Made by a program: the position numbers and the translations under genes. Of a stretch of DNA of 54,210 nt, positions 1 through 54,210 are shown one piece after another. Numbering within the stretch: position 1 is the first letter of the stretch; each line of letters begins with the position of its first letter. The stretch is taken from positions 1-54,210 of the IMG/VR virus record IMGVR_UViG_3300042938_001105, one strand, 5' to 3'. Source of the DNA: a virus. The notes under the pieces were generated by a model, which saw only the letters and a list, made by a program, of their open reading frames with translations, did no database searches and was not told the DNA's origin.

Positions 1-182
1 GATGGTGATCTTCCATCAATATCACAACAGGTATTGTAATAATTTCTGATTTTGTCAATTACTTCCTCAACTTTAATTTCTTTAAGTCCATCCATTAAAG
101 TATTATCCCATAATTGCATTTCGTCATCTTCCATATAAAAATTTTCTTCTAAATTTATGTAAGGTGTTGTATCTTCACTCAT
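1..182 (-). CDS. Hypothetical protein, C-terminus cut by window edge
   Basis: The frame opens with MSEDTTPYINLEENFYMEDD and stays open to the window edge, giving 60 residues of an acidic protein. I do not recognise it. Its ATG overlaps the TGA of the following upstream gene as ATGA (179-182), which implies translational coupling in a minus-strand operon. A conserved-looking C-terminal piece, YYNTCCDIDGRSP, contains adjacent cysteines, but the missing end prevents any family assignment. Confidence 0.6.
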   Translation of the reverse strand, partial: MSEDTTPYINLEENFYMEDDEMQLWDNTLMDGLKEIKVEEVIDKIRNYYNTCCDIDGRSP

Positions 183-484
183 AATATTTTTAATTCTTTT
201 CTGTATTTTTCAATTTTAACTCTCGTTGTTTGGAACTCATCTCCATTGTTAGCCCGATGTCCGTTCAAAACAGCGGAAGTTATTTTATATTCATTATCAA
301 GAATGAATGTTAGTTTTTCTTGGTTTGTTAATTCATATGGAACCACCTCCATTCTAATAAACTCTCGGATCATATTTTTTATTTTATCAATTTGACCTGT
401 TGGGTTTTTTTTTGAATTGTGGTCCATCACCGAAGTTTGATATATCGTCCTACTTAAATTCATTATTTTATCATCAAATCCCAT
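179..484 (-). CDS. Hypothetical protein (101 aa)
   Basis: A 101-residue basic, mostly helical protein with no signal peptide or membrane segment. It contains the phrase KKNPTGQIDKIKNMIREF, and the neighbouring repeat protein also starts with a NPTGKK phrase, which may be chance. It follows the repeat protein by 1 bp and overlaps the next gene by ATGA, so it belongs to the same operon. I do not recognise the family. Confidence 0.65.
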   Translation of the reverse strand: MGFDDKIMNLSRTIYQTSVMDHNSKKNPTGQIDKIKNMIREFIRMEVVPYELTNQEKLTFILDNEYKITSAVLNGHRANNGDEFQTTRVKIEKYRKELKIL

Positions 485-485
485 C

Positions 486-1436
486 TTAACTTATTTTTTC
501 ACCGATTCTAATTATACCTTCAACTCTTGCAATATTGTTTGAACAATCATCATGAGTTTCTTTTACACCATTTTGGATGATATCTTCAACACCATTAAGA
601 TTGTCGTAATCAACAGCACCCAAGTTCTTTACACCATTTTGGATAATGTTATTAACCCTTTCATCACCATCTAACCAATCACCATCTTCGGTATGTTTAA
701 CACCATTTTGAACTATATTATCAACTCTACCATTACGTTTCCCACACATACTTTTGGTTTCTTTCACACCATTTTGAATGATATCTTCAAGTTCTATCAA
801 ATCATTCACACTCGTTTGGAAGGTATATTTAACCCCATTTTGAATAATGTCATCAACCCCAAGTTTAGTTCGCCGTAGTGTACTATAAGTTTCCTTCACT
901 CCAGTTTTAATGGTGTCTTCAACTATTTCATTAATTGCAAAATGAGAAGCCTTGGTGTCCTTCACCCCATTTTGAATGGTGTCTTCAACGCTGAGTAACT
1001 CCTTATATAATACACTAGAAATATCTTTCACCCCATTTTGAATGGTGTCTTCAACGCTTTCCGATTCGGACAAATTATTATCCTGGGTGTGTTTCACCCC
1101 ATTTTGAATGGTGTCTTCAACATATTGGTCTTGATCGAAAAATGGGTCAAAAGCCTCTTCAACCTTTGGTATTCCCAAAAATCTTGACTCAAACCATTTT
1201 TGAATGAGGTCTTTATCTTCAACACAATCCAAACCAATTAACTCCATCTCATCTTTAAAGAAGTTATAGTTATACCATAGAGTTTGGTCCTTTGTAAATT
1301 CAATAACCCATTTATTCTCATTGGTAAAGATAGCCCATAGACTGCCATTGTGATTATATCTATCAACCCCTTGACTTGCATCGTCAAACAATTTAAAGAT
1401 AATTTTTTCTAATTTTTTTCCTGTTGGGTTTCTCAT
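486..1436 (-). CDS. Tandem-repeat protein with conserved VEDTIQNGVK repeats and unrelated spacers
   Basis: This 316-residue protein has an N-terminal region of about 115 residues (contains SLWAIFTNENKWVIEFTKD and TLWYNYNFF). Ten copies of a V-E-D-T/I-I-Q-N-G-V-K-x-T repeat follow, spaced 22 residues apart (one spacing is 23). Between repeats lie about 10 residues that are unrelated from copy to copy, such as QDNNLSESES, SSVLYKELLS and KSMCGKRNGR. At DNA level the period is exactly 66 bp. The three copies nearest the N-terminal region are identical over about 29 bp, including wobble positions, while later copies drift, largely synonymously. I have an unverified recollection of VEDxLNxGVxxT repeats in uncharacterised phage proteins; no function is known to me. 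The frame has no stop through the whole array, which argues that it is translated. Confidence 0.8.
   Translation of the reverse strand: MRNPTGKKLEKIIFKLFDDASQGVDRYNHNGSLWAIFTNENKWVIEFTKDQTLWYNYNFFKDEMELIGLDCVEDKDLIQKWFESRFLGIPKVEEAFDPFFDQDQYVEDTIQNGVKHTQDNNLSESESVEDTIQNGVKDISSVLYKELLSVEDTIQNGVKDTKASHFAINEIVEDTIKTGVKETYSTLRRTKLGVDDIIQNGVKYTFQTSVNDLIELEDIIQNGVKETKSMCGKRNGRVDNIVQNGVKHTEDGDWLDGDERVNNIIQNGVKNLGAVDYDNLNGVEDIIQNGVKETHDDCSNNIARVEGIIRIGEKIS
502..1121 (-). repeat. 66-bp-period repeat/spacer array inside the repeat-protein gene
   Basis: Ten repeats end at plus-strand positions 524, 590, 656, 725, 791, 857, 923, 989, 1055 and 1121. All intervals are 66 bp except one of 69 bp. The conserved core is about 30 bp and the spacers about 36 bp. 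Spacers show no visible similarity to one another. The copies ending at 989, 1055 and 1121 are identical, and degeneracy grows toward the low-coordinate end. Read on the minus strand, the core can form a short CACC/GGTG plus ATT/AAT hairpin with a bulge. The geometry is that of a CRISPR array, but all spacings are multiples of three and the frame stays open. Confidence 0.9.
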
Positions 1437-1452
1437 TCTACTGATGTTTGTT

Positions 1453-1665
1453 TTATTGTTCTTGTCGTTTAGGCGATTCGTTGTTTGGGATAAAGTTCAC
1501 AGTTAATGTGACTATCTGTGTATCTTCTTGCTCAACCCATTCTACTGAGTCAACACTTACTAAATTAATACCCATTAGGTTTGGAAATACATCCAATGGA
1601 ATTGGGCAGTAAGTATCATTCATTACCGCATCTTCAATTGTTACTTTTTTTGTTGTTGTTTTCAT
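1453..1665 (-). CDS. Hypothetical protein (70 aa)
   Basis: A 70-residue protein with a beta-rich, alternating pattern (SVEWVEQEDTQIVTLTVNF) and a polar tail. It is first in the transcript that continues into the repeat protein, and a promoter lies just upstream at 1697-1728. It has no signal peptide, membrane segment or recognisable motif. Confidence 0.65.
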   Translation of the reverse strand: MKTTTKKVTIEDAVMNDTYCPIPLDVFPNLMGINLVSVDSVEWVEQEDTQIVTLTVNFIPNNESPKRQEQ

Positions 1666-1696
1666 TTTTATTTGTTTTTAATTTTTATTTATATAA

Positions 1697-1728
1697 CAAA
1701 TATAAGATTCTTTTGAAGTTTAGACAAT
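1697..1728 (-). promoter_or_regulatory. Bacteroidota-type promoter
   Basis: On the minus strand ATTG is followed by 20 nt and then TATATTTG, matching TTTG-N19/20-TANNTTTG with one mismatch in the upstream box. It precedes the gene starting at 1665. Confidence 0.55.
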
Positions 1729-1768
1729 CGGTGTTTATCCCTATTTTTTATTTTGTCCTTATTATATT

Positions 1769-2017
1769 TTACAACATATACATATCATCACACCATATTG
1801 GTGTTTTCTCACCAACATAACTACCTCTTACATTAAAATCAAAATATTCAATTGCGTCATTCATATCCATACCCCCTACTATTAATATTTCAACACAACG
1901 GGTTACAGAATAGATTAACCTCATCGTTCCGGTATCAATACCAATTACCGCATCATCAAAACCATCGGCTTTAAGAATCTCTTCATCTTGGAAATATTCA
2001 ACAATTCCTTCTAACAT
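1769..2017 (-). CDS. Conserved small phage protein (82 aa)
   Basis: The 82-residue acidic protein ends with NVRGSYVGEKTPIWCDD. I associate this signature with a small protein found in many phages and annotated only as hypothetical, but I cannot verify that here. It has no membrane segment. It sits between the HAD phosphatase gene and the 70-residue gene, all on the minus strand. Its function is unknown. Confidence 0.7.
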   Translation of the reverse strand: MLEGIVEYFQDEEILKADGFDDAVIGIDTGTMRLIYSVTRCVEILIVGGMDMNDAIEYFDFNVRGSYVGEKTPIWCDDMYML

Positions 2018-2028
2018 AATTTAAATTA

Positions 2029-2391
2029 TTATTCAAATATTTGAATCTTGGCATCCACTTCTTTAAGTTCAGTCCAATTGCCAAGATATGTGACCGCCCT
2101 TACTTTTCTATTATCAATCCAAACGTATTCTTGGTCGTCTTGGATTCTTGGTTTGTCCATCACCAATCCGTGATATTTAAACCCATATCTATTTAACCAT
2201 TCTTCCGTAACCAACCGGTCTTTGGATTCTCTTGCAGTAAAAAATGTTATAACATTTCCTTCGTCGTACCATTTGTTAATAACCTTTAACGCTTCAGGAT
2301 AAACTTCAGCCGTTTGATATAAATGTGAGTCTTCATTTTTAATGTCCTCACAAATTGTCCCGTCAATATCAATTAAAAATACTCTACCCAT
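2029..2391 (-). CDS. HAD-superfamily phosphatase
   Basis: The 120-residue protein has the HAD motifs in order. IDIDGTI near residue 8 supplies the nucleophile and acid/base aspartates (D-x-D-G-T). FFTARES near residue 50 is motif II with the Thr. The K in MDKPR and the D in VWIDNRKVRA stand for motifs III and IV. The length fits minimal cap-less HAD phosphatases such as the phosphatase half of phage polynucleotide kinases. The substrate cannot be told from sequence; a nucleotide or a 3' phosphate is possible. It is a single-domain protein with no kinase half. Confidence 0.8.
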   Translation of the reverse strand: MGRVFLIDIDGTICEDIKNEDSHLYQTAEVYPEALKVINKWYDEGNVITFFTARESKDRLVTEEWLNRYGFKYHGLVMDKPRIQDDQEYVWIDNRKVRAVTYLGNWTELKEVDAKIQIFE

Positions 2392-2424
2392 TATTCTACA
2401 CTTACCCTGTTTAAATTGTATTTT

Positions 2425-2673
2425 TTATAATTGTGGTTCAACATATTGTATTCTAGCAGAGAACTCTTTAACAATCATATCTTGTGATTTACTAAATCTT
2501 CCACTGGTTATTAAATCAAAAACGACTTCCATACCATCATTAATAAATGGTTTAGTTTTATTTTTTTCATGCCATTTTTTACTGTCATCACACAAACCAT
2601 AATGTATTACTTCATGTCCCTTATCATAACGAACAACCCATTCGTCATTTAATTTAACTAATTGTCCTGTCAT
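2425..2673 (-). CDS. Hypothetical protein (82 aa)
   Basis: An 82-residue protein with alternating strands and helices (KLNDEWVVRYDKGHEVIHYG). It overlaps the upstream gene by ATGA at 2670-2673, so the two are probably translationally coupled. I do not recognise it. Confidence 0.65.
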   Translation of the reverse strand: MTGQLVKLNDEWVVRYDKGHEVIHYGLCDDSKKWHEKNKTKPFINDGMEVVFDLITSGRFSKSQDMIVKEFSARIQYVEPQL

Positions 2674-2912
2674 TGTCCAACATTTTCATTTAATAACTCT
2701 TCTTGTTTATTTTTTAATTTAGACTCTAACGGACTAATTAAATTGTAAAAATGTTCTCTCCAATATTTTTCAATGCGTTTTGTTTTGAGTTGATTATCAA
2801 AATTACTAACTAACCTTTCAGCGGTTGTTGTTTGTTCATATGTCTCACAAGAGTCAATTACTTTTTCAATCCATTTTGATACGTCCCCGTAGTGTTCACT
2901 TCTTTTTTCCAT
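2670..2912 (-). CDS. Hypothetical helical protein (80 aa)
   Basis: An 80-residue, highly charged and largely helical protein whose C-terminus (ISPLESKLKNKQEELLNE) looks like a short coiled coil. It is coupled to the downstream gene by an ATGA overlap. The family is unknown to me. Confidence 0.65.
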   Translation of the reverse strand: MEKRSEHYGDVSKWIEKVIDSCETYEQTTTAERLVSNFDNQLKTKRIEKYWREHFYNLISPLESKLKNKQEELLNENVGQ

Positions 2913-2935
2913 GTTTTTTTATTTATAGTTATATT

Positions 2936-3514
2936 TTAATCCCACCAATGTCTTATCCTTTCTTTCAAGATTCTATGTAATAAATCGTGTGCCTTTTCTT
3001 CGTTATGTCTTGCCACCCAAAAACATAAATCTTTTTTATTGAGGTCAGGTTTTTCTTTCAACACTTTACGAACACTTGATTGGTATTTTTTTATGTATTC
3101 ATCGTAATTTTCAGAAATTACATCTTGTTCCATTGTGTAGTATTCATCATCCCCCTCAATTGGTTCAAATCTAAATTTTGATTCAGAGTAATCAAGATAT
3201 TCAACACCATAAAAATCCTCATTAACTCTCTCAATCAAATTAAGGACTATCGTCATATCACGATTATCACGGTTAATATCGGTATGTCTATTTGCGTTGA
3301 TAAGTTCTTTTCTTTGGAACTCTATTTTCTTTTGTAAGACATTATAGATGTGCCATTGATCCCAATCTCTGTCGTGATACATAGTTGGCATCCATCTGAT
3401 AATGTTTTTTATACCGTCAATTAAATATCTTATTCTCCAATGTAGTTTACCGTATAATGTATTTCTATCCCAAGCGGTATCTTTAGGTATAGGTAATTGT
3501 TTGTATGTTTTCAT
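2936..3514 (-). CDS. Conserved phage protein with DRDWDQWHIYNVL motif (192 aa)
   Basis: The 192-residue protein has a basic tryptophan-rich N-terminal half (GKLHWRIRYLIDGIKNIIRW, then a DRDWDQWHIYNVLQKKIEF helix). A charged middle and a C-terminus ending in RIRHWWD follow. I recall a D-R/H-D-W-D helix in conserved hypothetical proteins of several large phages, without a known role. It overlaps the upstream lipoprotein gene by ATGA at 3511-3514. Confidence 0.7.
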   Translation of the reverse strand: MKTYKQLPIPKDTAWDRNTLYGKLHWRIRYLIDGIKNIIRWMPTMYHDRDWDQWHIYNVLQKKIEFQRKELINANRHTDINRDNRDMTIVLNLIERVNEDFYGVEYLDYSESKFRFEPIEGDDEYYTMEQDVISENYDEYIKKYQSSVRKVLKEKPDLNKKDLCFWVARHNEEKAHDLLHRILKERIRHWWD

Positions 3515-3741
3515 TTTAAACTATCTATTGTGTATGGTGGATAAATTCTTACTTCACTCCCATCACTATTAAAGTAATACGCAGTGTCCCCATCAAACCC
3601 AAGTGTGTCGGTATACCATACAGCATCGTGCATTGGATTTGGACCAGAAGTCATCATATAAACTTTACCGGTGACTTTGTACTTGTATTGATTCCCAACA
3701 CAAGAAGTTAATAATAAGCTAATCAATAATAATTTTTTCAT
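3511..3741 (-). CDS. Small lipoprotein (76 aa)
   Basis: The N-terminus MKKLLLISLLLTSC is a lipoprotein signal peptide, with the lipobox LLTSC placing Cys14 at the mature N-terminus. The mature part (about 62 residues) is beta-rich and contains GDTAYYFNSDGSEVRIYPP. It is therefore expected at the host membrane. ATGA overlaps join it to both neighbours, a two-membrane-protein cassette with the gene at 3738-3911. A superinfection-exclusion role is conceivable but unsupported. Confidence 0.7.
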   Translation of the reverse strand: MKKLLLISLLLTSCVGNQYKYKVTGKVYMMTSGPNPMHDAVWYTDTLGFDGDTAYYFNSDGSEVRIYPPYTIDSLK

Positions 3742-3911
3742 TTTCCGTCGTTTTGTATTTCGTATAACATATCTTGCATCATTTTATTTTCCTGTTTTAA
3801 CATCTCACAATTTTTGTGTTCTTTCAAAATTGAGTAGGACATTATAGATCCTATTACGCACCCAATAATAATCCCTATTATTGCTGCAATTCTATTTTCA
3901 TTCATTTTCAT
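3738..3911 (-). CDS. Small single-pass membrane protein (57 aa)
   Basis: This short gene encodes 57 residues starting MKMNENRIAAIIGIIIG, with a glycine-rich transmembrane helix at about residues 8-27 and a polar helical tail. Both ends overlap neighbours as ATGA (3908-3911 and 3738-3741). That fixes the start and suggests coupled translation with the two flanking membrane-protein genes. Confidence 0.65.
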   Translation of the reverse strand: MKMNENRIAAIIGIIIGCVIGSIMSYSILKEHKNCEMLKQENKMMQDMLYEIQNDGK

Positions 3912-4201
3912 AATATTTCTCTTTTTACCATTTCTTCTTTATAAAGATTAAACATCTTATCTTTTTTATTGTATCGGTACCTATGAAAAAGATATAAACA
4001 CCAACATATAACTTGAATCAAATACCAAAAAAAATTTACACCAAGAATTTCCAACCAACCAAGTAAGTTATATATAAATAAAAATAAACCAATAATCAAT
4101 TGTGCTGAATTTTCTCTACCCATATAATCTAAGGTACCAATTAACTTAATACCCAATTCATCATCAGTTAAATCCTCTAAATTATTTTTCACTGGTCTCA
4201 C
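3908..4201 (-). CDS. Two-pass membrane protein (97 aa)
   Basis: The protein has two hydrophobic segments at about residues 35-52 (LIIGLFLFIYNLLGWLEILG) and 57-76, followed by a basic tail (HRYRYNKKDK). The start is GTG at 4201 and overlaps the upstream gene by 20 bp. A downstream ATG would leave the acidic N-terminus off, so the start is not certain. The function is unknown. Confidence 0.6.
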   Translation of the reverse strand: MRPVKNNLEDLTDDELGIKLIGTLDYMGRENSAQLIIGLFLFIYNLLGWLEILGVNFFWYLIQVICWCLYLFHRYRYNKKDKMFNLYKEEMVKREIL

Positions 4202-4613
4202 GCGTTATTTTATCCAAAATTGTATTTAATGTGTTTTGAATGTTTGATTTAATTTCAGTTTCATATTCAATTCTTTCGTTTTCTACTTTGTCGTTAAACG
4301 ATTTGATGATTCTTGAAGCATCATTGTTATTAAGGTGTATTACATAATGATAAATGTGATTTGTAATTTCAAGTTTATTATAATCAATAATTATAAATAA
4401 CCCTAAAGTCTTGTTAACAATATATCTTTTTTGTGAAAGTGGCGCGATTGTAAATTTAGAACCTTCATGGTGTATTAATTTACGACAAATACCCATAGCC
4501 TTTTTTTCGTATCCATTATCTTCTGTATAGGTTTTAATCATATCATGATTTCTAAACCAAATTTTTAATTTTACTCGCATACGTAGAAACATACGTCTGA
4601 ATAATTTCTTCAT
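4182..4613 (-). CDS. Hypothetical basic protein (143 aa)
   Basis: The 143-residue protein has a very basic first 25 residues (MKKLFRRMFLRMRVKLKIW) and no convincing membrane helix. A beta-alpha central region and a charged helical C-terminus follow. A TTTG-N20-TACTTTTA promoter-like sequence lies shortly upstream on the minus strand. The family is not recognised. Confidence 0.6.
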   Translation of the reverse strand: MKKLFRRMFLRMRVKLKIWFRNHDMIKTYTEDNGYEKKAMGICRKLIHHEGSKFTIAPLSQKRYIVNKTLGLFIIIDYNKLEITNHIYHYVIHLNNNDASRIIKSFNDKVENERIEYETEIKSNIQNTLNTILDKITRETSEK

Positions 4614-4670
4614 AGTTTTATTTTTATATTTAATGTAAAAGTATGAAGTTTAAACTAATAAAACAAATGG

Positions 4671-5324
4671 TTATTTAAATTTTTTGATTTTTTCTTTTAA
4701 CCTCATGTCGTTAGCATGTCCCATCCACATTTTTTTAACAATCGGCCACTCATCGTCAGGATTATCAAATTTCATTTGGTTTTCTTTAAACCACTCCTCC
4801 ATGGCATCGGATAAGGATATTTTTTTTGTTTTTGCCCTCTTAATGAGACCTCTAACATAAGCAGGTATTTCTTCGTTAGATGTTAAGTATTTAAAGTTGT
4901 CCTCACCATCTTCTCGGTCATAACTATATATAATTGACATATCTTCAAAATTTTGTTGTTCAATATGTTCTAATTCATGTTCAATCGTTTCTTTAACCTC
5001 AGCAACCAAATCATTCATATGTTTAGGAAAATCTTTAGGTCTATAGGTTATTTCAATATCTAATGATTGCATATCACTACCAGCATCAATAGAGAATGGG
5101 TGATTAAAGTCATTATCTTTAATAAACGAACAACTCATATCAAAATTAGCATAGTCCTCACCTCTATCGAATTGTATCCCTTCCACAACAAAGTCTTCGT
5201 CTTTTTTAAATTGCACTATTACAAGTCTAGATAATTTTAAAGATATCTCATCAGACTTACGTTCATTAATTAGGTTATTTTTTAACCTATCTACAATTTT
5301 TTCTATAATTAAATTTTTTAACAT
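4671..5324 (-). CDS. HExxH metalloprotease-like protein with head-targeting-type N-terminus
   Basis: I start the gene at 5324 rather than the longer frame at 5390. The 217-residue product then begins MLKNLIIEKIVDRLKNNLIN followed by E, the amphipathic peptide ending in I-N-E that recurs in this window. At about residues 113-123 the sequence ETIEHELEHIEQ contains HELEH, a match to the HExxH zinc metalloprotease motif. The flanking E and H residues could supply the third ligand. If the N-terminus is a packaging signal, this would be a protease delivered with the DNA. Both the protease activity and the delivery are inference. The longer frame would add a hydrophobic segment overlapping the divergent promoter region. 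Confidence 0.7.
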   Translation of the reverse strand: MLKNLIIEKIVDRLKNNLINERKSDEISLKLSRLVIVQFKKDEDFVVEGIQFDRGEDYANFDMSCSFIKDNDFNHPFSIDAGSDMQSLDIEITYRPKDFPKHMNDLVAEVKETIEHELEHIEQQNFEDMSIIYSYDREDGEDNFKYLTSNEEIPAYVRGLIKRAKTKKISLSDAMEEWFKENQMKFDNPDDEWPIVKKMWMGHANDMRLKEKIKKFK

Positions 5325-5354
5325 AATAATAAATATCAATTTAAATAAAAGTAG

Positions 5355-5362
5355 TATATTTG
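5355..5362 (+). promoter_or_regulatory. Promoter -7 element for the CAP-domain gene
   Basis: TATATTTG lies 17 bp before the ATG at 5380 and matches the TANNTTTG element. No good TTTG is seen 19-20 bp upstream, so it is only a partial match. Confidence 0.4.
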
Positions 5363-5379
5363 TAAGAAATAAAAACCCT

Positions 5380-5952
5380 ATGAAACACATTTTATCTTTA
5401 TTATCATCTCTATTAGTATCAATTTGTTTATCACAACAATTAGATTACACATATTTTAATACTGAAAAAATGGATAAAGCAATGTTAAAAGAGTTTAACG
5501 AATATCGCAGTTCTTTAAATTTGGATACTTTGGCATATTCTGATGAATTATTTAAAACCTTTTCAAAACCCAATTGTGTTGAAGTAACAAAGTCTTTATC
5601 TTTTTACCATCCAGATATTAGAAACACATGGTTCAATACCGATTTAAAATTTCGTATCGCAAAAGAATCTTCAGTTAAAATTGGTGGTAAAATTATATCA
5701 CATAGTGATGGTACTTACTGGATGGATACCTATGAAAACGCATTTAGAACTACAAGAAGATTTAATACCTATGAAGAATTGGCAGAATATGCAATTTATA
5801 CTTGGTCTATTTCAGATAAAGGTCACCGTGAAGTGCAAATGATGTCTTATTTATCTATGGGATTACCAGGTATGTTTTCTTGTCACTCAGAATTAGGCAC
5901 AAATGGTTATGTTTATATCTATATTAATTTTGTGAAATTACACAGAATGTGA
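5380..5952 (+). CDS. Secreted CAP/SCP-domain-like protein
   Basis: The 190-residue product begins with a cleavable signal peptide (MKHILSLLSSLLVSICLSQQ). The mature part reads like a CAP (SCP/PR-1) domain: EFNEYRSSLNLDTLAYSDEL is the usual first helix, ENAFRTT lies in the middle, WSISDKGHREVQM corresponds to the W-x-S-x-G-H region and YVYIYINFV is the last strand. It would be exported by the host. It is one of few plus-strand genes, convergent with the GAF-like gene whose stop it abuts, and looks like an accessory gene. The canonical CAP histidine pair is not complete, so the family call is moderate. Confidence 0.6.
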   Translation: MKHILSLLSSLLVSICLSQQLDYTYFNTEKMDKAMLKEFNEYRSSLNLDTLAYSDELFKTFSKPNCVEVTKSLSFYHPDIRNTWFNTDLKFRIAKESSVKIGGKIISHSDGTYWMDTYENAFRTTRRFNTYEELAEYAIYTWSISDKGHREVQMMSYLSMGLPGMFSCHSELGTNGYVYIYINFVKLHRM

Positions 5953-6564
5953 TTAACATTCAAGGTGTGTCATAAGAACACCACCCAATGAGGTGGCATG
6001 AACTTGAAGATGATTAATTGATTCCATATCCAATTTTTTCTTACGTTTTGTATACTCTAAACCTAAAGTACCAATGAACTTATCGTCAATTGTCTTAATG
6101 GCAAATAAATATCCGGATTTACAATTGGTGTCCTCAGCAATATACTTTAAACCAAATGTTGCAATTGAATCATCTTTATAATCAGGAATCTCAATAATAT
6201 CATTAGTTAACAGTTCATTGATTGATTTTGAAAATAAATTAACAGGGATGTTGTGAAAATTACTTTGTACAGATGACACCCCATGATTAACCGTTTCATA
6301 CATGATTGAAAACTTAGCCATTGATTTACCTGTTGGGTAGAAATTCCCTCCGTTATGAAATTGTGTTATCCACACTCTATCAGCATCAAACTCATCTTTA
6401 ATGTGTTCTATTTTTGCGGTAACCAATTCACTAACCCTAAGTGTTTCTTTAACCATATCAGGTTTAACTTTTCTCTTATCCAACAAATGTTTTAAATATA
6501 AAACCCCTATTGGGCCGATAACCCCCGATATAAATGCAATTATAATCCCCGAAACATTTTCCAT
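5953..6564 (-). CDS. Membrane-anchored GAF-like protein (203 aa)
   Basis: An N-terminal transmembrane helix (GIIIAFISGVIGPIGVLYL, residues 5-24) precedes a cytoplasmic domain. That domain contains DRVWITQFHNGGNFYPTGK and later GYLFAIKTIDDKFIGTLGLEY, a pattern of strands like a GAF domain. The family occurs in phages without an assigned role as far as I know. It ends immediately next to the convergent CAP gene, and a bidirectional terminator lies just upstream. Confidence 0.65.
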   Translation of the reverse strand: MENVSGIIIAFISGVIGPIGVLYLKHLLDKRKVKPDMVKETLRVSELVTAKIEHIKDEFDADRVWITQFHNGGNFYPTGKSMAKFSIMYETVNHGVSSVQSNFHNIPVNLFSKSINELLTNDIIEIPDYKDDSIATFGLKYIAEDTNCKSGYLFAIKTIDDKFIGTLGLEYTKRKKKLDMESINHLQVHATSLGGVLMTHLEC

Positions 6565-6591
6565 ATTAGTAATAAATATAATTGATAATAA

Positions 6592-6619
6592 AAAAACCTA
6601 CCAAAAAGGGTAGGTTTTT
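6592..6619. terminator. Bidirectional rho-independent terminator
   Basis: AAAAACCTACC, a 5-A loop and GGGTAGGTTTTT form an 11-bp stem with a T-tract on either strand. On the minus strand it ends the holin transcript. Confidence 0.85.
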
Positions 6620-6635
6620 AGTAAAAATAATTTGG

Positions 6636-6809
6636 TTATTTTTCTTTTTTATTGATTATTGACCAAATAGCCCCTGTTAGTGTCATTGCACCACCAATAA
6701 TTTCTGTAATTGCCGCTTCATCAACAAGTCCTTTCATCACAACGATACCACCAACGAATGTCAATGCATGTCTGATAATACCCATAATTTGTTCTTTTGT
6801 TAACTTCAT
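6636..6809 (-). CDS. Putative phage holin (small two-helix type)
   Basis: The 57-residue product MKLTKEQIMGIIRHALTFVG... has two hydrophobic segments, about residues 9-28 and 33-52. The second ends in GGAMTLTGAIWSIINKK. The IIRH-x-LTF-x-GG and IWS signatures resemble the small Pam3_gp28-type putative holins. It lies 90 bp from, and divergent to, the endolysin gene, which supports a role in forming inner-membrane holes at lysis. A terminator follows it directly. Family assignment is from memory of the signature and the context. Confidence 0.75.
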   Translation of the reverse strand: MKLTKEQIMGIIRHALTFVGGIVVMKGLVDEAAITEIIGGAMTLTGAIWSIINKKEK

Positions 6810-6898
6810 TTTTAAGTTTTTAAAAGTTTATTTATTAATAAATATATCCAAATATTGAAATCGCAACTTTTGATATATTTATTGTAAACCTATAAATT

Positions 6899-7735
6899 AT
6901 GTTATTAAAAAATGGATCAAAAGGAGATGATGTAAAAAAACTCCAAGAAAAACTAGGTGTCGAAGCAATTGGAACGTTCGGACCTAAAACAGAAGCAGCT
7001 GTTAAAGCATGGCAAAAAGCAAATGGATTAAAGGATGATGGTGTCGTTGGTGATACTACTTGGTCTAAATTATTTGGTGTGTCAGCACCTGTGGCAACAG
7101 TAGTTAAAGAAGATGTGGTTATTCCTTCAGGAGGACCATTAAACCTTGAGAAGTTAAAAGGACACATTCCTGACTCAGTTATTGCACAAATTCCTGAAAC
7201 CGCTAAAAAATTCAATATCACAAATAACTTGAGATTGGCTCACTTCCTTTCACAATGTGGTCATGAATCAGGTGGTTTTAAGGCAGTTTCAGAGAATTTA
7301 AACTACTCTGCGGACGGTTTAAAGAAAATCTTTGGTAAATACTTCCCAGGGAACTTAAATGAGTCGTACGCTCGTCAACCTGAAAAGATTGCCGCTCGTG
7401 TTTACGCATCAAGAATGGGTAATGGTGATGAAACATCAAAAGAAGGATTTAAATTCAGAGGTCGTGGTTATATCCAATTAACAGGAAAAGCAAACTACAC
7501 AAACTTTACCAAATTTATTGGTGAGGATTGTATTGCAAATCCTGATTTGGTTGCAACAAAATATCCTTTGGCTTCTGCAGCATTCTTCTTTGACTCAAAC
7601 AAGTTGTGGTCAATATGTGATAAAGGAGCTGATGATGCTACGGTAACAGCAGTAACAAAACGAGTAAATGGTGGTACCATTGGCTTACCTGACAGAATCA
7701 AACATTTTAAAGAATATTATAATTTATTAAAATAA
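6899..7735 (+). CDS. Endolysin: peptidoglycan-binding domain plus GH19 glycosidase
   Basis: Residues 1-60 form a PG_binding_1 domain (GSKGDDVKKLQEKLGV, AAVKAWQKANGLKDDGVVG). A linker rich in V and P leads to a GH19 chitinase/lysozyme domain from about residue 90. The motif LSQCGHESGGFKAVSENLNY supplies the first catalytic Glu (HESGGF), and FKFRGRGYIQLTGKANY is the classical GH19 substrate-cleft motif. The domain ends at VNGGTIGLPDR. No signal peptide is present, so export would rely on the holin encoded divergently next door. The length (278 residues) is usual for such endolysins. Confidence 0.92.
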   Translation: MLLKNGSKGDDVKKLQEKLGVEAIGTFGPKTEAAVKAWQKANGLKDDGVVGDTTWSKLFGVSAPVATVVKEDVVIPSGGPLNLEKLKGHIPDSVIAQIPETAKKFNITNNLRLAHFLSQCGHESGGFKAVSENLNYSADGLKKIFGKYFPGNLNESYARQPEKIAARVYASRMGNGDETSKEGFKFRGRGYIQLTGKANYTNFTKFIGEDCIANPDLVATKYPLASAAFFFDSNKLWSICDKGADDATVTAVTKRVNGGTIGLPDRIKHFKEYYNLLK

Positions 7736-7736
7736 A

Positions 7737-7829
7737 TTATTTCTTTTCTTTATATGTCATTGCCAAATAAATCACATAAAGGAACAAACAGGTTGGAAAT
7801 AAAATTGATAACGTTTCAGCTAAGTTCAT
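7737..7829 (-). CDS. Very small membrane protein (30 aa)
   Basis: A 30-residue frame (MNLAETLSILFPTCLFLYVI then YLAMTYKEKK) is almost entirely one transmembrane helix with a basic C-terminus. It lies directly after, and convergent with, the endolysin gene. It could be a lysis accessory protein, but only position suggests this. At this size the gene call itself is uncertain. Confidence 0.45.
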   Translation of the reverse strand: MNLAETLSILFPTCLFLYVIYLAMTYKEKK

Positions 7830-7922
7830 AGTGGGGGTTTATTAATATATACGTAAAAAAACAAACAAAGTGGGTGTTAGTCCATAGTAGATTACCATCC
7901 GCTTTGTTTATTTTAGCATTCA

Positions 7923-7999
7923 TGGTGGTCCATCCTGGACTCGAACCAGGGACTTCAACATTATGAGTGTCGCACTCTAACCAACTGAGTTAAAAGACC
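7923..7999 (-). tRNA. tRNA-Met(CAT)
   Basis: The minus strand folds as a cloverleaf with D-arm ACTC/GAGT, anticodon stem CGACA/TGTTG, loop CTCATAA (anticodon CAT) and T-arm CCTGG-TTCGAGT-CCAGG. The 3' ACCA is encoded. The acceptor has one T-T mismatch. Because CAT can also be an Ile tRNA with modified C34, Met is the default call. Confidence 0.85.
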
Positions 8000-8005
8000 A
8001 AAAAA

Positions 8006-8185
8006 TTAAAAAAAGTTTTTATAGAAATTTGTCCATCCATCAATTGCTGGACCCAACAAAACTATTGCTCCCATACAATATAAAATAGACACCCAATCAA
8101 CATTAGTTTTAAAAAACTGATAGACACAAACTACACCCAATAGAGTAGTTAATATCCCAAAAATAGTATAAATGTGTTTTTTCAT
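8006..8185 (-). CDS. Two-pass small membrane protein (59 aa)
   Basis: The 59-residue product (MKKHIYTIFGILTTLLGVVC...) has two hydrophobic helices at about residues 6-24 and 33-48. It lies between a tRNA gene and a conserved 91-residue gene, 3 bp from the latter. Function is unknown. Confidence 0.6.
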   Translation of the reverse strand: MKKHIYTIFGILTTLLGVVCVYQFFKTNVDWVSILYCMGAIVLLGPAIDGWTNFYKNFF

Positions 8186-8188
8186 ATA

Positions 8189-8464
8189 TTAATTTTTTAA
8201 TATTTGTACTTGTTCCATAATGTCAGTAACCTCTTCAGGATTCAAGTATCCAATCACATCATTTGTTACAGGTGTGTCGTAGGTTATATCACCATCTTTA
8301 CCCAAAACGGCAATTTCAAATAAACCTTTCGTTCCGCCATATGAATGTGTGTGAGAAACAACAGATACCCCGTATCCATTTTCAAACACCATTCGACACT
8401 TCACACCAATTTGGAATGGTGCGTCTTCAATTTTTTCAAACTCTAAATCTTCAAATTTTTTCAT
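8189..8464 (-). CDS. Conserved phage protein of unknown function (91 aa)
   Basis: The protein carries FENGYGVSVVSHTHSYGGTK, then GLFEIAVLGKDGDITYD and VIGYLNPEEVTDIMEQVQ. I recognise this beta-strand-rich pattern from small conserved phage proteins, but no function is known to me. A clear promoter lies 5 bp upstream, so the mRNA would have almost no leader. Confidence 0.72.
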   Translation of the reverse strand: MKKFEDLEFEKIEDAPFQIGVKCRMVFENGYGVSVVSHTHSYGGTKGLFEIAVLGKDGDITYDTPVTNDVIGYLNPEEVTDIMEQVQILKN

Positions 8465-8468
8465 AATA

Positions 8469-8500
8469 CAAGTATATAGATAACATTTTAATTAATCAAA
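8469..8500 (-). promoter_or_regulatory. Bacteroidota-type promoter
   Basis: The minus strand reads TTTG, 20 nt, TATACTTG, with one mismatch in the -7 element. It lies just upstream of the start at 8464. Confidence 0.7.
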
Positions 8501-8551
8501 TATAAAAAAATCCTCATTATTATTGTAGATAACCATTTAATTTATCCTGTA

Positions 8552-9049
8552 TCATATCTTATCTCCCTTTAGTAAATTCTCTTTCGCCCACAACGGTTGT
8601 AAATTGGTGTAGTGACACAACTTAATAACCTCATCTTCCATCTTACCTGATGATATTGGAATAATATGGTCTATGTGCCACTCTCCGTGATTATTCCACG
8701 TCATACCCTCTTTAAATAAAGATTCCATATGTGATTTAACCACTGACCAATCCGCACCTAATATTGTATGTGCTCTTGATTTCTTTGTGTATCCATTTCT
8801 ACTTAAACCTTTCCTTACACACACTCTCATTATCTGAATGAATCCTGTCATTGGATCTTCCTTTTCTTTTCTTCTCTTTCTAGCGACTTCATATGATTTC
8901 CACCACAAATCAAACACAGGGTCATTTTGTCTTCTTAGTTTGTTTCTTTGGTATCTAATCTTATTCTCACAGGTCTTACATTGTTTCCTACTATCTCTAT
9001 AGTTAGACTTAGACTTCGATACGTTACAGGTATTACATACTTTATCCAT
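8552..9049 (-). CDS. HNH endonuclease with N-terminal zinc ribbon
   Basis: The 165-residue protein has two CxxC pairs (CNTC at residue 5 and CKTC near 23), forming a zinc ribbon like those of free-standing phage HNH nucleases. A basic linker leads to the HNH core: EWHIDHIIPISSG (the metal-binding DH pair) and CHYTNLQPLWAKENLLKGDK (the N and final K region). It lies next to the tRNA operon, a common position for homing endonucleases. A strong promoter at 9056-9086 leaves only about 6 nt before the ATG, so the mRNA should be leaderless. Confidence 0.88.
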   Translation of the reverse strand: MDKVCNTCNVSKSKSNYRDSRKQCKTCENKIRYQRNKLRRQNDPVFDLWWKSYEVARKRRKEKEDPMTGFIQIMRVCVRKGLSRNGYTKKSRAHTILGADWSVVKSHMESLFKEGMTWNNHGEWHIDHIIPISSGKMEDEVIKLCHYTNLQPLWAKENLLKGDKI

Positions 9050-9055
9050 ACCACA

Positions 9056-9086
9056 AAGATAAACATAATTTTTATATAAACAAAAA
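9056..9086 (-). promoter_or_regulatory. Strong Bacteroidota-type promoter (leaderless HNH mRNA)
   Basis: The minus strand reads TTTG, 19 nt, TATCTTTG, a full consensus match. The ATG at 9049 lies 6 nt after the -7 element. Confidence 0.82.
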
Positions 9087-9117
9087 ATCCACCACTATTA
9101 TGTGAATCATATTTATG

Positions 9118-9215
9118 TAGTCAGGACAGGAATCGAACCTGTTATCCCCCATTTGGATGCCTACTCCACCATCGGTGTCTCGGACTTGGTGCGTTATCCA
9201 ACACGCCCCTGACTA
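9118..9215 (-). tRNA. tRNA-like gene with abnormal anticodon region
   Basis: The minus strand has a perfect 7-bp acceptor (TAGTCAG/CTGACTA), a D-arm GCG-TGTTGGATAA-CGC with the invariant GG, and a perfect T-arm ACAGG-TTCGATT-CCTGT. At 98 nt it has the length of a long-variable-arm tRNA. I cannot find a standard 5-bp anticodon stem with a 7-nt loop between the D-arm and the variable region. A CACC-GAT-GGTG hairpin and an ATCC/GGAT stem are present instead. I therefore leave the isotype open. It may be a degenerate type-II tRNA (Leu or Ser) or a tRNA-like element. Confidence 0.6.
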
Positions 9216-9222
9216 TTTTTTT

Positions 9223-9298
9223 TGGCGGAGATTACGGGAGTCGAACCCGCTCCGAACGCCGTGACAGGGCGACATCTTAACCATTTGACCTAATCTCC
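9223..9298 (-). tRNA. tRNA-Asp(GTC)
   Basis: Acceptor GGAGATT/AATCTCC, anticodon loop CTGTCAC (anticodon GTC), T-arm GCGGG-TTCGACT-CCCGT, and an encoded 3' GCCA. It belongs to the structural-RNA operon read from the promoter at 10183-10214. Confidence 0.9.
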
Positions 9299-9470
9299 AA
9301 ATTTATCAGTCTTTCCTGATCGTCACCCCTAACCCACAGGTATGAACCCGTATCGTAGTAAAGCTTGGTTGGCTATTAACACACTCTCAAACATTCTACT
9401 TCCCGCGGTACGAAATTTGTATCTTACTTAGCCCACCGTCAGCGGTATGGGTACTTGAGTTTATGTGTCG
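9299..9470 (-). ncRNA. Structured spacer RNA between tRNA-Glu and tRNA-Asp
   Basis: The 172-nt gap holds no gene but several perfect hairpins on the minus strand. These are ACGGGT-TCAT-ACCTGT, a CCAACC/GGTTaGG stem around it, CCG-CTGA-CGG and ATCAG-GAAAGA-CTGAT. The last sits 7 nt before tRNA-Asp and may be a processing signal. Whether it is a stable RNA or only a tRNA spacer is not decided. Confidence 0.5.
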
Positions 9471-9542
9471 TAGTCCCACCGGGAATCGAACCCGACTTTC
9501 CAGGATGAAAACCTGACGACCTAACCGATAGTCGATGGGACC
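9471..9542 (-). tRNA. tRNA-Glu(TTC)
   Basis: Acceptor GGTCCCA/TGGGACT with a G-T pair at the end, anticodon stem TCAGG with loop TTTTCAT (anticodon TTC), T-arm TCGGG-TTCGATT-CCCGG. CCA is not encoded. Confidence 0.87.
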
Positions 9543-9615
9543 AAAAATAAGGGTAGACACGGGTCTAGCTAGCCATCTTTCAGGAAAGGCCCTTACTAAT
9601 ATTCTACCCTTTTAG
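9543..9615 (-). ncRNA. Stem-closed RNA element between tRNA-fMet and tRNA-Glu
   Basis: AAGGGTAGA and TCTACCCTT form a perfect 9-bp closing stem around about 45 nt that include CTTTC-CT-GAAAG and the palindrome CTAGCTAG. There is no T-arm, so it is not a tRNA. The perfect long stem in a noncoding gap suggests a folded RNA. Confidence 0.45.
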
Positions 9616-9688
9616 TTGCGGGAACAGGGCTCGAACCTGTAATCTCGGCTTATGAGACCGAGCGGATGACCAATTTCCACATCCCGCG
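9616..9688 (-). tRNA. Initiator-type tRNA-Met(CAT)
   Basis: The acceptor CGCGGGA opposes TCCCGCA, leaving the C1-A72 mismatch that marks bacterial initiator tRNA. The anticodon loop CTCATAA gives CAT, and the T-arm is ACAGG-TTCGAGC-CCTGT. The anticodon stem is G-C rich but lacks the full three G-C run, ending in a T-G pair. CCA is not encoded. Confidence 0.85.
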
Positions 9689-9692
9689 ATAT

Positions 9693-9767
9693 GTAGTTAA
9701 TACTGGACTCGAACCAATGACCTATTCCGTATCAGGGAATCGCTCTAACCAACTGAGCTAATTAACT
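9693..9767 (-). tRNA. tRNA-Ile(GAT)
   Basis: Acceptor AGTTAAT/ATTAACT, D-arm GCTC/GAGC, anticodon stem ATTCC/GGAAT with loop CTGATAC (anticodon GAT), and a T-loop with TTCGAGT. CCA is not encoded. Confidence 0.9.
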
Positions 9768-9842
9768 ATGTCCTCGTCTTTCCGAGATGTCAATAGGGAT
9801 ATTTTGTGTACAATTCAGGACTCTCATATACTTCCTTATTAG
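9768..9842 (-). ncRNA. Structured spacer between tRNA-Trp and tRNA-Ile
   Basis: The 75-nt gap contains CTCG-GAAAGA-CGAG on the minus strand, 9 nt before the 5' end of tRNA-Ile, and a competing GTCCT/AGGAC closing stem. The GAAAGA loop recurs in the spacer before tRNA-Asp. Confidence 0.4.
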
Positions 9843-9915
9843 CACGCCCGGATGGATTCGAACCACCAACACTTGGTTTTGGAAACCAATGCTCTACCGT
9901 TGGAGCTACAGACGT
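9843..9915 (-). tRNA. tRNA-Trp(CCA)
   Basis: Acceptor ACGTCTG/CGGGCGT (with G-T pairs), anticodon stem TTGGT/ACCAA with loop TTCCAAA (anticodon CCA), and a T-loop with TTCGAAT. Discriminator G fits Trp. Confidence 0.9.
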
Positions 9916-9927
9916 GTGTCTTATTTG

Positions 9928-10001
9928 GGTAACTAATGGGAATTGAACCCATGGCACAAGGTACCACAAACCTTTGCTCTACCAACTGAGCTATAGTCAC
10001 C
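9928..10001 (-). tRNA. tRNA-His(GTG)
   Basis: Anticodon stem AAGGT/ACCTT with loop TTGTGGT gives GTG. An extra G at -1 faces C73, the histidine-specific identity pair. The T-arm is ATGGG-TTCAATT-CCCAT. It is the first tRNA after the operon leader. Confidence 0.9.
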
Positions 10002-10015
10002 ATTTATTTGTAGTT

Positions 10016-10176
10016 AAGTAGCTGACACACACTCTCGTTTCACCATCTTATGTCAACAGGTTAATGCACTTTACGAGTTTCCCGTTTCTTACCACCACAA
10101 TATTTTAATTTCAATGAACTTCTTCTTTCTTCACGGGAGTAGGACACCAACCTCTCACTTCCTACCCCCGTTGTTT
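10016..10176 (-). ncRNA. Structured leader of the tRNA operon
   Basis: Just after the promoter the minus-strand RNA forms a 12-bp hairpin between plus positions 10133-10144 and 10160-10171. It is fully paired only as minus-strand RNA, through a G-U pair; on the plus strand it has an A-C mismatch. A second long-range ACTCGT/ACGAG pairing follows. No gene is present. It may protect or process the tRNA precursor. Confidence 0.6.
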
Positions 10177-10182
10177 CTCTTA

Positions 10183-10214
10183 CAAAGATATGTAATCACT
10201 TTTGATTTGCCAAA
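10183..10214 (-). promoter_or_regulatory. Strong promoter of the structural-RNA operon
   Basis: The minus strand reads TTTG, 20 nt, TATCTTTG, a full consensus. The upstream part GTTTGGCAAATCAAAA is nearly the same as in the promoter at 19855-19886, so these two RNA promoters share more than the core boxes. Confidence 0.88.
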
Positions 10215-10250
10215 CAATTTGTAAAATATTTTTTATTTTTTTTTAAAACA

Positions 10251-10279
10251 AAAAACCCCACTTTTTTGAAGAGGGGTTC
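10251..10279 (-). terminator. Rho-independent terminator
   Basis: AACCCC and GGGGTT pair across a 12-nt loop and a T-tract follows on the minus strand. It ends the transcript of the gene at 10319-10726. Confidence 0.75.
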
Positions 10280-10318
10280 TAAATGTTTTATTTGTGTTTT
10301 TTAATTACCTGATTGTGT

Positions 10319-10726
10319 TCATCTGTAATTATCATCACTTCCATCATCCATGTCCTCATCGTTCTCAAGACCACGCCATACACTATCATAATCAGGATTA
10401 TCAGCAAAACCTAATGCTCCACTTTTACTACCTTCTAAATCTCTAATATAATTCTTTAAAAGATTAATAACTTGGTCTATCCTTTCTGCTCTTTGTCTTG
10501 GACTTACTTTTTTACTCAAACTATGTTGACTTGATAAATATCCAAATTGTCCTGGTTCAGAAAAAAGATTACCTTCATCCTCTCTAAAGAATATATCATC
10601 TAATTTTCTTTCAAAATCTAATTCTTTGTCTTCTTTTTTATTTGATTTAAATCCATCACCTTCGTTGACAATTCTTCTAACTATACGAGTTAAATCTCTT
10701 TCTGTTAATCTCATCACTCTTTTCAT
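10319..10726 (-). CDS. Cargo-type protein with shared N-terminal peptide (135 aa)
   Basis: The N-terminus MKRVMRLTERDLTRIVRRIV followed by NEG is an amphipathic basic helix ending at V-N-E (residue 22). It is nearly the same as that of the gene at 53524-54024. The rest is acidic, helical and otherwise unrecognised (FERKLDDIFFREDEGNLFSE). By analogy with the T4 capsid-targeting sequence and the (L/I)-x-E cleavage rule of its prohead protease, I infer packaging into the head and removal of about 22 residues. Confidence 0.7.
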   Translation of the reverse strand: MKRVMRLTERDLTRIVRRIVNEGDGFKSNKKEDKELDFERKLDDIFFREDEGNLFSEPGQFGYLSSQHSLSKKVSPRQRAERIDQVINLLKNYIRDLEGSKSGALGFADNPDYDSVWRGLENDEDMDDGSDDNYR

Positions 10727-10785
10727 ATTAATAGTTTTATATATAAATATGTCTATTCATGAAAAACGTAATCATTAATGTTTTT

Positions 10786-11283
10786 TTATTTTATTTCAAA
10801 TGCACATCTCATGATTTTTTTGGTTTTAGTGGCATCTTCAGGGTTTCCAATTACAACACCATCTTTGATTGTAAACGCATGTCGGTTAACAAGAACAAAG
10901 AATGTGCCCTTTGGGTTTTGTTTAACAAATGTCCCCACAGTCATGTTTCTTTTCTTTGTCTCACCTTTGATTGTTACATCATACATTAATGATCTTAACA
11001 TTTGGTCATTATGTCTTACCCCAACAGGACAAACCTTTTTACCATTAACCTTAAACAAACTGTCACCCATTTTGACAAGTTTGGATACCGTTCCGTATGT
11101 ACCATTTCTTGGTTTTCTTCCAAATTCATCGGCAACATACCTATGAGCATAATCATAAGATACTTCAAATGAGGATGCAAATGCTCTAACAACACAATCA
11201 TTTCTTTCGCCTTTGGCAGTTGCTGATTCCGCATATCCTTTGATTGCCGTTCCTGTTGCTTCGTATGGTAGTTTGTTTTTCAT
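10786..11283 (-). CDS. Papain-like cysteine protease-like protein (165 aa)
   Basis: I start at 11283 (MKNKLPYEATG) because TATCTTTG lies 5 nt upstream; the longer frame runs through the promoter. RNDCVVRAFASSF near residue 27 looks like the nucleophile helix of a papain-like fold (Cys30). GTFFVLVNRHAFTIKDGVVIGN near residue 125 supplies the His and the following Asn. Such C-H-N proteins occur in phages with unknown targets. Activity is inferred from motif order only. The mRNA would be leaderless. Confidence 0.65.
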   Translation of the reverse strand: MKNKLPYEATGTAIKGYAESATAKGERNDCVVRAFASSFEVSYDYAHRYVADEFGRKPRNGTYGTVSKLVKMGDSLFKVNGKKVCPVGVRHNDQMLRSLMYDVTIKGETKKRNMTVGTFVKQNPKGTFFVLVNRHAFTIKDGVVIGNPEDATKTKKIMRCAFEIK

Positions 11284-11287
11284 ACTA

Positions 11288-11295
11288 CAAAGATA
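11288..11295 (-). promoter_or_regulatory. Promoter -7 element giving a leaderless mRNA
   Basis: TATCTTTG on the minus strand ends 5 nt before the ATG at 11283. The region 19-20 bp upstream is T-rich (TTTT) rather than TTTG. Confidence 0.5.
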
Positions 11296-11355
11296 ATAAA
11301 AAAAATTGATATAAAAAAAAGGCATTGAAAAAAAATTCAACACCTTTTTAATAAT

Positions 11356-11426
11356 AAGTTGTGGCGGGACTCAAACCTGCGACACGTCCGAAATCGGATT
11401 GCTCTAACCAACTGAGCTACACAACT
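11356..11426 (-). tRNA. tRNA-like gene with shortened anticodon loop
   Basis: Acceptor AGTTGTG/CACAACT, D-arm GCTC-AGTTGGTTA-GAGC and T-arm GCAGG-TTTGAGT-CCCGC are intact. The anticodon arm folds as TCCG-ATTT-CGGA, with a loop of only four bases. The gene is 71 nt, about five short. If read without that stem the central bases could give TTT, TTC or TCG. The isotype is left open. It may be a decayed tRNA or one with an altered anticodon loop. Confidence 0.6.
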
Positions 11427-11479
11427 TAATTTTTCGTTTTAAGGTCACCCAAAAAACATCATCAATTAACCTAAATTAA

Positions 11480-11605
11480 TTATAGGACTTCTTTTTCAGA
11501 AAAGAAAGCGATTTTCTCTTCATATTCAAACATTTCTTTGATAAACTGAAAATAGTCCTCTGAATTAATAAATTCATAATGTTGTTGTTCAAAAACGTCT
11601 TCCAT
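11480..11605 (-). CDS. Small acidic protein (41 aa)
   Basis: A 41-residue acidic frame (MEDVFEQQHYEFINSEDYFQ...) lies between two tRNA genes. It is rich in Phe, Tyr and Glu, with no membrane helix. Acidic small proteins of phages often bind host proteins, but nothing specific can be said. Confidence 0.55.
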   Translation of the reverse strand: MEDVFEQQHYEFINSEDYFQFIKEMFEYEEKIAFFSEKEVL

Positions 11606-11622
11606 AATTTTAATTTTTTTAG

Positions 11623-11696
11623 TGATTCCGAAAGGATTCGAACCTTTAACCCTCGCCTTAGAAGGGCGATGCTCTATCCAGTTGAGCTACGGAACC
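11623..11696 (-). tRNA. tRNA-Arg(TCT)
   Basis: Acceptor GGTTCCG/CGGAATC, D-arm GCTC/GAGC, anticodon stem TCGCC/GGCGA with loop CTTCTAA (anticodon TCT), T-arm AAAGG-TTCGAAT-CCTTT. TCT reads AGA, a favoured Arg codon in such an AT-rich genome. Confidence 0.92.
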
Positions 11697-11702
11697 AAAC
11701 GG

Positions 11703-11879
11703 CTAAACCCCTTTAACTTCGTATTTGTGACCTGAATCGGTATTGGCGTTAAAGATGTTAACCATCTCCTGTGCTTTATCTTTATTATCAAACTCCCACA
11801 CCTCACCCTGACTATCCAACATAATCACAGGTAGGACTCTATTATTAGGTGTTTTTACATATTTTACAATCACAAACAT
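11703..11879 (-). CDS. Small protein (58 aa), unknown
   Basis: The product (MFVIVKYVKTPNNRVLPVIM...) is a compact alpha/beta protein: two strands, then a helix KDKAQEMVNIFNANT and a final strand KYEVKGV. The pattern of display-and-monitor strands followed by EFDNKDKA resembles small phage proteins of unknown role. It lies 6 bp upstream of tRNA-Arg. Confidence 0.6.
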   Translation of the reverse strand: MFVIVKYVKTPNNRVLPVIMLDSQGEVWEFDNKDKAQEMVNIFNANTDSGHKYEVKGV

Positions 11880-11920
11880 ATCCTTTTCTTTTTACAAATA
11901 TATGGAACTTATTTCAAATA

Positions 11921-11952
11921 AAAAACCCCCCAATTAAAAAAAGGAGGGTTTT
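11921..11952. terminator. Rho-independent terminator
   Basis: AAAACCCCCC and GGAGGGTTTT pair across an A-rich loop, with T-tracts on both sides. On the minus strand it ends the transcript of the cargo-type genes starting at 13726. Confidence 0.75.
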
Positions 11953-11969
11953 AAGTATTTTTATACTTG

Positions 11970-12536
11970 TTATAATCCTGATTTACTTTTTTCAACTGAC
12001 TTATCACCTGTTGCTGTAGTCATTTTTAATTTATTTTTTTGAACATCTCCTTGTTGGTTATATTTTGTAACTTGTTTGTATTTTGTACCATCATCGTCAG
12101 TTCCTTTTTGAACTTGTCTTCCTGTATTACCTTTTGGGTTCAATAATAATGAAACCGCTTTTTTAACTTCTTCGGCAGTATTATATCCTTGACCGTTATT
12201 TGTCGCATTAACATAGTGGTTAGAACCTTCAGGAAACATTTTTATTTTACCATCAGTCATCCCACTGTGGTGTTGCACATAAAATTTACCACTAGGGTGT
12301 ACCTTATATCCTTCAGGACATGTTGTTCCAGTTAATTGAAAATAATTTTCACTATCTCTTACACACATTGTTTTTTCTACTTTCATAATATACAAATCAC
12401 CGGTATTTGCAGCAGCAACATCTTTGAATGGGCCTTCCACTTTGGTGTATTGTTCATTCAATAGACCCTTTTTAAATCCTTCATGTAAATTAAGGATTCT
12501 TCTTTTCTCTTCTTCACTAATAATAAACTTTCTCAT
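11970..12536 (-). CDS. Cargo-type protein with shared N-terminal peptide (188 aa)
   Basis: I start at the ATG at 12536, giving MRKFIISEEEKRRILNLHEG and then KKGLLNEQ; the longer frame would begin at a TTG. The EEEKxxIL-x-LHE then LLNE pattern recurs in the gene at 14564-15928, with L-N-E at residue 28. The rest is polar and beta-rich, with a TCPEGYKV stretch and a Lys/Thr-rich tail. It looks like a head-packaged protein; the function after delivery is unknown. Confidence 0.72.
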   Translation of the reverse strand: MRKFIISEEEKRRILNLHEGFKKGLLNEQYTKVEGPFKDVAAANTGDLYIMKVEKTMCVRDSENYFQLTGTTCPEGYKVHPSGKFYVQHHSGMTDGKIKMFPEGSNHYVNATNNGQGYNTAEEVKKAVSLLLNPKGNTGRQVQKGTDDDGTKYKQVTKYNQQGDVQKNKLKMTTATGDKSVEKSKSGL

Positions 12537-12537
12537 C

Positions 12538-12837
12538 TTACTGTCCAATAATTAAATCGTTAGGGTCGAAACCATTTGGTCCTTTAACCCTATCTTCTAA
12601 TTCGTCATACATATATGATTTAACCACAGATGTAACTGATTGTTCTGCCTGAGCAATTTTTGATTCCATCCAGTCATCAAGTTGTTCACCTTCCTCCATT
12701 AACTCCCACATTTTGTAACAAAGTGTTGCCATGGTAAACAATTGTTGTTTTGCCATGTAAGAACCTTCGTGGTGTTCTTCTTTGATTGTTCTAACAACTT
12801 GTTTAAATTGTTTTTCTGTTATAATGATTTTGCTCAT
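12538..12837 (-). CDS. Conserved helical protein with shared N-terminal peptide (99 aa)
   Basis: It begins MSKIIITEKQFKQVVRTIKE, ending at I-K-E (residue 20). A helical body with SYMAKQQLFTMATLCYKMWE and ESKIAQAEQSVTSVVKSYMY follows. I recall this body as conserved in marine T4-like phages, without a role. It lies 1 bp upstream of the gene starting at 12536, in one operon of cargo-type genes. Confidence 0.7.
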   Translation of the reverse strand: MSKIIITEKQFKQVVRTIKEEHHEGSYMAKQQLFTMATLCYKMWELMEEGEQLDDWMESKIAQAEQSVTSVVKSYMYDELEDRVKGPNGFDPNDLIIGQ

Positions 12838-12849
12838 TTTTTTATAATG

Positions 12850-13332
12850 TTATGCTGCCTTCACAGTTTCCAAAAATCCTTCATTTATTCCTTTTAGTTG
12901 TGCAATGGCTTCAGAGTATGCCTTCATCCCTTGATTTAACTTTTCCAATCTATCCGTCATATCACCACCACCTCTTTTAGGTCCTAACTTATCTGCTCTT
13001 TTTTCTATTTTTTCTTTATTTGCTTCATCAAATAAAAATGATAAATCACTTTCCATTTCAGTTAACTCATTTTGCATCGTTACCGCTCTATTTCTAACTC
13101 TGGTGTATGCCGCTTCAAGATTTGGGTTTAATCTATCCCCACCTGCAAATACTGACCCAAGATTTTGACCAAAAGTTTTAAACCTACTAAAGAACCCAGC
13201 GGTATTTGCTTTTAATTTATCCCACCATCCTTCATTTAATGTTTCAATTCTTTGTCGACTTTCCTGAATAAACCTTTTTTCTGTAAGTTTATTCAATTCT
13301 TGCATTTGTCTAATTTTTGTGTAACTTTTCAT
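12850..13332 (-). CDS. Cargo-type protein with amphipathic, Trp-rich mature start (160 aa)
   Basis: The start at 13332 (MKSYTKIRQMQELNKLTEKR) is chosen over a longer frame that overlaps the next gene. Two candidate cleavage sites are present, I-Q-E at residue 24 and L-N-E at 34. After the latter comes GWWDKLKANTAGFFSRFK, an amphipathic aromatic segment that could insert into membranes. It is similar in placing to LNE-QGFWDGVGN in the 505-residue protein at 16003. The remainder is coiled-coil-like (TRVRNRAVTMQNELTEMESD). Confidence 0.68.
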   Translation of the reverse strand: MKSYTKIRQMQELNKLTEKRFIQESRQRIETLNEGWWDKLKANTAGFFSRFKTFGQNLGSVFAGGDRLNPNLEAAYTRVRNRAVTMQNELTEMESDLSFLFDEANKEKIEKRADKLGPKRGGGDMTDRLEKLNQGMKAYSEAIAQLKGINEGFLETVKAA

Positions 13333-13357
13333 TTTTTTAATTTTATATTTTATTTTA

Positions 13358-13726
13358 TTACCATGTTCTACATGCCCAATATCTTGGTTTCCATCTTGGT
13401 CCAGGATTATCACAATTGTGTCTTGCTCTAAACGATTTTCTTCTTTCAGGATTATTTTTTTTAATCCTCATTATTTTACCTTTGGCTGATTTTCCACCAA
13501 AACCAAAGTTTACTTTAACAACAGTACCTTTGTCGTTTTTAACGTACACCTTGGACTTTTTAATATCTCCCTGCATAATCTTACCAAGTTGGACGTTTCT
13601 ACCCTGATACTCAGCTTCGTTTAAAAAATTAACCTTTTCAACTGATCCATATATATCCTCATATAAATATTTTTTTATAGAGAATTCTTCATTTAATACT
13701 TTTCTAATAATTGATTCTATAATCAT
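13358..13726 (-). CDS. Protein with shared N-terminal peptide and RARHNC/RYWxCRxW domain (122 aa)
   Basis: Starting at 13726 the N-terminus is MIIESIIRKVLNEEF, with L-N-E at residue 13 and a second FLNEAEYQG site near residue 35. The C-terminal half is basic and ends in RRKSFRARHNCDNPGPRWKP then RYWACRTW. I recall this Cys/Trp-rich ending from T4-like phage structural or head-associated proteins (DUF5872-like), not verified. The start excludes the hydrophobic extension of the longer frame, which would overlap the opposing promoter. Confidence 0.68.
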   Translation of the reverse strand: MIIESIIRKVLNEEFSIKKYLYEDIYGSVEKVNFLNEAEYQGRNVQLGKIMQGDIKKSKVYVKNDKGTVVKVNFGFGGKSAKGKIMRIKKNNPERRKSFRARHNCDNPGPRWKPRYWACRTW

Positions 13727-13773
13727 ATTAATAAATATCATATAAAATAAAATAGGCATTATTTAAATTAATA

Positions 13774-13805
13774 TTTGTGATATTAAAAAAAAAATATTAA
13801 GTTTG
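13774..13805 (+). promoter_or_regulatory. Strong plus-strand Bacteroidota-type promoter
   Basis: TTTG (13774-13777), exactly 20 nt, then TAAGTTTG (13798-13805). The ATG at 13810 follows after 4 nt, so transcription probably starts at or very near the start codon. Confidence 0.85.
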
Positions 13806-13809
13806 TAGT

Positions 13810-14406
13810 ATGATGTATATGAAATCTTTGTTGGTATTATTATTTCCGTTTATTATGTTTTCACAAACAAATAGTGATGTGTATTCATATTATAAAGAAA
13901 TCACTTCTGGGTCAGAACATGGTAGTTCAAGTGGTTCTTTCAAATTTTATAACGATGTTTATATCTTTATTGAGGGCGATTATTCCGATTCGTTATATCT
14001 TGAACTATTAACAATAGTTTCAGAATTAAATGATTTAATTGACCCAATACAGTTTTATATTACTGATAAAAAAGACTCATCTAACATTCAAATTTATTGT
14101 GGTGATTCTAAAACCTATGCTAAAAAATACACATTTAGTAAATCAGAAATTGTTAATGCTTGGGGCTTAACGTTTATGTTTACAAAAAACGACACTATTG
14201 AGTTGTCTTTGGTGTTTATCGACACTAAAAGAAATTTGGATGAAAACCAAAGAAAAGATATATTACGTGAGGAATTAACCCAATCGTTGGGGTTTGGTCA
14301 GGATTCTTACTTATATCCTAATAGTGTTTTTTATCAGGGGTGGACCGAAATACATCATTACGCAGATATTGATAAAGAAATAATAAAACTTCATTACAAC
14401 AAATAA
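13810..14406 (+). CDS. Secreted DUF2927-like (metzincin-type) protein
   Basis: A signal peptide (MMYMKSLLVLLFPFIMFSQT) precedes a 178-residue exported domain. The C-terminal signature DILREELTQSLGFGQDSYLY then PNSVFY matches my memory of DUF2927, a family thought related to metalloproteases. The usual HExxH is replaced by REELTQSLG, so zinc catalysis is doubtful. It is transcribed alone on the plus strand from a perfect host-type promoter and followed by its own terminator: an accessory cassette acting outside the host cytoplasm. Confidence 0.65.
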   Translation: MMYMKSLLVLLFPFIMFSQTNSDVYSYYKEITSGSEHGSSSGSFKFYNDVYIFIEGDYSDSLYLELLTIVSELNDLIDPIQFYITDKKDSSNIQIYCGDSKTYAKKYTFSKSEIVNAWGLTFMFTKNDTIELSLVFIDTKRNLDENQRKDILREELTQSLGFGQDSYLYPNSVFYQGWTEIHHYADIDKEIIKLHYNK

Positions 14407-14431
14407 TCGTATAGTTATCTGACCTTATTAT

Positions 14432-14560
14432 TTATCCCTTACGGTTACAATAAGGGATTTTAAAGTCTCCTACGTTCTGTTTACCACAACTTCCACCAGC
14501 ACAAGAATCATTAATAAACTCTTACTTTAATACCTTTTTTATGATTTGATTAATGTTCAT
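14432..14560 (-). pseudogene. Remnant of a small shared-peptide gene, interrupted by TAA
   Basis: From the ATG at 14560 the frame reads MNINQIIKKVLK, TAA, then EFINDSCAGGSCGKQNVGDF and KIPYCNRKG before the next stop. The first 12 residues match the shared amphipathic peptide (compare IIRKVLNEEF in the gene at 13358). The stop falls exactly where N-E would be. It is either a decayed gene or a very short peptide. The low-coordinate end coincides with the terminator hairpin of the opposing gene, so the downstream frame may be partly fortuitous. Confidence 0.45.
14433..14461 (+). terminator. Terminator of the DUF2927-like gene
   Basis: ATCCCTTA and TAAGGGAT form a perfect 8-bp stem with a 9-nt loop followed by TTTT on the plus strand, 27 bp after the stop at 14406. 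Confidence 0.7.
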
Positions 14561-14563
14561 ATT

Positions 14564-15928
14564 TTATAAATATGGTTTAATAAATTTATCAAATCTAGTG
14601 TCAGGAGCATCAGGTTTACCGGCTTTCAATGCTAACTTGAAGAATTCGTCATTTGGATCGATTTGTTTACTTGGGAAGATACCTCTTGGATCATACTGTT
14701 TATCTACTTGTTGTTGTAAAACTTTTGTAATTTTACCATTTGTGTCCCAATATATTTTCCACCTAACAACAGGTCTAACGTATGGCTGACCATTTACGTT
14801 CATTTGATATTTAATCTCGTAACTAGACATGTGTGAGTCTGCCGATTTTTTATTTTCGTCTGCCACAAGTAGTGTCTGACTACACGAATCAAAGGTGTTT
14901 GGTCGTGCGCCAGCATTTAATGAGTTTTTACCGTTACAGAAATAAGCACCGGTTAATACAAACCCATCTCTACCTAATTTTTTGAACTCATCAATATTAT
15001 TTGGTATTTTACCTCCAATTGGATCTTTTGGTGTATTATCTGTTGAGCTACTTGTCTCTTCAACACCACAAATATCAATTTCAACTATAACTATTTGTCC
15101 GGGATTTGGGTATTTACCCGTATTACGTGTATCGTCAACCTTACCTCCAGTATCAACAACATAAGATAATACTTGAGGTTTTAATGTAGGACTTAATGCT
15201 ATGCCCTTTGATGGTAAAGTTTTAACTAATTCAGCATAAAGACCGTTAGCCCTATCAACCGCTAATTGTTTGTTTTTAGCAAACTGATTAGGATCATAAG
15301 CAGGATTATCAGGATATTTTTGAAAATTATAATTATTATCCATTTCAGGTTTTACCGGTTTACCTCCGTATCTATTACTAGCCCCACCAGTTAATCTAAT
15401 ACCACTAACCACAGCCTTACCTTTAACATAACTCGCATTAGTTACTTCGTTAGTCTTTATCCCATTAATTAGATTTGCCATGAATTTTGTCATATTTGCA
15501 GGGTTTGATGTTACCCTTACAGGGAAAGACCCTATAACCGTAATTTTAGTACATTTAGCACCAAAACTAGAAGGTGTAACACCTTCCTTAGCAATTTGTG
15601 TTGATGCAGAAACCCCACTATCAACGTCAGGTCCTGAATCGTTACTTTTAGGCTTAGTATCGGCTAAGGTTCCACAACCAGGTGTTCTACCAAAAATTTT
15701 AGTACATATGGCTTCTCTACCTTTAGATGTTGTATGTTTTTTCCAATTTGGGTTCACCCCATCGGTTTTCATTGCATAAAAATATTCGTCACCTTCTTTT
15801 TTATATTGATATGGGTCCCCCTGACCACCTTGCTTAACTTCTTGTTCATTTAATAACTTTTTATAGTTATTATGCATCTCAATTATTTGTTTTTTTTCTT
15901 TTTCATTCAGGATAAACATATTTTTCAT
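14564..15928 (-). CDS. Large cargo-type or virion protein with shared N-terminal peptide (454 aa)
   Basis: The N-terminus MKNMFILNEKEKKQIIEMHN leads to KKLLNEQ, with L-N-E at residue 28, as in the gene at 11970. Residues about 30-90 contain a YFYAMKTDGVNPNWKKHTTS segment and Cys pairs. A central domain (about 130-290) has VIGSFPVRVTSNPANMTKFM, LAVDRANGLYAELVKTLPSK and GQIVIVEIDICG, in an order loosely like an OmpA-type fold. The C-terminal domain holds VRPVVRWKIYWDTNGKI. No signal peptide is present. Function is unknown; delivery to the cell envelope is a guess from the central domain. Confidence 0.72.
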   Translation of the reverse strand: MKNMFILNEKEKKQIIEMHNNYKKLLNEQEVKQGGQGDPYQYKKEGDEYFYAMKTDGVNPNWKKHTTSKGREAICTKIFGRTPGCGTLADTKPKSNDSGPDVDSGVSASTQIAKEGVTPSSFGAKCTKITVIGSFPVRVTSNPANMTKFMANLINGIKTNEVTNASYVKGKAVVSGIRLTGGASNRYGGKPVKPEMDNNYNFQKYPDNPAYDPNQFAKNKQLAVDRANGLYAELVKTLPSKGIALSPTLKPQVLSYVVDTGGKVDDTRNTGKYPNPGQIVIVEIDICGVEETSSSTDNTPKDPIGGKIPNNIDEFKKLGRDGFVLTGAYFCNGKNSLNAGARPNTFDSCSQTLLVADENKKSADSHMSSYEIKYQMNVNGQPYVRPVVRWKIYWDTNGKITKVLQQQVDKQYDPRGIFPSKQIDPNDEFFKLALKAGKPDAPDTRFDKFIKPYL

Positions 15929-15960
15929 AAACAGAATTTATAATAAATATCCTATAAAAT

Positions 15961-15986
15961 AAAAAAGGTGGAATTTCTTCCACCTT
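15961..15986 (-). terminator. Terminator after the LysM cargo gene
   Basis: AAGGTGGAA and TTCCACCTT form a perfect 9-bp stem with a 4-nt loop, followed by a T-tract on the minus strand. The same stem sequence recurs at 17552-17583. Confidence 0.85.
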
Positions 15987-16002
15987 ATTATTATTATTAT
16001 TA

Positions 16003-17520
16003 TTACGCAACCCTTACTTTATTTCCGGGGTTTATTTTTAACCCATTGGCATAATTAAGTTGGTTTAATATTTCCATAGTTAAACCAGCACCTGCAAATT
16101 TTTGTAATATTTTTTGTAGAGTGTCTCCTTTAGCGATTGTATAATATAATTTAGTAACTTTTCCAACAATTTGTTTTGTAATATTTTTATCTCCTACCGC
16201 AGCCACTTTTTTCCCTAAACTTACTAAATCAAAATGGCTACCTTTAGCCACTTTCATATTTTGAGTTAATGCTCCTGTACTGAAATATTTCTTCATTCCT
16301 TTCCCAATTTCTAAAAAAAAGTTTTCAACCGACTTAGTAAATTTTTGGAGTGGCTTCATTACTTTTCCAATTAATGGAATTTTAGTGGTAATCCATGTAA
16401 ATGCTTGTCCTATTTTTGTAATTATTGTTCCTCCACCTGTTACAATTTTTTGTAACCATGGAACTACGGTTTTAGTAATTGCGGGAGTTGTTTTTGAGGC
16501 GCTTGCAATTCCTGGTATAAATGCTTGAATTGATTTAATTGTGGTTAAAGTGGTTTTAACTCCCTTGAATATTGCCGCCGCAGCCCCCGAACCTAATAAT
16601 CCGACACAATCAGTTAATACATTATACCAATTCCAATTTCCTTTTGCGAATCCTTGATACCCAATGTCATAAACAGTTAGTAATCCCCAAGCTATCAAAT
16701 TTACCAAATTACCAACACCCGTTAGAGCTAAAACTATTTGTATAGCTATTCCGGCAACTCCATTTAAAAAATTTCTAAATGTTTCAACCCAATCTTCGAA
16801 TGTCATTTTTTTTATTTTTTCCCAATTGTCGTAAACTTTTTTTGCGTCCATTCCTAATTTGATTGTATTTAATCCTGGAACCAAATACGCAAACTCACTA
16901 TCCAAAAATTTAGTAATATAAGGTGTAACAGTTTGAACCACTTTTTTTCCGATCTCAATACCTTTATTTATTCCTGTTTTTACTGTTTGATATCCTTTTT
17001 GTAACCCAGTTTTTACTGTTTGCACTCCGGCCTTTGCTAGTGCAACACCTTTATTTGCTACTGTTTTTACTGCATTAACACCTGAGTCGACTAAATTACC
17101 AACACCGTCCCAAAATCCTTGTTCATTTAATGAAATGTTAAAATTTCTTCTATTAAGGAATCCACATTCGTAAAGTACGCTACTTTTTAAAAAATCAAAA
17201 AAGTTATACAAAGTTCTAAATGAATGATTGGAACTTTCTAATAACATATTATTTGTAAAATTATTATCAAATTGCTCATGTATGAAATTTGTTCTTGGGA
17301 ATATATCTAAAACGTAATTATCCATCATCTCTTCAAGATATTCTTGTCTTTTAGATTCGTTCATTTTTTTCATGTTTTTAATGTGAAGACCTTTTTGGCT
17401 ATTCAATTCATTAAATAAAGTTCCAAAAACTTTTTTAAAATTTGACATTTCCATTTGTTGTTTTGTTTTTTGAGCAATTAAGTCAACTTGGTTTTCAGAT
17501 AGTAAATATATGTTTTTCAT
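16003..17520 (-). CDS. Membrane-active cargo-type protein with C-terminal LysM (505 aa)
   Basis: The start at 17520 gives MKNIYLLSENQVDLIAQKTK, a shared-type N-terminus. A long leader ends at ISLNE near residue 133. The following QGFWDGVGNLVDSGVNAVKT begins a series of amphipathic 11-residue-like repeats (KTGLQKGYQTVKTGINKG). Strongly hydrophobic segments come next (AIQIVLALTGVGNLVNLIAW; LLGSGAAAAIFKG) and a C-terminal LysM domain (YYTIAKGDTLQKILQKFAGA to NPGNKVRVA). The combination of a long cleavable leader, membrane-inserting helices and a peptidoglycan-binding end suggests a protein ejected to form a channel across the envelope. This is inference. Confidence 0.75.
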   Translation of the reverse strand: MKNIYLLSENQVDLIAQKTKQQMEMSNFKKVFGTLFNELNSQKGLHIKNMKKMNESKRQEYLEEMMDNYVLDIFPRTNFIHEQFDNNFTNNMLLESSNHSFRTLYNFFDFLKSSVLYECGFLNRRNFNISLNEQGFWDGVGNLVDSGVNAVKTVANKGVALAKAGVQTVKTGLQKGYQTVKTGINKGIEIGKKVVQTVTPYITKFLDSEFAYLVPGLNTIKLGMDAKKVYDNWEKIKKMTFEDWVETFRNFLNGVAGIAIQIVLALTGVGNLVNLIAWGLLTVYDIGYQGFAKGNWNWYNVLTDCVGLLGSGAAAAIFKGVKTTLTTIKSIQAFIPGIASASKTTPAITKTVVPWLQKIVTGGGTIITKIGQAFTWITTKIPLIGKVMKPLQKFTKSVENFFLEIGKGMKKYFSTGALTQNMKVAKGSHFDLVSLGKKVAAVGDKNITKQIVGKVTKLYYTIAKGDTLQKILQKFAGAGLTMEILNQLNYANGLKINPGNKVRVA

Positions 17521-17551
17521 TTTCTTTTTAATTATAAATATATAAAGAAAC

Positions 17552-17583
17552 AAAAAAAGGTGGAATCTCTTCCACCTTTTTTT
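17552..17583 (-). terminator. Terminator with the same stem as at 15961
   Basis: AAGGTGGAA, 4-nt loop, TTCCACCTT, flanked by A- and T-tracts. On the minus strand it ends the gene at 17642-17908. Confidence 0.85.
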
Positions 17584-17641
17584 GGGTCGACATTGAATGT
17601 CAACTGCCCCACCACTTCATTTTAAAGATTAAACAAAGAAA

Positions 17642-17908
17642 CTATCCCTCAAGTTTTGATTTTGCAATAACAACATCAGACATTGACATTTCTTTGGTGT
17701 TACCTAACACCAAACTTTCTTTTAACATTACATTTGGTACGTGAATTAAAAAGTCTTTACCGTTGTATGTCGTAAAGTCATTACCCAAAGCTAATGCTGT
17801 GTGAATCATTTTTAAAAAAATCTTGAATTGAGTTTCATCAACAAATGTTTCGTTGATTAACTCCCCATACTTTGGGTGAACAAGTAATATGTTTTTAATT
17901 GATGCCAT
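17642..17908 (-). CDS. Hypothetical protein (88 aa)
   Basis: An alpha/beta protein (MASIKNILLVHPKYGELINE...; FLIHVPNVMLKESLVLG) with no membrane segment or known motif. It is a single-gene unit with its own promoter (17925-17956) and terminator, which suggests independent, probably early, expression. Confidence 0.7.
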   Translation of the reverse strand: MASIKNILLVHPKYGELINETFVDETQFKIFLKMIHTALALGNDFTTYNGKDFLIHVPNVMLKESLVLGNTKEMSMSDVVIAKSKLEG

Positions 17909-17924
17909 TTTCTTATTGTTTCTA

Positions 17925-17956
17925 CAAAGATAATAAATTTATTTTAATTTTTCAAA
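17925..17956 (-). promoter_or_regulatory. Strong Bacteroidota-type promoter
   Basis: The minus strand reads TTTG, 20 nt, TATCTTTG; the ATG at 17908 lies 16 nt downstream of the -7 element. Confidence 0.85.
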
Positions 17957-17963
17957 CATTTTT

Positions 17964-18383
17964 TTAATGAACATACTTAATTTTTGAAATAATGGTATCG
18001 CTACTGTTTGTTAACCCAAAGTATTTTAAATCATCCATAACGTATTGTTTGATGTCGTATCGGTAATAATCATTTATTGATCTAACTCTACTAGATAAAA
18101 TATGTTTAACATAATATTCGCTATGATTCATAAACTTGGTATTTTTAATGTCAACTTCAACATCAACCTCATAAACAAATGAGTTCTCTCTTTCCAAATA
18201 ATATCTGTTTCTATATTTTCTAACGGATGTGATTTTAATTGTAGACCCTGAAAGGATATCGTAACGATCATATCGATTATCATGTCGACCATCTACAGTT
18301 ATGGCCATATTTTTGTTAATTTTTTTAATAGACAATATCTCTTTGTCTTTTATTGCTCTACCAATTTTATATCCGTTTTCCAT
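17964..18383 (-). CDS. Hypothetical protein (139 aa)
   Basis: I start at MENGYKIGRAIKDKE (18383) because the promoter ends 4 nt upstream; the longer frame would read through it. The protein is basic and beta-rich (AITVDGRHDNRYDRYDIL; VYEVDVEVDIKNTKF) with repeated Tyr/Arg pairs. No family is recognised. The mRNA should be leaderless. Confidence 0.7.
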   Translation of the reverse strand: MENGYKIGRAIKDKEILSIKKINKNMAITVDGRHDNRYDRYDILSGSTIKITSVRKYRNRYYLERENSFVYEVDVEVDIKNTKFMNHSEYYVKHILSSRVRSINDYYRYDIKQYVMDDLKYFGLTNSSDTIISKIKYVH

Positions 18384-18387
18384 ACAA

Positions 18388-18418
18388 CAAAGATACGCAA
18401 AAAAATGAATTGCACAAA
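18388..18418 (-). promoter_or_regulatory. Strong promoter overlapping an upstream terminator
   Basis: The minus strand reads TTTG, 19 nt, TATCTTTG. The upstream TTTG is the end of the T-tract of the terminator at 18419-18441. Confidence 0.82.
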
Positions 18419-18441
18419 AAAACCCACCAAAAAGTAGGTTT
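18419..18441 (-). terminator. Terminator of the lipoprotein gene
   Basis: AACCTAC and GTGGGTT pair across a T-rich loop, followed by a T-tract ending in G on the minus strand. Confidence 0.65.
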
Positions 18442-18462
18442 AATTTTAAAATAAATGTAAAA

Positions 18463-18648
18463 TTATTTTTTTGTTGTCTCAGAAACAACTTCAGTTGTTG
18501 TTAAAGTAGAGTCCGATACGTTTGTTACATCTTCACTTGAAACTTCAGTCGAAGCTTCAGTTGTTGCTCCATTTCCGTTTTCACCACAAGCAGTCATAAG
18601 AGTGATTGTCGTAAAAAGAACGATAGATAAGATAATTAATTTTTGCAT
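18463..18648 (-). CDS. Small Thr/Ser-rich lipoprotein (61 aa)
   Basis: The signal peptide MQKLIILSIVLFTTITLMTA ends at a lipobox (LMTAC, Cys21). The mature 41 residues (GENGNGATTEASTEVSSEDV...) are Thr, Ser and Glu, with no hydrophobic core, like a mucin-type stalk. It should be anchored in the host membrane by its lipid. It lies between the long structured RNA region and a promoter. Surface exclusion is possible but untested. Confidence 0.7.
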   Translation of the reverse strand: MQKLIILSIVLFTTITLMTACGENGNGATTEASTEVSSEDVTNVSDSTLTTTEVVSETTKK

Positions 18649-18680
18649 GCTTTCAATTGAATTTAAAGTTTATGTTAAAA

Positions 18681-18703
18681 AAAAACCTGAGATTACAGTT
18701 TTT
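18681..18703 (-). terminator. Terminator closing the structured RNA
   Basis: AAAAAC-TG and CA-G-GTTTTT pair with one bulge and are followed by nine T on the minus strand. Confidence 0.6.
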
Positions 18704-19640
18704 GTAAGTGTCTTTCGAGTCATTATTGTTTCTACTCTTATCCACAGGATTTTGTCCCGTAACACTCATTACCGATTGGTTAGACCAATCACCCCTTGAC
18801 GATACAACTACTCTCTTACTACTCCTGTCTCCCCAAGATTGCGTCCTGGTTCGGTCTTCGACGACCTAGAGATTTTTCATAAAAATACGGTCAAACTTGC
18901 GGTTATCACGTTCCACTGACAGCCAGTGAATAGGTGGGTAACTTCCGTTATATCGTGACGAACACTTTTGCTTTTTAGTTATAAGTTTTACCTTTTCTAT
19001 AAAAGTTTTTGTGTTGTGGATTAATCAAAGTTGTGGTCCGTCTTAAGCTTCATTATCTTTTGAATAACAAAATACCAAACAACTTCGTGAAATGTCCCCA
19101 TTTCAATATTTCAAGACTACTTCGAAACTAACCCCTTGGTAGAAGTCGGTTAAGGTTAATAACGGCACCACCCGTACATTAACATACCTTTCGGTTTTAA
19201 GTACCCTCTGATACTGGAACACGCAATAATGAAATTGGATAACCTCATTTTTTGCAATATCCCTACGGGTTATTCCTATTGGTGTTCCCACCTCAAATTG
19301 ACAACCCACATTGCCAATTCGTCTAATCAGTTTTCCTACAGCGTTGCCCTCGGTACTCAAGATTAAACGGTATCCCGCTTGTGTACTCAAGTTCGGTTAC
19401 CCAAACCGCAAATCAGTTACACTTCCGACTCACTTTATCCTACTTTCATAGTTTATTTTATGGACTATACACGGCCCAAGACCTTCATGTCAACTACTCT
19501 TAAAGAAAGGGGGGTTAATCTCTTACTTAATTCAAGTCGATCACTTCGATCGGTTATAATTTCAAAGAACTTTTCGGACTTTTCCGATTTGTTTTACAAA
19601 GTTAAGACATTTATTTTAATCTGTCAAGTACCTTGTGAAC
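18690..19640 (-). ncRNA. Candidate large structured RNA (about 950 nt)
   Basis: This block has no credible gene on either strand and is visibly richer in G and C than its surroundings. It is full of short perfect hairpins: GATTGGT-TAG-ACCAATC, GGTC/GACC, CACTG-ACAGC-CAGTG, CCC-TAC-GGG, CGATC-ACTTC-GATCG and CGGA-CTTT-TCCG. A promoter at 19855-19886 and a terminator at 18681-18703 frame it on the minus strand; only a 47-residue reading frame lies between promoter and RNA. Size and phage context recall GOLLD and ROOL, the large ornate RNAs of phages often found near tRNAs. I cannot verify the identity. Confidence 0.6.
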
Positions 19641-19645
19641 TTTTT

Positions 19646-19789
19646 TTAATTTTTTTCTACAAACACATCATCAGTTCCGTATTTGTTAGCCTGTGCAGTT
19701 GCAAATTCAGCACTTGGCGTATAATACTTTTTCCCGTCAGACCCATAGTAAGAAAATATTAAATTTTCAACAACTAATGTTTCACTCAT
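19646..19789 (-). CDS. Small protein at the head of the structured-RNA transcript (47 aa)
   Basis: The 47-residue product (MSETLVVENLIFSYYGSDGK... to DDVFVEKN) has a normal soluble composition, with a strand-loop-helix look (EFATAQANKYGTDDV). It lies 66 bp downstream of a strong promoter, and the structured RNA follows within a few bases. It may be a genuine small gene or a translated leader. Confidence 0.55.
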   Translation of the reverse strand: MSETLVVENLIFSYYGSDGKKYYTPSAEFATAQANKYGTDDVFVEKN

Positions 19790-19854
19790 AAAAAGAGTTT
19801 TTTTTAAAGGTTAATATTTCAATTAATTAATTAGGACATTTCCTAATTGTTTTA

Positions 19855-19886
19855 CAAATCTAATACTATTATTTTGATTTGTCAAA
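19855..19886 (-). promoter_or_regulatory. Strong promoter of the structured-RNA transcript
   Basis: The minus strand reads TTTG, 20 nt, TAGATTTG. The segment GTTTGACAAATCAAAA matches the tRNA-operon promoter (10183-10214) at all but one base. Confidence 0.85.
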
Positions 19887-19995
19887 CAACCGGTAAAAAA
19901 ATTTTGATTTTTTGAGGGTATATATAAATATACGTCTGTTAACCAAAAAAACACAAATTATTATTTTTTTTTAATTTTTTTAGGTATTTATTAGT

Positions 19996-20352
19996 ATGAA
20001 TCTTTTCATTAATGATAATATGTTTAAATGTAAAGTTTGCGTTACACCAAACTCAATTACAGATGGGATGAAAAATAAAACATTCAACATGAATTTTAAT
20101 GGTATGTTTTTCATTATGCCAAACAAATCTCAACAATCGTTTTGGATGTATGAATGTATAACACCATTAGATATTGTTATGATTGATGGTGATACTATTA
20201 CAAAAATACATCATAATTGCTTACCTTGTGAGGTTGAGACCTCTTGTGAAGAATACTCTGGTTATGGTAATTACATATTAGAACTTCAAGGAGGTACCTG
20301 TCATGACTCTAATATCAAAGAGGGTGACCTTATTAGTACTACCCTTTATTAA
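19996..20352 (+). CDS. DUF192 (UPF0127) family protein
   Basis: The 118-residue protein follows the DUF192 pattern: GMFFIMPNKSQQSFWMYECI (usual MLF-x-F ... FWMKNT), TPLDIVMIDGDTITKIHHNC and ILELQGGTCHDSNIKEGDLI (usual VLELPAG-x-G-x-GD). The family forms a small beta-barrel of unknown function, present in bacteria, archaea and phages. The N-terminus lacks the secretion signal of cellular homologues. It is convergent with the DHH gene and overlaps it by 14 bp. Confidence 0.82.
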   Translation: MNLFINDNMFKCKVCVTPNSITDGMKNKTFNMNFNGMFFIMPNKSQQSFWMYECITPLDIVMIDGDTITKIHHNCLPCEVETSCEEYSGYGNYILELQGGTCHDSNIKEGDLISTTLY

Positions 20353-21919
20353 TATAATCATTTAAAACTTTAACGAATTCTTGTTGTATCGCTTTGGTTA
20401 ATTGAACATAAGATGTGATATTATCCGTAGCGACTACTTGAGTATTTGTCCCTTCTTTTTCTATTTGTCTCATTGCCGCAAGTATTTGTGGGTCAGATAG
20501 TCTTTTATATTTAGATAATTTTGATTTAATATCTTTTACAAAACTATTATTACCTTTGTAATCACTAATAACCGTTAATCTATTATCGTCATACACAACC
20601 ACCGCTTCTTTTTTATTTCTATGTAGATAACTAATACCTGAAATGTTTGTAATACATTTATGTCCACCTGAATTAGCATTAATAACATCCCAACCATTAA
20701 CCGTAATTCTATCCAATAAGTCTTTTTGTTTGTCTGTTAAATTTCTATAAAGTTTTTCAGAAATATTACCAATAATGGTTAATAGCTTATCATCGGCGTT
20801 TGCGTTAAATGATTCTCTACTTCCATATATGGCAATTAAATCTTTTAGTGTGAACCCAACTGACTCGTATTCGGCTTGTATTTCAGATAGTCTTTTAAGT
20901 GTTCCAAATGTAATCTTCATTCCTTTTAATTCACTTTCAAATTTACCCAATACTTCATTTTTCATTTCACCTAAATCAATACCCTTTAACGCCCTATCCT
21001 CTTTGAATGGGTTACAAGAAGCTTGTACTAATCCTAATGGCCAAGCAATAACTATAAAGTCAGCATCGGGATTGTTTTTAAATGGTGTATATCTATCATA
21101 AGAACCTGGTTTAATCATAGACCCACCACCGTACTGTACAATAATACTACCCACTCTTGTTACGTTTGGATTCTCTTTTTGTTTTTCAATATAATTTGCT
21201 TGGTTTTTAACCAAATCTTCAGTACTTGCATACCCTTTAGTTGATATTTGTTTTTTAATATTATTTAAAATACTTAAAAGTGATGGCTGAGCATTTAATA
21301 CTATCTGTTCTAAAAACTCTGGTTTGTTTTTAAATGCCAATAATAATTTATTTGCAACCAATCCCATTAAAAACTTGTTTGATTTTAAACTACTATCCTT
21401 ATCAAATTTAAGTAAGTAATTCATAACCATTTCAGGTGATATTTTGTTAACCGCAAAATTTGCAGAGTCTACCGTCGATATGATATTAATATCTTCTGTT
21501 GGAAATATGTCTTTTGGTGATACAATTTGTGATATTGTTTCTATGTTTGATCTTGAAGATTTAAAACTTGTGGCGGTTTCTGGTTCAACACCAGCTTGTG
21601 TATCGTGGTGGTCAGTATGAATAACAAACATGGGTTTACCGTGAGCAAAATCAACCAAAACCGGCATCACATCACCACTAGCATCAGGTTTCTTAACTGA
21701 AAATTCTTTATCTCCGTATTGGATAACCTCAGCATCAACCACTTTAATCCCGTAGTTTTCTAAATAACTTTTCATTCCTATCGCAGTGGTAACACCATCT
21801 AAATCTTGATGAAAATAAATTTTAGCCTTTTTGTAACGTTTTGATAATTCATTAATATTTCTAATCCCCGATTCGTTAAGCAATCGTTTGTACTGTGATT
21901 CCGTTATTACCATTTTCAT
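20339..21919 (-). CDS. DHH-family phosphoesterase with shared N-terminal peptide (526 aa)
   Basis: The N-terminus MKMVITESQYKRLLNESG has L-N-E at residue 16, like the other cargo-type proteins. The catalytic domain then follows DHH order: YFHQDLDGVTTAIGMKSY (motif I), PVLVDFAHGKPMF (motif II), VIHTDHHDTQ (DHH motif) and ISTVDSANF (motif IV). A C-terminal SGGHKCITNISG resembles the GGH of DHHA1. DHH/DHHA1 enzymes include NrnA and GdpP, which hydrolyse nanoRNA or cyclic dinucleotides with Mn. A packaged enzyme of this type could destroy nucleotide signals of host defence or salvage nucleotides; that use is inference. Confidence 0.82.
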   Translation of the reverse strand: MKMVITESQYKRLLNESGIRNINELSKRYKKAKIYFHQDLDGVTTAIGMKSYLENYGIKVVDAEVIQYGDKEFSVKKPDASGDVMPVLVDFAHGKPMFVIHTDHHDTQAGVEPETATSFKSSRSNIETISQIVSPKDIFPTEDINIISTVDSANFAVNKISPEMVMNYLLKFDKDSSLKSNKFLMGLVANKLLLAFKNKPEFLEQIVLNAQPSLLSILNNIKKQISTKGYASTEDLVKNQANYIEKQKENPNVTRVGSIIVQYGGGSMIKPGSYDRYTPFKNNPDADFIVIAWPLGLVQASCNPFKEDRALKGIDLGEMKNEVLGKFESELKGMKITFGTLKRLSEIQAEYESVGFTLKDLIAIYGSRESFNANADDKLLTIIGNISEKLYRNLTDKQKDLLDRITVNGWDVINANSGGHKCITNISGISYLHRNKKEAVVVYDDNRLTVISDYKGNNSFVKDIKSKLSKYKRLSDPQILAAMRQIEKEGTNTQVVATDNITSYVQLTKAIQQEFVKVLNDYINKG

Positions 21920-21944
21920 AATAATAAATACTCTATAAAGTAAA

Positions 21945-21970
21945 AAATCCCATTTATGAAAATGGGATTT
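21945..21970 (-). terminator. Terminator overlapping the methyltransferase stop
   Basis: AAATCCCATTT, TCAT loop, AAATGGGATTT and a T-tract on the minus strand. The stem begins inside the last codons of the gene ending at 21954. Confidence 0.85.
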
Positions 21971-22805
21971 CTTGTATTTGACCTAACGTTTTAAAATATT
22001 CAACTCTTGTTTTGGCAATTTCTACATAATTTGGTGATAACTCAATGCCCAACCATCTACGACCCAATATCTCTGCAGCCACCAAACTTGTTCCTGATCC
22101 AGCAAATGGGTCTAATACTACATCGTTTTTGTAGGACAATATTTTAATCGCCTTTGTTGGGATGTCCATTGAGAAGGTCGCCTTGGTGAGTGATTTAGTA
22201 TCTGCAAAGTAATTCCACTGACCAAACACAAGTTCCATAAACTCTTTCTTATCTGTCTCTTCATATACAATTTTTTTCTTTAATGACCCATCTTCCTGTT
22301 CAATGTCAGTAGGTGTCCCTTTCCACTGAGGTTCTCCTTTAACCTTTTTAATGTGGTGTTTTTTGTATGCTAAGATTACACACTCCTTAGGATTATAAAT
22401 GTATGGGCTTGATGGACTCATCCAAGAACCCCAAGCAGTTGTTTTACTTCGGTGTGGTGATTGTTCCTCAAGGTCGACAATCCCAAAGAACCCATAACCA
22501 ATTTCTTTCATTATTTGCCACATCTCAGAAACAAAGAAAATTCTTCCACCTTTCTTTTGACGATTAATCTCATAGGGTATGTTCAACGCAATTCTTCCAT
22601 CGTCTTTTAATAATCTATATGCCTCACTTAACCAATTTTTGGCAAACTCAACATACTCGTTAAATTCAACATCATCCTCATGTACATCGTACGCAATTCC
22701 AACACCATAAGGTGGGGATGTTACAATTAAATCCACAGACCCTTCTGGTAATGTTTTCATTACCTCAACACAATCTCCGTTTATTATTTTTCCTGTTTCT
22801 ATCAT
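21954..22805 (-). CDS. DNA methyltransferase (TSPPY type, beta-class order)
   Basis: The catalytic motif IV comes first (LIVTSPPYGVG, residues about 27-37). The SAM-binding motif I is near the C-terminus (VLDPFAGSGTSLVAAEILGR then WLGIELSPNYVEIAK). This is the beta-type order of N4-cytosine and N6-adenine methylases; the SPPY form favours N4-cytosine or an N6 enzyme of that group. No partner nuclease is adjacent, so it probably protects phage DNA. The gene ends in its own terminator. Confidence 0.9.
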   Translation of the reverse strand: MIETGKIINGDCVEVMKTLPEGSVDLIVTSPPYGVGIAYDVHEDDVEFNEYVEFAKNWLSEAYRLLKDDGRIALNIPYEINRQKKGGRIFFVSEMWQIMKEIGYGFFGIVDLEEQSPHRSKTTAWGSWMSPSSPYIYNPKECVILAYKKHHIKKVKGEPQWKGTPTDIEQEDGSLKKKIVYEETDKKEFMELVFGQWNYFADTKSLTKATFSMDIPTKAIKILSYKNDVVLDPFAGSGTSLVAAEILGRRWLGIELSPNYVEIAKTRVEYFKTLGQIQEIPFS

Positions 22806-22809
22806 ATTC

Positions 22810-23016
22810 TTATTTTATACTCTCTAAAAAATCCCATACTTCATTTGAAAACTCTTCATATAGGTCCCCATCCTCATCATCCGATAAGTCAACAATGTAT
22901 TCATCCACACAAAAATCCACAATTATTTCGTGCACTTCACCAAGTGTTTGTTCCTCATTTTTTAACCCTTCATATTGATTTAGGATATGGTTTTTTTGTT
23001 CTTCTGTTAGTTTCAT
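22810..23016 (-). CDS. Small acidic protein (68 aa)
   Basis: An acidic 68-residue helical protein. Its start MKLTEEQKNHILNQYEGLKN is reminiscent of the ISEEEKRRILNLHEG start of the cargo-type proteins, but a clear cleavage motif and the basic face are lacking. It lies 4 bp upstream of the methyltransferase in the same operon. Function is unknown; a DNA-mimic role is only a thought from its acidity. Confidence 0.65.
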   Translation of the reverse strand: MKLTEEQKNHILNQYEGLKNEEQTLGEVHEIIVDFCVDEYIVDLSDDEDGDLYEEFSNEVWDFLESIK

Positions 23017-23021
23017 TTTTT

Positions 23022-23165
23022 TTAATTTAAAATCAGTACCACTAATACAATGACTACTACGATTATTGACATAATAACCGAATAACCAAAGACTTTATTG
23101 TTTCTTTCTACTTGTTCTCTAGTTCTACCTTGCCATTCGTTTGGATTCCAATCCATATTAGACAT
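23022..23165 (-). CDS. Small single-pass membrane protein (47 aa)
   Basis: The product MSNMDWNPNEWQGRTREQVE... ends in a transmembrane helix (YSVIMSIIVVVIVLVVLILN). Its start overlaps the end of the DUF3310 gene by 8 bp, which suggests coupled translation. It is C-tail anchored with the N-terminus in the cytoplasm. Role unknown. Confidence 0.6.
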   Translation of the reverse strand: MSNMDWNPNEWQGRTREQVERNNKVFGYSVIMSIIVVVIVLVVLILN

Positions 23166-23436
23166 TTTTTTCTAAATTATCAATATGGTGTTGAAGATAC
23201 CACATCGCTTTCTTAAGGTCCTCCAATTCTTTTTCTTTATTTTTCTTTCCTGCTCTTGAAATATACTTAACCGTATTACCCAAAGAAAATCCTAAGTCCC
23301 AAGCATCAATAACCTTGATTGCCTCGTATTCATTATTTTCTCCTCCGTAATGTTGTGGATGGTTTATTTGTTCTATTTTTGGTGGGGGACACTGACAAAG
23401 TCCGGCGCCACCACATATACATTCTTGTTCCATCAT
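23158..23436 (-). CDS. DUF3310 family phage protein
   Basis: After a cysteine-rich N-terminus (CICGGAGLCQC) the protein reads NHPQHYGGENNEYEAIKVID, AWDLGFSLGNTVKYISRAGK and LEDLKKAMWYLQHHIDNL. This is the DUF3310 pattern (HY ... W-x-L-x-F-x-GNA-x-KY-x-x-R-x-GKK ... DL-x-KA-x-WYL). The family is common in phages, often near nucleotide metabolism genes. The extra Cys cluster could bind zinc. It overlaps the glutamine synthetase gene by 4 bp. Confidence 0.88.
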   Translation of the reverse strand: MMEQECICGGAGLCQCPPPKIEQINHPQHYGGENNEYEAIKVIDAWDLGFSLGNTVKYISRAGKKNKEKELEDLKKAMWYLQHHIDNLEKNV

Positions 23437-24560
23437 TCTTCTCTATATTCTTTTAACAATTCTTCATTTGACATTGTACCAAACTTCTGATTTAAACCTT
23501 CTGTTTTAACATTTTTAGTCATCATATGTTTAACCTCATAGATTTGTTCGGCAGTATCTAAAGATGTTACAATTTCTTTAATAATTTTATATGGATTGGC
23601 ATTTGATCCAGGTCTTCTGTCCTCAACATATCCTTTCCATTCTTTTGCCGTGTCTTGTGGTACACGAATAGACGCTCCACGATCAGACACACCCCAACTG
23701 AACGTATCAATCGATTGTGTTTCAAAATCACCAGTAAGTCGTAAATCATTATTAGAACCATACGCTTTAATGTGTTCTTGGTGTCTTGACCCAAATGAAT
23801 TAAATATTGATAAAAAATATTCGTATCCTCCTTTATTTCTCATTCTATCATTTGAAAAGTTGGTGTGAAGTCCTGAACCATTCCATTCACCATAAATTAA
23901 TGGTTTTGGATGAAGCTCAATATGATAACCATATTTTTCAGAAATCTTATAAAGGAAATATCTACTCATCCATAAGTCATCCCCACCTTTTAATTTACCT
24001 TTTGAAAATACTTGATATTCCCATTGACCTAACGCAACTTCAGCATTTGTTCCGGTAATGTCAATTTTATGGTCTAAACACACATTTAAATGTTCTTCAA
24101 CAAAATCACGACCAACCGCATTATGACCAACACCACAATAATATTTTCCTTGTCCTTCAAGTAATCTTCTATCGTGACCTAAAACATTACCTCCAGTTTC
24201 GTTATATATGAAATATTCTTGTTCAAAACCAAACCATAAATCTTCTTGTTCTTTATTAAGGGGAGCCCTATGATTTGATTTATGTGGTATATTATCAGAA
24301 TCCATTACCTCACAAAACACATAAAGAACACTTTTTTCTAATGGAAAAGAATTTGATTTATAGAGTCTAACAGGTTTTAATAAACAATCTGACTTACCTG
24401 TCTCTGCCTGATTAGTTGATGACCCATCAAAATTCCATATAGGAAAATCTTCAATTTTTAAGGTCTTAATTGATTCGTATTCAACAATCTTAACTTTACT
24501 TCTAAGATTTGGCTCCGGTTTATATCCGTCGAGCCACACGTATTCTAACACAACTTTCAT
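23433..24560 (-). CDS. glnA: Glutamine synthetase, type II-like
   Basis: The 375-residue enzyme joins ammonia to glutamate with ATP. It carries the type II signatures in order: FPIWNFDGSSTNQAETGKSD, WFGFEQEYFIYN (metal-binding Glu), GVGHNAVGRDFVEEHLNVCL, EVALGQWEYQV, NGSGLHTNFS, WGVSDRGASIRVP and EDRRPGSNANPY. All look intact, so it should be active. Length and motif forms match the short eukaryote-like GSII rather than the 470-residue bacterial GSI. It sits in an operon with DUF3310 and small genes. In a phage it would be an auxiliary metabolic gene altering host nitrogen flow during infection. Confidence 0.93.
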   Translation of the reverse strand: MKVVLEYVWLDGYKPEPNLRSKVKIVEYESIKTLKIEDFPIWNFDGSSTNQAETGKSDCLLKPVRLYKSNSFPLEKSVLYVFCEVMDSDNIPHKSNHRAPLNKEQEDLWFGFEQEYFIYNETGGNVLGHDRRLLEGQGKYYCGVGHNAVGRDFVEEHLNVCLDHKIDITGTNAEVALGQWEYQVFSKGKLKGGDDLWMSRYFLYKISEKYGYHIELHPKPLIYGEWNGSGLHTNFSNDRMRNKGGYEYFLSIFNSFGSRHQEHIKAYGSNNDLRLTGDFETQSIDTFSWGVSDRGASIRVPQDTAKEWKGYVEDRRPGSNANPYKIIKEIVTSLDTAEQIYEVKHMMTKNVKTEGLNQKFGTMSNEELLKEYREE

Positions 24561-24739
24561 TCGTTTTCTATTATATATTGGATTATTTGTTCTTTTGATT
24601 TTCCTTGATTGAATAAACGATAAACGTCTCTTGAGAATTCGTCCTTGGTAAGGACAGCGTCAGCATCAAGGTATTCCATGATTCTGTCTAAGTTTTTAAG
24701 TATATTTTCTTTACAAAGAAACCTTTTGTTGAATCCCAT
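24557..24739 (-). CDS. Hypothetical helical protein (60 aa)
   Basis: A 60-residue helical protein (CKENILKNLDRIMEYLDADA; DVYRLFNQGKSKEQIIQYII). It overlaps glnA by 4 bp (ATGA) and the upstream 49-residue frame by 29 bp. Not recognised. Confidence 0.55.
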   Translation of the reverse strand: MGFNKRFLCKENILKNLDRIMEYLDADAVLTKDEFSRDVYRLFNQGKSKEQIIQYIIENE

Positions 24740-24860
24740 TTTTTGCGTCTTTAATTTTTTTCACTCCATTAATGAACTCTCTAACTTTTTTACCCAATTC
24801 TGCATCGTTTGGATGTTCTTTCATTAACTCTTTAATAACTTGATATACGTCTAATTCCAT
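24711..24860 (-). CDS. Hypothetical helical protein (49 aa)
   Basis: The frame MELDVYQVIKELMKEHPNDA... to QQKVSL is helical and charged, like its downstream neighbour, which it overlaps by 29 bp in another frame. The pair could be one ancestral gene split by a frameshift, or two small coupled genes. Call is moderate. Confidence 0.5.
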   Translation of the reverse strand: MELDVYQVIKELMKEHPNDAELGKKVREFINGVKKIKDAKNGIQQKVSL

Positions 24861-24879
24861 AATATTTAAATTTAAACGA

Positions 24880-25629
24880 TTAATCTCTTTTTGTCAAATT
24901 TTTGTTCTTAATTAATTTAGATTGTATCATATAATTCATCACCTTTCTTTTTGAAATTGGTAATAATGTTTCTTTAAATGGAAATTGTTCTGTATGATGA
25001 ACTTTAAATACTATTAAATTTTTATGAATTTTAGGGTCATTTATATTTTTTATTAATGGTCTTTTAACTTCTAATAACTTTTCTTCAAAATTATCTTCTT
25101 CACACTCACACACTTTTTTAATAACGCATTTTGTTTCTATCACCCCTTTTTTAATTGGTTTAATCATAAACTCATAAAGATGTGTTAATCCATTATGTTT
25201 AATAAAAAATAAACCTTCTTTCGGTTCTATATTTTTTGGATTTTGTATCGGTTCTATAGAAATGGAGTCGTTAGCAACGTCCCATAACGCTTTTGCTTGA
25301 TTAAAGAAGTCTTTGATTCTATCGTTTGAATATAAACACACTTTATAAATTTCAAGTATTTCTTCTTTTGTGAATAACGGTAGACTATTTGCCAATAAAT
25401 CAGAAATCAATATCTCATCATCAGGATCTTTAAGCAACCTAGTAAGTGTTAAGTACTGACCCTTTTCTGTAATAAGGTTAAGACTAGCAAGGTGTAATGA
25501 AATTTGTTGAAAATTAGGATATAACTTCAAATTTTGAAGTTGTTTATCCATTTTTTGTAGAAAATCTAATAGGACGTATTGTTTGTGTTCAAAATCAATA
25601 GGTTCCTGAAATACCCAATCTGTGTTCAT
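24880..25629 (-). CDS. Conserved phage protein of unknown function (249 aa)
   Basis: It begins MNTDWVFQEPIDFEHKQYVL, then LDFLQKMDKQLQNLKLYPNF, a helical N-terminal half. A beta-rich second half follows (EGLFFIKHNGLTHLYEFMIK) with a CECEED cluster. I recall similar starts in flavobacterial phage proteins without function. No membrane segment or nuclease motif is visible. Confidence 0.7.
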   Translation of the reverse strand: MNTDWVFQEPIDFEHKQYVLLDFLQKMDKQLQNLKLYPNFQQISLHLASLNLITEKGQYLTLTRLLKDPDDEILISDLLANSLPLFTKEEILEIYKVCLYSNDRIKDFFNQAKALWDVANDSISIEPIQNPKNIEPKEGLFFIKHNGLTHLYEFMIKPIKKGVIETKCVIKKVCECEEDNFEEKLLEVKRPLIKNINDPKIHKNLIVFKVHHTEQFPFKETLLPISKRKVMNYMIQSKLIKNKNLTKRD

Positions 25630-25679
25630 TAAAACTTTTAATTAAAAATAGGATATATTATATAACAGTAAATAAAATA

Positions 25680-26888
25680 TTAATTATGTCTCATTACGTG
25701 ATACCATTTATCATTCACCTTAATCTCATTATCGGCACCATCATACCCATTAAGAATTTCTCCGTAATCACTGTCTCGTAATATGTCTTCACAAACTCCA
25801 TCAATATCAACAAATTCTAAAAGATATTTAGAATCAAATCCCATATCTTCTAAATAACTTGGGAAATCTCTAGAATTTTCTTCAACAAAATTATCTATCA
25901 CCTCTTCAATTGTGTCCTCATCATAATCCCCTTCAGGGTCTTCTTTAATTTCTTCAATAATATCTTCTATACTTGTTATTTCCTCTTCAATTTCTTCAGT
26001 TTCTTCATCAGTTAATTCTTCATTTTCCAATTTATAATTTAACCTTTCTATTTTTTGAGTATAAATTACAACGTACTTTTCTTGTTGTTGTGAAAGTTCT
26101 TTTTCTATCCCATAAGCATCTGGGTCATTTCTTACGGCGTCTTCATGAATATCATATAACCAACTTCTGACTTGCACCATATCTAAATTATTCTCCCAAA
26201 CACTTGTTCCAAAGGCTTCATAACCTAAATCTTCAATATCAGATTTAATTTTTTCATAAGCCGCTGATTCAATATCATCATCAGAATATACAACCCATTC
26301 ACTTTCAAACAACGAATCACCTAACCATTCAAACATATGACTATTTCCATATCCTCCGTATTTTGTTTTATATATGAAATACTTGTCTTCTTTTACCTCT
26401 TCCCCATCTTCATTATCGTATGTTCCAATCTCCCTATTTTGGGATAAATGGTTATATAACGCTTCGGTTTCATATGAAATATCATCACCATTATTTATGT
26501 CCCATTCTTTATTTTCTCTATATTCTTGGAGTTCATTTAATTTTTCTTTTAGTATTTTTTTTCTTTCGATTTGATACATCGTACTAGCCCAATAGTTTAA
26601 TCTACCCTTAACTTTATTTTTATCAAAATATGTTATATTTGTGTATCCAATATCTAAATCCCCGTCAACATAATCAATACTATCAATGTTTGATACCGTT
26701 TTATTACTACTCAAGTCTAATTTACCGGTAATTTTAATTTTCTTACCTCTATAATCAGGTAACCGTTTAATTAATGCTCCGTCACCATTAACGTATTTTA
26801 ATAAATCGATATAATCTTCAGGTGCGATATCAACCCACTCTTCTGACTGTTCTAATACCATATTTTTAATAATATTTTTTATTGACAT
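25680..26888 (-). CDS. Acidic protein with shared N-terminal peptide (402 aa)
   Basis: The start at 26888 gives MSIKNIIKNMVLEQSEEW, with V-L-E at residue 13; the longer frame adds an unrelated hydrophobic lead. Residues about 45-95 look like short leucine-rich steps (KLDLSSNKTVSNIDSIDYVD then GDLDIGYTNI). The middle is very acidic and helical (ELTDEETEEIEEEITSIEDI). Such negative charge could mimic DNA or help pack with it. Function unknown. Confidence 0.68.
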   Translation of the reverse strand: MSIKNIIKNMVLEQSEEWVDIAPEDYIDLLKYVNGDGALIKRLPDYRGKKIKITGKLDLSSNKTVSNIDSIDYVDGDLDIGYTNITYFDKNKVKGRLNYWASTMYQIERKKILKEKLNELQEYRENKEWDINNGDDISYETEALYNHLSQNREIGTYDNEDGEEVKEDKYFIYKTKYGGYGNSHMFEWLGDSLFESEWVVYSDDDIESAAYEKIKSDIEDLGYEAFGTSVWENNLDMVQVRSWLYDIHEDAVRNDPDAYGIEKELSQQQEKYVVIYTQKIERLNYKLENEELTDEETEEIEEEITSIEDIIEEIKEDPEGDYDEDTIEEVIDNFVEENSRDFPSYLEDMGFDSKYLLEFVDIDGVCEDILRDSDYGEILNGYDGADNEIKVNDKWYHVMRHN

Positions 26889-26975
26889 ATAATATAAATA
26901 CTTTCCATTTACAAATGATACTTTTATAGTTATCAAATATTTATATAACAAATAAACTTATTAAAATTTTTAATC

Positions 26976-27110
26976 ATGGGATGCGGATGTAAAAAAGGTC
27001 AAGAAACAACACAACCACAACAACCAGCTCAAACACAACAACAACAAAATAATGAGACGGTAAAACAAGCGGTTACAAAAATTGTAGAGAAATATTACAA
27101 GAAGAAATAA
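26976..27110 (+). CDS. Small Cys- and Gln-rich protein (44 aa)
   Basis: The product starts MGCGCKKGQ, continues with a Gln/Pro stretch and ends in a basic helix (AVTKIVEKYYKKK). Small MGCGCKK proteins are familiar to me from large phages; the CGC could bind a metal or be lipidated. It is one of three adjacent plus-strand units. Confidence 0.6.
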   Translation: MGCGCKKGQETTQPQQPAQTQQQQNNETVKQAVTKIVEKYYKKK

Positions 27111-27184
27111 TAATTTTGTTTAAGTGTTTAACTTAAAATATATTTTCAATAGTATTAATAAAAATAAACACTAATAAAAACAAA

Positions 27185-28066
27185 ATGAATTATATTGAAT
27201 TCTATAATTTTTTAGATGGTAAGAATCTATGTAACATATTTGCAAACCTGATCGTAAAAGAAATTAACAATAAACTTCCTGACGCTAAAACTGATATTTC
27301 GGTAATTAACGTCAGGAATTTTTTTATTGTAAAAGGTACAACAACATATAACGAAGTAATAAACTTAGCCGAGTTATTTCAAAATTACTTAAAAAAATAT
27401 GATACGGAACTATCTAATAAAGTAAGAGTTATTGATTCTATACTATATAACAAAGTGGTCGACCAAGAACCATTAAACCTTAAAGAGGTTTTTATTAAAT
27501 CACAAGAAAAAAAATACCAATCCCTACAACAAAAATTAAATAAGTACACCGAAGAAAAAGTGTATTTTAATTTTAAATTACAAGAAAGAACTAATCACGT
27601 TTATTATGATTGTTCATCAGAACAACTTTCAACCGTCATTACTATTTTAGAAGAACAATTCCCTGAATACGTTTTAGTAAAATCTGATTTTTCACAAGAA
27701 ATTTATATATCAGATAAAGTATACGGATTATCAAATAATAACAGACTATACCATTTCCTATTGTGGTCAATTAAAAATCACATATTTGAACTTGGAATTA
27801 GTAAAAAATTAGATGTGTCCTTATATTCTGACGTTAATATTAATGAAATGAATAATTTAACCGTTAATTTTGTTTTACATAATGATAATCATATTGTTAA
27901 AACAGAATGGTTAGAGTCGTTAGTTTTAGATGTGTTCCCATTTGATGTTGAGTCACTAAACACTAAATTTGGAGATATAGAAGATTTAGAAGAACTTATA
28001 ATGGGTACCGATGAATCATACCCATTTAAACAATTAAGTTACTTAAACGACTTTATTTTACTTTAA
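27185..28066 (+). CDS. Hypothetical alpha/beta protein (293 aa)
   Basis: Two similar halves are visible, each with a strand-helix unit: ISVINVRNFFIVKGTTTYNE in the first, YVLVKSDFSQEIYISDKVYG in the second. A C-terminal acidic tail follows. I do not recognise a family. The gene is plus-strand and convergent with the glutaredoxin gene, overlapping it by 9 bp. Confidence 0.7.
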   Translation: MNYIEFYNFLDGKNLCNIFANLIVKEINNKLPDAKTDISVINVRNFFIVKGTTTYNEVINLAELFQNYLKKYDTELSNKVRVIDSILYNKVVDQEPLNLKEVFIKSQEKKYQSLQQKLNKYTEEKVYFNFKLQERTNHVYYDCSSEQLSTVITILEEQFPEYVLVKSDFSQEIYISDKVYGLSNNNRLYHFLLWSIKNHIFELGISKKLDVSLYSDVNINEMNNLTVNFVLHNDNHIVKTEWLESLVLDVFPFDVESLNTKFGDIEDLEELIMGTDESYPFKQLSYLNDFILL

Positions 28067-28345
28067 AAGGTAGTCTTTAACTAACTCCACCCCTTCAAAT
28101 ATGTCTTGGTAGTCTCTATCAGGTGCAAGTAATTTAACATTATGAGCATTATCACTGTCATCTAAAGTTAATAACATTAATGCTGGAACATATTCATTTT
28201 CAACAACTTTCACAAACTCATCATACTCCTCTTCGTATTCTTGAATATCTCTTTCAATGAATGTTATTTTATTTTTTTTAAGTTCTTCTTTGATATGTAC
28301 ACAATGTGGACAACCTTTCATTGTGTAGACTACTGCAATTTTCAT
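28058..28345 (-). CDS. Glutaredoxin-like protein
   Basis: The thioredoxin fold is recognisable: strand AVVYTMKGCPHCVHIKEELK with CPHC active site at residues 12-15, and the cis-proline in NEYVPALMLL. The 95-residue length fits phage glutaredoxins, which reduce ribonucleotide reductase or other disulphides using glutathione. No reductase gene is in the window. The start overlaps the next gene by 4 bp. Confidence 0.85.
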   Translation of the reverse strand: MKIAVVYTMKGCPHCVHIKEELKKNKITFIERDIQEYEEEYDEFVKVVENEYVPALMLLTLDDSDNAHNVKLLAPDRDYQDIFEGVELVKDYLLK

Positions 28346-28686
28346 ATTTTATCGATTGTGAAAAATTTATTTAGACCCATTAACAACAAGCTAATTTGAT
28401 TTAAGTCGGTTGTTAAGATAAATACTTTATATGTTGAATCATTTTCTATTTTTTTAAAATATATTAATACGTCGTAATTACCCCACCATATATTACCTTC
28501 TATATAATTAAATTCACTATGGTCATAAACCGTGAATGACCAAATTACTTTATTCTTATTAGTTAAAATATTTAAACCATCTTTTGTGATGTTTCTTGTT
28601 CTAATAATATTAGGATATGTTTCAGTTTTAAACTTGTTTTTAAACGTTTCAAAAACATGGTCAGGGATTAATTTTTCATTTTCCAT
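28342..28686 (-). CDS. Hypothetical protein (114 aa)
   Basis: A beta-rich soluble protein (NKVIWSFTVYDHSEFNYIEG; DVLIYFKKIENDSTYKVFIL). It is coupled to glutaredoxin by an ATGA overlap at 28342-28345. Not recognised. Confidence 0.65.
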   Translation of the reverse strand: MENEKLIPDHVFETFKNKFKTETYPNIIRTRNITKDGLNILTNKNKVIWSFTVYDHSEFNYIEGNIWWGNYDVLIYFKKIENDSTYKVFILTTDLNQISLLLMGLNKFFTIDKI

Positions 28687-28707
28687 AAGATAATGATATA
28701 AATATAA

Positions 28708-30486
28708 TTACGGTAGTAAATCTTCAAAGTCTAAATTAGGTTCTACCGGTATACCCATAGGTCTGTAGTCATTCCAATTAGGTAATTCATCTTGCCAATA
28801 AGATAACTCAGGAGTATATGTATCCCAATGTGGTACCATAGAAATTATTTTTGACCCATTAACCTCGGTCTCGTTATCAAATGTTGCCCGTTGTTCAATC
28901 TCTTTACCACTACGATATTTTTTAATCATCTTTGGTAGTTTTAAAGTTCCCGACTTATACATCAAATTGATATTTGCCAATTGTATTTTAGCAACATGTG
29001 AAAACTCAACTGATGGTGTTTCATTAAACTTTGCTCTTTCTTGGACATTCAATATCTCATTTTTTCTATATTGGTATTCCACAGTAATTCTTTCATCGCT
29101 ATCTGTTGATTCTTTACGGATTGAGAATATCAAACAATCTGGTCTTTCTGAATAACTACGAACACAATTTCGTTGGTGTTGTGATTCTTTTTCATAATCC
29201 ATAGTTTTACGAAGAAGTACCGGGTAATATGTTTCTCCTTCGTGTTCGATAGGTGTTTCTAAACTATCTACATCACCATAGAATCGTTCAACCTCACCTT
29301 TTCTATATGATTGTAAAAGACGACTAAACTCTTCGTGTTCTAAATTAAAACTACTGATGTTTGTGAACTTGAATTTTACATCTTCACCAAGATTTAATAA
29401 ATCCCTTTTCATATCTAAATGGTCAAGTAATATTGACCACTTATTATGTCCGTAAAAGTATTTTATCAAGTCTAAAATTCTATCTTTTTCTTTTGAAGTT
29501 AAAGGTGTTGACATTCTATTATGTTGGTATTGATTATATTGATCATAAAAACATTCAAAAAATCTTCCCATTTTATTATCCTCTATTGGTATGCCGATTT
29601 CGTCGTTGCTATAATACTCGTAAAAGTATTTATTTTCAATTTTATTAAATCTATCAATACCCAAAAGGTTGTAAGTCATATTCAATTTATCAAAGTCAAC
29701 CCAATCCATTTCATTAAAAATCTGTTTAACTTTGGATCCTTTGAGTTTTAGTTTATCCATCGCGGTATCAACTAAGTTCATATCAAACTTCTTCAATTCT
29801 TTTTTAGAAAAGAATGTGCCTGTGAATTTTCTCCAATTGTTTGGGATTTTAATACCATTAACCAAATAGTAAGTTAAACTATAAAAAGACCTCATGCAAT
29901 CCCACTGAAAGTTTTGTGGGTTTTCAATTCCCATTCTATCCCAAATCTTTTCTAAGAAAAAATAAAGATACTGGTCTACTTTAACACTTTCATCAATTAT
30001 AAGATTTCTTAAAAAACTTTCAATTGCAAAATATGTTGGGTTTACCTTCATACTGCCCCCAATAACTTTCTTTTTTTTAGTGGAGAATGTTCCTGAATAA
30101 AACATTTTCTTTTTGAAATTGAAGGTAAGGTAGTTTGTGGACTTTCTTTCTGAGAAGTACTTGGACCCTACACCTCTACTTTTTCGGTGAGTCTGAAATT
30201 TTATTGATATCTTATCATCGCCTTCTTCTATAAATAATCTTTGTCTATTAAAATTAACTGTAGCACATGGATTTCCAAAATTTTTAACAAAATCTTCTTC
30301 TGTAAAACATTGGGTATCAGAAAAAAATCTGTCCCCATTTTTGGTAACATATAAGTTTAGTAAATTTTTATATCCAAGACTATTTGTGTCTTTTTGAGAT
30401 ATGTTGCAAAAATTATGATATAGTTCAGTCCTATAACTTTTTTTCTCAACTAACTTATGAAATGTTTTACCTTCTACTTCTAACAT
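28708..30486 (-). CDS. PcfJ-like protein (592 aa)
   Basis: I start at 30486 (MLEVEGKTFHKL) because TATCTTTG lies 5 nt upstream. The C-terminal third carries the PcfJ-like block: DYEKESQHQRNCVRSYSERP, LIFSIRKESTDSDERITVEY and ILNVQERAKFNETPSVEF, which parallels the usual HCV-x-SY ... R ... T-x-E ... Q-x-R-G-x-x-N. PcfJ-like domains occur in plasmids and phages; function is poorly known. The N-terminal two thirds is basic and unassigned. The mRNA is probably leaderless. Confidence 0.75.
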   Translation of the reverse strand: MLEVEGKTFHKLVEKKSYRTELYHNFCNISQKDTNSLGYKNLLNLYVTKNGDRFFSDTQCFTEEDFVKNFGNPCATVNFNRQRLFIEEGDDKISIKFQTHRKSRGVGSKYFSERKSTNYLTFNFKKKMFYSGTFSTKKKKVIGGSMKVNPTYFAIESFLRNLIIDESVKVDQYLYFFLEKIWDRMGIENPQNFQWDCMRSFYSLTYYLVNGIKIPNNWRKFTGTFFSKKELKKFDMNLVDTAMDKLKLKGSKVKQIFNEMDWVDFDKLNMTYNLLGIDRFNKIENKYFYEYYSNDEIGIPIEDNKMGRFFECFYDQYNQYQHNRMSTPLTSKEKDRILDLIKYFYGHNKWSILLDHLDMKRDLLNLGEDVKFKFTNISSFNLEHEEFSRLLQSYRKGEVERFYGDVDSLETPIEHEGETYYPVLLRKTMDYEKESQHQRNCVRSYSERPDCLIFSIRKESTDSDERITVEYQYRKNEILNVQERAKFNETPSVEFSHVAKIQLANINLMYKSGTLKLPKMIKKYRSGKEIEQRATFDNETEVNGSKIISMVPHWDTYTPELSYWQDELPNWNDYRPMGIPVEPNLDFEDLLP

Positions 30487-30490
30487 AAAA

Positions 30491-30530
30491 CAAAGATACA
30501 AAAAACCCCCGACTTATTCAACCGGGGGAT
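30491..30530 (-). promoter_or_regulatory. Fused terminator and promoter
   Basis: CCCCCG and CGGGGG form a hairpin with an internal loop ending in TTTTTTG, a terminator for the gene at 30541. TATCTTTG follows with no gap and serves the gene starting at 30486. The upstream box (GTTG, 20 nt before) lies inside the hairpin loop. Confidence 0.7.
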
Positions 30531-30540
30531 AGATATTTTT

Positions 30541-30828
30541 TTAATTCATAATGATTTTACCCATGTGGTGTTCCATAAACGGTATGACCACATCTGTAAT
30601 TTGTTTTTTGTTTTTGTTGGTGTTCATTCCAACTAACAAATCAACCATTTGTTTTCGTGTTGGTACAATTTCCTTTTCATCTAATAAGTTTTTTTCTGCG
30701 ATACTTTTAATCTCAGAATAAAAGTCTTCAGGATTAATTTCACCAATTAAAATTTTTAACTGGTCCGGATTTTTTTTAAAGAATCCAACAAAATTGTTCA
30801 TGTAAATTTCAATATCAACGTTTCCCAT
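30541..30828 (-). CDS. Conserved helical protein (95 aa)
   Basis: A fully helical 95-residue protein (DIEIYMNNFVGFFKKNPDQL; ILIGEINPEDFYSEIKSIAE). Its own promoter (30848-30879) and terminator make it a single-gene unit. Role unknown. Confidence 0.72.
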   Translation of the reverse strand: MGNVDIEIYMNNFVGFFKKNPDQLKILIGEINPEDFYSEIKSIAEKNLLDEKEIVPTRKQMVDLLVGMNTNKNKKQITDVVIPFMEHHMGKIIMN

Positions 30829-30847
30829 AACTTATAATTTAAAAAAA

Positions 30848-30879
30848 CAAATATAATAAACTTTAACCAATTAAACAAA
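30848..30879 (-). promoter_or_regulatory. Strong Bacteroidota-type promoter
   Basis: The minus strand reads TTTG, 20 nt, TATATTTG. It overlaps the last codons of the LRR gene upstream. Confidence 0.85.
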
Positions 30880-32238
30880 TAAATGTACTTCATCCGTGTC
30901 TACTCTTGCTTGTAAACTTACTGGAATAGCGTTTTGATTACTTCCCTTAATGTTAACAACTGAAAGTCTTGGCATACTACCAATACATTCCGGTAGTCTT
31001 TGTAAATTAGGGTTTTCAGGTAACGACAAGAATTGTAATTTTTGTAAGTTACAAATAGTGTCAGGTATGGAAGCGACACAACCAACCAAGTGGATTGCTG
31101 TTAATTCTCTAAAATTACCTATGGATGCCGGAATATTTAAATCTAATTTTGATCCTGACTTAGCAATAAACTCAAGTCTTTGGATTGTTTCTGGTAAAGT
31201 TTCAAAGAATTCATCGAATCCGTAAAGTGCAATAAATTTAGATGAAGAATCTCCAGGGTAGTTAACCGTCACCTTTTTACCTTCATTCGCAGTTAAACCT
31301 TTCATGAATTGTGGTTTGAAATATTCTTTCATCCCTTCTTCATTAGTATTTAAGAAATCAACCAAATCAATTTGTCTATCCGATGGATCCATATACTGAT
31401 TTGATGGGAAGTGGAATTGGTAACGAAGTGCCGGAAGTCCAGAAACATCACCATATTCTTTATCTCCTGTATGTTTTTGACCTTTGTTTGGAATAACAAC
31501 ATATAATGGTCCGTCTTTAATATAACGGTCAAACCAAGTTAAACCAGGTGATGATGTACACCATCTAGTTTCACCTTTACCCGGCTCTTGATATGAACCA
31601 CCATAAAAACATGCAGCATCCTTACCCAATTGGCCTTTGTCCTCAATCTTAACGATAGTCCAATCTTGTCCACGATAAACAACATCACCACCTGGATGTT
31701 GGTATGTTTTTGATGCTTCTTTTTTCTCGTCTTTAGTTGCTTTAGTTTTATCTAAACTGAAGTCTTTAACTTGGTCGTATAAAGTTGCTGGTGTTAATTT
31801 ATTGATGTCTCTTGCCTCTTGTGGTAAACGATTCTTAAATCTTTCAAATTTTTGTAAATCACCAGTAACTTTATATAAATCCTCCAAGAACAAATCTTGG
31901 AATTGCTTTAAAGCTGATTTATATTGACCTGATTTTGGATCAGAAACCTTTAATGGGTGGTCAGCAGGTAAAGACGGCATTGTAAAGTTTTTCAATATCC
32001 ATTGAGCATATTTACCAATCTTAACATTTTCCATGTCTTCAGGTCTAAGTTCATCAATATCTTTTCCTTCAGGGAATCTTGATGTAGGGTCAGCAGCAAT
32101 TATAGCCACTAACGTTTCGAAAGGTAACAACCCTTTTGAACCCTTTTCTTTTGGTTTTACAAATTTGTCGAATAAAACTTGAAATCTTGAACTCTCAATA
32201 ATTAAGTCTTTAAGTATGCTGGTAAATCGAATAGCCAT
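30871..32238 (-). CDS. Leucine-rich-repeat protein with shared N-terminal peptide (455 aa)
   Basis: It begins MAIRFTSILKDLIIESSRF, with I-I-E at residue 15. A middle domain (about 190-300) has DWTIVKIEDKGQLGKDAACF, RWCTSSPGLTWFDRYIKDGP and RYQFHFPSNQYMDPSDRQID. I recall this WC-x-S ... Y-x-DGPLY-x-x-IP signature from other T4-like phage proteins, without function. The C-terminal 110 residues are leucine-rich repeats (LPETIQRLEFI; LTAIHLVGCVASIPDTICNL; LQFLSLPENPNLQRLPECIG). An LRR on an apparently packaged protein suggests binding a host protein. Confidence 0.8.
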   Translation of the reverse strand: MAIRFTSILKDLIIESSRFQVLFDKFVKPKEKGSKGLLPFETLVAIIAADPTSRFPEGKDIDELRPEDMENVKIGKYAQWILKNFTMPSLPADHPLKVSDPKSGQYKSALKQFQDLFLEDLYKVTGDLQKFERFKNRLPQEARDINKLTPATLYDQVKDFSLDKTKATKDEKKEASKTYQHPGGDVVYRGQDWTIVKIEDKGQLGKDAACFYGGSYQEPGKGETRWCTSSPGLTWFDRYIKDGPLYVVIPNKGQKHTGDKEYGDVSGLPALRYQFHFPSNQYMDPSDRQIDLVDFLNTNEEGMKEYFKPQFMKGLTANEGKKVTVNYPGDSSSKFIALYGFDEFFETLPETIQRLEFIAKSGSKLDLNIPASIGNFRELTAIHLVGCVASIPDTICNLQKLQFLSLPENPNLQRLPECIGSMPRLSVVNIKGSNQNAIPVSLQARVDTDEVHLFV

Positions 32239-32288
32239 TGTCGTATATTTTATTATATAAATATTACAAAGTTAAGAAAAACAATAAA

Positions 32289-33128
32289 TTAGTAGTTCAT
32301 TATTAATAGTTCTTCACCCATATTTTGTTTTGTTCCTTTTTTTGCTGCCGCCGCTTTAGCAAACTCTTTCTTTTCCCAACGATATTGTTCTTCAGGGAAC
32401 CATTCATGTAATAACTCAAAATCGTAGTAAGATAAACTAAACTTACCTTTAATATTGTGTAGAACGTTTGCAAGTCTTTCATGGTCTTCTCTGTCGAAGT
32501 CATGGTTATTGTAATAGTTTTCCGTTTTCCAATATGGTGGGTCCAAATAAATATATGTTGTTGGTGAGTCATACTTTGCAATCACATCTGCAAAGTCCAT
32601 ATTCTCAACCTCAGTTATTTTCAAGAAATGTTCAACCCATTCAGGTTTAGACAACTTGTCTCTAAATGTAAGGTACTTTGATTTGTATTTACCTTTTAAG
32701 TCAATGAATGAACTGGTTTCAGGTTTACTACCACTAAATACTTGTGTTAACACATAAGCATACTTTGCAGCCACATCATAATTGCCAGGTTCTACGCTGA
32801 AATTTTCAGCAAATATTTCAGCCTGAAACCTTACAAACTGTTCTTTATATATAGATGGCGTGATATCCTCACCAAATTGTTGACATGGTATAGCATTAAT
32901 CGATTCCAATAGTCTTTCAGGATTCTTGACACATTGAAATAAATTATAGTTAAGTGGGTTGAAGTCGTTATAGACAACTTTCTTAAGATTTGCGAATAGT
33001 TTTAAGTCCATGTTAAAGAAACACCAAAACATACCTCCAAATGTTTCTACGTATGTTTCCATATCCTCAGGATAGAAAGGGACTATCCACTTTCCAATTT
33101 TACTCTTACCTCCAATGTATGATAGCAT
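32289..33128 (-). CDS. dam: DNA adenine methyltransferase, D12 (Dam-like) class
   Basis: The alpha-class motifs are in order: MLSYIGGKSKIGKWI at the N-terminus, YVETFGGMFWCF (motif I), VVYNDFNPLNYNLF, and TYIYLDPPYWK (motif IV, DPPY, about residue 195). This is the T4 Dam/D12 type that methylates adenine at N6, usually in GATC. It would protect phage DNA. The gene ends ten or so residues after ELLIMNY, the usual C-terminus. Confidence 0.9.
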   Translation of the reverse strand: MLSYIGGKSKIGKWIVPFYPEDMETYVETFGGMFWCFFNMDLKLFANLKKVVYNDFNPLNYNLFQCVKNPERLLESINAIPCQQFGEDITPSIYKEQFVRFQAEIFAENFSVEPGNYDVAAKYAYVLTQVFSGSKPETSSFIDLKGKYKSKYLTFRDKLSKPEWVEHFLKITEVENMDFADVIAKYDSPTTYIYLDPPYWKTENYYNNHDFDREDHERLANVLHNIKGKFSLSYYDFELLHEWFPEEQYRWEKKEFAKAAAAKKGTKQNMGEELLIMNY

Positions 33129-33203
33129 ATTTTTTTATTTAAAGTTAATTGTTTTTTGTTTATATGTCAAACTTTTGTATTTATTATTATAAAAAATATA
33201 ACA

Positions 33204-33365
33204 ATGGAAAAAAAAGAAGCAACACAAGTAACAGGATGTAAACAATGTCAAAAAGGTTTAAGTACCACACAAAAAGGTTTAGTTGTGCTATCTATGTATA
33301 TTTTAGGTACATCGGTCTTTGGGACTATTGAATTAATCAAATATTTAGTTGAATTCCTTAAGTAA
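33204..33365 (+). CDS. Small membrane protein with CxxC (53 aa)
   Basis: I start at the ATG at 33204 ([20 protein letters not shown]); a longer frame exists but would add a second hydrophobic lead. A CKQC pair precedes one transmembrane helix ([20 protein letters not shown]). The gene overlaps the convergent dnaJ by 21 bp. Function unknown. Confidence 0.55.
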
Positions 33366-34340
33366 TTCTTCTAATTTTTGTTGAACCTCATCGGGTAACT
33401 CATATTCATTTGTTACCGCAACTTTTATGTAGAAATCACCACTACCGTCGTTTGCTCTATACCCCTTCTTAAGTAATCTTAATGGTTTTTCAGTGTTCAA
33501 ATTTCTTGGTATATTAATCATTAAATCACCATCAGGATGAGGTACTAAAATTTGTTTTTTAGTTAACACATCTATTGCTGTTATTTTTTTATAATATATT
33601 AAATCCATCCCAATTTTTTCAAAGTCATCAACTTTATTCACCTCAACCTTTAAAATTAAATCCCCCCTTAGTCTTACACCAGGATTATAATCCCCCTTCC
33701 CTGCAACACGCATAAAGTTACCATTGTCCACATTTTTAGGAATACTAACCACCAAATTTTCTGTTTTTTTAATTTTACCGTGACCACCACAAGAAATGCA
33801 AGGTTTAGATATGATTGTACCATTACCCATACAAGTAGGACAATTGGTTTGGTAAACTTGTTGGAACATTCCTGTCCCTACCTTTTGCATAATAAATCCC
33901 TGACCATTACAATTATTACAAACACTTCTTTCACCACCACTACTGTCACATGGTTTACAATGGTCAAAATACTCATATTTAATATCTTTTTTAATACCAC
34001 CATACGACTCAATAGGGGTTATTGATACCGTCATAATCTTATCGGGAGCCATTGGTTTGTGTTGTTGTCTTTGTCCTCCCATCATCTGTTCAAACACCGA
34101 ACTGAAATCAAAAGAATCTCCACCCATACCCGCAAATGGGTTATTTTTTTTATTATCGTAGTCCCTTCTTTTATTTTCATCACCTATACCTTCATAGGCC
34201 TCAGCAACTTCTTTAAATTTTTCTTCTCCGTTTGGGTTTACATCGGGATGGTATTGCTTACTTAATTGTCTATAGGCCTTTTTAATTTCGTCCTGAGTGG
34301 CGGTTTCAGAAACACCCAATATATTATAATAATTTTTCAT
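33345..34340 (-). CDS. dnaJ: DnaJ-type co-chaperone
   Basis: The J domain ([20 protein letters not shown] ... QYHPDVN, HPD intact at about residue 31) stimulates Hsp70 ATPase. After a Gly-rich linker comes a zinc-finger domain with four motifs: [20 protein letters not shown] and CISCGGHG, the first lacking its glycines. The C-terminal substrate domain includes [18 protein letters not shown]. At 331 residues it is slightly shorter than cellular DnaJ. No DnaK is in the window, so it would recruit the host Hsp70. Head-to-head with the next gene, the two starts overlap by 2 bp. Confidence 0.92.
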
Positions 34341-34980
34341 GAAGGATAACTACTTAATTGTTTTATTTAAAAATAAGAAAAGAAAAAAAATTATCAAACG
34401 TTACTCAACAGAAAAAAACGCCACTGATAGTTTTAATCGTCTAATTAAAGAAAATAATATCTTATTCGATAAGGTAATTGAAAATGCGACACCAGTCAAT
34501 TATGAAATTGGTTTATTATCTAAGGACTCTAGTTTTCAAAAAAGTTTATTCATAACTGACGATATGGGTAGAAATAACCCCGTAAATTTAGAAGACCCTG
34601 AATATGTGTTTTTAGATATTAAATCATATAGACTAGAGGAGACTATTTTTGATTGGCAAACAAAATTAAAAATAACTTTAGAACAATTAATTAAGAAATA
34701 TTGTAAATCTAAAGACTTGAAAAATATTTTTACATTACATAATAAACTATGTATTCAAATTAATGAAGACGTTTCAACCTTTTCATTAAAAAATAAAGAG
34801 GAATCTGATAGACTCCTCGATGCTTTACAAAATGCATTTTTAGAATTAAACCGAGCAGATGCCATTTTTGTTCGTGACGTGTCAAATGCTCAAAGAAAAT
34901 GGTTATACCAAATTTTAGAAGATAAAGGATTTGATAAAAAAAGACTTTATAGGTTAAAAACTACTTTTTCGAAAAGGTAA
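34339..34980 (+). CDS. Hypothetical protein (213 aa)
   Basis: A basic N-terminus ([20 protein letters not shown]) with an [15 protein letters not shown] region, then a helical C-terminal half. I have a vague memory of this family from flavobacterial phages but no function. It is plus-strand, overlapping dnaJ at its start and the 73-residue gene at its end. Confidence 0.7.
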
Positions 34981-35182
34981 AATCAACATTACCTATTGAT
35001 ACAACACATTTGGTGTCATTTGATTGGTAGTTTAATGTCCTCATTAAACTTTGGTATTTGGTTTCATCTAACGTAACATTCACTTGAATGTCTCCGTCAT
35101 TTATAAATGTGTTTTCTAATATTTCTACCGCCTCGGCTAGTTTGGTTAACTGATCCCTAAAGTTCTCAATATCCTTTGCCAT
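34961..35182 (-). CDS. Hypothetical protein (73 aa)
   Basis: A helix-plus-strand protein ([35 protein letters not shown]). It overlaps its upstream neighbour by 37 bp in another frame, and the converging gene by 20 bp. Not recognised. Confidence 0.6.
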   Translation of the reverse strand: MAKDIENFRDQLTKLAEAVEILENTFINDGDIQVNVTLDETKYQSLMRTLNYQSNDTKCVVSIGNVDFTFSKK

Positions 35183-35358
35183 ATGGTATATTTTTTATCA
35201 ACAAATTCTGTATTTTTTATTTCGTTCCGGTCAAAAGATTTAAGTTCTGACGATAGTTTGTTTTTAAACTTCTCGTTTTCCAACTGATCCCTTTTTCTTT
35301 CTTCATCAAGCTGACTTAGCCCCTTCAGTAACTCCGGCGTTATTTTCCTCTGGTTCAT
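35146..35358 (-). CDS. Hypothetical charged protein (70 aa)
   Basis: Highly charged, helical, with an amphipathic C-terminus (YTIWQRILRTLGIS). The gene is nested between overlapping neighbours (53 bp upstream overlap), unusual even here. Not recognised. Confidence 0.55.
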   Translation of the reverse strand: MNQRKITPELLKGLSQLDEERKRDQLENEKFKNKLSSELKSFDRNEIKNTEFVDKKYTIWQRILRTLGIS

Positions 35359-35740
35359 TTTGTAACAAATTAGTTAGTTCTTCAACATCAAATTTTAATC
35401 CTTTTAAGTTCTCCAAGTTTTTTGTTTCAAAAATACTTTTTAACTCTTGCACTTTCAACTTAAATAGTTTTTCTTTTTCTTCTCTTTCAACATTTGTTTT
35501 AATTATCTTATCAACTGACGTTTCAATAGCATCAATTAGATTAAGTTTATTCTCACAAACAAAAGACGTAACTATTTTATCGTCTTTATCGTTGTTTTGT
35601 AATATTTCAACACCTTCAGGTAGTTTTTTTAACATAACCCATGTGGTTGGAAATAACATATCAAAAGTGATGTAGTTTTTCAATACCCTTACAGAGTTTA
35701 AATACTTAGATGTTTTGGATACAAATTGACTATAAATCAT
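35306..35740 (-). CDS. Hypothetical protein (144 aa)
   Basis: The N-terminal part (SVRVLKNYITFDMLFPTTWV) is alpha/beta and the C-terminal part a charged coiled coil (EREEKEKLFKLKVQELKSIF). It looks like a conserved phage protein but I cannot name it. Its start is coupled to the upstream membrane protein gene by an ATGA overlap. Confidence 0.68.
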   Translation of the reverse strand: MIYSQFVSKTSKYLNSVRVLKNYITFDMLFPTTWVMLKKLPEGVEILQNNDKDDKIVTSFVCENKLNLIDAIETSVDKIIKTNVEREEKEKLFKLKVQELKSIFETKNLENLKGLKFDVEELTNLLQNEPEENNAGVTEGAKSA

Positions 35741-35934
35741 ATTATTTGGTAAATTAAAAATGTTATTATATATGTTATGAATAATCCGTAAACGACTAAC
35801 TCCATAGTTGTAATCTCAAAGGGTTTTGGTGGGTTTGATAAAAGTGATTTAAAAAACCCACCGATTAACCTAATAGTTGCCAATATTGAGAATACAAAAA
35901 TAAAGGTACTATAAAATCCAATCAGATTAAGCAT
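35737..35934 (-). CDS. Two-pass membrane protein (65 aa)
   Basis: Hydrophobic helices at about residues 3-23 (LIGFYSTFIFVFSILATIRL) and 46-64 flank a short loop (SNPPKPFEIT). It overlaps both neighbours by a few bases. Function unknown. Confidence 0.65.
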   Translation of the reverse strand: MLNLIGFYSTFIFVFSILATIRLIGGFFKSLLSNPPKPFEITTMELVVYGLFITYIITFLIYQII

Positions 35935-36109
35935 CTTTATCTGACTTTGTGTGTGTTAAAATCTCACCTCTTAGTTTTTGTACCGCCGCTTTTAATTCTT
36001 GTGAAAGTTTTCTCGCTCTAGTTCCTGCAGATTTATTTCCACTATAAAATTTTGTAGTGTCTACTGATAATGCTTCAACTAAGTTTTTAATTTCTTCTAA
36101 TGTTTCCAT
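35927..36109 (-). CDS. Histone H1-like (Hc1-type) DNA-binding protein
   Basis: The 60-residue protein (METLEEIKNLVEALSVDTTK, FYSGNKSAGTRARKLSQELK, AAVQKLRGEI) matches the short histone H1-like proteins typical of Bacteroidota. In those, a FY-x-x-GNK-x-AGTR-x-RK-x-x-QELK core binds DNA. It would bind or reorganise DNA in the cell. The family also ties the phage to its host phylum, since such proteins are common there. Confidence 0.82.
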   Translation of the reverse strand: METLEEIKNLVEALSVDTTKFYSGNKSAGTRARKLSQELKAAVQKLRGEILTHTKSDKDA

Positions 36110-36177
36110 TTTTGTTTTTTTTAATGTAATTTATTTTATTTTAAAATTATATTGTTTATCGGATATGTAAACAATTA

Positions 36178-36669
36178 TTATATTATTTTTAATGATCTTT
36201 CAAGTACTTTATATATGTCAGTAAACATCTCAATATCCGATTTTGTTTTATTAAACCCTCTATCAAATATTTGTTTAAAGAAGTTATTTATTTGGTCTTT
36301 AACTTTTTGGTCTGGTTGGTTATAAAATACCTCAAAAAAGAATGACTCAAAAAATTCAGAATCATCATTATTAAATTTAAAATCTATGGATTCTTTATTG
36401 AAGTTTTTAATGGTTTTATCCCAACACCATTTAAAGTGTTCTTTTTTTTGATTTGTGGTCATTCCCACTTTGGTTTCCTTATTATCATTAAAATCATCAC
36501 CTAAATAAGTGTCTTTTAATAAATTTAAAAATGAAAAACAAAAATCCCTGAAAAGTTCTGTGAGTTCTGGAGTTATGTTATTAGCAAGATACCAAGCATT
36601 AATATCTTCTTTATCCATTGGTTTGGCTAACCAATCAAAAAAACGACCCATATTACTATTAGTTTCCAT
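36178..36669 (-). CDS. Conserved phage protein with MGRFFDWLAKPMD start (163 aa)
   Basis: Aromatic, helical protein beginning METNSNMGRFFDWLAKPMDK. It continues ELTELFRDFCFSFLNLLKDT and FFESFFFEVFYNQPDQKV. I recall similar starts in related phages. Function unknown; no catalytic motif is visible. The preceding 70 bp hold nothing clear. Confidence 0.7.
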   Translation of the reverse strand: METNSNMGRFFDWLAKPMDKEDINAWYLANNITPELTELFRDFCFSFLNLLKDTYLGDDFNDNKETKVGMTTNQKKEHFKWCWDKTIKNFNKESIDFKFNNDDSEFFESFFFEVFYNQPDQKVKDQINNFFKQIFDRGFNKTKSDIEMFTDIYKVLERSLKII

Positions 36670-36711
36670 GTACTAATGATAATATGGGTCCTTAATAAAA
36701 TGAAGGTTTAA

Positions 36712-38052
36712 TTATTGTGTTTTTCGGTTATACCCTATTAAATTTTTAATTTTTCCCATTTCTGAAATAACTTTTTTGTCTTCAGTAGATTCTTCAACCG
36801 CGTTTAAAACACTTTGTGCGGTTTTCTTACCTTTCATTGAGCCTTTCTTAGTTACGTCACCAGCAACCTCAATAGTGTCTTGTGGGTATCTCTTATATGA
36901 CGCATTCATTTGTTCTTGACCATATAAGTTGTCATCATAATTCTTTTTGAATTTTTCACCAACTTTACTTGGTACAACATTACCTAATGGTTTACCTTCT
37001 TCATCAAATTCAGCATTTCCTGTGGTTCTATGACCCTTCAAATATTTTTCAATTTTCTTATCATCAGGCTTAATCTCATCATAAACAAGATTAGTCATAC
37101 CAGGATATGAAAACGCATCGATATATTCATCAACCGCTTCTGATGGTGTATATTTTTTAAGTGATTCTTTTCTTTTATCCAAGTCATAATTTCCTTCAGG
37201 AAAGCTTGTTGGGTCCATTTCATAATCACCTTTAGAACCATCCTTTAGATATTCTTTCATTTTTTTAGCAACACTTTTAATATAATTGTCATTTTCTTTT
37301 TTAGATTGACCTAAAGTAGATTTAAGTATATTTTGAGCACTTGGTGCTTTACCTTTTTTCTTTTCTTCTTTAACTATGTTTTCAATAATATCTATAATTT
37401 CAGATTCTGTAAAATAAACTTTAGATTCTTTTCTTAACATTTTAAAATCTTCTCTATCAATTCTATTATTTTTGTTTCTATCAATTCTACTTTGATTTCC
37501 GTAAAGTTTTTCGTCTAATTCAAATTCCTCAGAATCTCCTTTTCTTAACATTTTAAAATCTTCTCTATCAATTCTATTATTTTTGTTTCTATCAATTCTA
37601 CTTTGATTTCCGTAAAGTTTTTCGTCTAATTCAATTTCATAAGTGTCTCCACATTCCTCACATACATCTTCGTCTATTTCTTCATCACCCATATCGGTAT
37701 AACTATCAGATGCGTCATCATATCCTTCAGGTCCTCTATATGCAGGACCATTTTCGCCTCTATAGTCATCACCTCTAAGAAGGTTTTCAATATCTTCAAT
37801 AGACATTTTGTTTGGTAATCTTTTTTTACCTAATCTTGGGTGTCCGTCATCCATACCGCCAAGTTCTTGAATGTTACCTTCGTACGTATTTCCACATTCT
37901 TCACACATTTCACCTTCGTTCATTTCTGAACCACATGATTCACACATTTTGGAACCTTCGTTTTCAAATAACCGGTTTTTAATATTTGAGATTCTACCTG
38001 AAAACTCTTCAGATACCACTCTATTTACGATTTTCATAATTTCTCTATTCAT
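36712..38052 (-). CDS. Cargo-type protein with zinc ribbon and duplicated EF-hand loops (446 aa)
   Basis: The N-terminus MNREIMKIVNRVVSEEFSGR has V-S-E at residue 15. A zinc-ribbon-like CESCG ... CEECG follows, with another CEECG near 130. Two copies of a 37-residue unit contain DRNKNNRIDRED, a good EF-hand/dockerin calcium loop (D1, N3, N5, I8, D9, D12). Further on, FTESEIIDIIENIVKEE again resembles the shared N-terminal peptide, and the C-terminus ends EMGKIKNLIGYNRKTQ. Long acidic disordered stretches dominate. It may be a scaffold-like or packaged protein. Confidence 0.72.
   Translation of the reverse strand: MNREIMKIVNRVVSEEFSGRISNIKNRLFENEGSKMCESCGSEMNEGEMCEECGNTYEGNIQELGGMDDGHPRLGKKRLPNKMSIEDIENLLRGDDYRGENGPAYRGPEGYDDASDSYTDMGDEEIDEDVCEECGDTYEIELDEKLYGNQSRIDRNKNNRIDREDFKMLRKGDSEEFELDEKLYGNQSRIDRNKNNRIDREDFKMLRKESKVYFTESEIIDIIENIVKEEKKKGKAPSAQNILKSTLGQSKKENDNYIKSVAKKMKEYLKDGSKGDYEMDPTSFPEGNYDLDKRKESLKKYTPSEAVDEYIDAFSYPGMTNLVYDEIKPDDKKIEKYLKGHRTTGNAEFDEEGKPLGNVVPSKVGEKFKKNYDDNLYGQEQMNASYKRYPQDTIEVAGDVTKKGSMKGKKTAQSVLNAVEESTEDKKVISEMGKIKNLIGYNRKTQ
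37428..37634 (-). repeat. Exact 96-bp direct repeat within the EF-hand gene
   Basis: Positions 37428-37523 and 37539-37634 appear identical over 96 bp, 15 bp apart, a period of 111 bp (37 codons). Each encodes one EF-hand-like unit. Identity at wobble positions implies a recent duplication or gene conversion. Confidence 0.85.
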
Positions 38053-38073
38053 AACTAATAAATATCTTTAAGT

Positions 38074-38640
38074 TTATAAATCACCACCAAAGGATAATAA
38101 TATAATATTTTTTATTTCATTTTCACTCAATCCGGTTCTTAATGATACATTTTTTATTGCTTCATTAAGTTTAGCGGTTTTAGATATATTCAATGCCTTT
38201 ATATCCCCCTGATTACAATATGGGAAAGTTTTACATTCTTTTTTCACTGATACAAATCCACCTCCCGGTATTTGTGTTTGTTTCCATGAACGCCCCTTAC
38301 CTTTTAAAGTATTACCTTTCATGTTAACATCTTGAAACCCAGGAACATCATACGCACCAACAGAACCTGACCCGGTGGCTTCAGTTGCTTCTATTTTTTT
38401 AGGACAAACACATTTAGATTTTACTCTATCGCAACTATCACAATATTCTTCTTCCCTAACCTCTTTAACTTTTGGTCTTTTGTATTCATTTCTAGCCACG
38501 TCATCTTTAGCAAACATACTAAATGCTGGTCCACTATAACCACCAGCAGAGGACGCCCCTGTCGCTTCTTTTGGTTCTTCTTTTTTCTTTTTTAACGCTT
38601 CGGTAATTAAAGAATGGATATACTCTTTGTTTGTTATCAT
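38074..38640 (-). CDS. Protein with shared N-terminal peptide and EATGS motifs (188 aa)
   Basis: The start at 38640 forms an ATGA overlap with the upstream gene and gives MITNKEYIHSLITEALKKKK, with I-T-E at residue 14. Two EATG-x-S-x-G-x-Y motifs (EATGASSAGGYSGPAF; EATGSGSVGAYDVPGF) and a CDSCDRVKSKCVC zinc site follow. EATGS-type motifs recur in T4-like phage head-associated proteins in my memory. The C-terminus is helical. Probably a virion or assembly protein. Confidence 0.7.
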   Translation of the reverse strand: MITNKEYIHSLITEALKKKKEEPKEATGASSAGGYSGPAFSMFAKDDVARNEYKRPKVKEVREEEYCDSCDRVKSKCVCPKKIEATEATGSGSVGAYDVPGFQDVNMKGNTLKGKGRSWKQTQIPGGGFVSVKKECKTFPYCNQGDIKALNISKTAKLNEAIKNVSLRTGLSENEIKNIILLSFGGDL

Positions 38641-38885
38641 TTCACATTTTTTAATGCTGTCTGCCATTGGTTCTTTTTAGACCACAAATGGTAATAGAAC
38701 TCCGTCATGATCTTAACGACAATATCATTTATGTCACCCCTTAAGGTTCCGTTTTTAATTTCTTTTTTTAACATATCAACAATAGATTTTTCGTACTGTT
38801 TAACCGTACTAGCTTTAAGGAAATCTTTAATCTCCTGTCTAACAATAGTTTCTACTTGTTTTTTATCTTGTTGCGAAAGTGCCAT
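38637..38885 (-). CDS. Conserved small phage protein (82 aa)
   Basis: A helical protein (KKQVETIVRQEIKDFLKAST) ending in the motif FYYHLWSKKNQWQTALKN, which I recall as conserved next to structural genes in T4-like phages. It is coupled to both neighbours by overlapping start and stop codons. Function unknown. Confidence 0.7.
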   Translation of the reverse strand: MALSQQDKKQVETIVRQEIKDFLKASTVKQYEKSIVDMLKKEIKNGTLRGDINDIVVKIMTEFYYHLWSKKNQWQTALKNVK

Positions 38886-39295
38886 TATTTTAGTACGGAA
38901 AATACGGTTAATGTGGTTAACAATACTCCACCTATAATTTGTATAAATGTGTTTTTTGTTTTTAATTTTTTAACTTCTTTTCTTAAATCTTGATTTTGTG
39001 TTTCTACAATACCAAACTTTTCTTTTTCTTTTTCAATTTGTAATTCGTAGTTTTTTTCTTTTTGTTCCATAGTGGTAATTATAATACCTTGAACGTCAAC
39101 TTTCTTTTGTGTTTGAAACAATTCAGTTATTGTTAACTTATGGGCCGCAGTTAAAGAATCCAAACGATTTAAATCTAACGCCATTTGTTTTGCCACCTTG
39201 TAAGGAATACAAATAGTCGTCGTATCTACGTTTCCTTTTTGTGAAAATGCCATTACCGGTAAAACCAACAATAACATAAGTAATAATTTTTTCAT
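38885..39295 (-). CDS. Exported coiled-coil protein with C-terminal membrane helix (136 aa)
   Basis: The start at 39295 gives a signal peptide (MKKLLLMLLLVLPVMAFSQK). A coiled coil follows (EKNYELQIEKEKEKFGIVET) and then a C-terminal transmembrane helix (FIQIIGGVLLTTLTVFSVLK). With the adjacent N-terminally anchored coiled-coil gene it could form an envelope-spanning pair such as spanins, but neither has diagnostic features. Confidence 0.62.
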   Translation of the reverse strand: MKKLLLMLLLVLPVMAFSQKGNVDTTTICIPYKVAKQMALDLNRLDSLTAAHKLTITELFQTQKKVDVQGIIITTMEQKEKNYELQIEKEKEKFGIVETQNQDLRKEVKKLKTKNTFIQIIGGVLLTTLTVFSVLK

Positions 39296-39296
39296 T

Positions 39297-39647
39297 TTAG
39301 TATTTGTATCTATCATGGAATAGTTTATCAATTTCAGATGGTTTCATCTCCGTAATCTTCTCCCCTTGTTCTTTATAATATTCTTTTACAACTATTTTTT
39401 GGTTTTTAACTTTTGCAATTGTTGAATCAATCTGTGATAATTCATTTTTATATCCTTCAATTTGTTTGTCCAATTTTTTTTGATTTTCAATAATTAAATT
39501 GATGTCTTTGTCCAATTGTTCCAATTTATATTTATCCAATTCAGACATTTCAGGTTTTGGTGTTGCCAAATAAACAATTAAGTATAACACACTAATAGTT
39601 AGTATTGCACCAACAACGTATTTCCAATATTTTTTAATAAGTTCCAT
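39297..39647 (-). CDS. N-terminally anchored coiled-coil membrane protein (116 aa)
   Basis: One transmembrane helix at residues 10-28 (YVVGAILTISVLYLIVYLAT) is followed by about 70 residues of coiled coil (LEQLDKDINLIIENQKKLDK; LSQIDSTIAKVKNQKIVVKE). The C-terminus is IDKLFHDRYKY. The topology is that of an inner-membrane spanin (Rz-like), and the next gene is also an exported coiled coil. The spanin reading is inference, since the known lysis genes lie 32 kb away. Confidence 0.65.
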   Translation of the reverse strand: MELIKKYWKYVVGAILTISVLYLIVYLATPKPEMSELDKYKLEQLDKDINLIIENQKKLDKQIEGYKNELSQIDSTIAKVKNQKIVVKEYYKEQGEKITEMKPSEIDKLFHDRYKY

Positions 39648-40213
39648 TATGCTTCAGTTTCTGTTTTAGTTGGTGTTTTCTTTCTTGTTGATATTACTTT
39701 AGCCCATTTAGATTTAAATTTTTCATAAAAAGATGTTAGTTTATCAACTAATTCCGTTAATTTATCATCCAATTTAATCATATCCCCATTAATATATACA
39801 CCATTGTTTTCACCAATAGAATAGAAAAACTCCAAATCAAAGTCGATTACTTTACCACTCCATTGTACCTCATTTGGGTACATGTTTAATACACCAAAAT
39901 CAGACAAGTCAGACACTTCAGAAACAAACTCATCCATAGTTTCTTGGAACGCAGTTTTTTCTTCTGTTGTTAATTCTATATCTCTTTTTTCTTTACCATG
40001 TAAAGTCAAAAGCCCACCTGAAATACGATAAGTTTTACTTTTATCTTTTTTTACATTTTCAGTGTCAACATTTTTTTCTGCCTCCTCATATTCAACATCA
40101 TTATCTTCAATGTTATTTTCAATACTTTTGGCTAAGTTGGTTGCTTCAGGTTGTTCCATTAAAACCCTTGCTCGCTTAAGGAGTGTTTTAAATTGGTCAT
40201 TTTCATTAATCAT
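39647..40213 (-). CDS. Conserved protein with shared N-terminal peptide (188 aa)
   Basis: It begins MINENDQFKTLLKRARVLME, with L-M-E at residue 20. After an acidic linker the body reads YRISGGLLTLHGKEKRDIEL, EKTAFQETMDEFVSEVSDLS and FYSIGENNGVYINGDMIKLD. I recall the body as conserved in related phages near structural genes. It ends in a basic Lys/Thr tail. Packaged or assembly protein, function unknown. Confidence 0.7.
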   Translation of the reverse strand: MINENDQFKTLLKRARVLMEQPEATNLAKSIENNIEDNDVEYEEAEKNVDTENVKKDKSKTYRISGGLLTLHGKEKRDIELTTEEKTAFQETMDEFVSEVSDLSDFGVLNMYPNEVQWSGKVIDFDLEFFYSIGENNGVYINGDMIKLDDKLTELVDKLTSFYEKFKSKWAKVISTRKKTPTKTETEA

Positions 40214-40802
40214 CTTTCAGTAGTTCTTTTAATAGTTTAAAATCAAATGCTGGGTTTACGTCTTTATAATAAGAATCATAATTACTTCTTGTGACAATAC
40301 CTTTGAAGTTCTCAACACCATCTTGTCTTACGTTATGTCCCAAACATTCTGTTGGGATTTTGAACTCATTACAAAGTTCTTTTATTAACGTAGTAAGACT
40401 TTCAATCTGTTTATCTTCATATTTGTCCCAAAAAAAATATCCTCTCCATTTTTTTTCGTAAACCTTTTTTCTATAAATATCACCTATCCAGTTACTATAC
40501 GAAGTATCTAGTGTATTTTTTTTTAACCAACCAAAATTCTCTAAACAAATTATTATAGATTTTTTATCGTATTCATCATTTTCCATGTAATTTGAATACA
40601 TTTTGGGGTCTATTATGTTATAAACTTCACCAGTTTTACTAATAACATAATGTGGTAGATAGGGATTATTATTATTATATCTATATCTTAATGATTGGAT
40701 ATAGTTTTTACAATCTCTTTTAGTGTCAGAAAGAATTATCTGAGTTTTTTTATTATTTTTACCTACAGGTTTAAATTCTGTTAATTCGTAAAGATTTTCC
40801 AT
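40206..40802 (-). CDS. N-acetylmuramoyl-L-alanine amidase-like fold, probably altered active site
   Basis: I start at 40802 (MENLYELTEFKPVG); the longer frame would overlap the upstream gene by 83 bp. The amidase_2 pattern is visible: PYLPHYVISKTGEVYNIIDP, SIIICLENFGWL, then IESLTTLIKELCNEFKIPTE with CLGHNV, and FDFKLLKELL. The usual first zinc histidine (in IxIHhT) is replaced in IILSDTKRD, and the D of DPG-x-x-FDW is changed in VNPAFDF. Catalysis is therefore doubtful. It may serve as a virion peptidoglycan-binding part or use altered ligands. Confidence 0.72.
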   Translation of the reverse strand: MENLYELTEFKPVGKNNKKTQIILSDTKRDCKNYIQSLRYRYNNNNPYLPHYVISKTGEVYNIIDPKMYSNYMENDEYDKKSIIICLENFGWLKKNTLDTSYSNWIGDIYRKKVYEKKWRGYFFWDKYEDKQIESLTTLIKELCNEFKIPTECLGHNVRQDGVENFKGIVTRSNYDSYYKDVNPAFDFKLLKELLKDD

Positions 40803-42030
40803 TTGCGGATCGATTAAGATATGATAATTTTTTAGGTTGTCTTTCTTCAACAACTTGTTGTGTTTGTTCTACCTCTTTTTCTTCCGTTTCTATTTCTGTA
40901 TTTTTTTCTTCTTTTATCTCGTAATACTCTCTTTCAAAAAATTCATGGTCTTCTCTATCATCTTTAACTTGTAAATCCAACAACTCTTCTAATTTTTTTA
41001 ATTCATCTTCAGTTGGTGATATTGGTTCTTCATGTATTTTATCCCATATTGGATAATTACCTTCTAACACTTTTTCTAACTTTTCTAAGTCTTCCTCTGT
41101 TGGTGTGTATTTTTCTTTTTGGATTTCTTCTAATTCTATTCTACCCGCTTCTTTACTTAACTCATCAATATCAACTTGGGGGGTATCATGTATGGTATCA
41201 TGTATGGTATCTTGTACGGTATTATCTTCTTTTCTACGTTTTTTAAATGCTTGATTAGTTGCAATAACTAATGTAATTGCAAGGGGGTCAAACACAAATA
41301 TTAAAAGTAAAATGAAAAGGTTCGCAACTTTTTTAACATCCCAACCTGAAATCTCACTAATATATTTAATAGAACCTAATTCGCTTTCTTCAAGTTCTGC
41401 AGATTCCATATTGAGTATATCAATATCCAATTTAGTGATACTATCGTTCATAGCATCAATACGAGTGGACACCTTATCTCTATTTTCTGTGGTAAGTTTT
41501 AATTGGTCCTCAAATGATTTACGGTTAGCATTATTTGCCTTTGTAATAAGTTGTCCCGTTTTTCTATCAACAGTTTGGGTTGTAGTATTATTAGATAACC
41601 CATCACGTAATTTTGAGATGTCTTTATCTAATACCTCTTTTTCTTTTTGGAGTTCTACTTTAATTTCGTCAAAACGACCCTTTTTAACCTCAACGTTTTT
41701 GATTCTTTTGTTGTTGATTTCAAGTTTTGCAATATTACCCTGAAACCCCGTACTTAATAATCCATAGATACCAAGTGAGGTAATAAGTGATAAGGTAATA
41801 AGAGCAATTGTAAGGTATATTTTTAATACACCATAGGTCTCTTTCCATTTATCGTGTAAGTACGTTGCAATTGCAATCTTTGATATCTCCAAAAAGCTAC
41901 CCATAATAATAACAGGTAAAGCAACGCCAACAAATACCACAGATAATCCAACAACACTATAATAAGCGGCAGTACCCGATAACCCAAGAGCACAAAATAA
42001 TAAAAACCAAGGTAAAAATTTTTCTTTCAT
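40771..42030 (-). CDS. Polytopic membrane protein with coiled coil (419 aa)
   Basis: Three membrane helices lie in the first 100 residues (FLPWFLLFCALGLSGTAAYY; SVVFVGVALPVIIMGSFLEI; IYLTIALITLSLITSLGIYG). A long external coiled coil follows (about 105-215), a fourth helix at about 235-255 (VANLFILLLIFVFDPLAITL) and an acidic cytoplasmic tail. The tail has a small tandem repeat (DTIHDTIHDT). I know the LPVIIMGSFLEISK region as conserved in large phages without a function. It lies downstream of the structured RNA and terminator at 42067-42200. Confidence 0.72.
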   Translation of the reverse strand: MKEKFLPWFLLFCALGLSGTAAYYSVVGLSVVFVGVALPVIIMGSFLEISKIAIATYLHDKWKETYGVLKIYLTIALITLSLITSLGIYGLLSTGFQGNIAKLEINNKRIKNVEVKKGRFDEIKVELQKEKEVLDKDISKLRDGLSNNTTTQTVDRKTGQLITKANNANRKSFEDQLKLTTENRDKVSTRIDAMNDSITKLDIDILNMESAELEESELGSIKYISEISGWDVKKVANLFILLLIFVFDPLAITLVIATNQAFKKRRKEDNTVQDTIHDTIHDTPQVDIDELSKEAGRIELEEIQKEKYTPTEEDLEKLEKVLEGNYPIWDKIHEEPISPTEDELKKLEELLDLQVKDDREDHEFFEREYYEIKEEKNTEIETEEKEVEQTQQVVEERQPKKLSYLNRSANGKSLRINRI

Positions 42031-42066
42031 ATTAATAAACTATAATAGATAAATATAAAAGATAAA

Positions 42067-42100
42067 GAAAAAATAAAACCCCCACCGGCGCCGATGAGGG
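42067..42100 (-). terminator. Strong rho-independent terminator
   Basis: CCC-CA-CGG and CCG-TG-GGG pair with wobble positions around a CG-rich loop (42079-42100), then a T-rich tract on the minus strand. It lies between the sigma gene and the membrane protein gene. Confidence 0.85.
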
Positions 42101-42200
42101 AGTGTAGTTTCATCTTACCATATAGATAAGATTGGGGAGTTTCACCCTGGTGACTTCAGGCACCTTCTGCCGAGTTGTAAGGGTAATCTCGGTTCAACCC
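42101..42200 (-). ncRNA. Structured RNA element between sigma factor and membrane protein genes
   Basis: The minus strand forms CCGAG/CTCGG with a 13-nt loop, GGTG/CACC and ATCTTA/TAAGAT. The ACCCT inside the first loop can pair with AGGGT beyond the second hairpin, making a pseudoknot. A terminator follows. The layout, a compact folded domain then terminator then gene, is that of a riboswitch. It could equally be a stable 3' end of the sigma mRNA. It matches no riboswitch motif I know. Confidence 0.5.
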
Positions 42201-42205
42201 TTTTT

Positions 42206-43021
42206 TTACATGTATTCAAATAAATCTGAACATTCGTTTCTTAATTTACGAAGTGCTTTTTCTTTGATTTGACGAACACGTTCCTTAGTTAAAGAAAAGT
42301 CAGACCCAATATCTTCTAATGTACGTGGTGTTCCTGTGATACCGTAATAATCCTCAACAATCGCACGTTCTCTGTCATCAAGAACAGACATAATACCCAT
42401 CATCTTTTCTTTTAGTATGTCCTGTGTTGAAAATACTTCGTCAGGTGAGTCCACATTTTCATTTTTGATAATATCAATTAAAGTATCACCATCCTCATTG
42501 ATGTGCATATCCAAGTCAATCATTCTTGGTAGGTTTGCAAACTTATCCGACAAATCTTTATTTGTTTTTTCGTTTTCACGTTTTTCTTTTTGCATATCCT
42601 GAACAACATTAACCGGAAGTCGGATAGTGCGTGAATTATCGTTTAGTGATTGTAGAATTGATTGTTTAATCCACCATACCGCATATGAAATGAATCGGTT
42701 TTTCTTTGTCCAATCAAAGTTTTTAATCGCCTTCATTAATCCAAAGTTCCCTTCAGCAATTAAATCAGATAAATCAACACCTTGATTTTGATATTGTTTT
42801 GCCACTGTGATAACAAAACGTAAGTTACCCTCAAGCATTTCTTTTTGAATTGCATCTTTTTCACGTTGTGAACAATCTTCCGAAGCGATTCTTTCGCCTA
42901 AGGCCCGTTCTCTCTCGGGTGTCATAACTTTTAATTTTCTAATGTCCTTTAAATAAAATTGGATTTCATCCTGATTTAAAGGGTTAGTTGATTTAATCTC
43001 TCCCATTTTGTCTTTTTCCAT
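42206..43021 (-). CDS. Phage-encoded RNA polymerase sigma factor (sigma-70 family)
   Basis: The 271-residue protein has region 1.2 (DEIQFYLKDIRKLKVMTPER) and region 2 (NLRFVITVAKQYQNQGVDLS; FISYAVWWIKQSILQSLNDN, the 2.3-2.4 promoter melting and -10 helix). It also has a reduced region 3, and region 4 (LEDIGSDFSLTKERVRQIKE, the helix-turn-helix for the upstream box). Size and layout resemble the short primary sigma of Bacteroidota. Region 2.4 keeps SRTIRLPVNV, so it may read similar -7 elements with changed upstream preference. It is the likely switch for later phage genes. Confidence 0.92.
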   Translation of the reverse strand: MEKDKMGEIKSTNPLNQDEIQFYLKDIRKLKVMTPERERALGERIASEDCSQREKDAIQKEMLEGNLRFVITVAKQYQNQGVDLSDLIAEGNFGLMKAIKNFDWTKKNRFISYAVWWIKQSILQSLNDNSRTIRLPVNVVQDMQKEKRENEKTNKDLSDKFANLPRMIDLDMHINEDGDTLIDIIKNENVDSPDEVFSTQDILKEKMMGIMSVLDDRERAIVEDYYGITGTPRTLEDIGSDFSLTKERVRQIKEKALRKLRNECSDLFEYM

Positions 43022-43589
43022 AGTTGTCTAAAATTTGTTTCTCTTCTGTTGTTAATGACTCAATTCCTTTCTCTGTTATTTTATCTAAAATTTCATCCGT
43101 TGTTGGTTTTAGTGCCGGTGGAACATTGAACCTAATTGGAAAATTAAAAATATCTTCCGACAAAGGTACCATAAAATCCATCATACCACTAATTTTATTT
43201 CTTTTTTCTTCACTTAATTTTTCTGTGTCTACTTCTTTGTTCTTATTTTCTACTTTTACTCCGTCAATATTTAAAAAATCTTTCTTCAATTTTCTATCCA
43301 TTTTGATGTCTACGTTTTCAGTTGCTTCTATCAAAAAGTATTGTTCAACTAAATCCTCTAAACACATATCAACATATTCTTTCAGGTCTTCAAATGTTTC
43401 TTTCGTTCTAAAGTGTAAAGTCATACCAAATTCACCATAATTGAATTTTAAAAATTTGGATGATATAACCGTAACTAACTGATACGAAATGTCTTCAATA
43501 AAGTTTTCTATTTCAGTGAAATCACCAAAAATAAATAACATATATCTTTTATCTTGTGATTCCATATTTTCTTTCTTTTTTCTTTTCAT
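42993..43589 (-). CDS. Hypothetical protein overlapping the sigma start (198 aa)
   Basis: The N-terminal half is alpha/beta (YMLFIFGDFTEIENFIEDIS; YGEFGMTLHFRTKETFEDLK). The C-terminus ILDKITEKGIESLTTEEKQI then LDNYGK is a short helical motif common at the ends of Bacteroidota proteins, including rhomboid proteases. It overlaps the sigma gene by 29 bp, so expression is coupled. A second ATG at 43565 is equally possible. Confidence 0.68.
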   Translation of the reverse strand: MKRKKKENMESQDKRYMLFIFGDFTEIENFIEDISYQLVTVISSKFLKFNYGEFGMTLHFRTKETFEDLKEYVDMCLEDLVEQYFLIEATENVDIKMDRKLKKDFLNIDGVKVENKNKEVDTEKLSEEKRNKISGMMDFMVPLSEDIFNFPIRFNVPPALKPTTDEILDKITEKGIESLTTEEKQILDNYGKRQNGRD

Positions 43590-43626
43590 AAATATTTCTT
43601 TAATGTGTTTTACAATATATTATAAT

Positions 43627-44154
43627 TTAAATGCATATGTGCTCAATTGGGAATTCATTGAAGTAATATTTAAACCCCTCTTTATTTAAGTATTTTTTTA
43701 CGGTGTCGTATTTTTCTTTTAGAAACCAATCACTAAGTAAGTAAAAATAATCAATATCATACCCCAAATCTTCACATAATGTTGTCAAAAGAAAGCGTTT
43801 AAAATGAGCTGTCTCAATTTTTTCGTCAGCCGATCCAGGTCCCTTTTGAAATTTGTCATCTCCAAAATAAATTGTATTTGTTTGGTAATTTACAAAAACA
43901 ATATCCGGTAATAATTGTTTTGAGATTCTATCTTTCCAATTAATACCCTTTGGTTTTAAAAATTTTTTATAAAACGAATGTTTTGGACAATATAACCCAA
44001 TTAAAACTCCGTTTTTAAAAACTTCATTATTTTTGTTTACCACCACACCATCAACATTTTCAAGTGCGGTTAATAAATTCATTTTTTCTTCAAATGCTAA
44101 ACCATTTTTGTTTGTGTTTGCACCTCCTCCGTGTATATTTCTTTTTCTTCCCAT
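43627..44154 (-). CDS. Probable type II restriction endonuclease, PD-(D/E)XK fold
   Basis: The 175-residue protein opens with basic, glycine-rich MGRKRNIHGGGANTNKNGLA then FEEKMNLLTAL, typical of nuclease N-termini. QLLPDIVFVNYQTNTIYFGD followed by DKFQKGPGSADEKIETAHFK gives the PD ... D-x-K catalytic pair and the K-x-Q ... GSADEK signature. I know that signature from restriction endonucleases. It is encoded directly after a DNA methyltransferase and has its own full-consensus promoter, so the pair looks like a phage-borne type II restriction-modification system. Specificity is unknown. Confidence 0.75.
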   Translation of the reverse strand: MGRKRNIHGGGANTNKNGLAFEEKMNLLTALENVDGVVVNKNNEVFKNGVLIGLYCPKHSFYKKFLKPKGINWKDRISKQLLPDIVFVNYQTNTIYFGDDKFQKGPGSADEKIETAHFKRFLLTTLCEDLGYDIDYFYLLSDWFLKEKYDTVKKYLNKEGFKYYFNEFPIEHICI

Positions 44155-44161
44155 AATGCTA

Positions 44162-44192
44162 CAAAGATAATGAACATAATTAACTTTCCAAA
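44162..44192 (-). promoter_or_regulatory. Strong promoter of the nuclease gene
   Basis: The minus strand reads TTTG, 19 nt, TATCTTTG. It begins inside the last codons of the methyltransferase gene, and the ATG at 44154 follows 7 nt after it. Confidence 0.82.
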
Positions 44193-44989
44193 GAATCTAA
44201 TGTAATTTTTATTCTTTCGTTACATATATCAACATATTCTTGTGAAATTTCACTACCAATGTAGTCTCTATTCATTAAAATGCACATTTTAGCAACAGTA
44301 CCTGACCCGATAAATGGGTCATAAATTAAATCACCTTTATTAGTCCATGTATTAATATGGTCTCTAACCAACTCTTCAGGAAAAATTGCTGGATGTTTGT
44401 GAGCTATCTTATCTTTAGATGCAAATCCACCACCATTAACGTACCTCCAAATATTATTTCTTGGACTAAAATTAGGAACAGGTTTAATGTCACCAACCTC
44501 AACTAATTGTTCATTTTCACCAATACGTTTGGTGTTTTTACCCCAATTTGTATGACCAGCCCATTTATTTGGTTTATCACATATTAGGTTAGATGTTTTG
44601 GGTTTACCCTTTGAGAATACAAACATATACTCAAATATTTGAGTATATCTATTACTTTTAGCGCTGGCAGGGTATGAACTTGAATTTTTTTCATAAATCA
44701 TAGTATCATGTAATAAAAATCCTGCATCCATAAATTTTAACGCTTGTCTAAAACTTGTTCCTGATTCAGAACCTTTAATTACTTGGTCATTAACCACCCA
44801 AACTACCACACCACCTTTCTTAGTGGTTCGGTATAGTTCGGGAGCTAACGTATCTATATCAAATGAAAATCCATTATATTTTCTAATGTCATCATAGGGT
44901 GGAGATGTTATCACCATATCATAGTAATCATCAGACATCTTAGACAAAGTCTCTAAGTTATCTTCTAAATAAATTTGATTTTTTTCCAT
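44180..44989 (-). CDS. DNA methyltransferase partnered with the nuclease
   Basis: Motif IV comes first (DMVITSPPYDDIRKYNG, about residue 27) and the SAM motif I last (LIYDPFIGSGTVAKMCILMN then DYIGSEISQEYVDICNERIK), the beta-type order. A long middle region with KWAGHTNWGKNTKR is the target-recognition part. It is most likely an N4-cytosine or N6-adenine methylase. Immediate adjacency to a PD-(D/E)XK nuclease gene suggests that it is the modification half of a restriction-modification system. Confidence 0.88.
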   Translation of the reverse strand: MEKNQIYLEDNLETLSKMSDDYYDMVITSPPYDDIRKYNGFSFDIDTLAPELYRTTKKGGVVVWVVNDQVIKGSESGTSFRQALKFMDAGFLLHDTMIYEKNSSSYPASAKSNRYTQIFEYMFVFSKGKPKTSNLICDKPNKWAGHTNWGKNTKRIGENEQLVEVGDIKPVPNFSPRNNIWRYVNGGGFASKDKIAHKHPAIFPEELVRDHINTWTNKGDLIYDPFIGSGTVAKMCILMNRDYIGSEISQEYVDICNERIKITLDSLES

Positions 44990-45024
44990 ATCTAAGTATA
45001 GGTGATAATCACTAACTAATCAAT

Positions 45025-45558
45025 TTATAAATATTCTTTGTTTTCTTCATACCACATTTCTTTAATTTTTGTTACAGAAACTTTAACATTTGTTTTGTTA
45101 CAAATTAATTCTGTTATACCAACGGACTCTAATTTTTTGTCCCAATAAAGACATGATTCAATAGTATCATAAGTAAACTTCCATTCGTGTTTGAATACTT
45201 TACTATTATTCAAAACTTTTTCAATTGGTAGTAAGACATTTAACGCCTTTAACGTTTTTTTAAAGTCCTCAACAGAATTCCATTTTTTGTGTAGTTTTTT
45301 CTTGTATATGTACAAAACAATGTTTGAAATACCAATTAAATGGTCCTCAGTTTCATTCTTCATATTTTCAATATGGTAAGGAAGTTGTATTTTAACATCC
45401 TTAACATTATTGTCAAAGATAATGGGATTTCTTAACATCGTAGCACACGTCTCCAATATTTCAGTATCGTTTTCAAAATCTTCAGACAATGTATCCATAA
45501 CGGACATTAGTCTTTTAACACATTGATATCTTTTTTCCCATTCTTGTTTAGTTCTCAT
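45025..45558 (-). CDS. Hypothetical helical protein (177 aa)
   Basis: A fully helical protein (WEKRYQCVKRLMSVMDTLSE; LIGISNIVLYIYKKKLHKKW) with no catalytic motif. TATATTTG lies just upstream on the minus strand, so it may start its own transcript with a very short leader. It lies between the gp46 gene and the restriction-modification pair. Not recognised. Confidence 0.68.
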   Translation of the reverse strand: MRTKQEWEKRYQCVKRLMSVMDTLSEDFENDTEILETCATMLRNPIIFDNNVKDVKIQLPYHIENMKNETEDHLIGISNIVLYIYKKKLHKKWNSVEDFKKTLKALNVLLPIEKVLNNSKVFKHEWKFTYDTIESCLYWDKKLESVGITELICNKTNVKVSVTKIKEMWYEENKEYL

Positions 45559-45582
45559 ATTAACAAATATAAGAATAAAACA

Positions 45583-47931
45583 TCAATTGGTTACCAATTT
45601 ACTTAAAACTTTTGAAATATTATTTTCTTTGGTAATCTTAACCGTAGAATCCGCCCATTGCGAAACTAAGGTCGAGTGAGTTATAACGAAGATTTTTTCA
45701 AAATAGTCTTTAATCTTAACAAAAAATTCATAAACCATATCCAAGTTGTCATTACTAATTTTTCCAAACACCTCATCAAAAATAATCACGTTTGGTTTTG
45801 ACAAACTACATATCTTACTTAGTACCGATCTCAACGCCAAAGACGCTATTGTCTTCTCGTACCCCGAACCTGAAACCATTAACTTTTCAACACCCGAACT
45901 ATTATCAACCATTATAAATTCAACCTCATTCTTATCGTTAATTCTGATTTCCAATTTGAAATAACAAGAGTCCTCCATTAATCTTTGAAGTTCGGAGTTG
46001 ATTAATGGCATCATCGTTTTCATAATGATTTTTGATACCCCATTCTTTCCGTAAGCCTCCAAATAGATTTTATAAATCTTTTCTTTTTCTTCCTCTTCTT
46101 TGATTTTAACAATCAATTTTTTATTATTTGAAATCTTCTCTTCTTTAGATTTGATTTCATATTCATTGGTGGTTATAGCATTGTTTTTAGTTCTTTTCAT
46201 ACCATCCAATTCGTCTAATCTTAAATCAGCCTTAATTAACATTGAGTCAATTTGTTGGTTCTGTTTAATCTTATCTTGTATTTCTTCGTATCGTTTTAAC
46301 TTATCTTTTAACACCCCCATCTTTAAATCACAAGATTCAATTGATAGTTCGTATTTTTCTTTAATGAGTTTGTTTTTTTCATACTCATCAAACTCTTTTT
46401 TAAGTTGTACAAATGCTTGTTCTTTGCCTGTTAAAACCTGCATTAACCTTTCTTTTTGGTCTTTATGCGTAATATAACCATCAAGTTCGGCAATCTTTGC
46501 ATTTGTAATTGAAGCATTCATTAACTCAATTCCACAGTGTTCACATTTAATTCCGCCCTCAACAGAAGATTTTAACTTATTGATTGATGTAATTTCAGTA
46601 TCGATTCTTACAACATCTTTATAAACAACATTATACTCTTCTTTAATTTTATCGTGTTCCTCTTCTTTGTAAAACTCCGAAGGTTCAACGACTTTTAGTT
46701 CATTCATTTTTGTTACAAATCCAGACTTATTATAGTCAATACCTTTAATTTCTTCTTCAGTATTTTCGGGATTAAGTATCGAAATTTCTTGGTCAATGTC
46801 AGAGTGTTTTTTCTTCAATATGTCATCACGATATTCTTTTCCTTTTGATATCTTTTCATCAATCTCAACAAGTTCTTTTTTAATGTCGTCAATCTGTGTG
46901 GTTAACTCACCAATTTTAGTATTTAAATCCTCGTTATCGGTTTTTAGTTGTTCAGATGAATATACATTAGACATCTTTGACTTTGAAAACTCAGAATACA
47001 CTTCTTTTGCTGTTTCTTCTTTTGTTTTTAAAAACTCCAATCCCATAAATCTTGAAAGTACCTGACCTCTAGCGGTTGGTTTTGCATCCAATAATTCTTC
47101 AAGGTTTGTTGCCGTTGTAAGAATGGTCATCAGGAAGTCTTCTTTGGTACCAATAGACGTTTTAATGAACGCTTCGGTCTCTCTTCGTTGTTCTCCTTGA
47201 AAATTCTGTAAACTACCGTCAGATAGCTTCTTAAAGAAGTCTAACTCCGTTTTAACATTCCAATCGCCCTTTTTAGATGACTTACGTTCAATAGTTCTAA
47301 TAATAATATAATCTTCACCATCAATTGTAACCTCACCCTTAACCGTAACTTTATCCTTGTCGGTAAATCTGTTGAATATCTCTTCAGCCTTTGTTGTCTT
47401 TGTCGTTTCATTAAAAAATAAGAACATCAACAAATCGACAGACAATACCGTTTTACCACCAAAGTTTGGTGGGTTTGACTCGATAACCACAATACCATTT
47501 AGACTATCAAAATCTAATCTTTGGTTTTCTCCATATGATAAGAAATTGGAAAATTCTATATTTCGAATATACCACTTTTTAAATTGTGTGGATTCTTCTT
47601 GTTTTTCGAGCATTTTATTTTCAACCATGCGATTGATTAATAAAATATTTTCGTGATAGTTCCCATAACCTTTTGATTCTAAAAACTTTTTAAGAAGTTC
47701 CAACTGGTAGTTTGCGTCCGAAATGTTAACAGAAACATCAATACTTTGCATTGTGTCTTTCTCAACATTTTTAACTTTTGTTAAGACATTCACATTAGTG
47801 GTATTATACTTTTTTTGAAAGTAATGTTTAACACTTTTGAGTTTATCTTGTGTAAAGTTTTCCGGCAAATCTTCCCAAACAACTTGAATAGTTGGGTTTT
47901 CAAACTTAGAAAAATCCAATCCTTTAATCAT
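45583..47931 (-). CDS. 46: Recombination endonuclease subunit, gp46/SbcC/Rad50-like ATPase
   Basis: I start at 47931 (MIKGLDFSKFENPTIQVVWE), avoiding overlap with the Met-rich gene. The 782-residue protein has a variant Walker A (VVIESNPPNFGGKTVLSVD). Long coiled coils surround a zinc hook with a single CEHC. The ABC signature LMVSGSGYEKTIASLALRSV and the Walker B NVIIFDEVFGKI are near the C-terminus. With the gp47 nuclease at 49266 it forms the Rad50/Mre11-type complex that resects DNA ends for recombination-dependent replication. Three genes separate the two. Confidence 0.92.
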   Translation of the reverse strand: MIKGLDFSKFENPTIQVVWEDLPENFTQDKLKSVKHYFQKKYNTTNVNVLTKVKNVEKDTMQSIDVSVNISDANYQLELLKKFLESKGYGNYHENILLINRMVENKMLEKQEESTQFKKWYIRNIEFSNFLSYGENQRLDFDSLNGIVVIESNPPNFGGKTVLSVDLLMFLFFNETTKTTKAEEIFNRFTDKDKVTVKGEVTIDGEDYIIIRTIERKSSKKGDWNVKTELDFFKKLSDGSLQNFQGEQRRETEAFIKTSIGTKEDFLMTILTTATNLEELLDAKPTARGQVLSRFMGLEFLKTKEETAKEVYSEFSKSKMSNVYSSEQLKTDNEDLNTKIGELTTQIDDIKKELVEIDEKISKGKEYRDDILKKKHSDIDQEISILNPENTEEEIKGIDYNKSGFVTKMNELKVVEPSEFYKEEEHDKIKEEYNVVYKDVVRIDTEITSINKLKSSVEGGIKCEHCGIELMNASITNAKIAELDGYITHKDQKERLMQVLTGKEQAFVQLKKEFDEYEKNKLIKEKYELSIESCDLKMGVLKDKLKRYEEIQDKIKQNQQIDSMLIKADLRLDELDGMKRTKNNAITTNEYEIKSKEEKISNNKKLIVKIKEEEEKEKIYKIYLEAYGKNGVSKIIMKTMMPLINSELQRLMEDSCYFKLEIRINDKNEVEFIMVDNSSGVEKLMVSGSGYEKTIASLALRSVLSKICSLSKPNVIIFDEVFGKISNDNLDMVYEFFVKIKDYFEKIFVITHSTLVSQWADSTVKITKENNISKVLSKLVTN

Positions 47932-47950
47932 AATTTTGTAATTAAATGGT

Positions 47951-48241
47951 TTACTCTCCTTGAACAGATTCGTTTGATTCTGTGGTATCTTCTGATACTT
48001 CATTTGATGCCGTTTCTTCAGTTTCTGACGTTAATTCACCTAACATTTTGCCCATACCTAACATTTCACTAATACCTGACATTTCAGACATACCAGACAT
48101 GGATGCAAATTGTTCTTTCATTTTAGTCATTTGTTCTTCAAATGCCGCCTCCCATTCTTTTTTCATTTTTTTTTCAACGTGTTTACGTTCTTGGTTTCTT
48201 TTCAAAACTTTTGCTCTGTGAGCTTTTGCTGCTTTTCCCAT
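47951..48241 (-). CDS. Small protein with Met-rich repeats (96 aa)
   Basis: A basic N-terminal helix (GKAAKAHRAKVLKRNQERKH) leads to a charged coiled coil, then a Met/Gly/Ser repeat (SMSGMSEMSGISEMLGMGKM) and an acidic Thr/Glu tail. Methionine-rich amphipathic repeats can bind hydrophobic helices, as in signal-recognition particle proteins, but this is only analogy. Located between gp46 and a membrane protein gene. Confidence 0.65.
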   Translation of the reverse strand: MGKAAKAHRAKVLKRNQERKHVEKKMKKEWEAAFEEQMTKMKEQFASMSGMSEMSGISEMLGMGKMLGELTSETEETASNEVSEDTTESNESVQGE

Positions 48242-48257
48242 TTTATGTTATTAGTTA

Positions 48258-48617
48258 TTATTTATTACTCGGTCTATTTTCTTCAAACCATTCGATAATT
48301 GCGTTGATTGCCCATACAAATCCAGCACCCAACATACCATCAAAGAATACCGCTAAAATTTTGTTAAGTCCAATAATTTCTACGTTTGGTGAAAAATAAG
48401 CCAAAGATAAAAAGAACCCAACCCATGTTGATGTACATAACATACATTTAATTAAATCAGACACAAAAGAAAACACAGGAGTTAATATTTTCAATCCATT
48501 ACCTGGTTGTGCGTTTTTATGTATCCAATTTCTCAATCCGTTAAAGATTGAGCCATAAACTAAAATTGTCGTCATTCCATAGGCTACGACTGCCCAAATT
48601 AATAAATTCATAATCAT
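48258..48617 (-). CDS. DUF1360-like membrane protein (119 aa)
   Basis: Three membrane helices (LLIWAVVAYGMTTILVYGSI; a central LIKCMLCTSTWVGFFLSLAY; GMLGAGFVWAINAIIEWFEE). The central C-x-x-C ... WVG fits the DUF1360 pattern of small phage and bacterial membrane proteins. Function unknown. ATGA overlap joins it to the upstream coiled-coil gene. Confidence 0.7.
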   Translation of the reverse strand: MIMNLLIWAVVAYGMTTILVYGSIFNGLRNWIHKNAQPGNGLKILTPVFSFVSDLIKCMLCTSTWVGFFLSLAYFSPNVEIIGLNKILAVFFDGMLGAGFVWAINAIIEWFEENRPSNK

Positions 48618-49294
48618 CTGTATAAATCATTGTTTAGGTTAGAACTACCATGAAAACGAGCTCTTGTAAAGTCACTTTCTATTGGTTTTTCTAACATTTG
48701 TTTATTTAATTCTTCATTTTTCTTTTTCAAATCTCTAACCTGACCAGTTAGATTTTGAACGGTTTGTTGAAGCATTTTAACCTTATTATCGTCTGAATTA
48801 ATGTCTAAATTACGTCTAAGTTCGTCTAACTCATTATCCTTTTTAGACATTTCATTTTGGAAAAAACTTTCCATTTCTGTCGTTTTAGTGGAAAATTCTT
48901 GTCTAATTTTGTCAATTTCAGTGGTCTTAATCGAAACTTCTTCGTTTAAGTGTTCTATTTTTGACAACAATTCAGTCTCACCATTTTTGTCACTAATGTA
49001 TTCTATTTTTGTGACAATTTTTTCAACTTCCTTAATAACCTCAACAGGTACTTCCACTAGTATTTCTCGGATTACCTCAATTTCCACCCGTTTTTCTTCA
49101 ATCCCACCCGTTTTTAAGTCTTTTTCACCTTCATTAAGTGTTTTTCCCAAAAGACCATACTTCTTTATGTTAAACCCTTCTTGAAAAATGTTTTTAATAA
49201 AACTATCAATATCATCAATATTATTAAGTTTACAAAAACTCTCGACACCGCCGAGAGTTTCTTTATTAAAGATTTTTGAGTAATTCAGTTCCAT
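48614..49294 (-). CDS. Coiled-coil protein between gp46 and gp47 genes (226 aa)
   Basis: The start at 49294 (MELNYSKIFNKETLGGVESF) overlaps the gp47 gene by 29 bp. After an N-terminal 60-residue part comes a Val/Glu-rich stretch (VEIEVIREILVEVPVEVIKE). A long coiled coil then runs to the C-terminus (VKMLQQTVQNLTGQVRDLKK). It may act with the recombination complex encoded on either side, but the sequence alone shows only a coiled coil. Confidence 0.68.
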   Translation of the reverse strand: MELNYSKIFNKETLGGVESFCKLNNIDDIDSFIKNIFQEGFNIKKYGLLGKTLNEGEKDLKTGGIEEKRVEIEVIREILVEVPVEVIKEVEKIVTKIEYISDKNGETELLSKIEHLNEEVSIKTTEIDKIRQEFSTKTTEMESFFQNEMSKKDNELDELRRNLDINSDDNKVKMLQQTVQNLTGQVRDLKKKNEELNKQMLEKPIESDFTRARFHGSSNLNNDLYR

Positions 49295-50045
49295 TTTCAA
49301 TATCTTCAAAAGAATTTATAGTGAATTTTAAAAAAGGTTTTGGGTTGTGTACATCAACATAAGAATAATCTTTAGTTTCAACATTATAAATCCCATATCC
49401 GTGTCTTCCAATACTTTCACCAATGTTGTTTTGGATTGTGGACCCAATCATATACCCTTTACCGTCCTTAATTTGAAACTCGGATCGTTTATGAATATCA
49501 CCACATAATACGGTTTCTAACCCATCAAACTTTTCAATCTCGTAAGCCTCTTCACCAAACTCAAAACCAAGATCTGTTTTTAACCCCGAAATAGGTCCAT
49601 GAAATAATCCAATACGTCTACCATTTGCTTCAGTGATTTCTGGTGGTATATTTCCTTGATATTGTGAATACACACACCAACTAACATTATCATCTTCATA
49701 CACACCTCTATCTCTATAATACACAATGTTTGGGTTATTCAAAGAATTGATAATTGGTGTAAGTGCGTCCAATCTTTCAGTATTGTTTACCAAAAAATCG
49801 TGGTTACCAGGTATAATGATTGTTTTAGCAATTGATGAACATTCAGTTAAAATCCAAGCAACAAATTCAATAAGTTCAGGTGTCATTTGGTTTTTAGAAT
49901 GAACTAAATCACCCGTAAAAATTATACGGTCAGGAGACAATTCTTTCCATTGCTCAATTGCCGTTTCTAATATTGAACGGTATAAATCATGGTCTTTATA
50001 TAATCTGATATGTAAATCAGAAAAGTGTACTAAAGTTTTAATCAT
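49266..50045 (-). CDS. 47: Recombination nuclease subunit, gp47/SbcD/Mre11-like
   Basis: The metallophosphoesterase motifs are complete and in order: HFSDLHIRLYKDHD (D-x-H), IIFTGDLVHSKNQ (GD), IIIPGNHDFL (GNHD), GLFHGPISG (GH-like) and LCGDIHKRSEF (GD-x-H). At 259 residues it lacks much of the C-terminal capping domain seen in T4 gp47. With gp46 it makes the end-resection complex. Confidence 0.92.
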   Translation of the reverse strand: MIKTLVHFSDLHIRLYKDHDLYRSILETAIEQWKELSPDRIIFTGDLVHSKNQMTPELIEFVAWILTECSSIAKTIIIPGNHDFLVNNTERLDALTPIINSLNNPNIVYYRDRGVYEDDNVSWCVYSQYQGNIPPEITEANGRRIGLFHGPISGLKTDLGFEFGEEAYEIEKFDGLETVLCGDIHKRSEFQIKDGKGYMIGSTIQNNIGESIGRHGYGIYNVETKDYSYVDVHNPKPFLKFTINSFEDIENGTELLKNL

Positions 50046-50054
50046 TTTTTATTT

Positions 50055-50429
50055 CTATTTTATTGTTTTGACTGCTCTAGCGTTAATATGTCCTTCTTTT
50101 AAGGTTATTGCTATAAGTTTGTGTGTAAAAACTTGCATCCAAGCATAATCAGAATTATGGTCGGTAGAACTCCAATAATTAGTATTAACAAAATTACCTA
50201 TCAGGTCCTTATTTTCATACATTTTGTCTAATTCGTCTTTAGTTGGTAATCTCCAACCTTTACCTAATTCTTTACACTCTCTTTTAGCATTATACCACGT
50301 TACCTCTGTTGGTAAATCATATTGTGCGATTTCTATACTATCAAGCTTATATGTTGTTCCTATTATCTGAGATACAGATGTGAATGTAATAAATAATAAA
50401 AGGATGGTTAACATTATGCTTGATTTCAT
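50055..50429 (-). CDS. Secreted DUF1566/Lcl C-terminal-like protein (124 aa)
   Basis: A signal peptide (MKSSIMLTILLLFITFTSVS) precedes a compact domain: TWYNAKRECKELGKGWRLPT, KDELDKMY, NYWSSTDHNSDYAWMQVF and NARAVKTIK. The W-x-x-A ... GWRLPT ... YWSST ... ARAV signature is that of DUF1566 (Lcl C-terminal, C-type-lectin-like fold), found in surface proteins. It would be exported by the infected cell. Confidence 0.8.
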   Translation of the reverse strand: MKSSIMLTILLLFITFTSVSQIIGTTYKLDSIEIAQYDLPTEVTWYNAKRECKELGKGWRLPTKDELDKMYENKDLIGNFVNTNYWSSTDHNSDYAWMQVFTHKLIAITLKEGHINARAVKTIK

Positions 50430-50432
50430 TAT

Positions 50433-50690
50433 TTAATTGTTTGGTTTAACCGTTATTGTATATTTTCTAGTATAACTTGAATCCTCGTTTTTTACTAACA
50501 CACCTAATACAGGTATAAATTCATTTGGATCTAACATAATTGGTGTAATAACAACATTTAAGTTAGAGTTTTCTAACGCAAGTTTAATTTGTTTTGTTAT
50601 TTCCATCTCATTAAAATCTGTATTCGTTAATGGTGCCTTATACCCATATTCTTTCTCTTGTCTTAATTCGTTAAGTGTTCTTTTTTTCAT
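50433..50690 (-). CDS. Hypothetical protein (85 aa)
   Basis: An alpha/beta protein (LTNTDFNEMEITKQIKLALE; NVVITPIMLDPNEFIPVLGV). It lies 3 bp upstream of the secreted DUF1566-like gene. Not recognised. Confidence 0.62.
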   Translation of the reverse strand: MKKRTLNELRQEKEYGYKAPLTNTDFNEMEITKQIKLALENSNLNVVITPIMLDPNEFIPVLGVLVKNEDSSYTRKYTITVKPNN

Positions 50691-50720
50691 TTTTAATTAT
50701 TTGTTTGTTTAATTTATTTG

Positions 50721-50960
50721 TTATTCAATACCGTCTTCTAATTCTTTCTCTGCAAGCACACTACCTAAAAACTGTGTTTCATTTTCTAAGAAAATTATAT
50801 AATTGTTTAATAGATTAATAGAATCTTTTTTATTTTTAATTTGGGTTTCAAGAGAGTCCGTTTGTCTTTTTAATAATTGCAAGTAATTGTCGCAATTAGA
50901 ATTTGTTTTACATGAAACCATAATAAATAACAAACATATAACAGTTAATAAGTTTTTCAT
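50721..50960 (-). CDS. Small coiled-coil lipoprotein (79 aa)
   Basis: The signal peptide ends in the lipobox (LFIMVSC, Cys17). The mature part is one coiled coil (LQLLKRQTDSLETQIKNKKD) and a short acidic end. Lipid anchor plus coiled coil is the layout of an outer-membrane spanin, but no partner is adjacent. Other envelope roles are equally possible. Confidence 0.68.
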   Translation of the reverse strand: MKNLLTVICLLFIMVSCKTNSNCDNYLQLLKRQTDSLETQIKNKKDSINLLNNYIIFLENETQFLGSVLAEKELEDGIE

Positions 50961-50963
50961 AAT

Positions 50964-51200
50964 TTAATCGTTTAATTGTGTCTTATCTCCGCAATACACT
51001 TCAAATGGTGGTTGATACGGATCTATTTTTGGAAAAGGATTAATTGGTGTTGGTATTCTATAAGGTTCGGCAATTCCAAATTTTGGTTCATCATTTACTT
51101 CACCCATTTTTTCAACTATTGGCGTGATGTCAATATGTTTATTTTCAAGTTTACCATATAGGTAACCTTCCAACCAAATGTAAAATTCTTTGTGTGTCAT
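50964..51200 (-). CDS. Conserved small phage protein (78 aa)
   Basis: The start MTHKEFYIWLEGYLYGKLEN is a pattern I know from small phage proteins of unknown function. A proline-rich tail follows (YRIPTPINPFPKIDPYQPPF). It is joined to the upstream gene by an ATGA overlap at 51197-51200. Confidence 0.68.
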   Translation of the reverse strand: MTHKEFYIWLEGYLYGKLENKHIDITPIVEKMGEVNDEPKFGIAEPYRIPTPINPFPKIDPYQPPFEVYCGDKTQLND

Positions 51201-51343
51201 ACTAATTCTCTATTATATAGGTTTACCAATATAAGTCTAGCGAATCTAAATTCTCTAACTCTATTTAAATTTAATCCGTAAGCCAAAGCAACACTTCTAA
51301 GATGAGGGTACGCTTCAGATAATGTCATTTTTCCAATTTCCAT
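51197..51343 (-). CDS. Small basic protein (48 aa)
   Basis: The product MEIGKMTLSEAYPHLRSVAL then AYGLNLNRVREFRFARLILV is basic and helical, possibly a short helix-turn-helix (SEAYPHLRSVALAYGL). It is coupled at both ends with neighbours. Moderate confidence because of size. Confidence 0.58.
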   Translation of the reverse strand: MEIGKMTLSEAYPHLRSVALAYGLNLNRVREFRFARLILVNLYNRELV

Positions 51344-51344
51344 T

Positions 51345-51557
51345 TTAATCAAATAATTGAAAATCTTCGTTCACATGATTACAACTATTACACATATAAG
51401 TTGGGAATGGTACAATCGTGTCTTCGTGACTTCCTGTTAATAATTTAGGTACTTTCTTTAAAAGTACCACTTCTTTAAAAAATTTAGACCCACAATCACC
51501 ACAAGTGATAGTTTCTTGTTGTCTTAAATCAATTTTTGGTTTGATGATATCATCCAT
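51345..51557 (-). CDS. Zinc-ribbon protein (70 aa)
   Basis: Two CxxC pairs (CGDC near 19, CNSC near 57) enclose a beta-rich middle with SHEDTIVPFPTYMC, a zinc ribbon. Similar small ribbons accompany replication genes in T4-like phages. It may bind nucleic acid or the host polymerase; not determined. Confidence 0.68.
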   Translation of the reverse strand: MDDIIKPKIDLRQQETITCGDCGSKFFKEVVLLKKVPKLLTGSHEDTIVPFPTYMCNSCNHVNEDFQLFD

Positions 51558-51558
51558 A

Positions 51559-51645
51559 TTATTTTATTTGGTAGTTTATTTTTACTTCTCCTATTTGTTT
51601 GTCTAAGGTGGTGGTATAGTACCACACATATTCTATTGTGTTCAT
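51559..51645 (-). CDS. Possible very small protein (28 aa)
   Basis: A 28-residue frame (MNTIEYVWYYTTTLDKQIGE then VKINYQIK) fills the gap between two clear genes and starts 17 bp after the exonuclease stop. A TGGTATAGTACCA palindrome lies in it. The frame is short enough to be chance. Confidence 0.35.
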   Translation of the reverse strand: MNTIEYVWYYTTTLDKQIGEVKINYQIK

Positions 51646-51662
51646 AATATAATTGTTTTAGT

Positions 51663-52520
51663 TTATTTAGTCAAATATTTTTTAATATCCATTTTGATAA
51701 TTCCATCAAATACTTCTTTTGGTATTCTATATTCCACAAATTCCATTTCATCCGTTAAGTGAACGATAACCCCCCCAAAGAATTTAATATCACTGTATTT
51801 TGTCCCTTCCAACATCTTTAATAATAGTTTGGCATAGAACGGTAATTGAGTATTATAGTGACCAAGAGCATTGTTTGGTAACTTTTCAAATGGTTTTTTC
51901 ATCGGTTTTGTAAAGGTATTTGTTTCCATGTTTTTTGGTTTGTTTGTTTTCCAGTCTGTTACAACAAAACCAAAACCGGTTTTTTCTTTATTTAACATTA
52001 ACCAAAATTTATCGGGTTGGCCAGTGTATCCCAATTCAGGATGACCCAAAACCATCTCAGTATCAAGTAATACCGCACCCCTTTCTTTCATTAACTTTAA
52101 GAACTTTTTACCGGCTTTAATCATTCTATCCCCCTTCATAGTCATTTCAAGGTCACACTCATAAACAGGTTGTCTTACCTCTTTTTCTATATCAAACATA
52201 GATAGAGTTTCAGTTTCCAATTCAAAGTGGACTCTACTTCCCATGTTTGTTGATGTGGTCCCAGCTCTTGCCCATTCATCCATAAGTTGTTGTGCCTCAT
52301 ACGGGTCACCTTTTGCCTTTTTATACGCAATTTCTTCCGTTGGGAACTCATCGTAAAATAATTTCATTAGTTTAGATACGGATGGAAAATCTGACCTCAC
52401 GTTTCCGTCCAAATCTTTCATCGTATATTTGTGGGCCTCTTCCTCAAATGTTAATTCAAGTTCTTTTTGTTTTTCCGTGATTAATTCACGAAGTTCTTTT
52501 GCAATAATTTTTAAATCCAT
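51663..52520 (-). CDS. PD-(D/E)XK exonuclease (RecB/Cas4-like)
   Basis: The 285-residue protein has the RecB-family order: a conserved His in NMGSRVHFELETET, D in YTGQPDKFWLML, D-x-K in FVVTDWKTNKP, and Q-x-x-x-Y in YNTQLPFYAKLLLKML. These make the two-metal nuclease centre. It sits 1 bp from the primase gene, in the replication and recombination operon, so a role in processing DNA ends is likely. Confidence 0.85.
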   Translation of the reverse strand: MDLKIIAKELRELITEKQKELELTFEEEAHKYTMKDLDGNVRSDFPSVSKLMKLFYDEFPTEEIAYKKAKGDPYEAQQLMDEWARAGTTSTNMGSRVHFELETETLSMFDIEKEVRQPVYECDLEMTMKGDRMIKAGKKFLKLMKERGAVLLDTEMVLGHPELGYTGQPDKFWLMLNKEKTGFGFVVTDWKTNKPKNMETNTFTKPMKKPFEKLPNNALGHYNTQLPFYAKLLLKMLEGTKYSDIKFFGGVIVHLTDEMEFVEYRIPKEVFDGIIKMDIKKYLTK

Positions 52521-53437
52521 TATTTAATTTCCTCATAATATTTTTCTATGTCTCCTCTGAGATCACAGACATCTTTATCTTTTGGTAGTTTTACCAATTT
52601 CACTCTGTTGTAAAGAACACCCCCATTTAATTTTTCAAATAACTTTTTGGCATCAAAATAAGCGTCACCATCCAAACATACTATGATATTCTTTTTTGCT
52701 TTTGTGTATAATTTTTCCCAAAGGTTCTCGTTAATATATTTTCCAAGTAAACATATTGAGTTATCCAAAAAGAAACTATCGAACACACCTTCAACAAGAT
52801 ATATGTCTTTTTTCCAATCAATTAAACTCTCGTTGAAAATTAAAAAGTCTTTTGCTGCTTCAGGGTTTTTATATTTTAATCTACTTCTTGGGTTCCAAGA
52901 CCTTGATACAAAAAAGTTTAGTTCACCCTTTTTATTATATGATGGCACAATAATTCTTCCAGCATATTCACCTTCAATACATAATCCTATATTGTACTTA
53001 TTAATGATTTCATCTGTGATACCTCTATTTTTTAAGTAGTTGTACGCTTCTTTTCTTGGGATGTGTAGCGGATGGATTTCTTCAAACTTTTTATACTCCT
53101 TTGGTAGTTCCATCGGTTTATAAACTTTTTCTTTCTTTTCAAACTCATCAGGTCTGATTAGTTTATAAACTTTTTTATCTTTTTTGTTTCCATATTTATC
53201 TATTAGTTTTCCTAAATGTCCGTATGTGCCATGCGTTTCAGCACATGCCCAACATTTATATACATGTTGATGGAAATTGATTTCAAGGTTACCCTTTCCA
53301 TCAGTTTTATCTAACGCTTTAATATCGTATGAACATACCGGACAGTCAACAGACATTTGACCGCTGGATTCATTAACGTTTTTTGGTTCACCAAACATCG
53401 TTAACAATAAATCAACCAATAGGGATTCTTCTTTCAT
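52520..53437 (-). CDS. DNA primase with zinc finger and TOPRIM
   Basis: An N-terminal CHC2-like zinc finger (CPVC at about 33, then HVYKCWAC near 58) precedes a linker. The catalytic region follows: GRIIVPSYNKKGELNFFVSR (primase core), IYLVEGVFDSFFL (TOPRIM Glu) and IIVCLDGDAYFDAKKL (TOPRIM D-x-D). It makes RNA primers for lagging-strand synthesis. No helicase domain follows, so the helicase must be separate. TATCTTTT 5 nt before the ATG looks like a weaker promoter element for a leaderless mRNA. Confidence 0.88.
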   Translation of the reverse strand: MKEESLLVDLLLTMFGEPKNVNESSGQMSVDCPVCSYDIKALDKTDGKGNLEINFHQHVYKCWACAETHGTYGHLGKLIDKYGNKKDKKVYKLIRPDEFEKKEKVYKPMELPKEYKKFEEIHPLHIPRKEAYNYLKNRGITDEIINKYNIGLCIEGEYAGRIIVPSYNKKGELNFFVSRSWNPRSRLKYKNPEAAKDFLIFNESLIDWKKDIYLVEGVFDSFFLDNSICLLGKYINENLWEKLYTKAKKNIIVCLDGDAYFDAKKLFEKLNGGVLYNRVKLVKLPKDKDVCDLRGDIEKYYEEIK

Positions 53438-53479
53438 ACCTAAAAGATACGAATTTTAAAGGGAATGTCAATTAACAAA

Positions 53480-53504
53480 AAACCCACCTTTATGGGGTGG
53501 GTTT
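53480..53504 (-). terminator. Rho-independent terminator
   Basis: AAACCCACC and GGTGGGTTT form a perfect 9-bp stem followed by T residues on the minus strand. It ends the transcript of the gene at 53524. Confidence 0.85.
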
Positions 53505-53523
53505 AAAATATTATATTATTTTA

Positions 53524-54024
53524 TTATCTATTTCCGTCAAAGAAAAACATTTTTTGACGACAAACTAATTGATATTTTTGTTTTTTTCCGTCAGTCATTA
53601 CCATTATTCTTTGTTCATAATCTACAACACCATTTTGGTCCATATTTTCTGTTGAAGTACCACCCTTTACTAATTTTTGTTTTGCTGTAATCTCAAAAGT
53701 TTCACCAGGTTCTACGGTAAAAGGCCCTCGCTCAACAATTGTCATGTTGTCATTCATAGGCATAATTTTCGTTATAGTAAGTGGTGCAGTTCCAGCATTT
53801 CTAAGACCCCTGAATTTAAATTCAATTGTTTGTCCAAATTCAACTTCACCATCTCGGTTACGCACAACCATTGTTCCTACTAAAGGCCCCTTACGCATTT
53901 CAGCCTGCTGAGCTCCCTGTGTTGAAGGATTTGGCATACCTATAGGTCCTTCACCTTCTTCATTAATAACTCGTCTAACGATACGTGCTAAATCTGACTC
54001 AGTTAATCTTACTATTCTTTTCAT
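53524..54024 (-). CDS. Cargo-type protein with Ig-like (DUF1573-like) domain (166 aa)
   Basis: The N-terminus MKRIVRLTESDLARIVRRVI, then NEEG, matches that of the gene at 10319 in most positions, with I-N-E at residue 22. The rest is an Ig-like domain: GQTIEFKFRGLRNAGTAPLT, FTVEPGETFEITAKQKLV and a final strand KYQLVCRQKM. This resembles DUF1573 (N-x-G-x-x-PL-x-I ... PG-x-x-x-x-I). A gp21-like cleavage would leave a compact adhesive domain in the head. Function unknown. Confidence 0.75.
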   Translation of the reverse strand: MKRIVRLTESDLARIVRRVINEEGEGPIGMPNPSTQGAQQAEMRKGPLVGTMVVRNRDGEVEFGQTIEFKFRGLRNAGTAPLTITKIMPMNDNMTIVERGPFTVEPGETFEITAKQKLVKGGTSTENMDQNGVVDYEQRIMVMTDGKKQKYQLVCRQKMFFFDGNR

Positions 54025-54099
54025 ATTAAAATGTATTTTTTTCTTTATTTATTATATAAATACCAACCTACCTTAAAAAAATCAAAAAAAAAAAAAGAA

Positions 54100-54210
54100 T
54101 TACCAAATTTTTTGTTCTTTCATATAACCAAGAACACAAGTATATGAATCAGCCATATCAAAACATTCTTTTTTCAAAGTATTATTTCTTGTATATAACC
54201 AATTAATTTG
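54100..54210 (-). CDS. C-terminal end of a hypothetical protein cut by the window
   Basis: The last 36 codons of a minus-strand frame (QINWLYTRNNTLKKECFDMA ... GYMKEQKIW) reach a TAA at 54100-54102. The helical, aromatic composition looks coding. Too little remains to name it. Confidence 0.5.
   Translation of the reverse strand, partial: QINWLYTRNNTLKKECFDMADSYTCVLGYMKEQKIW

Follow-up and report, generated by a model that had tools for sequence, protein, structure and literature searches.

Candidate capsid-targeting tags at the N-termini of dozens of varied proteins in a huge lake phage

The window (the whole stretch of 54,210 nucleotides analysed here) lies at the end of a phage contig of 291,867 bases, G001, with 99.998% identity across 53,962 bases. 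This phage belongs to the bS21-type phages of lake Bacteroidetes. It encodes ribosomal protein S21 (PF01165, E = 7.5e-10) on the strand opposite to the genes for the capsid protein, prohead protease and portal, and this S21 protein is without a tag of the kind described below. The published bS21 phages of lake Bacteroidetes likewise have S21 opposite the capsid, protease and portal strand, and their genomes are comparable in length, reaching 331 kb (PMC9723584). By contrast, N-terminal tags are not described in the available portion of that paper, where bS21 itself is speculated to be encapsulated. A megablast search of positions 30000-54210 of the window against named phages gave 0 matches.

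A preliminary description of the window proposed that 15 genes begin with one type of peptide, (T/S)E-x-x-h-x-x-h-(h)-N-E. All 15 genes are present, every one on the minus strand, and for 13 of them a tag is supported by its class or by a hydrophobic-x-Glu joint kept in relatives as the neighbouring residues vary, whereas the genes at 16003 and 38074 are unsupported. The single formula is too narrow, because at least five tag classes were found: A (xRIIRLTESDLxRIVRRVINE), B (MKIIITESQYKxLxE), C (MNLQENIRRIQxMMGxxE), D (MRELIRHILKEE) and E (KFIISEEEKxxILxLHE...LLxE). The tags are mostly 7-34 residues long.

In the window, each predicted cut (marked below by a slash) directly follows the last residue of the tag. 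The class A tags MKRIVRLTESDLARIVRRVINE (53959-54024) and MKRVMRLTERDLTRIVRRIVNE (10661-10726) begin genes 53524-54024 and 10319-10726. The first keeps its tag and joint in relatives and has a cargo with a sub-threshold DUF1573/Ig-like Pfam match, and the cargo of the second is without a Pfam match. A class B tag, MKMVITESQYKRLLNE (21872-21919), precedes a DHH/RecJ-like phosphoesterase (gene 20339-21919; Pfam DHH below cut-off), and the class B-like MSKIIITEKQFKQVVRTIKE (12778-12837) begins gene 12538-12837, where hydrophobic-x-Glu is retained among relatives. Class E tags are found on gene 11970-12548 (tag at 12453-12548, ending FIISEEEKRRILNLHEGFKKGLLNE) and gene 14564-15928 (MKNMFILNEKEKKQIIEMHNNYKKLLNE, 15845-15928); the latter has a similar tagged N-terminus at G001:169964-170812 and no further homologue among the loci compared. 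The class D tag MIIESIIRKVLNE (13688-13726) belongs to gene 13358-13759, whose cargo carries class A, B or D tags across relatives. Two tags are class D-like: MSIKNIIKNMVLE (26850-26888) of gene 25680-26951, with RRVLNE/Q, KKIIKE/E and KNKLNE/E ahead of similar cargo in relatives, and MNREIMKIVNRVVSE (38008-38052) of gene 36712-38052, with sub-threshold EF-hand and zinc-ribbon matches and the joints KIINE/T and KILNE/T in relatives. Gene 30871-32238 begins with MAIRFTSILKDLIIE (32194-32238) and has a sub-threshold LRR match in its cargo; gene 39647-40213 begins with MINENDQFKTLLKRARVLME (40154-40213; relatives GILTE/Q and GLLTE/Q); and gene 12850-13413 has a 34-residue tag ending RIETLNE/ (13231-13332; relatives NFLNE/Q and KIMINE/G). 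The weakest of the 13 is gene 4671-5390, with the tag MLKNLIIEKIVDRLKNNLINE (5262-5324) and an HELEH motif in the cargo; three relatives start with short ...LLLE peptides, and the joint is not aligned residue-for-residue. In at least four genes (4671, 12850, 13358 and 25680) the longest open reading frame starts upstream of the tag, which begins at a Met within it.

The candidate tag of gene 38074-38667 (38599-38667, ending HSLITE/) has two relatives, neither with a clear matching joint. In the LysM protein at 16003-17553 the proposed site lies past residue 130 and there is no informative relative. Gene 22810, added as a profile seed, was rejected as a tag bearer; in its relatives the E becomes D and conservation continues beyond the site.

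The preliminary description suggested a profile, and one was built from 12 window tags (11 of the 15, plus gene 22810) and scored only on those G001 genes that lie outside the window. At a threshold of at least 8 bits it matched 21 of 248 N-termini, compared with 7 of 1304 interior 45-mers, 0 of 248 C-termini and 5 of 4960 shuffled N-termini. Class profiles, which are partly in-sample, matched 57 of 334 G001 N-termini versus 1 of 1168 interior segments at 9 bits or more, and 69 of 334 versus 6 of 1168 at 6 bits or more. By these profile scores, 57 to 69 of the 334 called genes are tagged, depending on the threshold. The earlier observation was real but understated, with five tag classes marking 57 of 334 genes as judged by profile. 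The tagged genes are clustered, at about 227-258 kb of G001, and counts differ among related genomes (22, 43 and 57). Tag-like N-termini also occur on two large proteins, at G001 192520-195615 (6.1 bits) and 195641-198277 (4.1 bits). Viral contigs contain at least 488 confirmed stretches of class A, the sole class searched for in this way; it is near-absent from cellular genomes, where a pattern one residue longer gave 14 matches in 257 Gb, 5 of them confirmed. Comparing the class A tag (23 aa) with named phages by tblastn gave a single, uninformative match (E = 3).

Conservation at the end of the tags is sharply bounded. Among unique class A tags Glu (E22, P1) occurs in 65 of 65, P3 is I, L, V or M, and P2 is mostly N, K or S; entropy climbs from 0 at E22 to 2.5 bits one residue later and 3.1-4.0 further on. 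Glu is also present in 163 of 163 tags of a wider class A set, for which the model itself includes the E. Hydrophobic-x-E lies near the tag end in 39 of 39 class E tags (shuffled, 19.0), where the profile stops before the site, in only 127 of 142 class B tags, the lowest class, and in 479 of 496 when all classes are pooled. A fixed P1 Glu, a variable P2 and an abrupt loss of conservation are together what a protease site of the form (I/L)-x-E should show.

A gp21-type protease gene, which the preliminary description had proposed to look for beyond the window, is present at G001:154931-155350 (Peptidase_S77, PF03420, E = 5.5e-26, over cut-off), near a gene for a gp23-type major capsid protein (PF07068). 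G001 also encodes a portal, and a scaffold-like protein beside the capsid gene had no Pfam match. The propeptide of the capsid protein, predicted by alignment, ends LINE/A, the same h-N-E form as the tags, and this supports the T4-type reading offered earlier. LINE/A occurs in 11 of 11 clade capsid sequences (10 distinct; 9 distinct over the first 80 residues) and aligns with FLTE/A of T4 gp23, residue 65. Of 20 other records with tags, the same 10 contain both S77 and gp23. Both are absent from the remaining 10, which comprise eight records below 80 kb, a 109-kb record and a 274-kb record, the last being without a T4-type portal as well. In a first set of 10 records, S77 was over the family cut-off in G001 only, with none in six fragments (72-112 kb); in three 634-735-kb phages the S77 match was below that cut-off.

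We grouped 446 cargos into 205 single-linkage clusters, which may chain unrelated cargos. The idea of one delivery tag on a varied set holds for the many unrelated cargos but not for the single tag. Tag classes are mixed in 15 of the 205 clusters, and 11 of these have a direct cross-class match (E<=1e-10). In relatives, one DHH-type cargo stands behind tags of class A, B or D, behind a minimal tag of 7 residues or, in the 634- and 642-kb phages, behind a T4-like tag. Hydrophobic-x-Glu is found at the joint in 82 of 82 intact N-termini of this family and P1 E in 80 of 80 scored joints, and cargo similarity resumes directly after the Glu whichever tag precedes it. Related phages do carry tags on other cargo, with classes swapping at the Glu. 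Of 50 proteins from genes with tags or candidate tags, six had a Pfam family over cut-off: CarboxypepD_reg, lysozyme+LysM, PAP2, DUF6576, GNAT and the LysM of the unsupported gene 16003; matches to DHH, LRR, EF-hand and DUF1573 were all below it. The few cargos with such a family (lysozyme+LysM, PAP2, GNAT) are unrelated. A short N-terminal peptide on otherwise unrelated proteins is the arrangement that marks a T4-type capsid-targeting sequence (CTS) system.

PADLOC, applied to the products of 10 tagged genes, six from the window and four from the remainder of G001, returned one weak match that is not credible (Cas11b, E = 0.0042). AlphaFold models the tag of the DHH protein as a helix at residues 7-16 with a pLDDT of about 41, and because of this low confidence we make no structural claim for the tag. 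The best PDB matches of the model are to RecJ but are weak (E about 1e-3, TM about 0.3), and a sequence comparison with solved structures gave one match (E = 0.13).

Classes A-E have no sequence resemblance to the T4 CTS. That likeness is seen only in the 642-kb phage (W02) and, by its DHH protein, in the 634-kb phage (W01); tags of these two phages, MISKYNQFINE and MLRKYGQFINE, resemble T4 MKTYQEFIAE. The class A-E profiles matched 0 of 907 genes of W02, whose own class of tag then emerged from counting N-terminal motifs and from a simple pattern; Y..F..(.)E alone occurs in 37 of 907 N-termini versus 48 of 3553 interior 40-mers. A profile of this T4-like class matched 2 of 334 G001 genes at 6 bits or more, neither a clear tag.

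The tags, their N-terminal enrichment, the fixed Glu, the modular joint and the co-encoded protease, portal and capsid protein with its matching predicted site are evident in the sequences. They support the idea, to which we give a probability of about 87%, that these peptides serve as T4-type capsid-targeting sequences, in a system expanded to dozens of cargos. The short amphipathic tag would direct its protein to the core of the assembling prohead, the S77 protease would cut after hydrophobic-x-Glu and free the cargo within the head, and the cargo would be carried there and probably ejected with the DNA into the next cell. The earlier interpretation is thus supported with two corrections: the tag is a family of classes, and ejection into the host and an effector role are inferred.

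The proteins could instead be packaged and cleaved but act inside the head, in scaffolding, DNA condensation or head size. A similar role has been suggested for some T4 core proteins, IPIII mutants of T4 being affected in head morphology according to the part of PMC9026906 available, and the two large tag-like proteins could be structural. We consider this unlikely since apparent enzymes (lysozyme, PAP2 phosphatase, GNAT acetyltransferase, DHH-type phosphoesterase) have no obvious head role and the number of tagged genes varies among related genomes. Such a function is compatible with the targeting and cleavage steps proposed above. It is quite improbable that the tags are docking peptides for another phage structure, such as a membrane or replication-site localisation helix, with the E belonging to a docking motif. 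The peptides do look amphipathic, and the Arg/Lys-rich classes A and D would suit a membrane or an acidic partner, but the boundary at the Glu fits a protease site, the predicted capsid propeptide has the same ending, and DHH similarity restarts straight after the Glu behind any tag. That the shared N-termini are only traces of one ancestral protein with a fast-diverging C-terminal part and no targeting role, as the gene clustering and some paralogous cargos might suggest, is largely refuted by the tag swaps in mixed clusters, the constant DHH joint and the unrelated Pfam families, and we regard it as very improbable indeed.

As a comparison with the T4-type reading, the T4 proteins IPI, IPII, IPIII and Alt have N-terminal capsid-targeting sequences cut by gp21 (PMC9026906, in part). 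These are also short propeptides (7 residues in Alt, 10-19 in the IPs) removed by the prohead protease from unrelated cargo, and T4 gp23 has its own propeptide. T4 differs in having a handful of such proteins rather than 57 of 334 genes, and its tag differs from classes A-E. The T-even proteins Ip1-3 are described, in the accessible sections of PMC12373910, as injected anti-restriction proteins that share only an N-terminal packaging leader, which was used to find more, at least 10 being reported in related phages. The candidate cargo set per genome is several-fold larger here, with several tag classes and in an uncultured phage. Proteins packaged in giant phage heads are likewise trimmed after Glu by a prohead protease in phiKZ (at least 19 cleaved head proteins) and SPN3US (9 substrates) (PMC10052503, in part). 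Six of the eight N-terminal propeptides of SPN3US are, as described there, long (111-254 residues) and, unlike the tags here, they presumably do not swap between cargos. Among the papers listed, no title or abstract opening described such tags in huge phages; in PMC7824862 and PMC13282480, both overviews of jumbo phages, the phrase 'capsid targeting' occurs 0 times in the main text, as available.

Many genes of huge phages are without an assigned function. We see about an even chance that at least two huge-phage lineages, the roughly 300-kb lake Bacteroidetes phages and the 634-642-kb phages, have expanded the T4 CTS into an effector secretome, in which any gene could be placed behind interchangeable tags, dozens of host-takeover proteins would be carried per genome and the classes would perhaps set copy number or head position. 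If so, the proteins that uncultured phages inject could be listed by a simple sequence rule. If the tag reading is right, sequence alone would tell, for many uncultured phages, which proteins are carried in the virion and delivered as infection starts, and the long-standing question of what giant phages inject could be tested directly. Such tags would further provide candidate labels, in addition to the T4 CTS, for directing proteins into phage heads.

The window is a single IMG/VR record of 54,210 bases. Its bases 249–54210 correspond to bases 1–53962 of the 291,867-base contig IMGVR_UViG_3300034117_001582 (G001) with 99.998% identity; a window position equals the G001 position plus 248. The 15 genes said in the preliminary description to share an N-terminal tag are real, and 15 of 15 lie on the minus strand. 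The tag itself was supported in 13 of them, most weakly at 4671, and was not supported in the genes at 16003 and 38074. A profile trained on 12 window tags (11 from these 15 genes, plus gene 22810) was applied to a held-out set, the 248 genes of G001 that lie beyond the window. At a threshold of ≥8 bits, 21 of 248 N-termini matched, compared with 7 of 1304 interior segments, 0 of 248 C-termini and 5 of 4960 shuffled N-termini. Five tag classes (A–E) emerged from the new matches in G001. At 9 bits, the class profiles marked 57 of 334 genes and 1 of 1168 interior segments in G001, which is a partly in-sample result. In two other tag-bearing records, the counts were 43 of 352 genes and 2 of 1121 interior segments (G012) and 22 of 309 genes and 0 of 1317 interior segments (G015). 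Genes behind these counts were called with a custom script. Class A was confirmed in at least 488 stretches of the viral collection. Among 84,980 cellular genomes, searched for class A alone with a pattern one residue longer than the viral one, 14 stretches matched and 5 of them were confirmed.

Conservation in the class-A alignment extends through residue 22 and then ends. Viral contigs gave 65 unique class-A N-termini, and Glu is residue 22 in all 65. This Glu was not directly selected because the search pattern spanned the early part of the tag alone, but the confirming alignment favours similar tags. I, L, V or M occupies residue 20 of these 65 N-termini, residue 21 is variable (N 39, K 13, S 7, others 6), and entropy is 2.5 bits at residue 23 and 3.1 to 4.0 bits at later residues. 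A hydrophobic-x-Glu site near the tag end was found in 186/187 (class A), 127/142 (B), 39/40 (C), 88/88 (D) and 39/39 (E), versus 89.5, 62.7, 19.9, 53.8 and 19.0 in shuffles, where several class models include the Glu and the class E model ends before it. Two class-B tags, at G001 229250–229687 and 229736–230146, have Asp in the Glu position (FNLLD). For T4, a Glu to Asp change at the site is described as leaving targeting and stopping processing (PMC9026906).

G001 also encodes a T4-type portal, a gp21-type (S77) prohead protease and a gp23-type capsid protein. The capsid gene is followed by genes for a scaffold-like protein, a small protein and the protease, and the series continues to the portal. 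The scaffold-like gene (152871–154421), without a Pfam match, is a putative scaffold by position and composition. The N-termini of two capsid-gene neighbours are tag-like, scoring 8.4 and 6.6 bits, and the G015 counterparts of these genes reach 29.9 and 10.8 bits. Capsid proteins of G001 and 10 relatives (10 distinct sequences) align with T4 gp23, and their LINE↓A aligns with FLTE↓A of gp23 at residue 65, a predicted cut site. S77 and gp23 co-occur in the same 10 of 20 tag-bearing records, including 7 of the 8 larger than 250 kb. S77 and gp23 were not found in the eighth, G011, and neither was a T4-type portal, suggesting absent or divergent head genes in that record.

Between protease and portal, on the opposite strand, lies a ribosomal protein S21 gene (156088–156282, plus strand; PF01165, E=7.5e-10). 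This matches the arrangement reported for freshwater Bacteroidetes phages encoding bS21 (PMC9723584). The S21 gene has no tag, so by the tag rule its protein would go unpackaged, contrary to the packaging suggested, as speculation, in PMC9723584.

We also surveyed 2,288 unique proteins called on loci, 454 of which had a tag at 9 bits. Single-linkage clustering sorted the 446 cargos (the proteins behind the tags) into 205 clusters, of which 136 are singletons. More than one tag class occurred in 15 of the 205, with a direct cross-class cargo match at E≤1e-10 in 11 of these 15. The clearest case of tag swapping is the DHH-type phosphoesterase. The N-terminus is intact in 82 of 87 relatives, and in 82 of 82 hydrophobic-x-Glu lies within 4 residues of the cargo start, exactly before S/G-G in 80. 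The tag in front is of class A, B or D, or a minimal peptide such as MKKLIKE. Elsewhere, the protein at G001 244713–246308 has a second, internal class-D-like tag (KESIRKVLKEE, residues about 337–347), and G012 95462 has a doubled tag at an N-terminus; both may represent cargo fusions that contain an internal cut site.

By way of the DHH protein, the nearest named relatives to emerge were three uncultured phages, W01 (634,780 bases), W02 (642,428 bases) and W03 (735,411 bases), the match to the last being weak (27.9% over 32%). The DHH tags of the first two, MISKYNQFINE and MLRKYGQFINE, resemble a T4 internal-protein start, MKTYQEFIAE (NC_000866). In this separate set of 10 records (G001, W01–W03 and six 72–112-kb fragments), gp23 was above cut-off in G001 and W01–W03, and S77 was above cut-off in G001 only and below it in W01–W03. 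Neither was found in the six fragments. The capsid-protein site reads INE↓N in W01 and W02 and MNE↓N in W03. The sub-threshold S77-like matches (W01 198525–198959, W02 225326–225685, W03 73997–74341) lie in open frames of 727, 699 and 811 aa, respectively, and may reflect fusion of a protease to a different head protein.

Classes A–E were not found by the class profiles in any of the 907 genes of W02. For a T4-like profile (class F), the first half of the W02 genome served as training set and the second as test set, in which it matched 35 of 464 N-termini at ≥8 bits, compared with 5 of 1741 interior segments and 4 of 4640 shuffled sequences. Many class F tags end in F/Y-N-E instead of I/L-x-E. 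Thus, a distant huge phage with a common cargo family seems to have a like system under another tag. In W01, the T4-like tag is known from the DHH locus alone.

A Pfam family was above cut-off in 6 of 50 tagged or candidate proteins; families include lysozyme with LysM, PAP2 phosphatase, GNAT acetyltransferase and DUF6576. The tagged lysozyme (G001 257849–258772) is distinct from an untagged PG-binding/GH19 lysin (window 6899–7735) and is a possible head-packaged lysin. Within the gene at window 36712–38052, a 100-base direct repeat (37428–37638, 99% identical) codes for a duplicated EF-hand-like stretch.

The reading that best fits these results is a capsid-targeting and cleavage system of the T4 type, with targeting, cleavage, packaging and ejection proposed from sequence. 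For T4, packaging of a foreign protein with 10 residues alone is reported, as are propeptides of 7 (Alt), 10–19 (IPs) and 65 (gp23) residues (PMC9026906). At least 10 internal proteins with a common leader are described for T-even phages (PMC12373910) and at least 19 cleaved head proteins for phiKZ (PMC10052503). Among the open-access literature matches listed, tag systems of such size in huge phages were not found. What is new relative to T4 is the scale, about sixty tagged genes in one genome, and the modularity, with several interchangeable tag classes.
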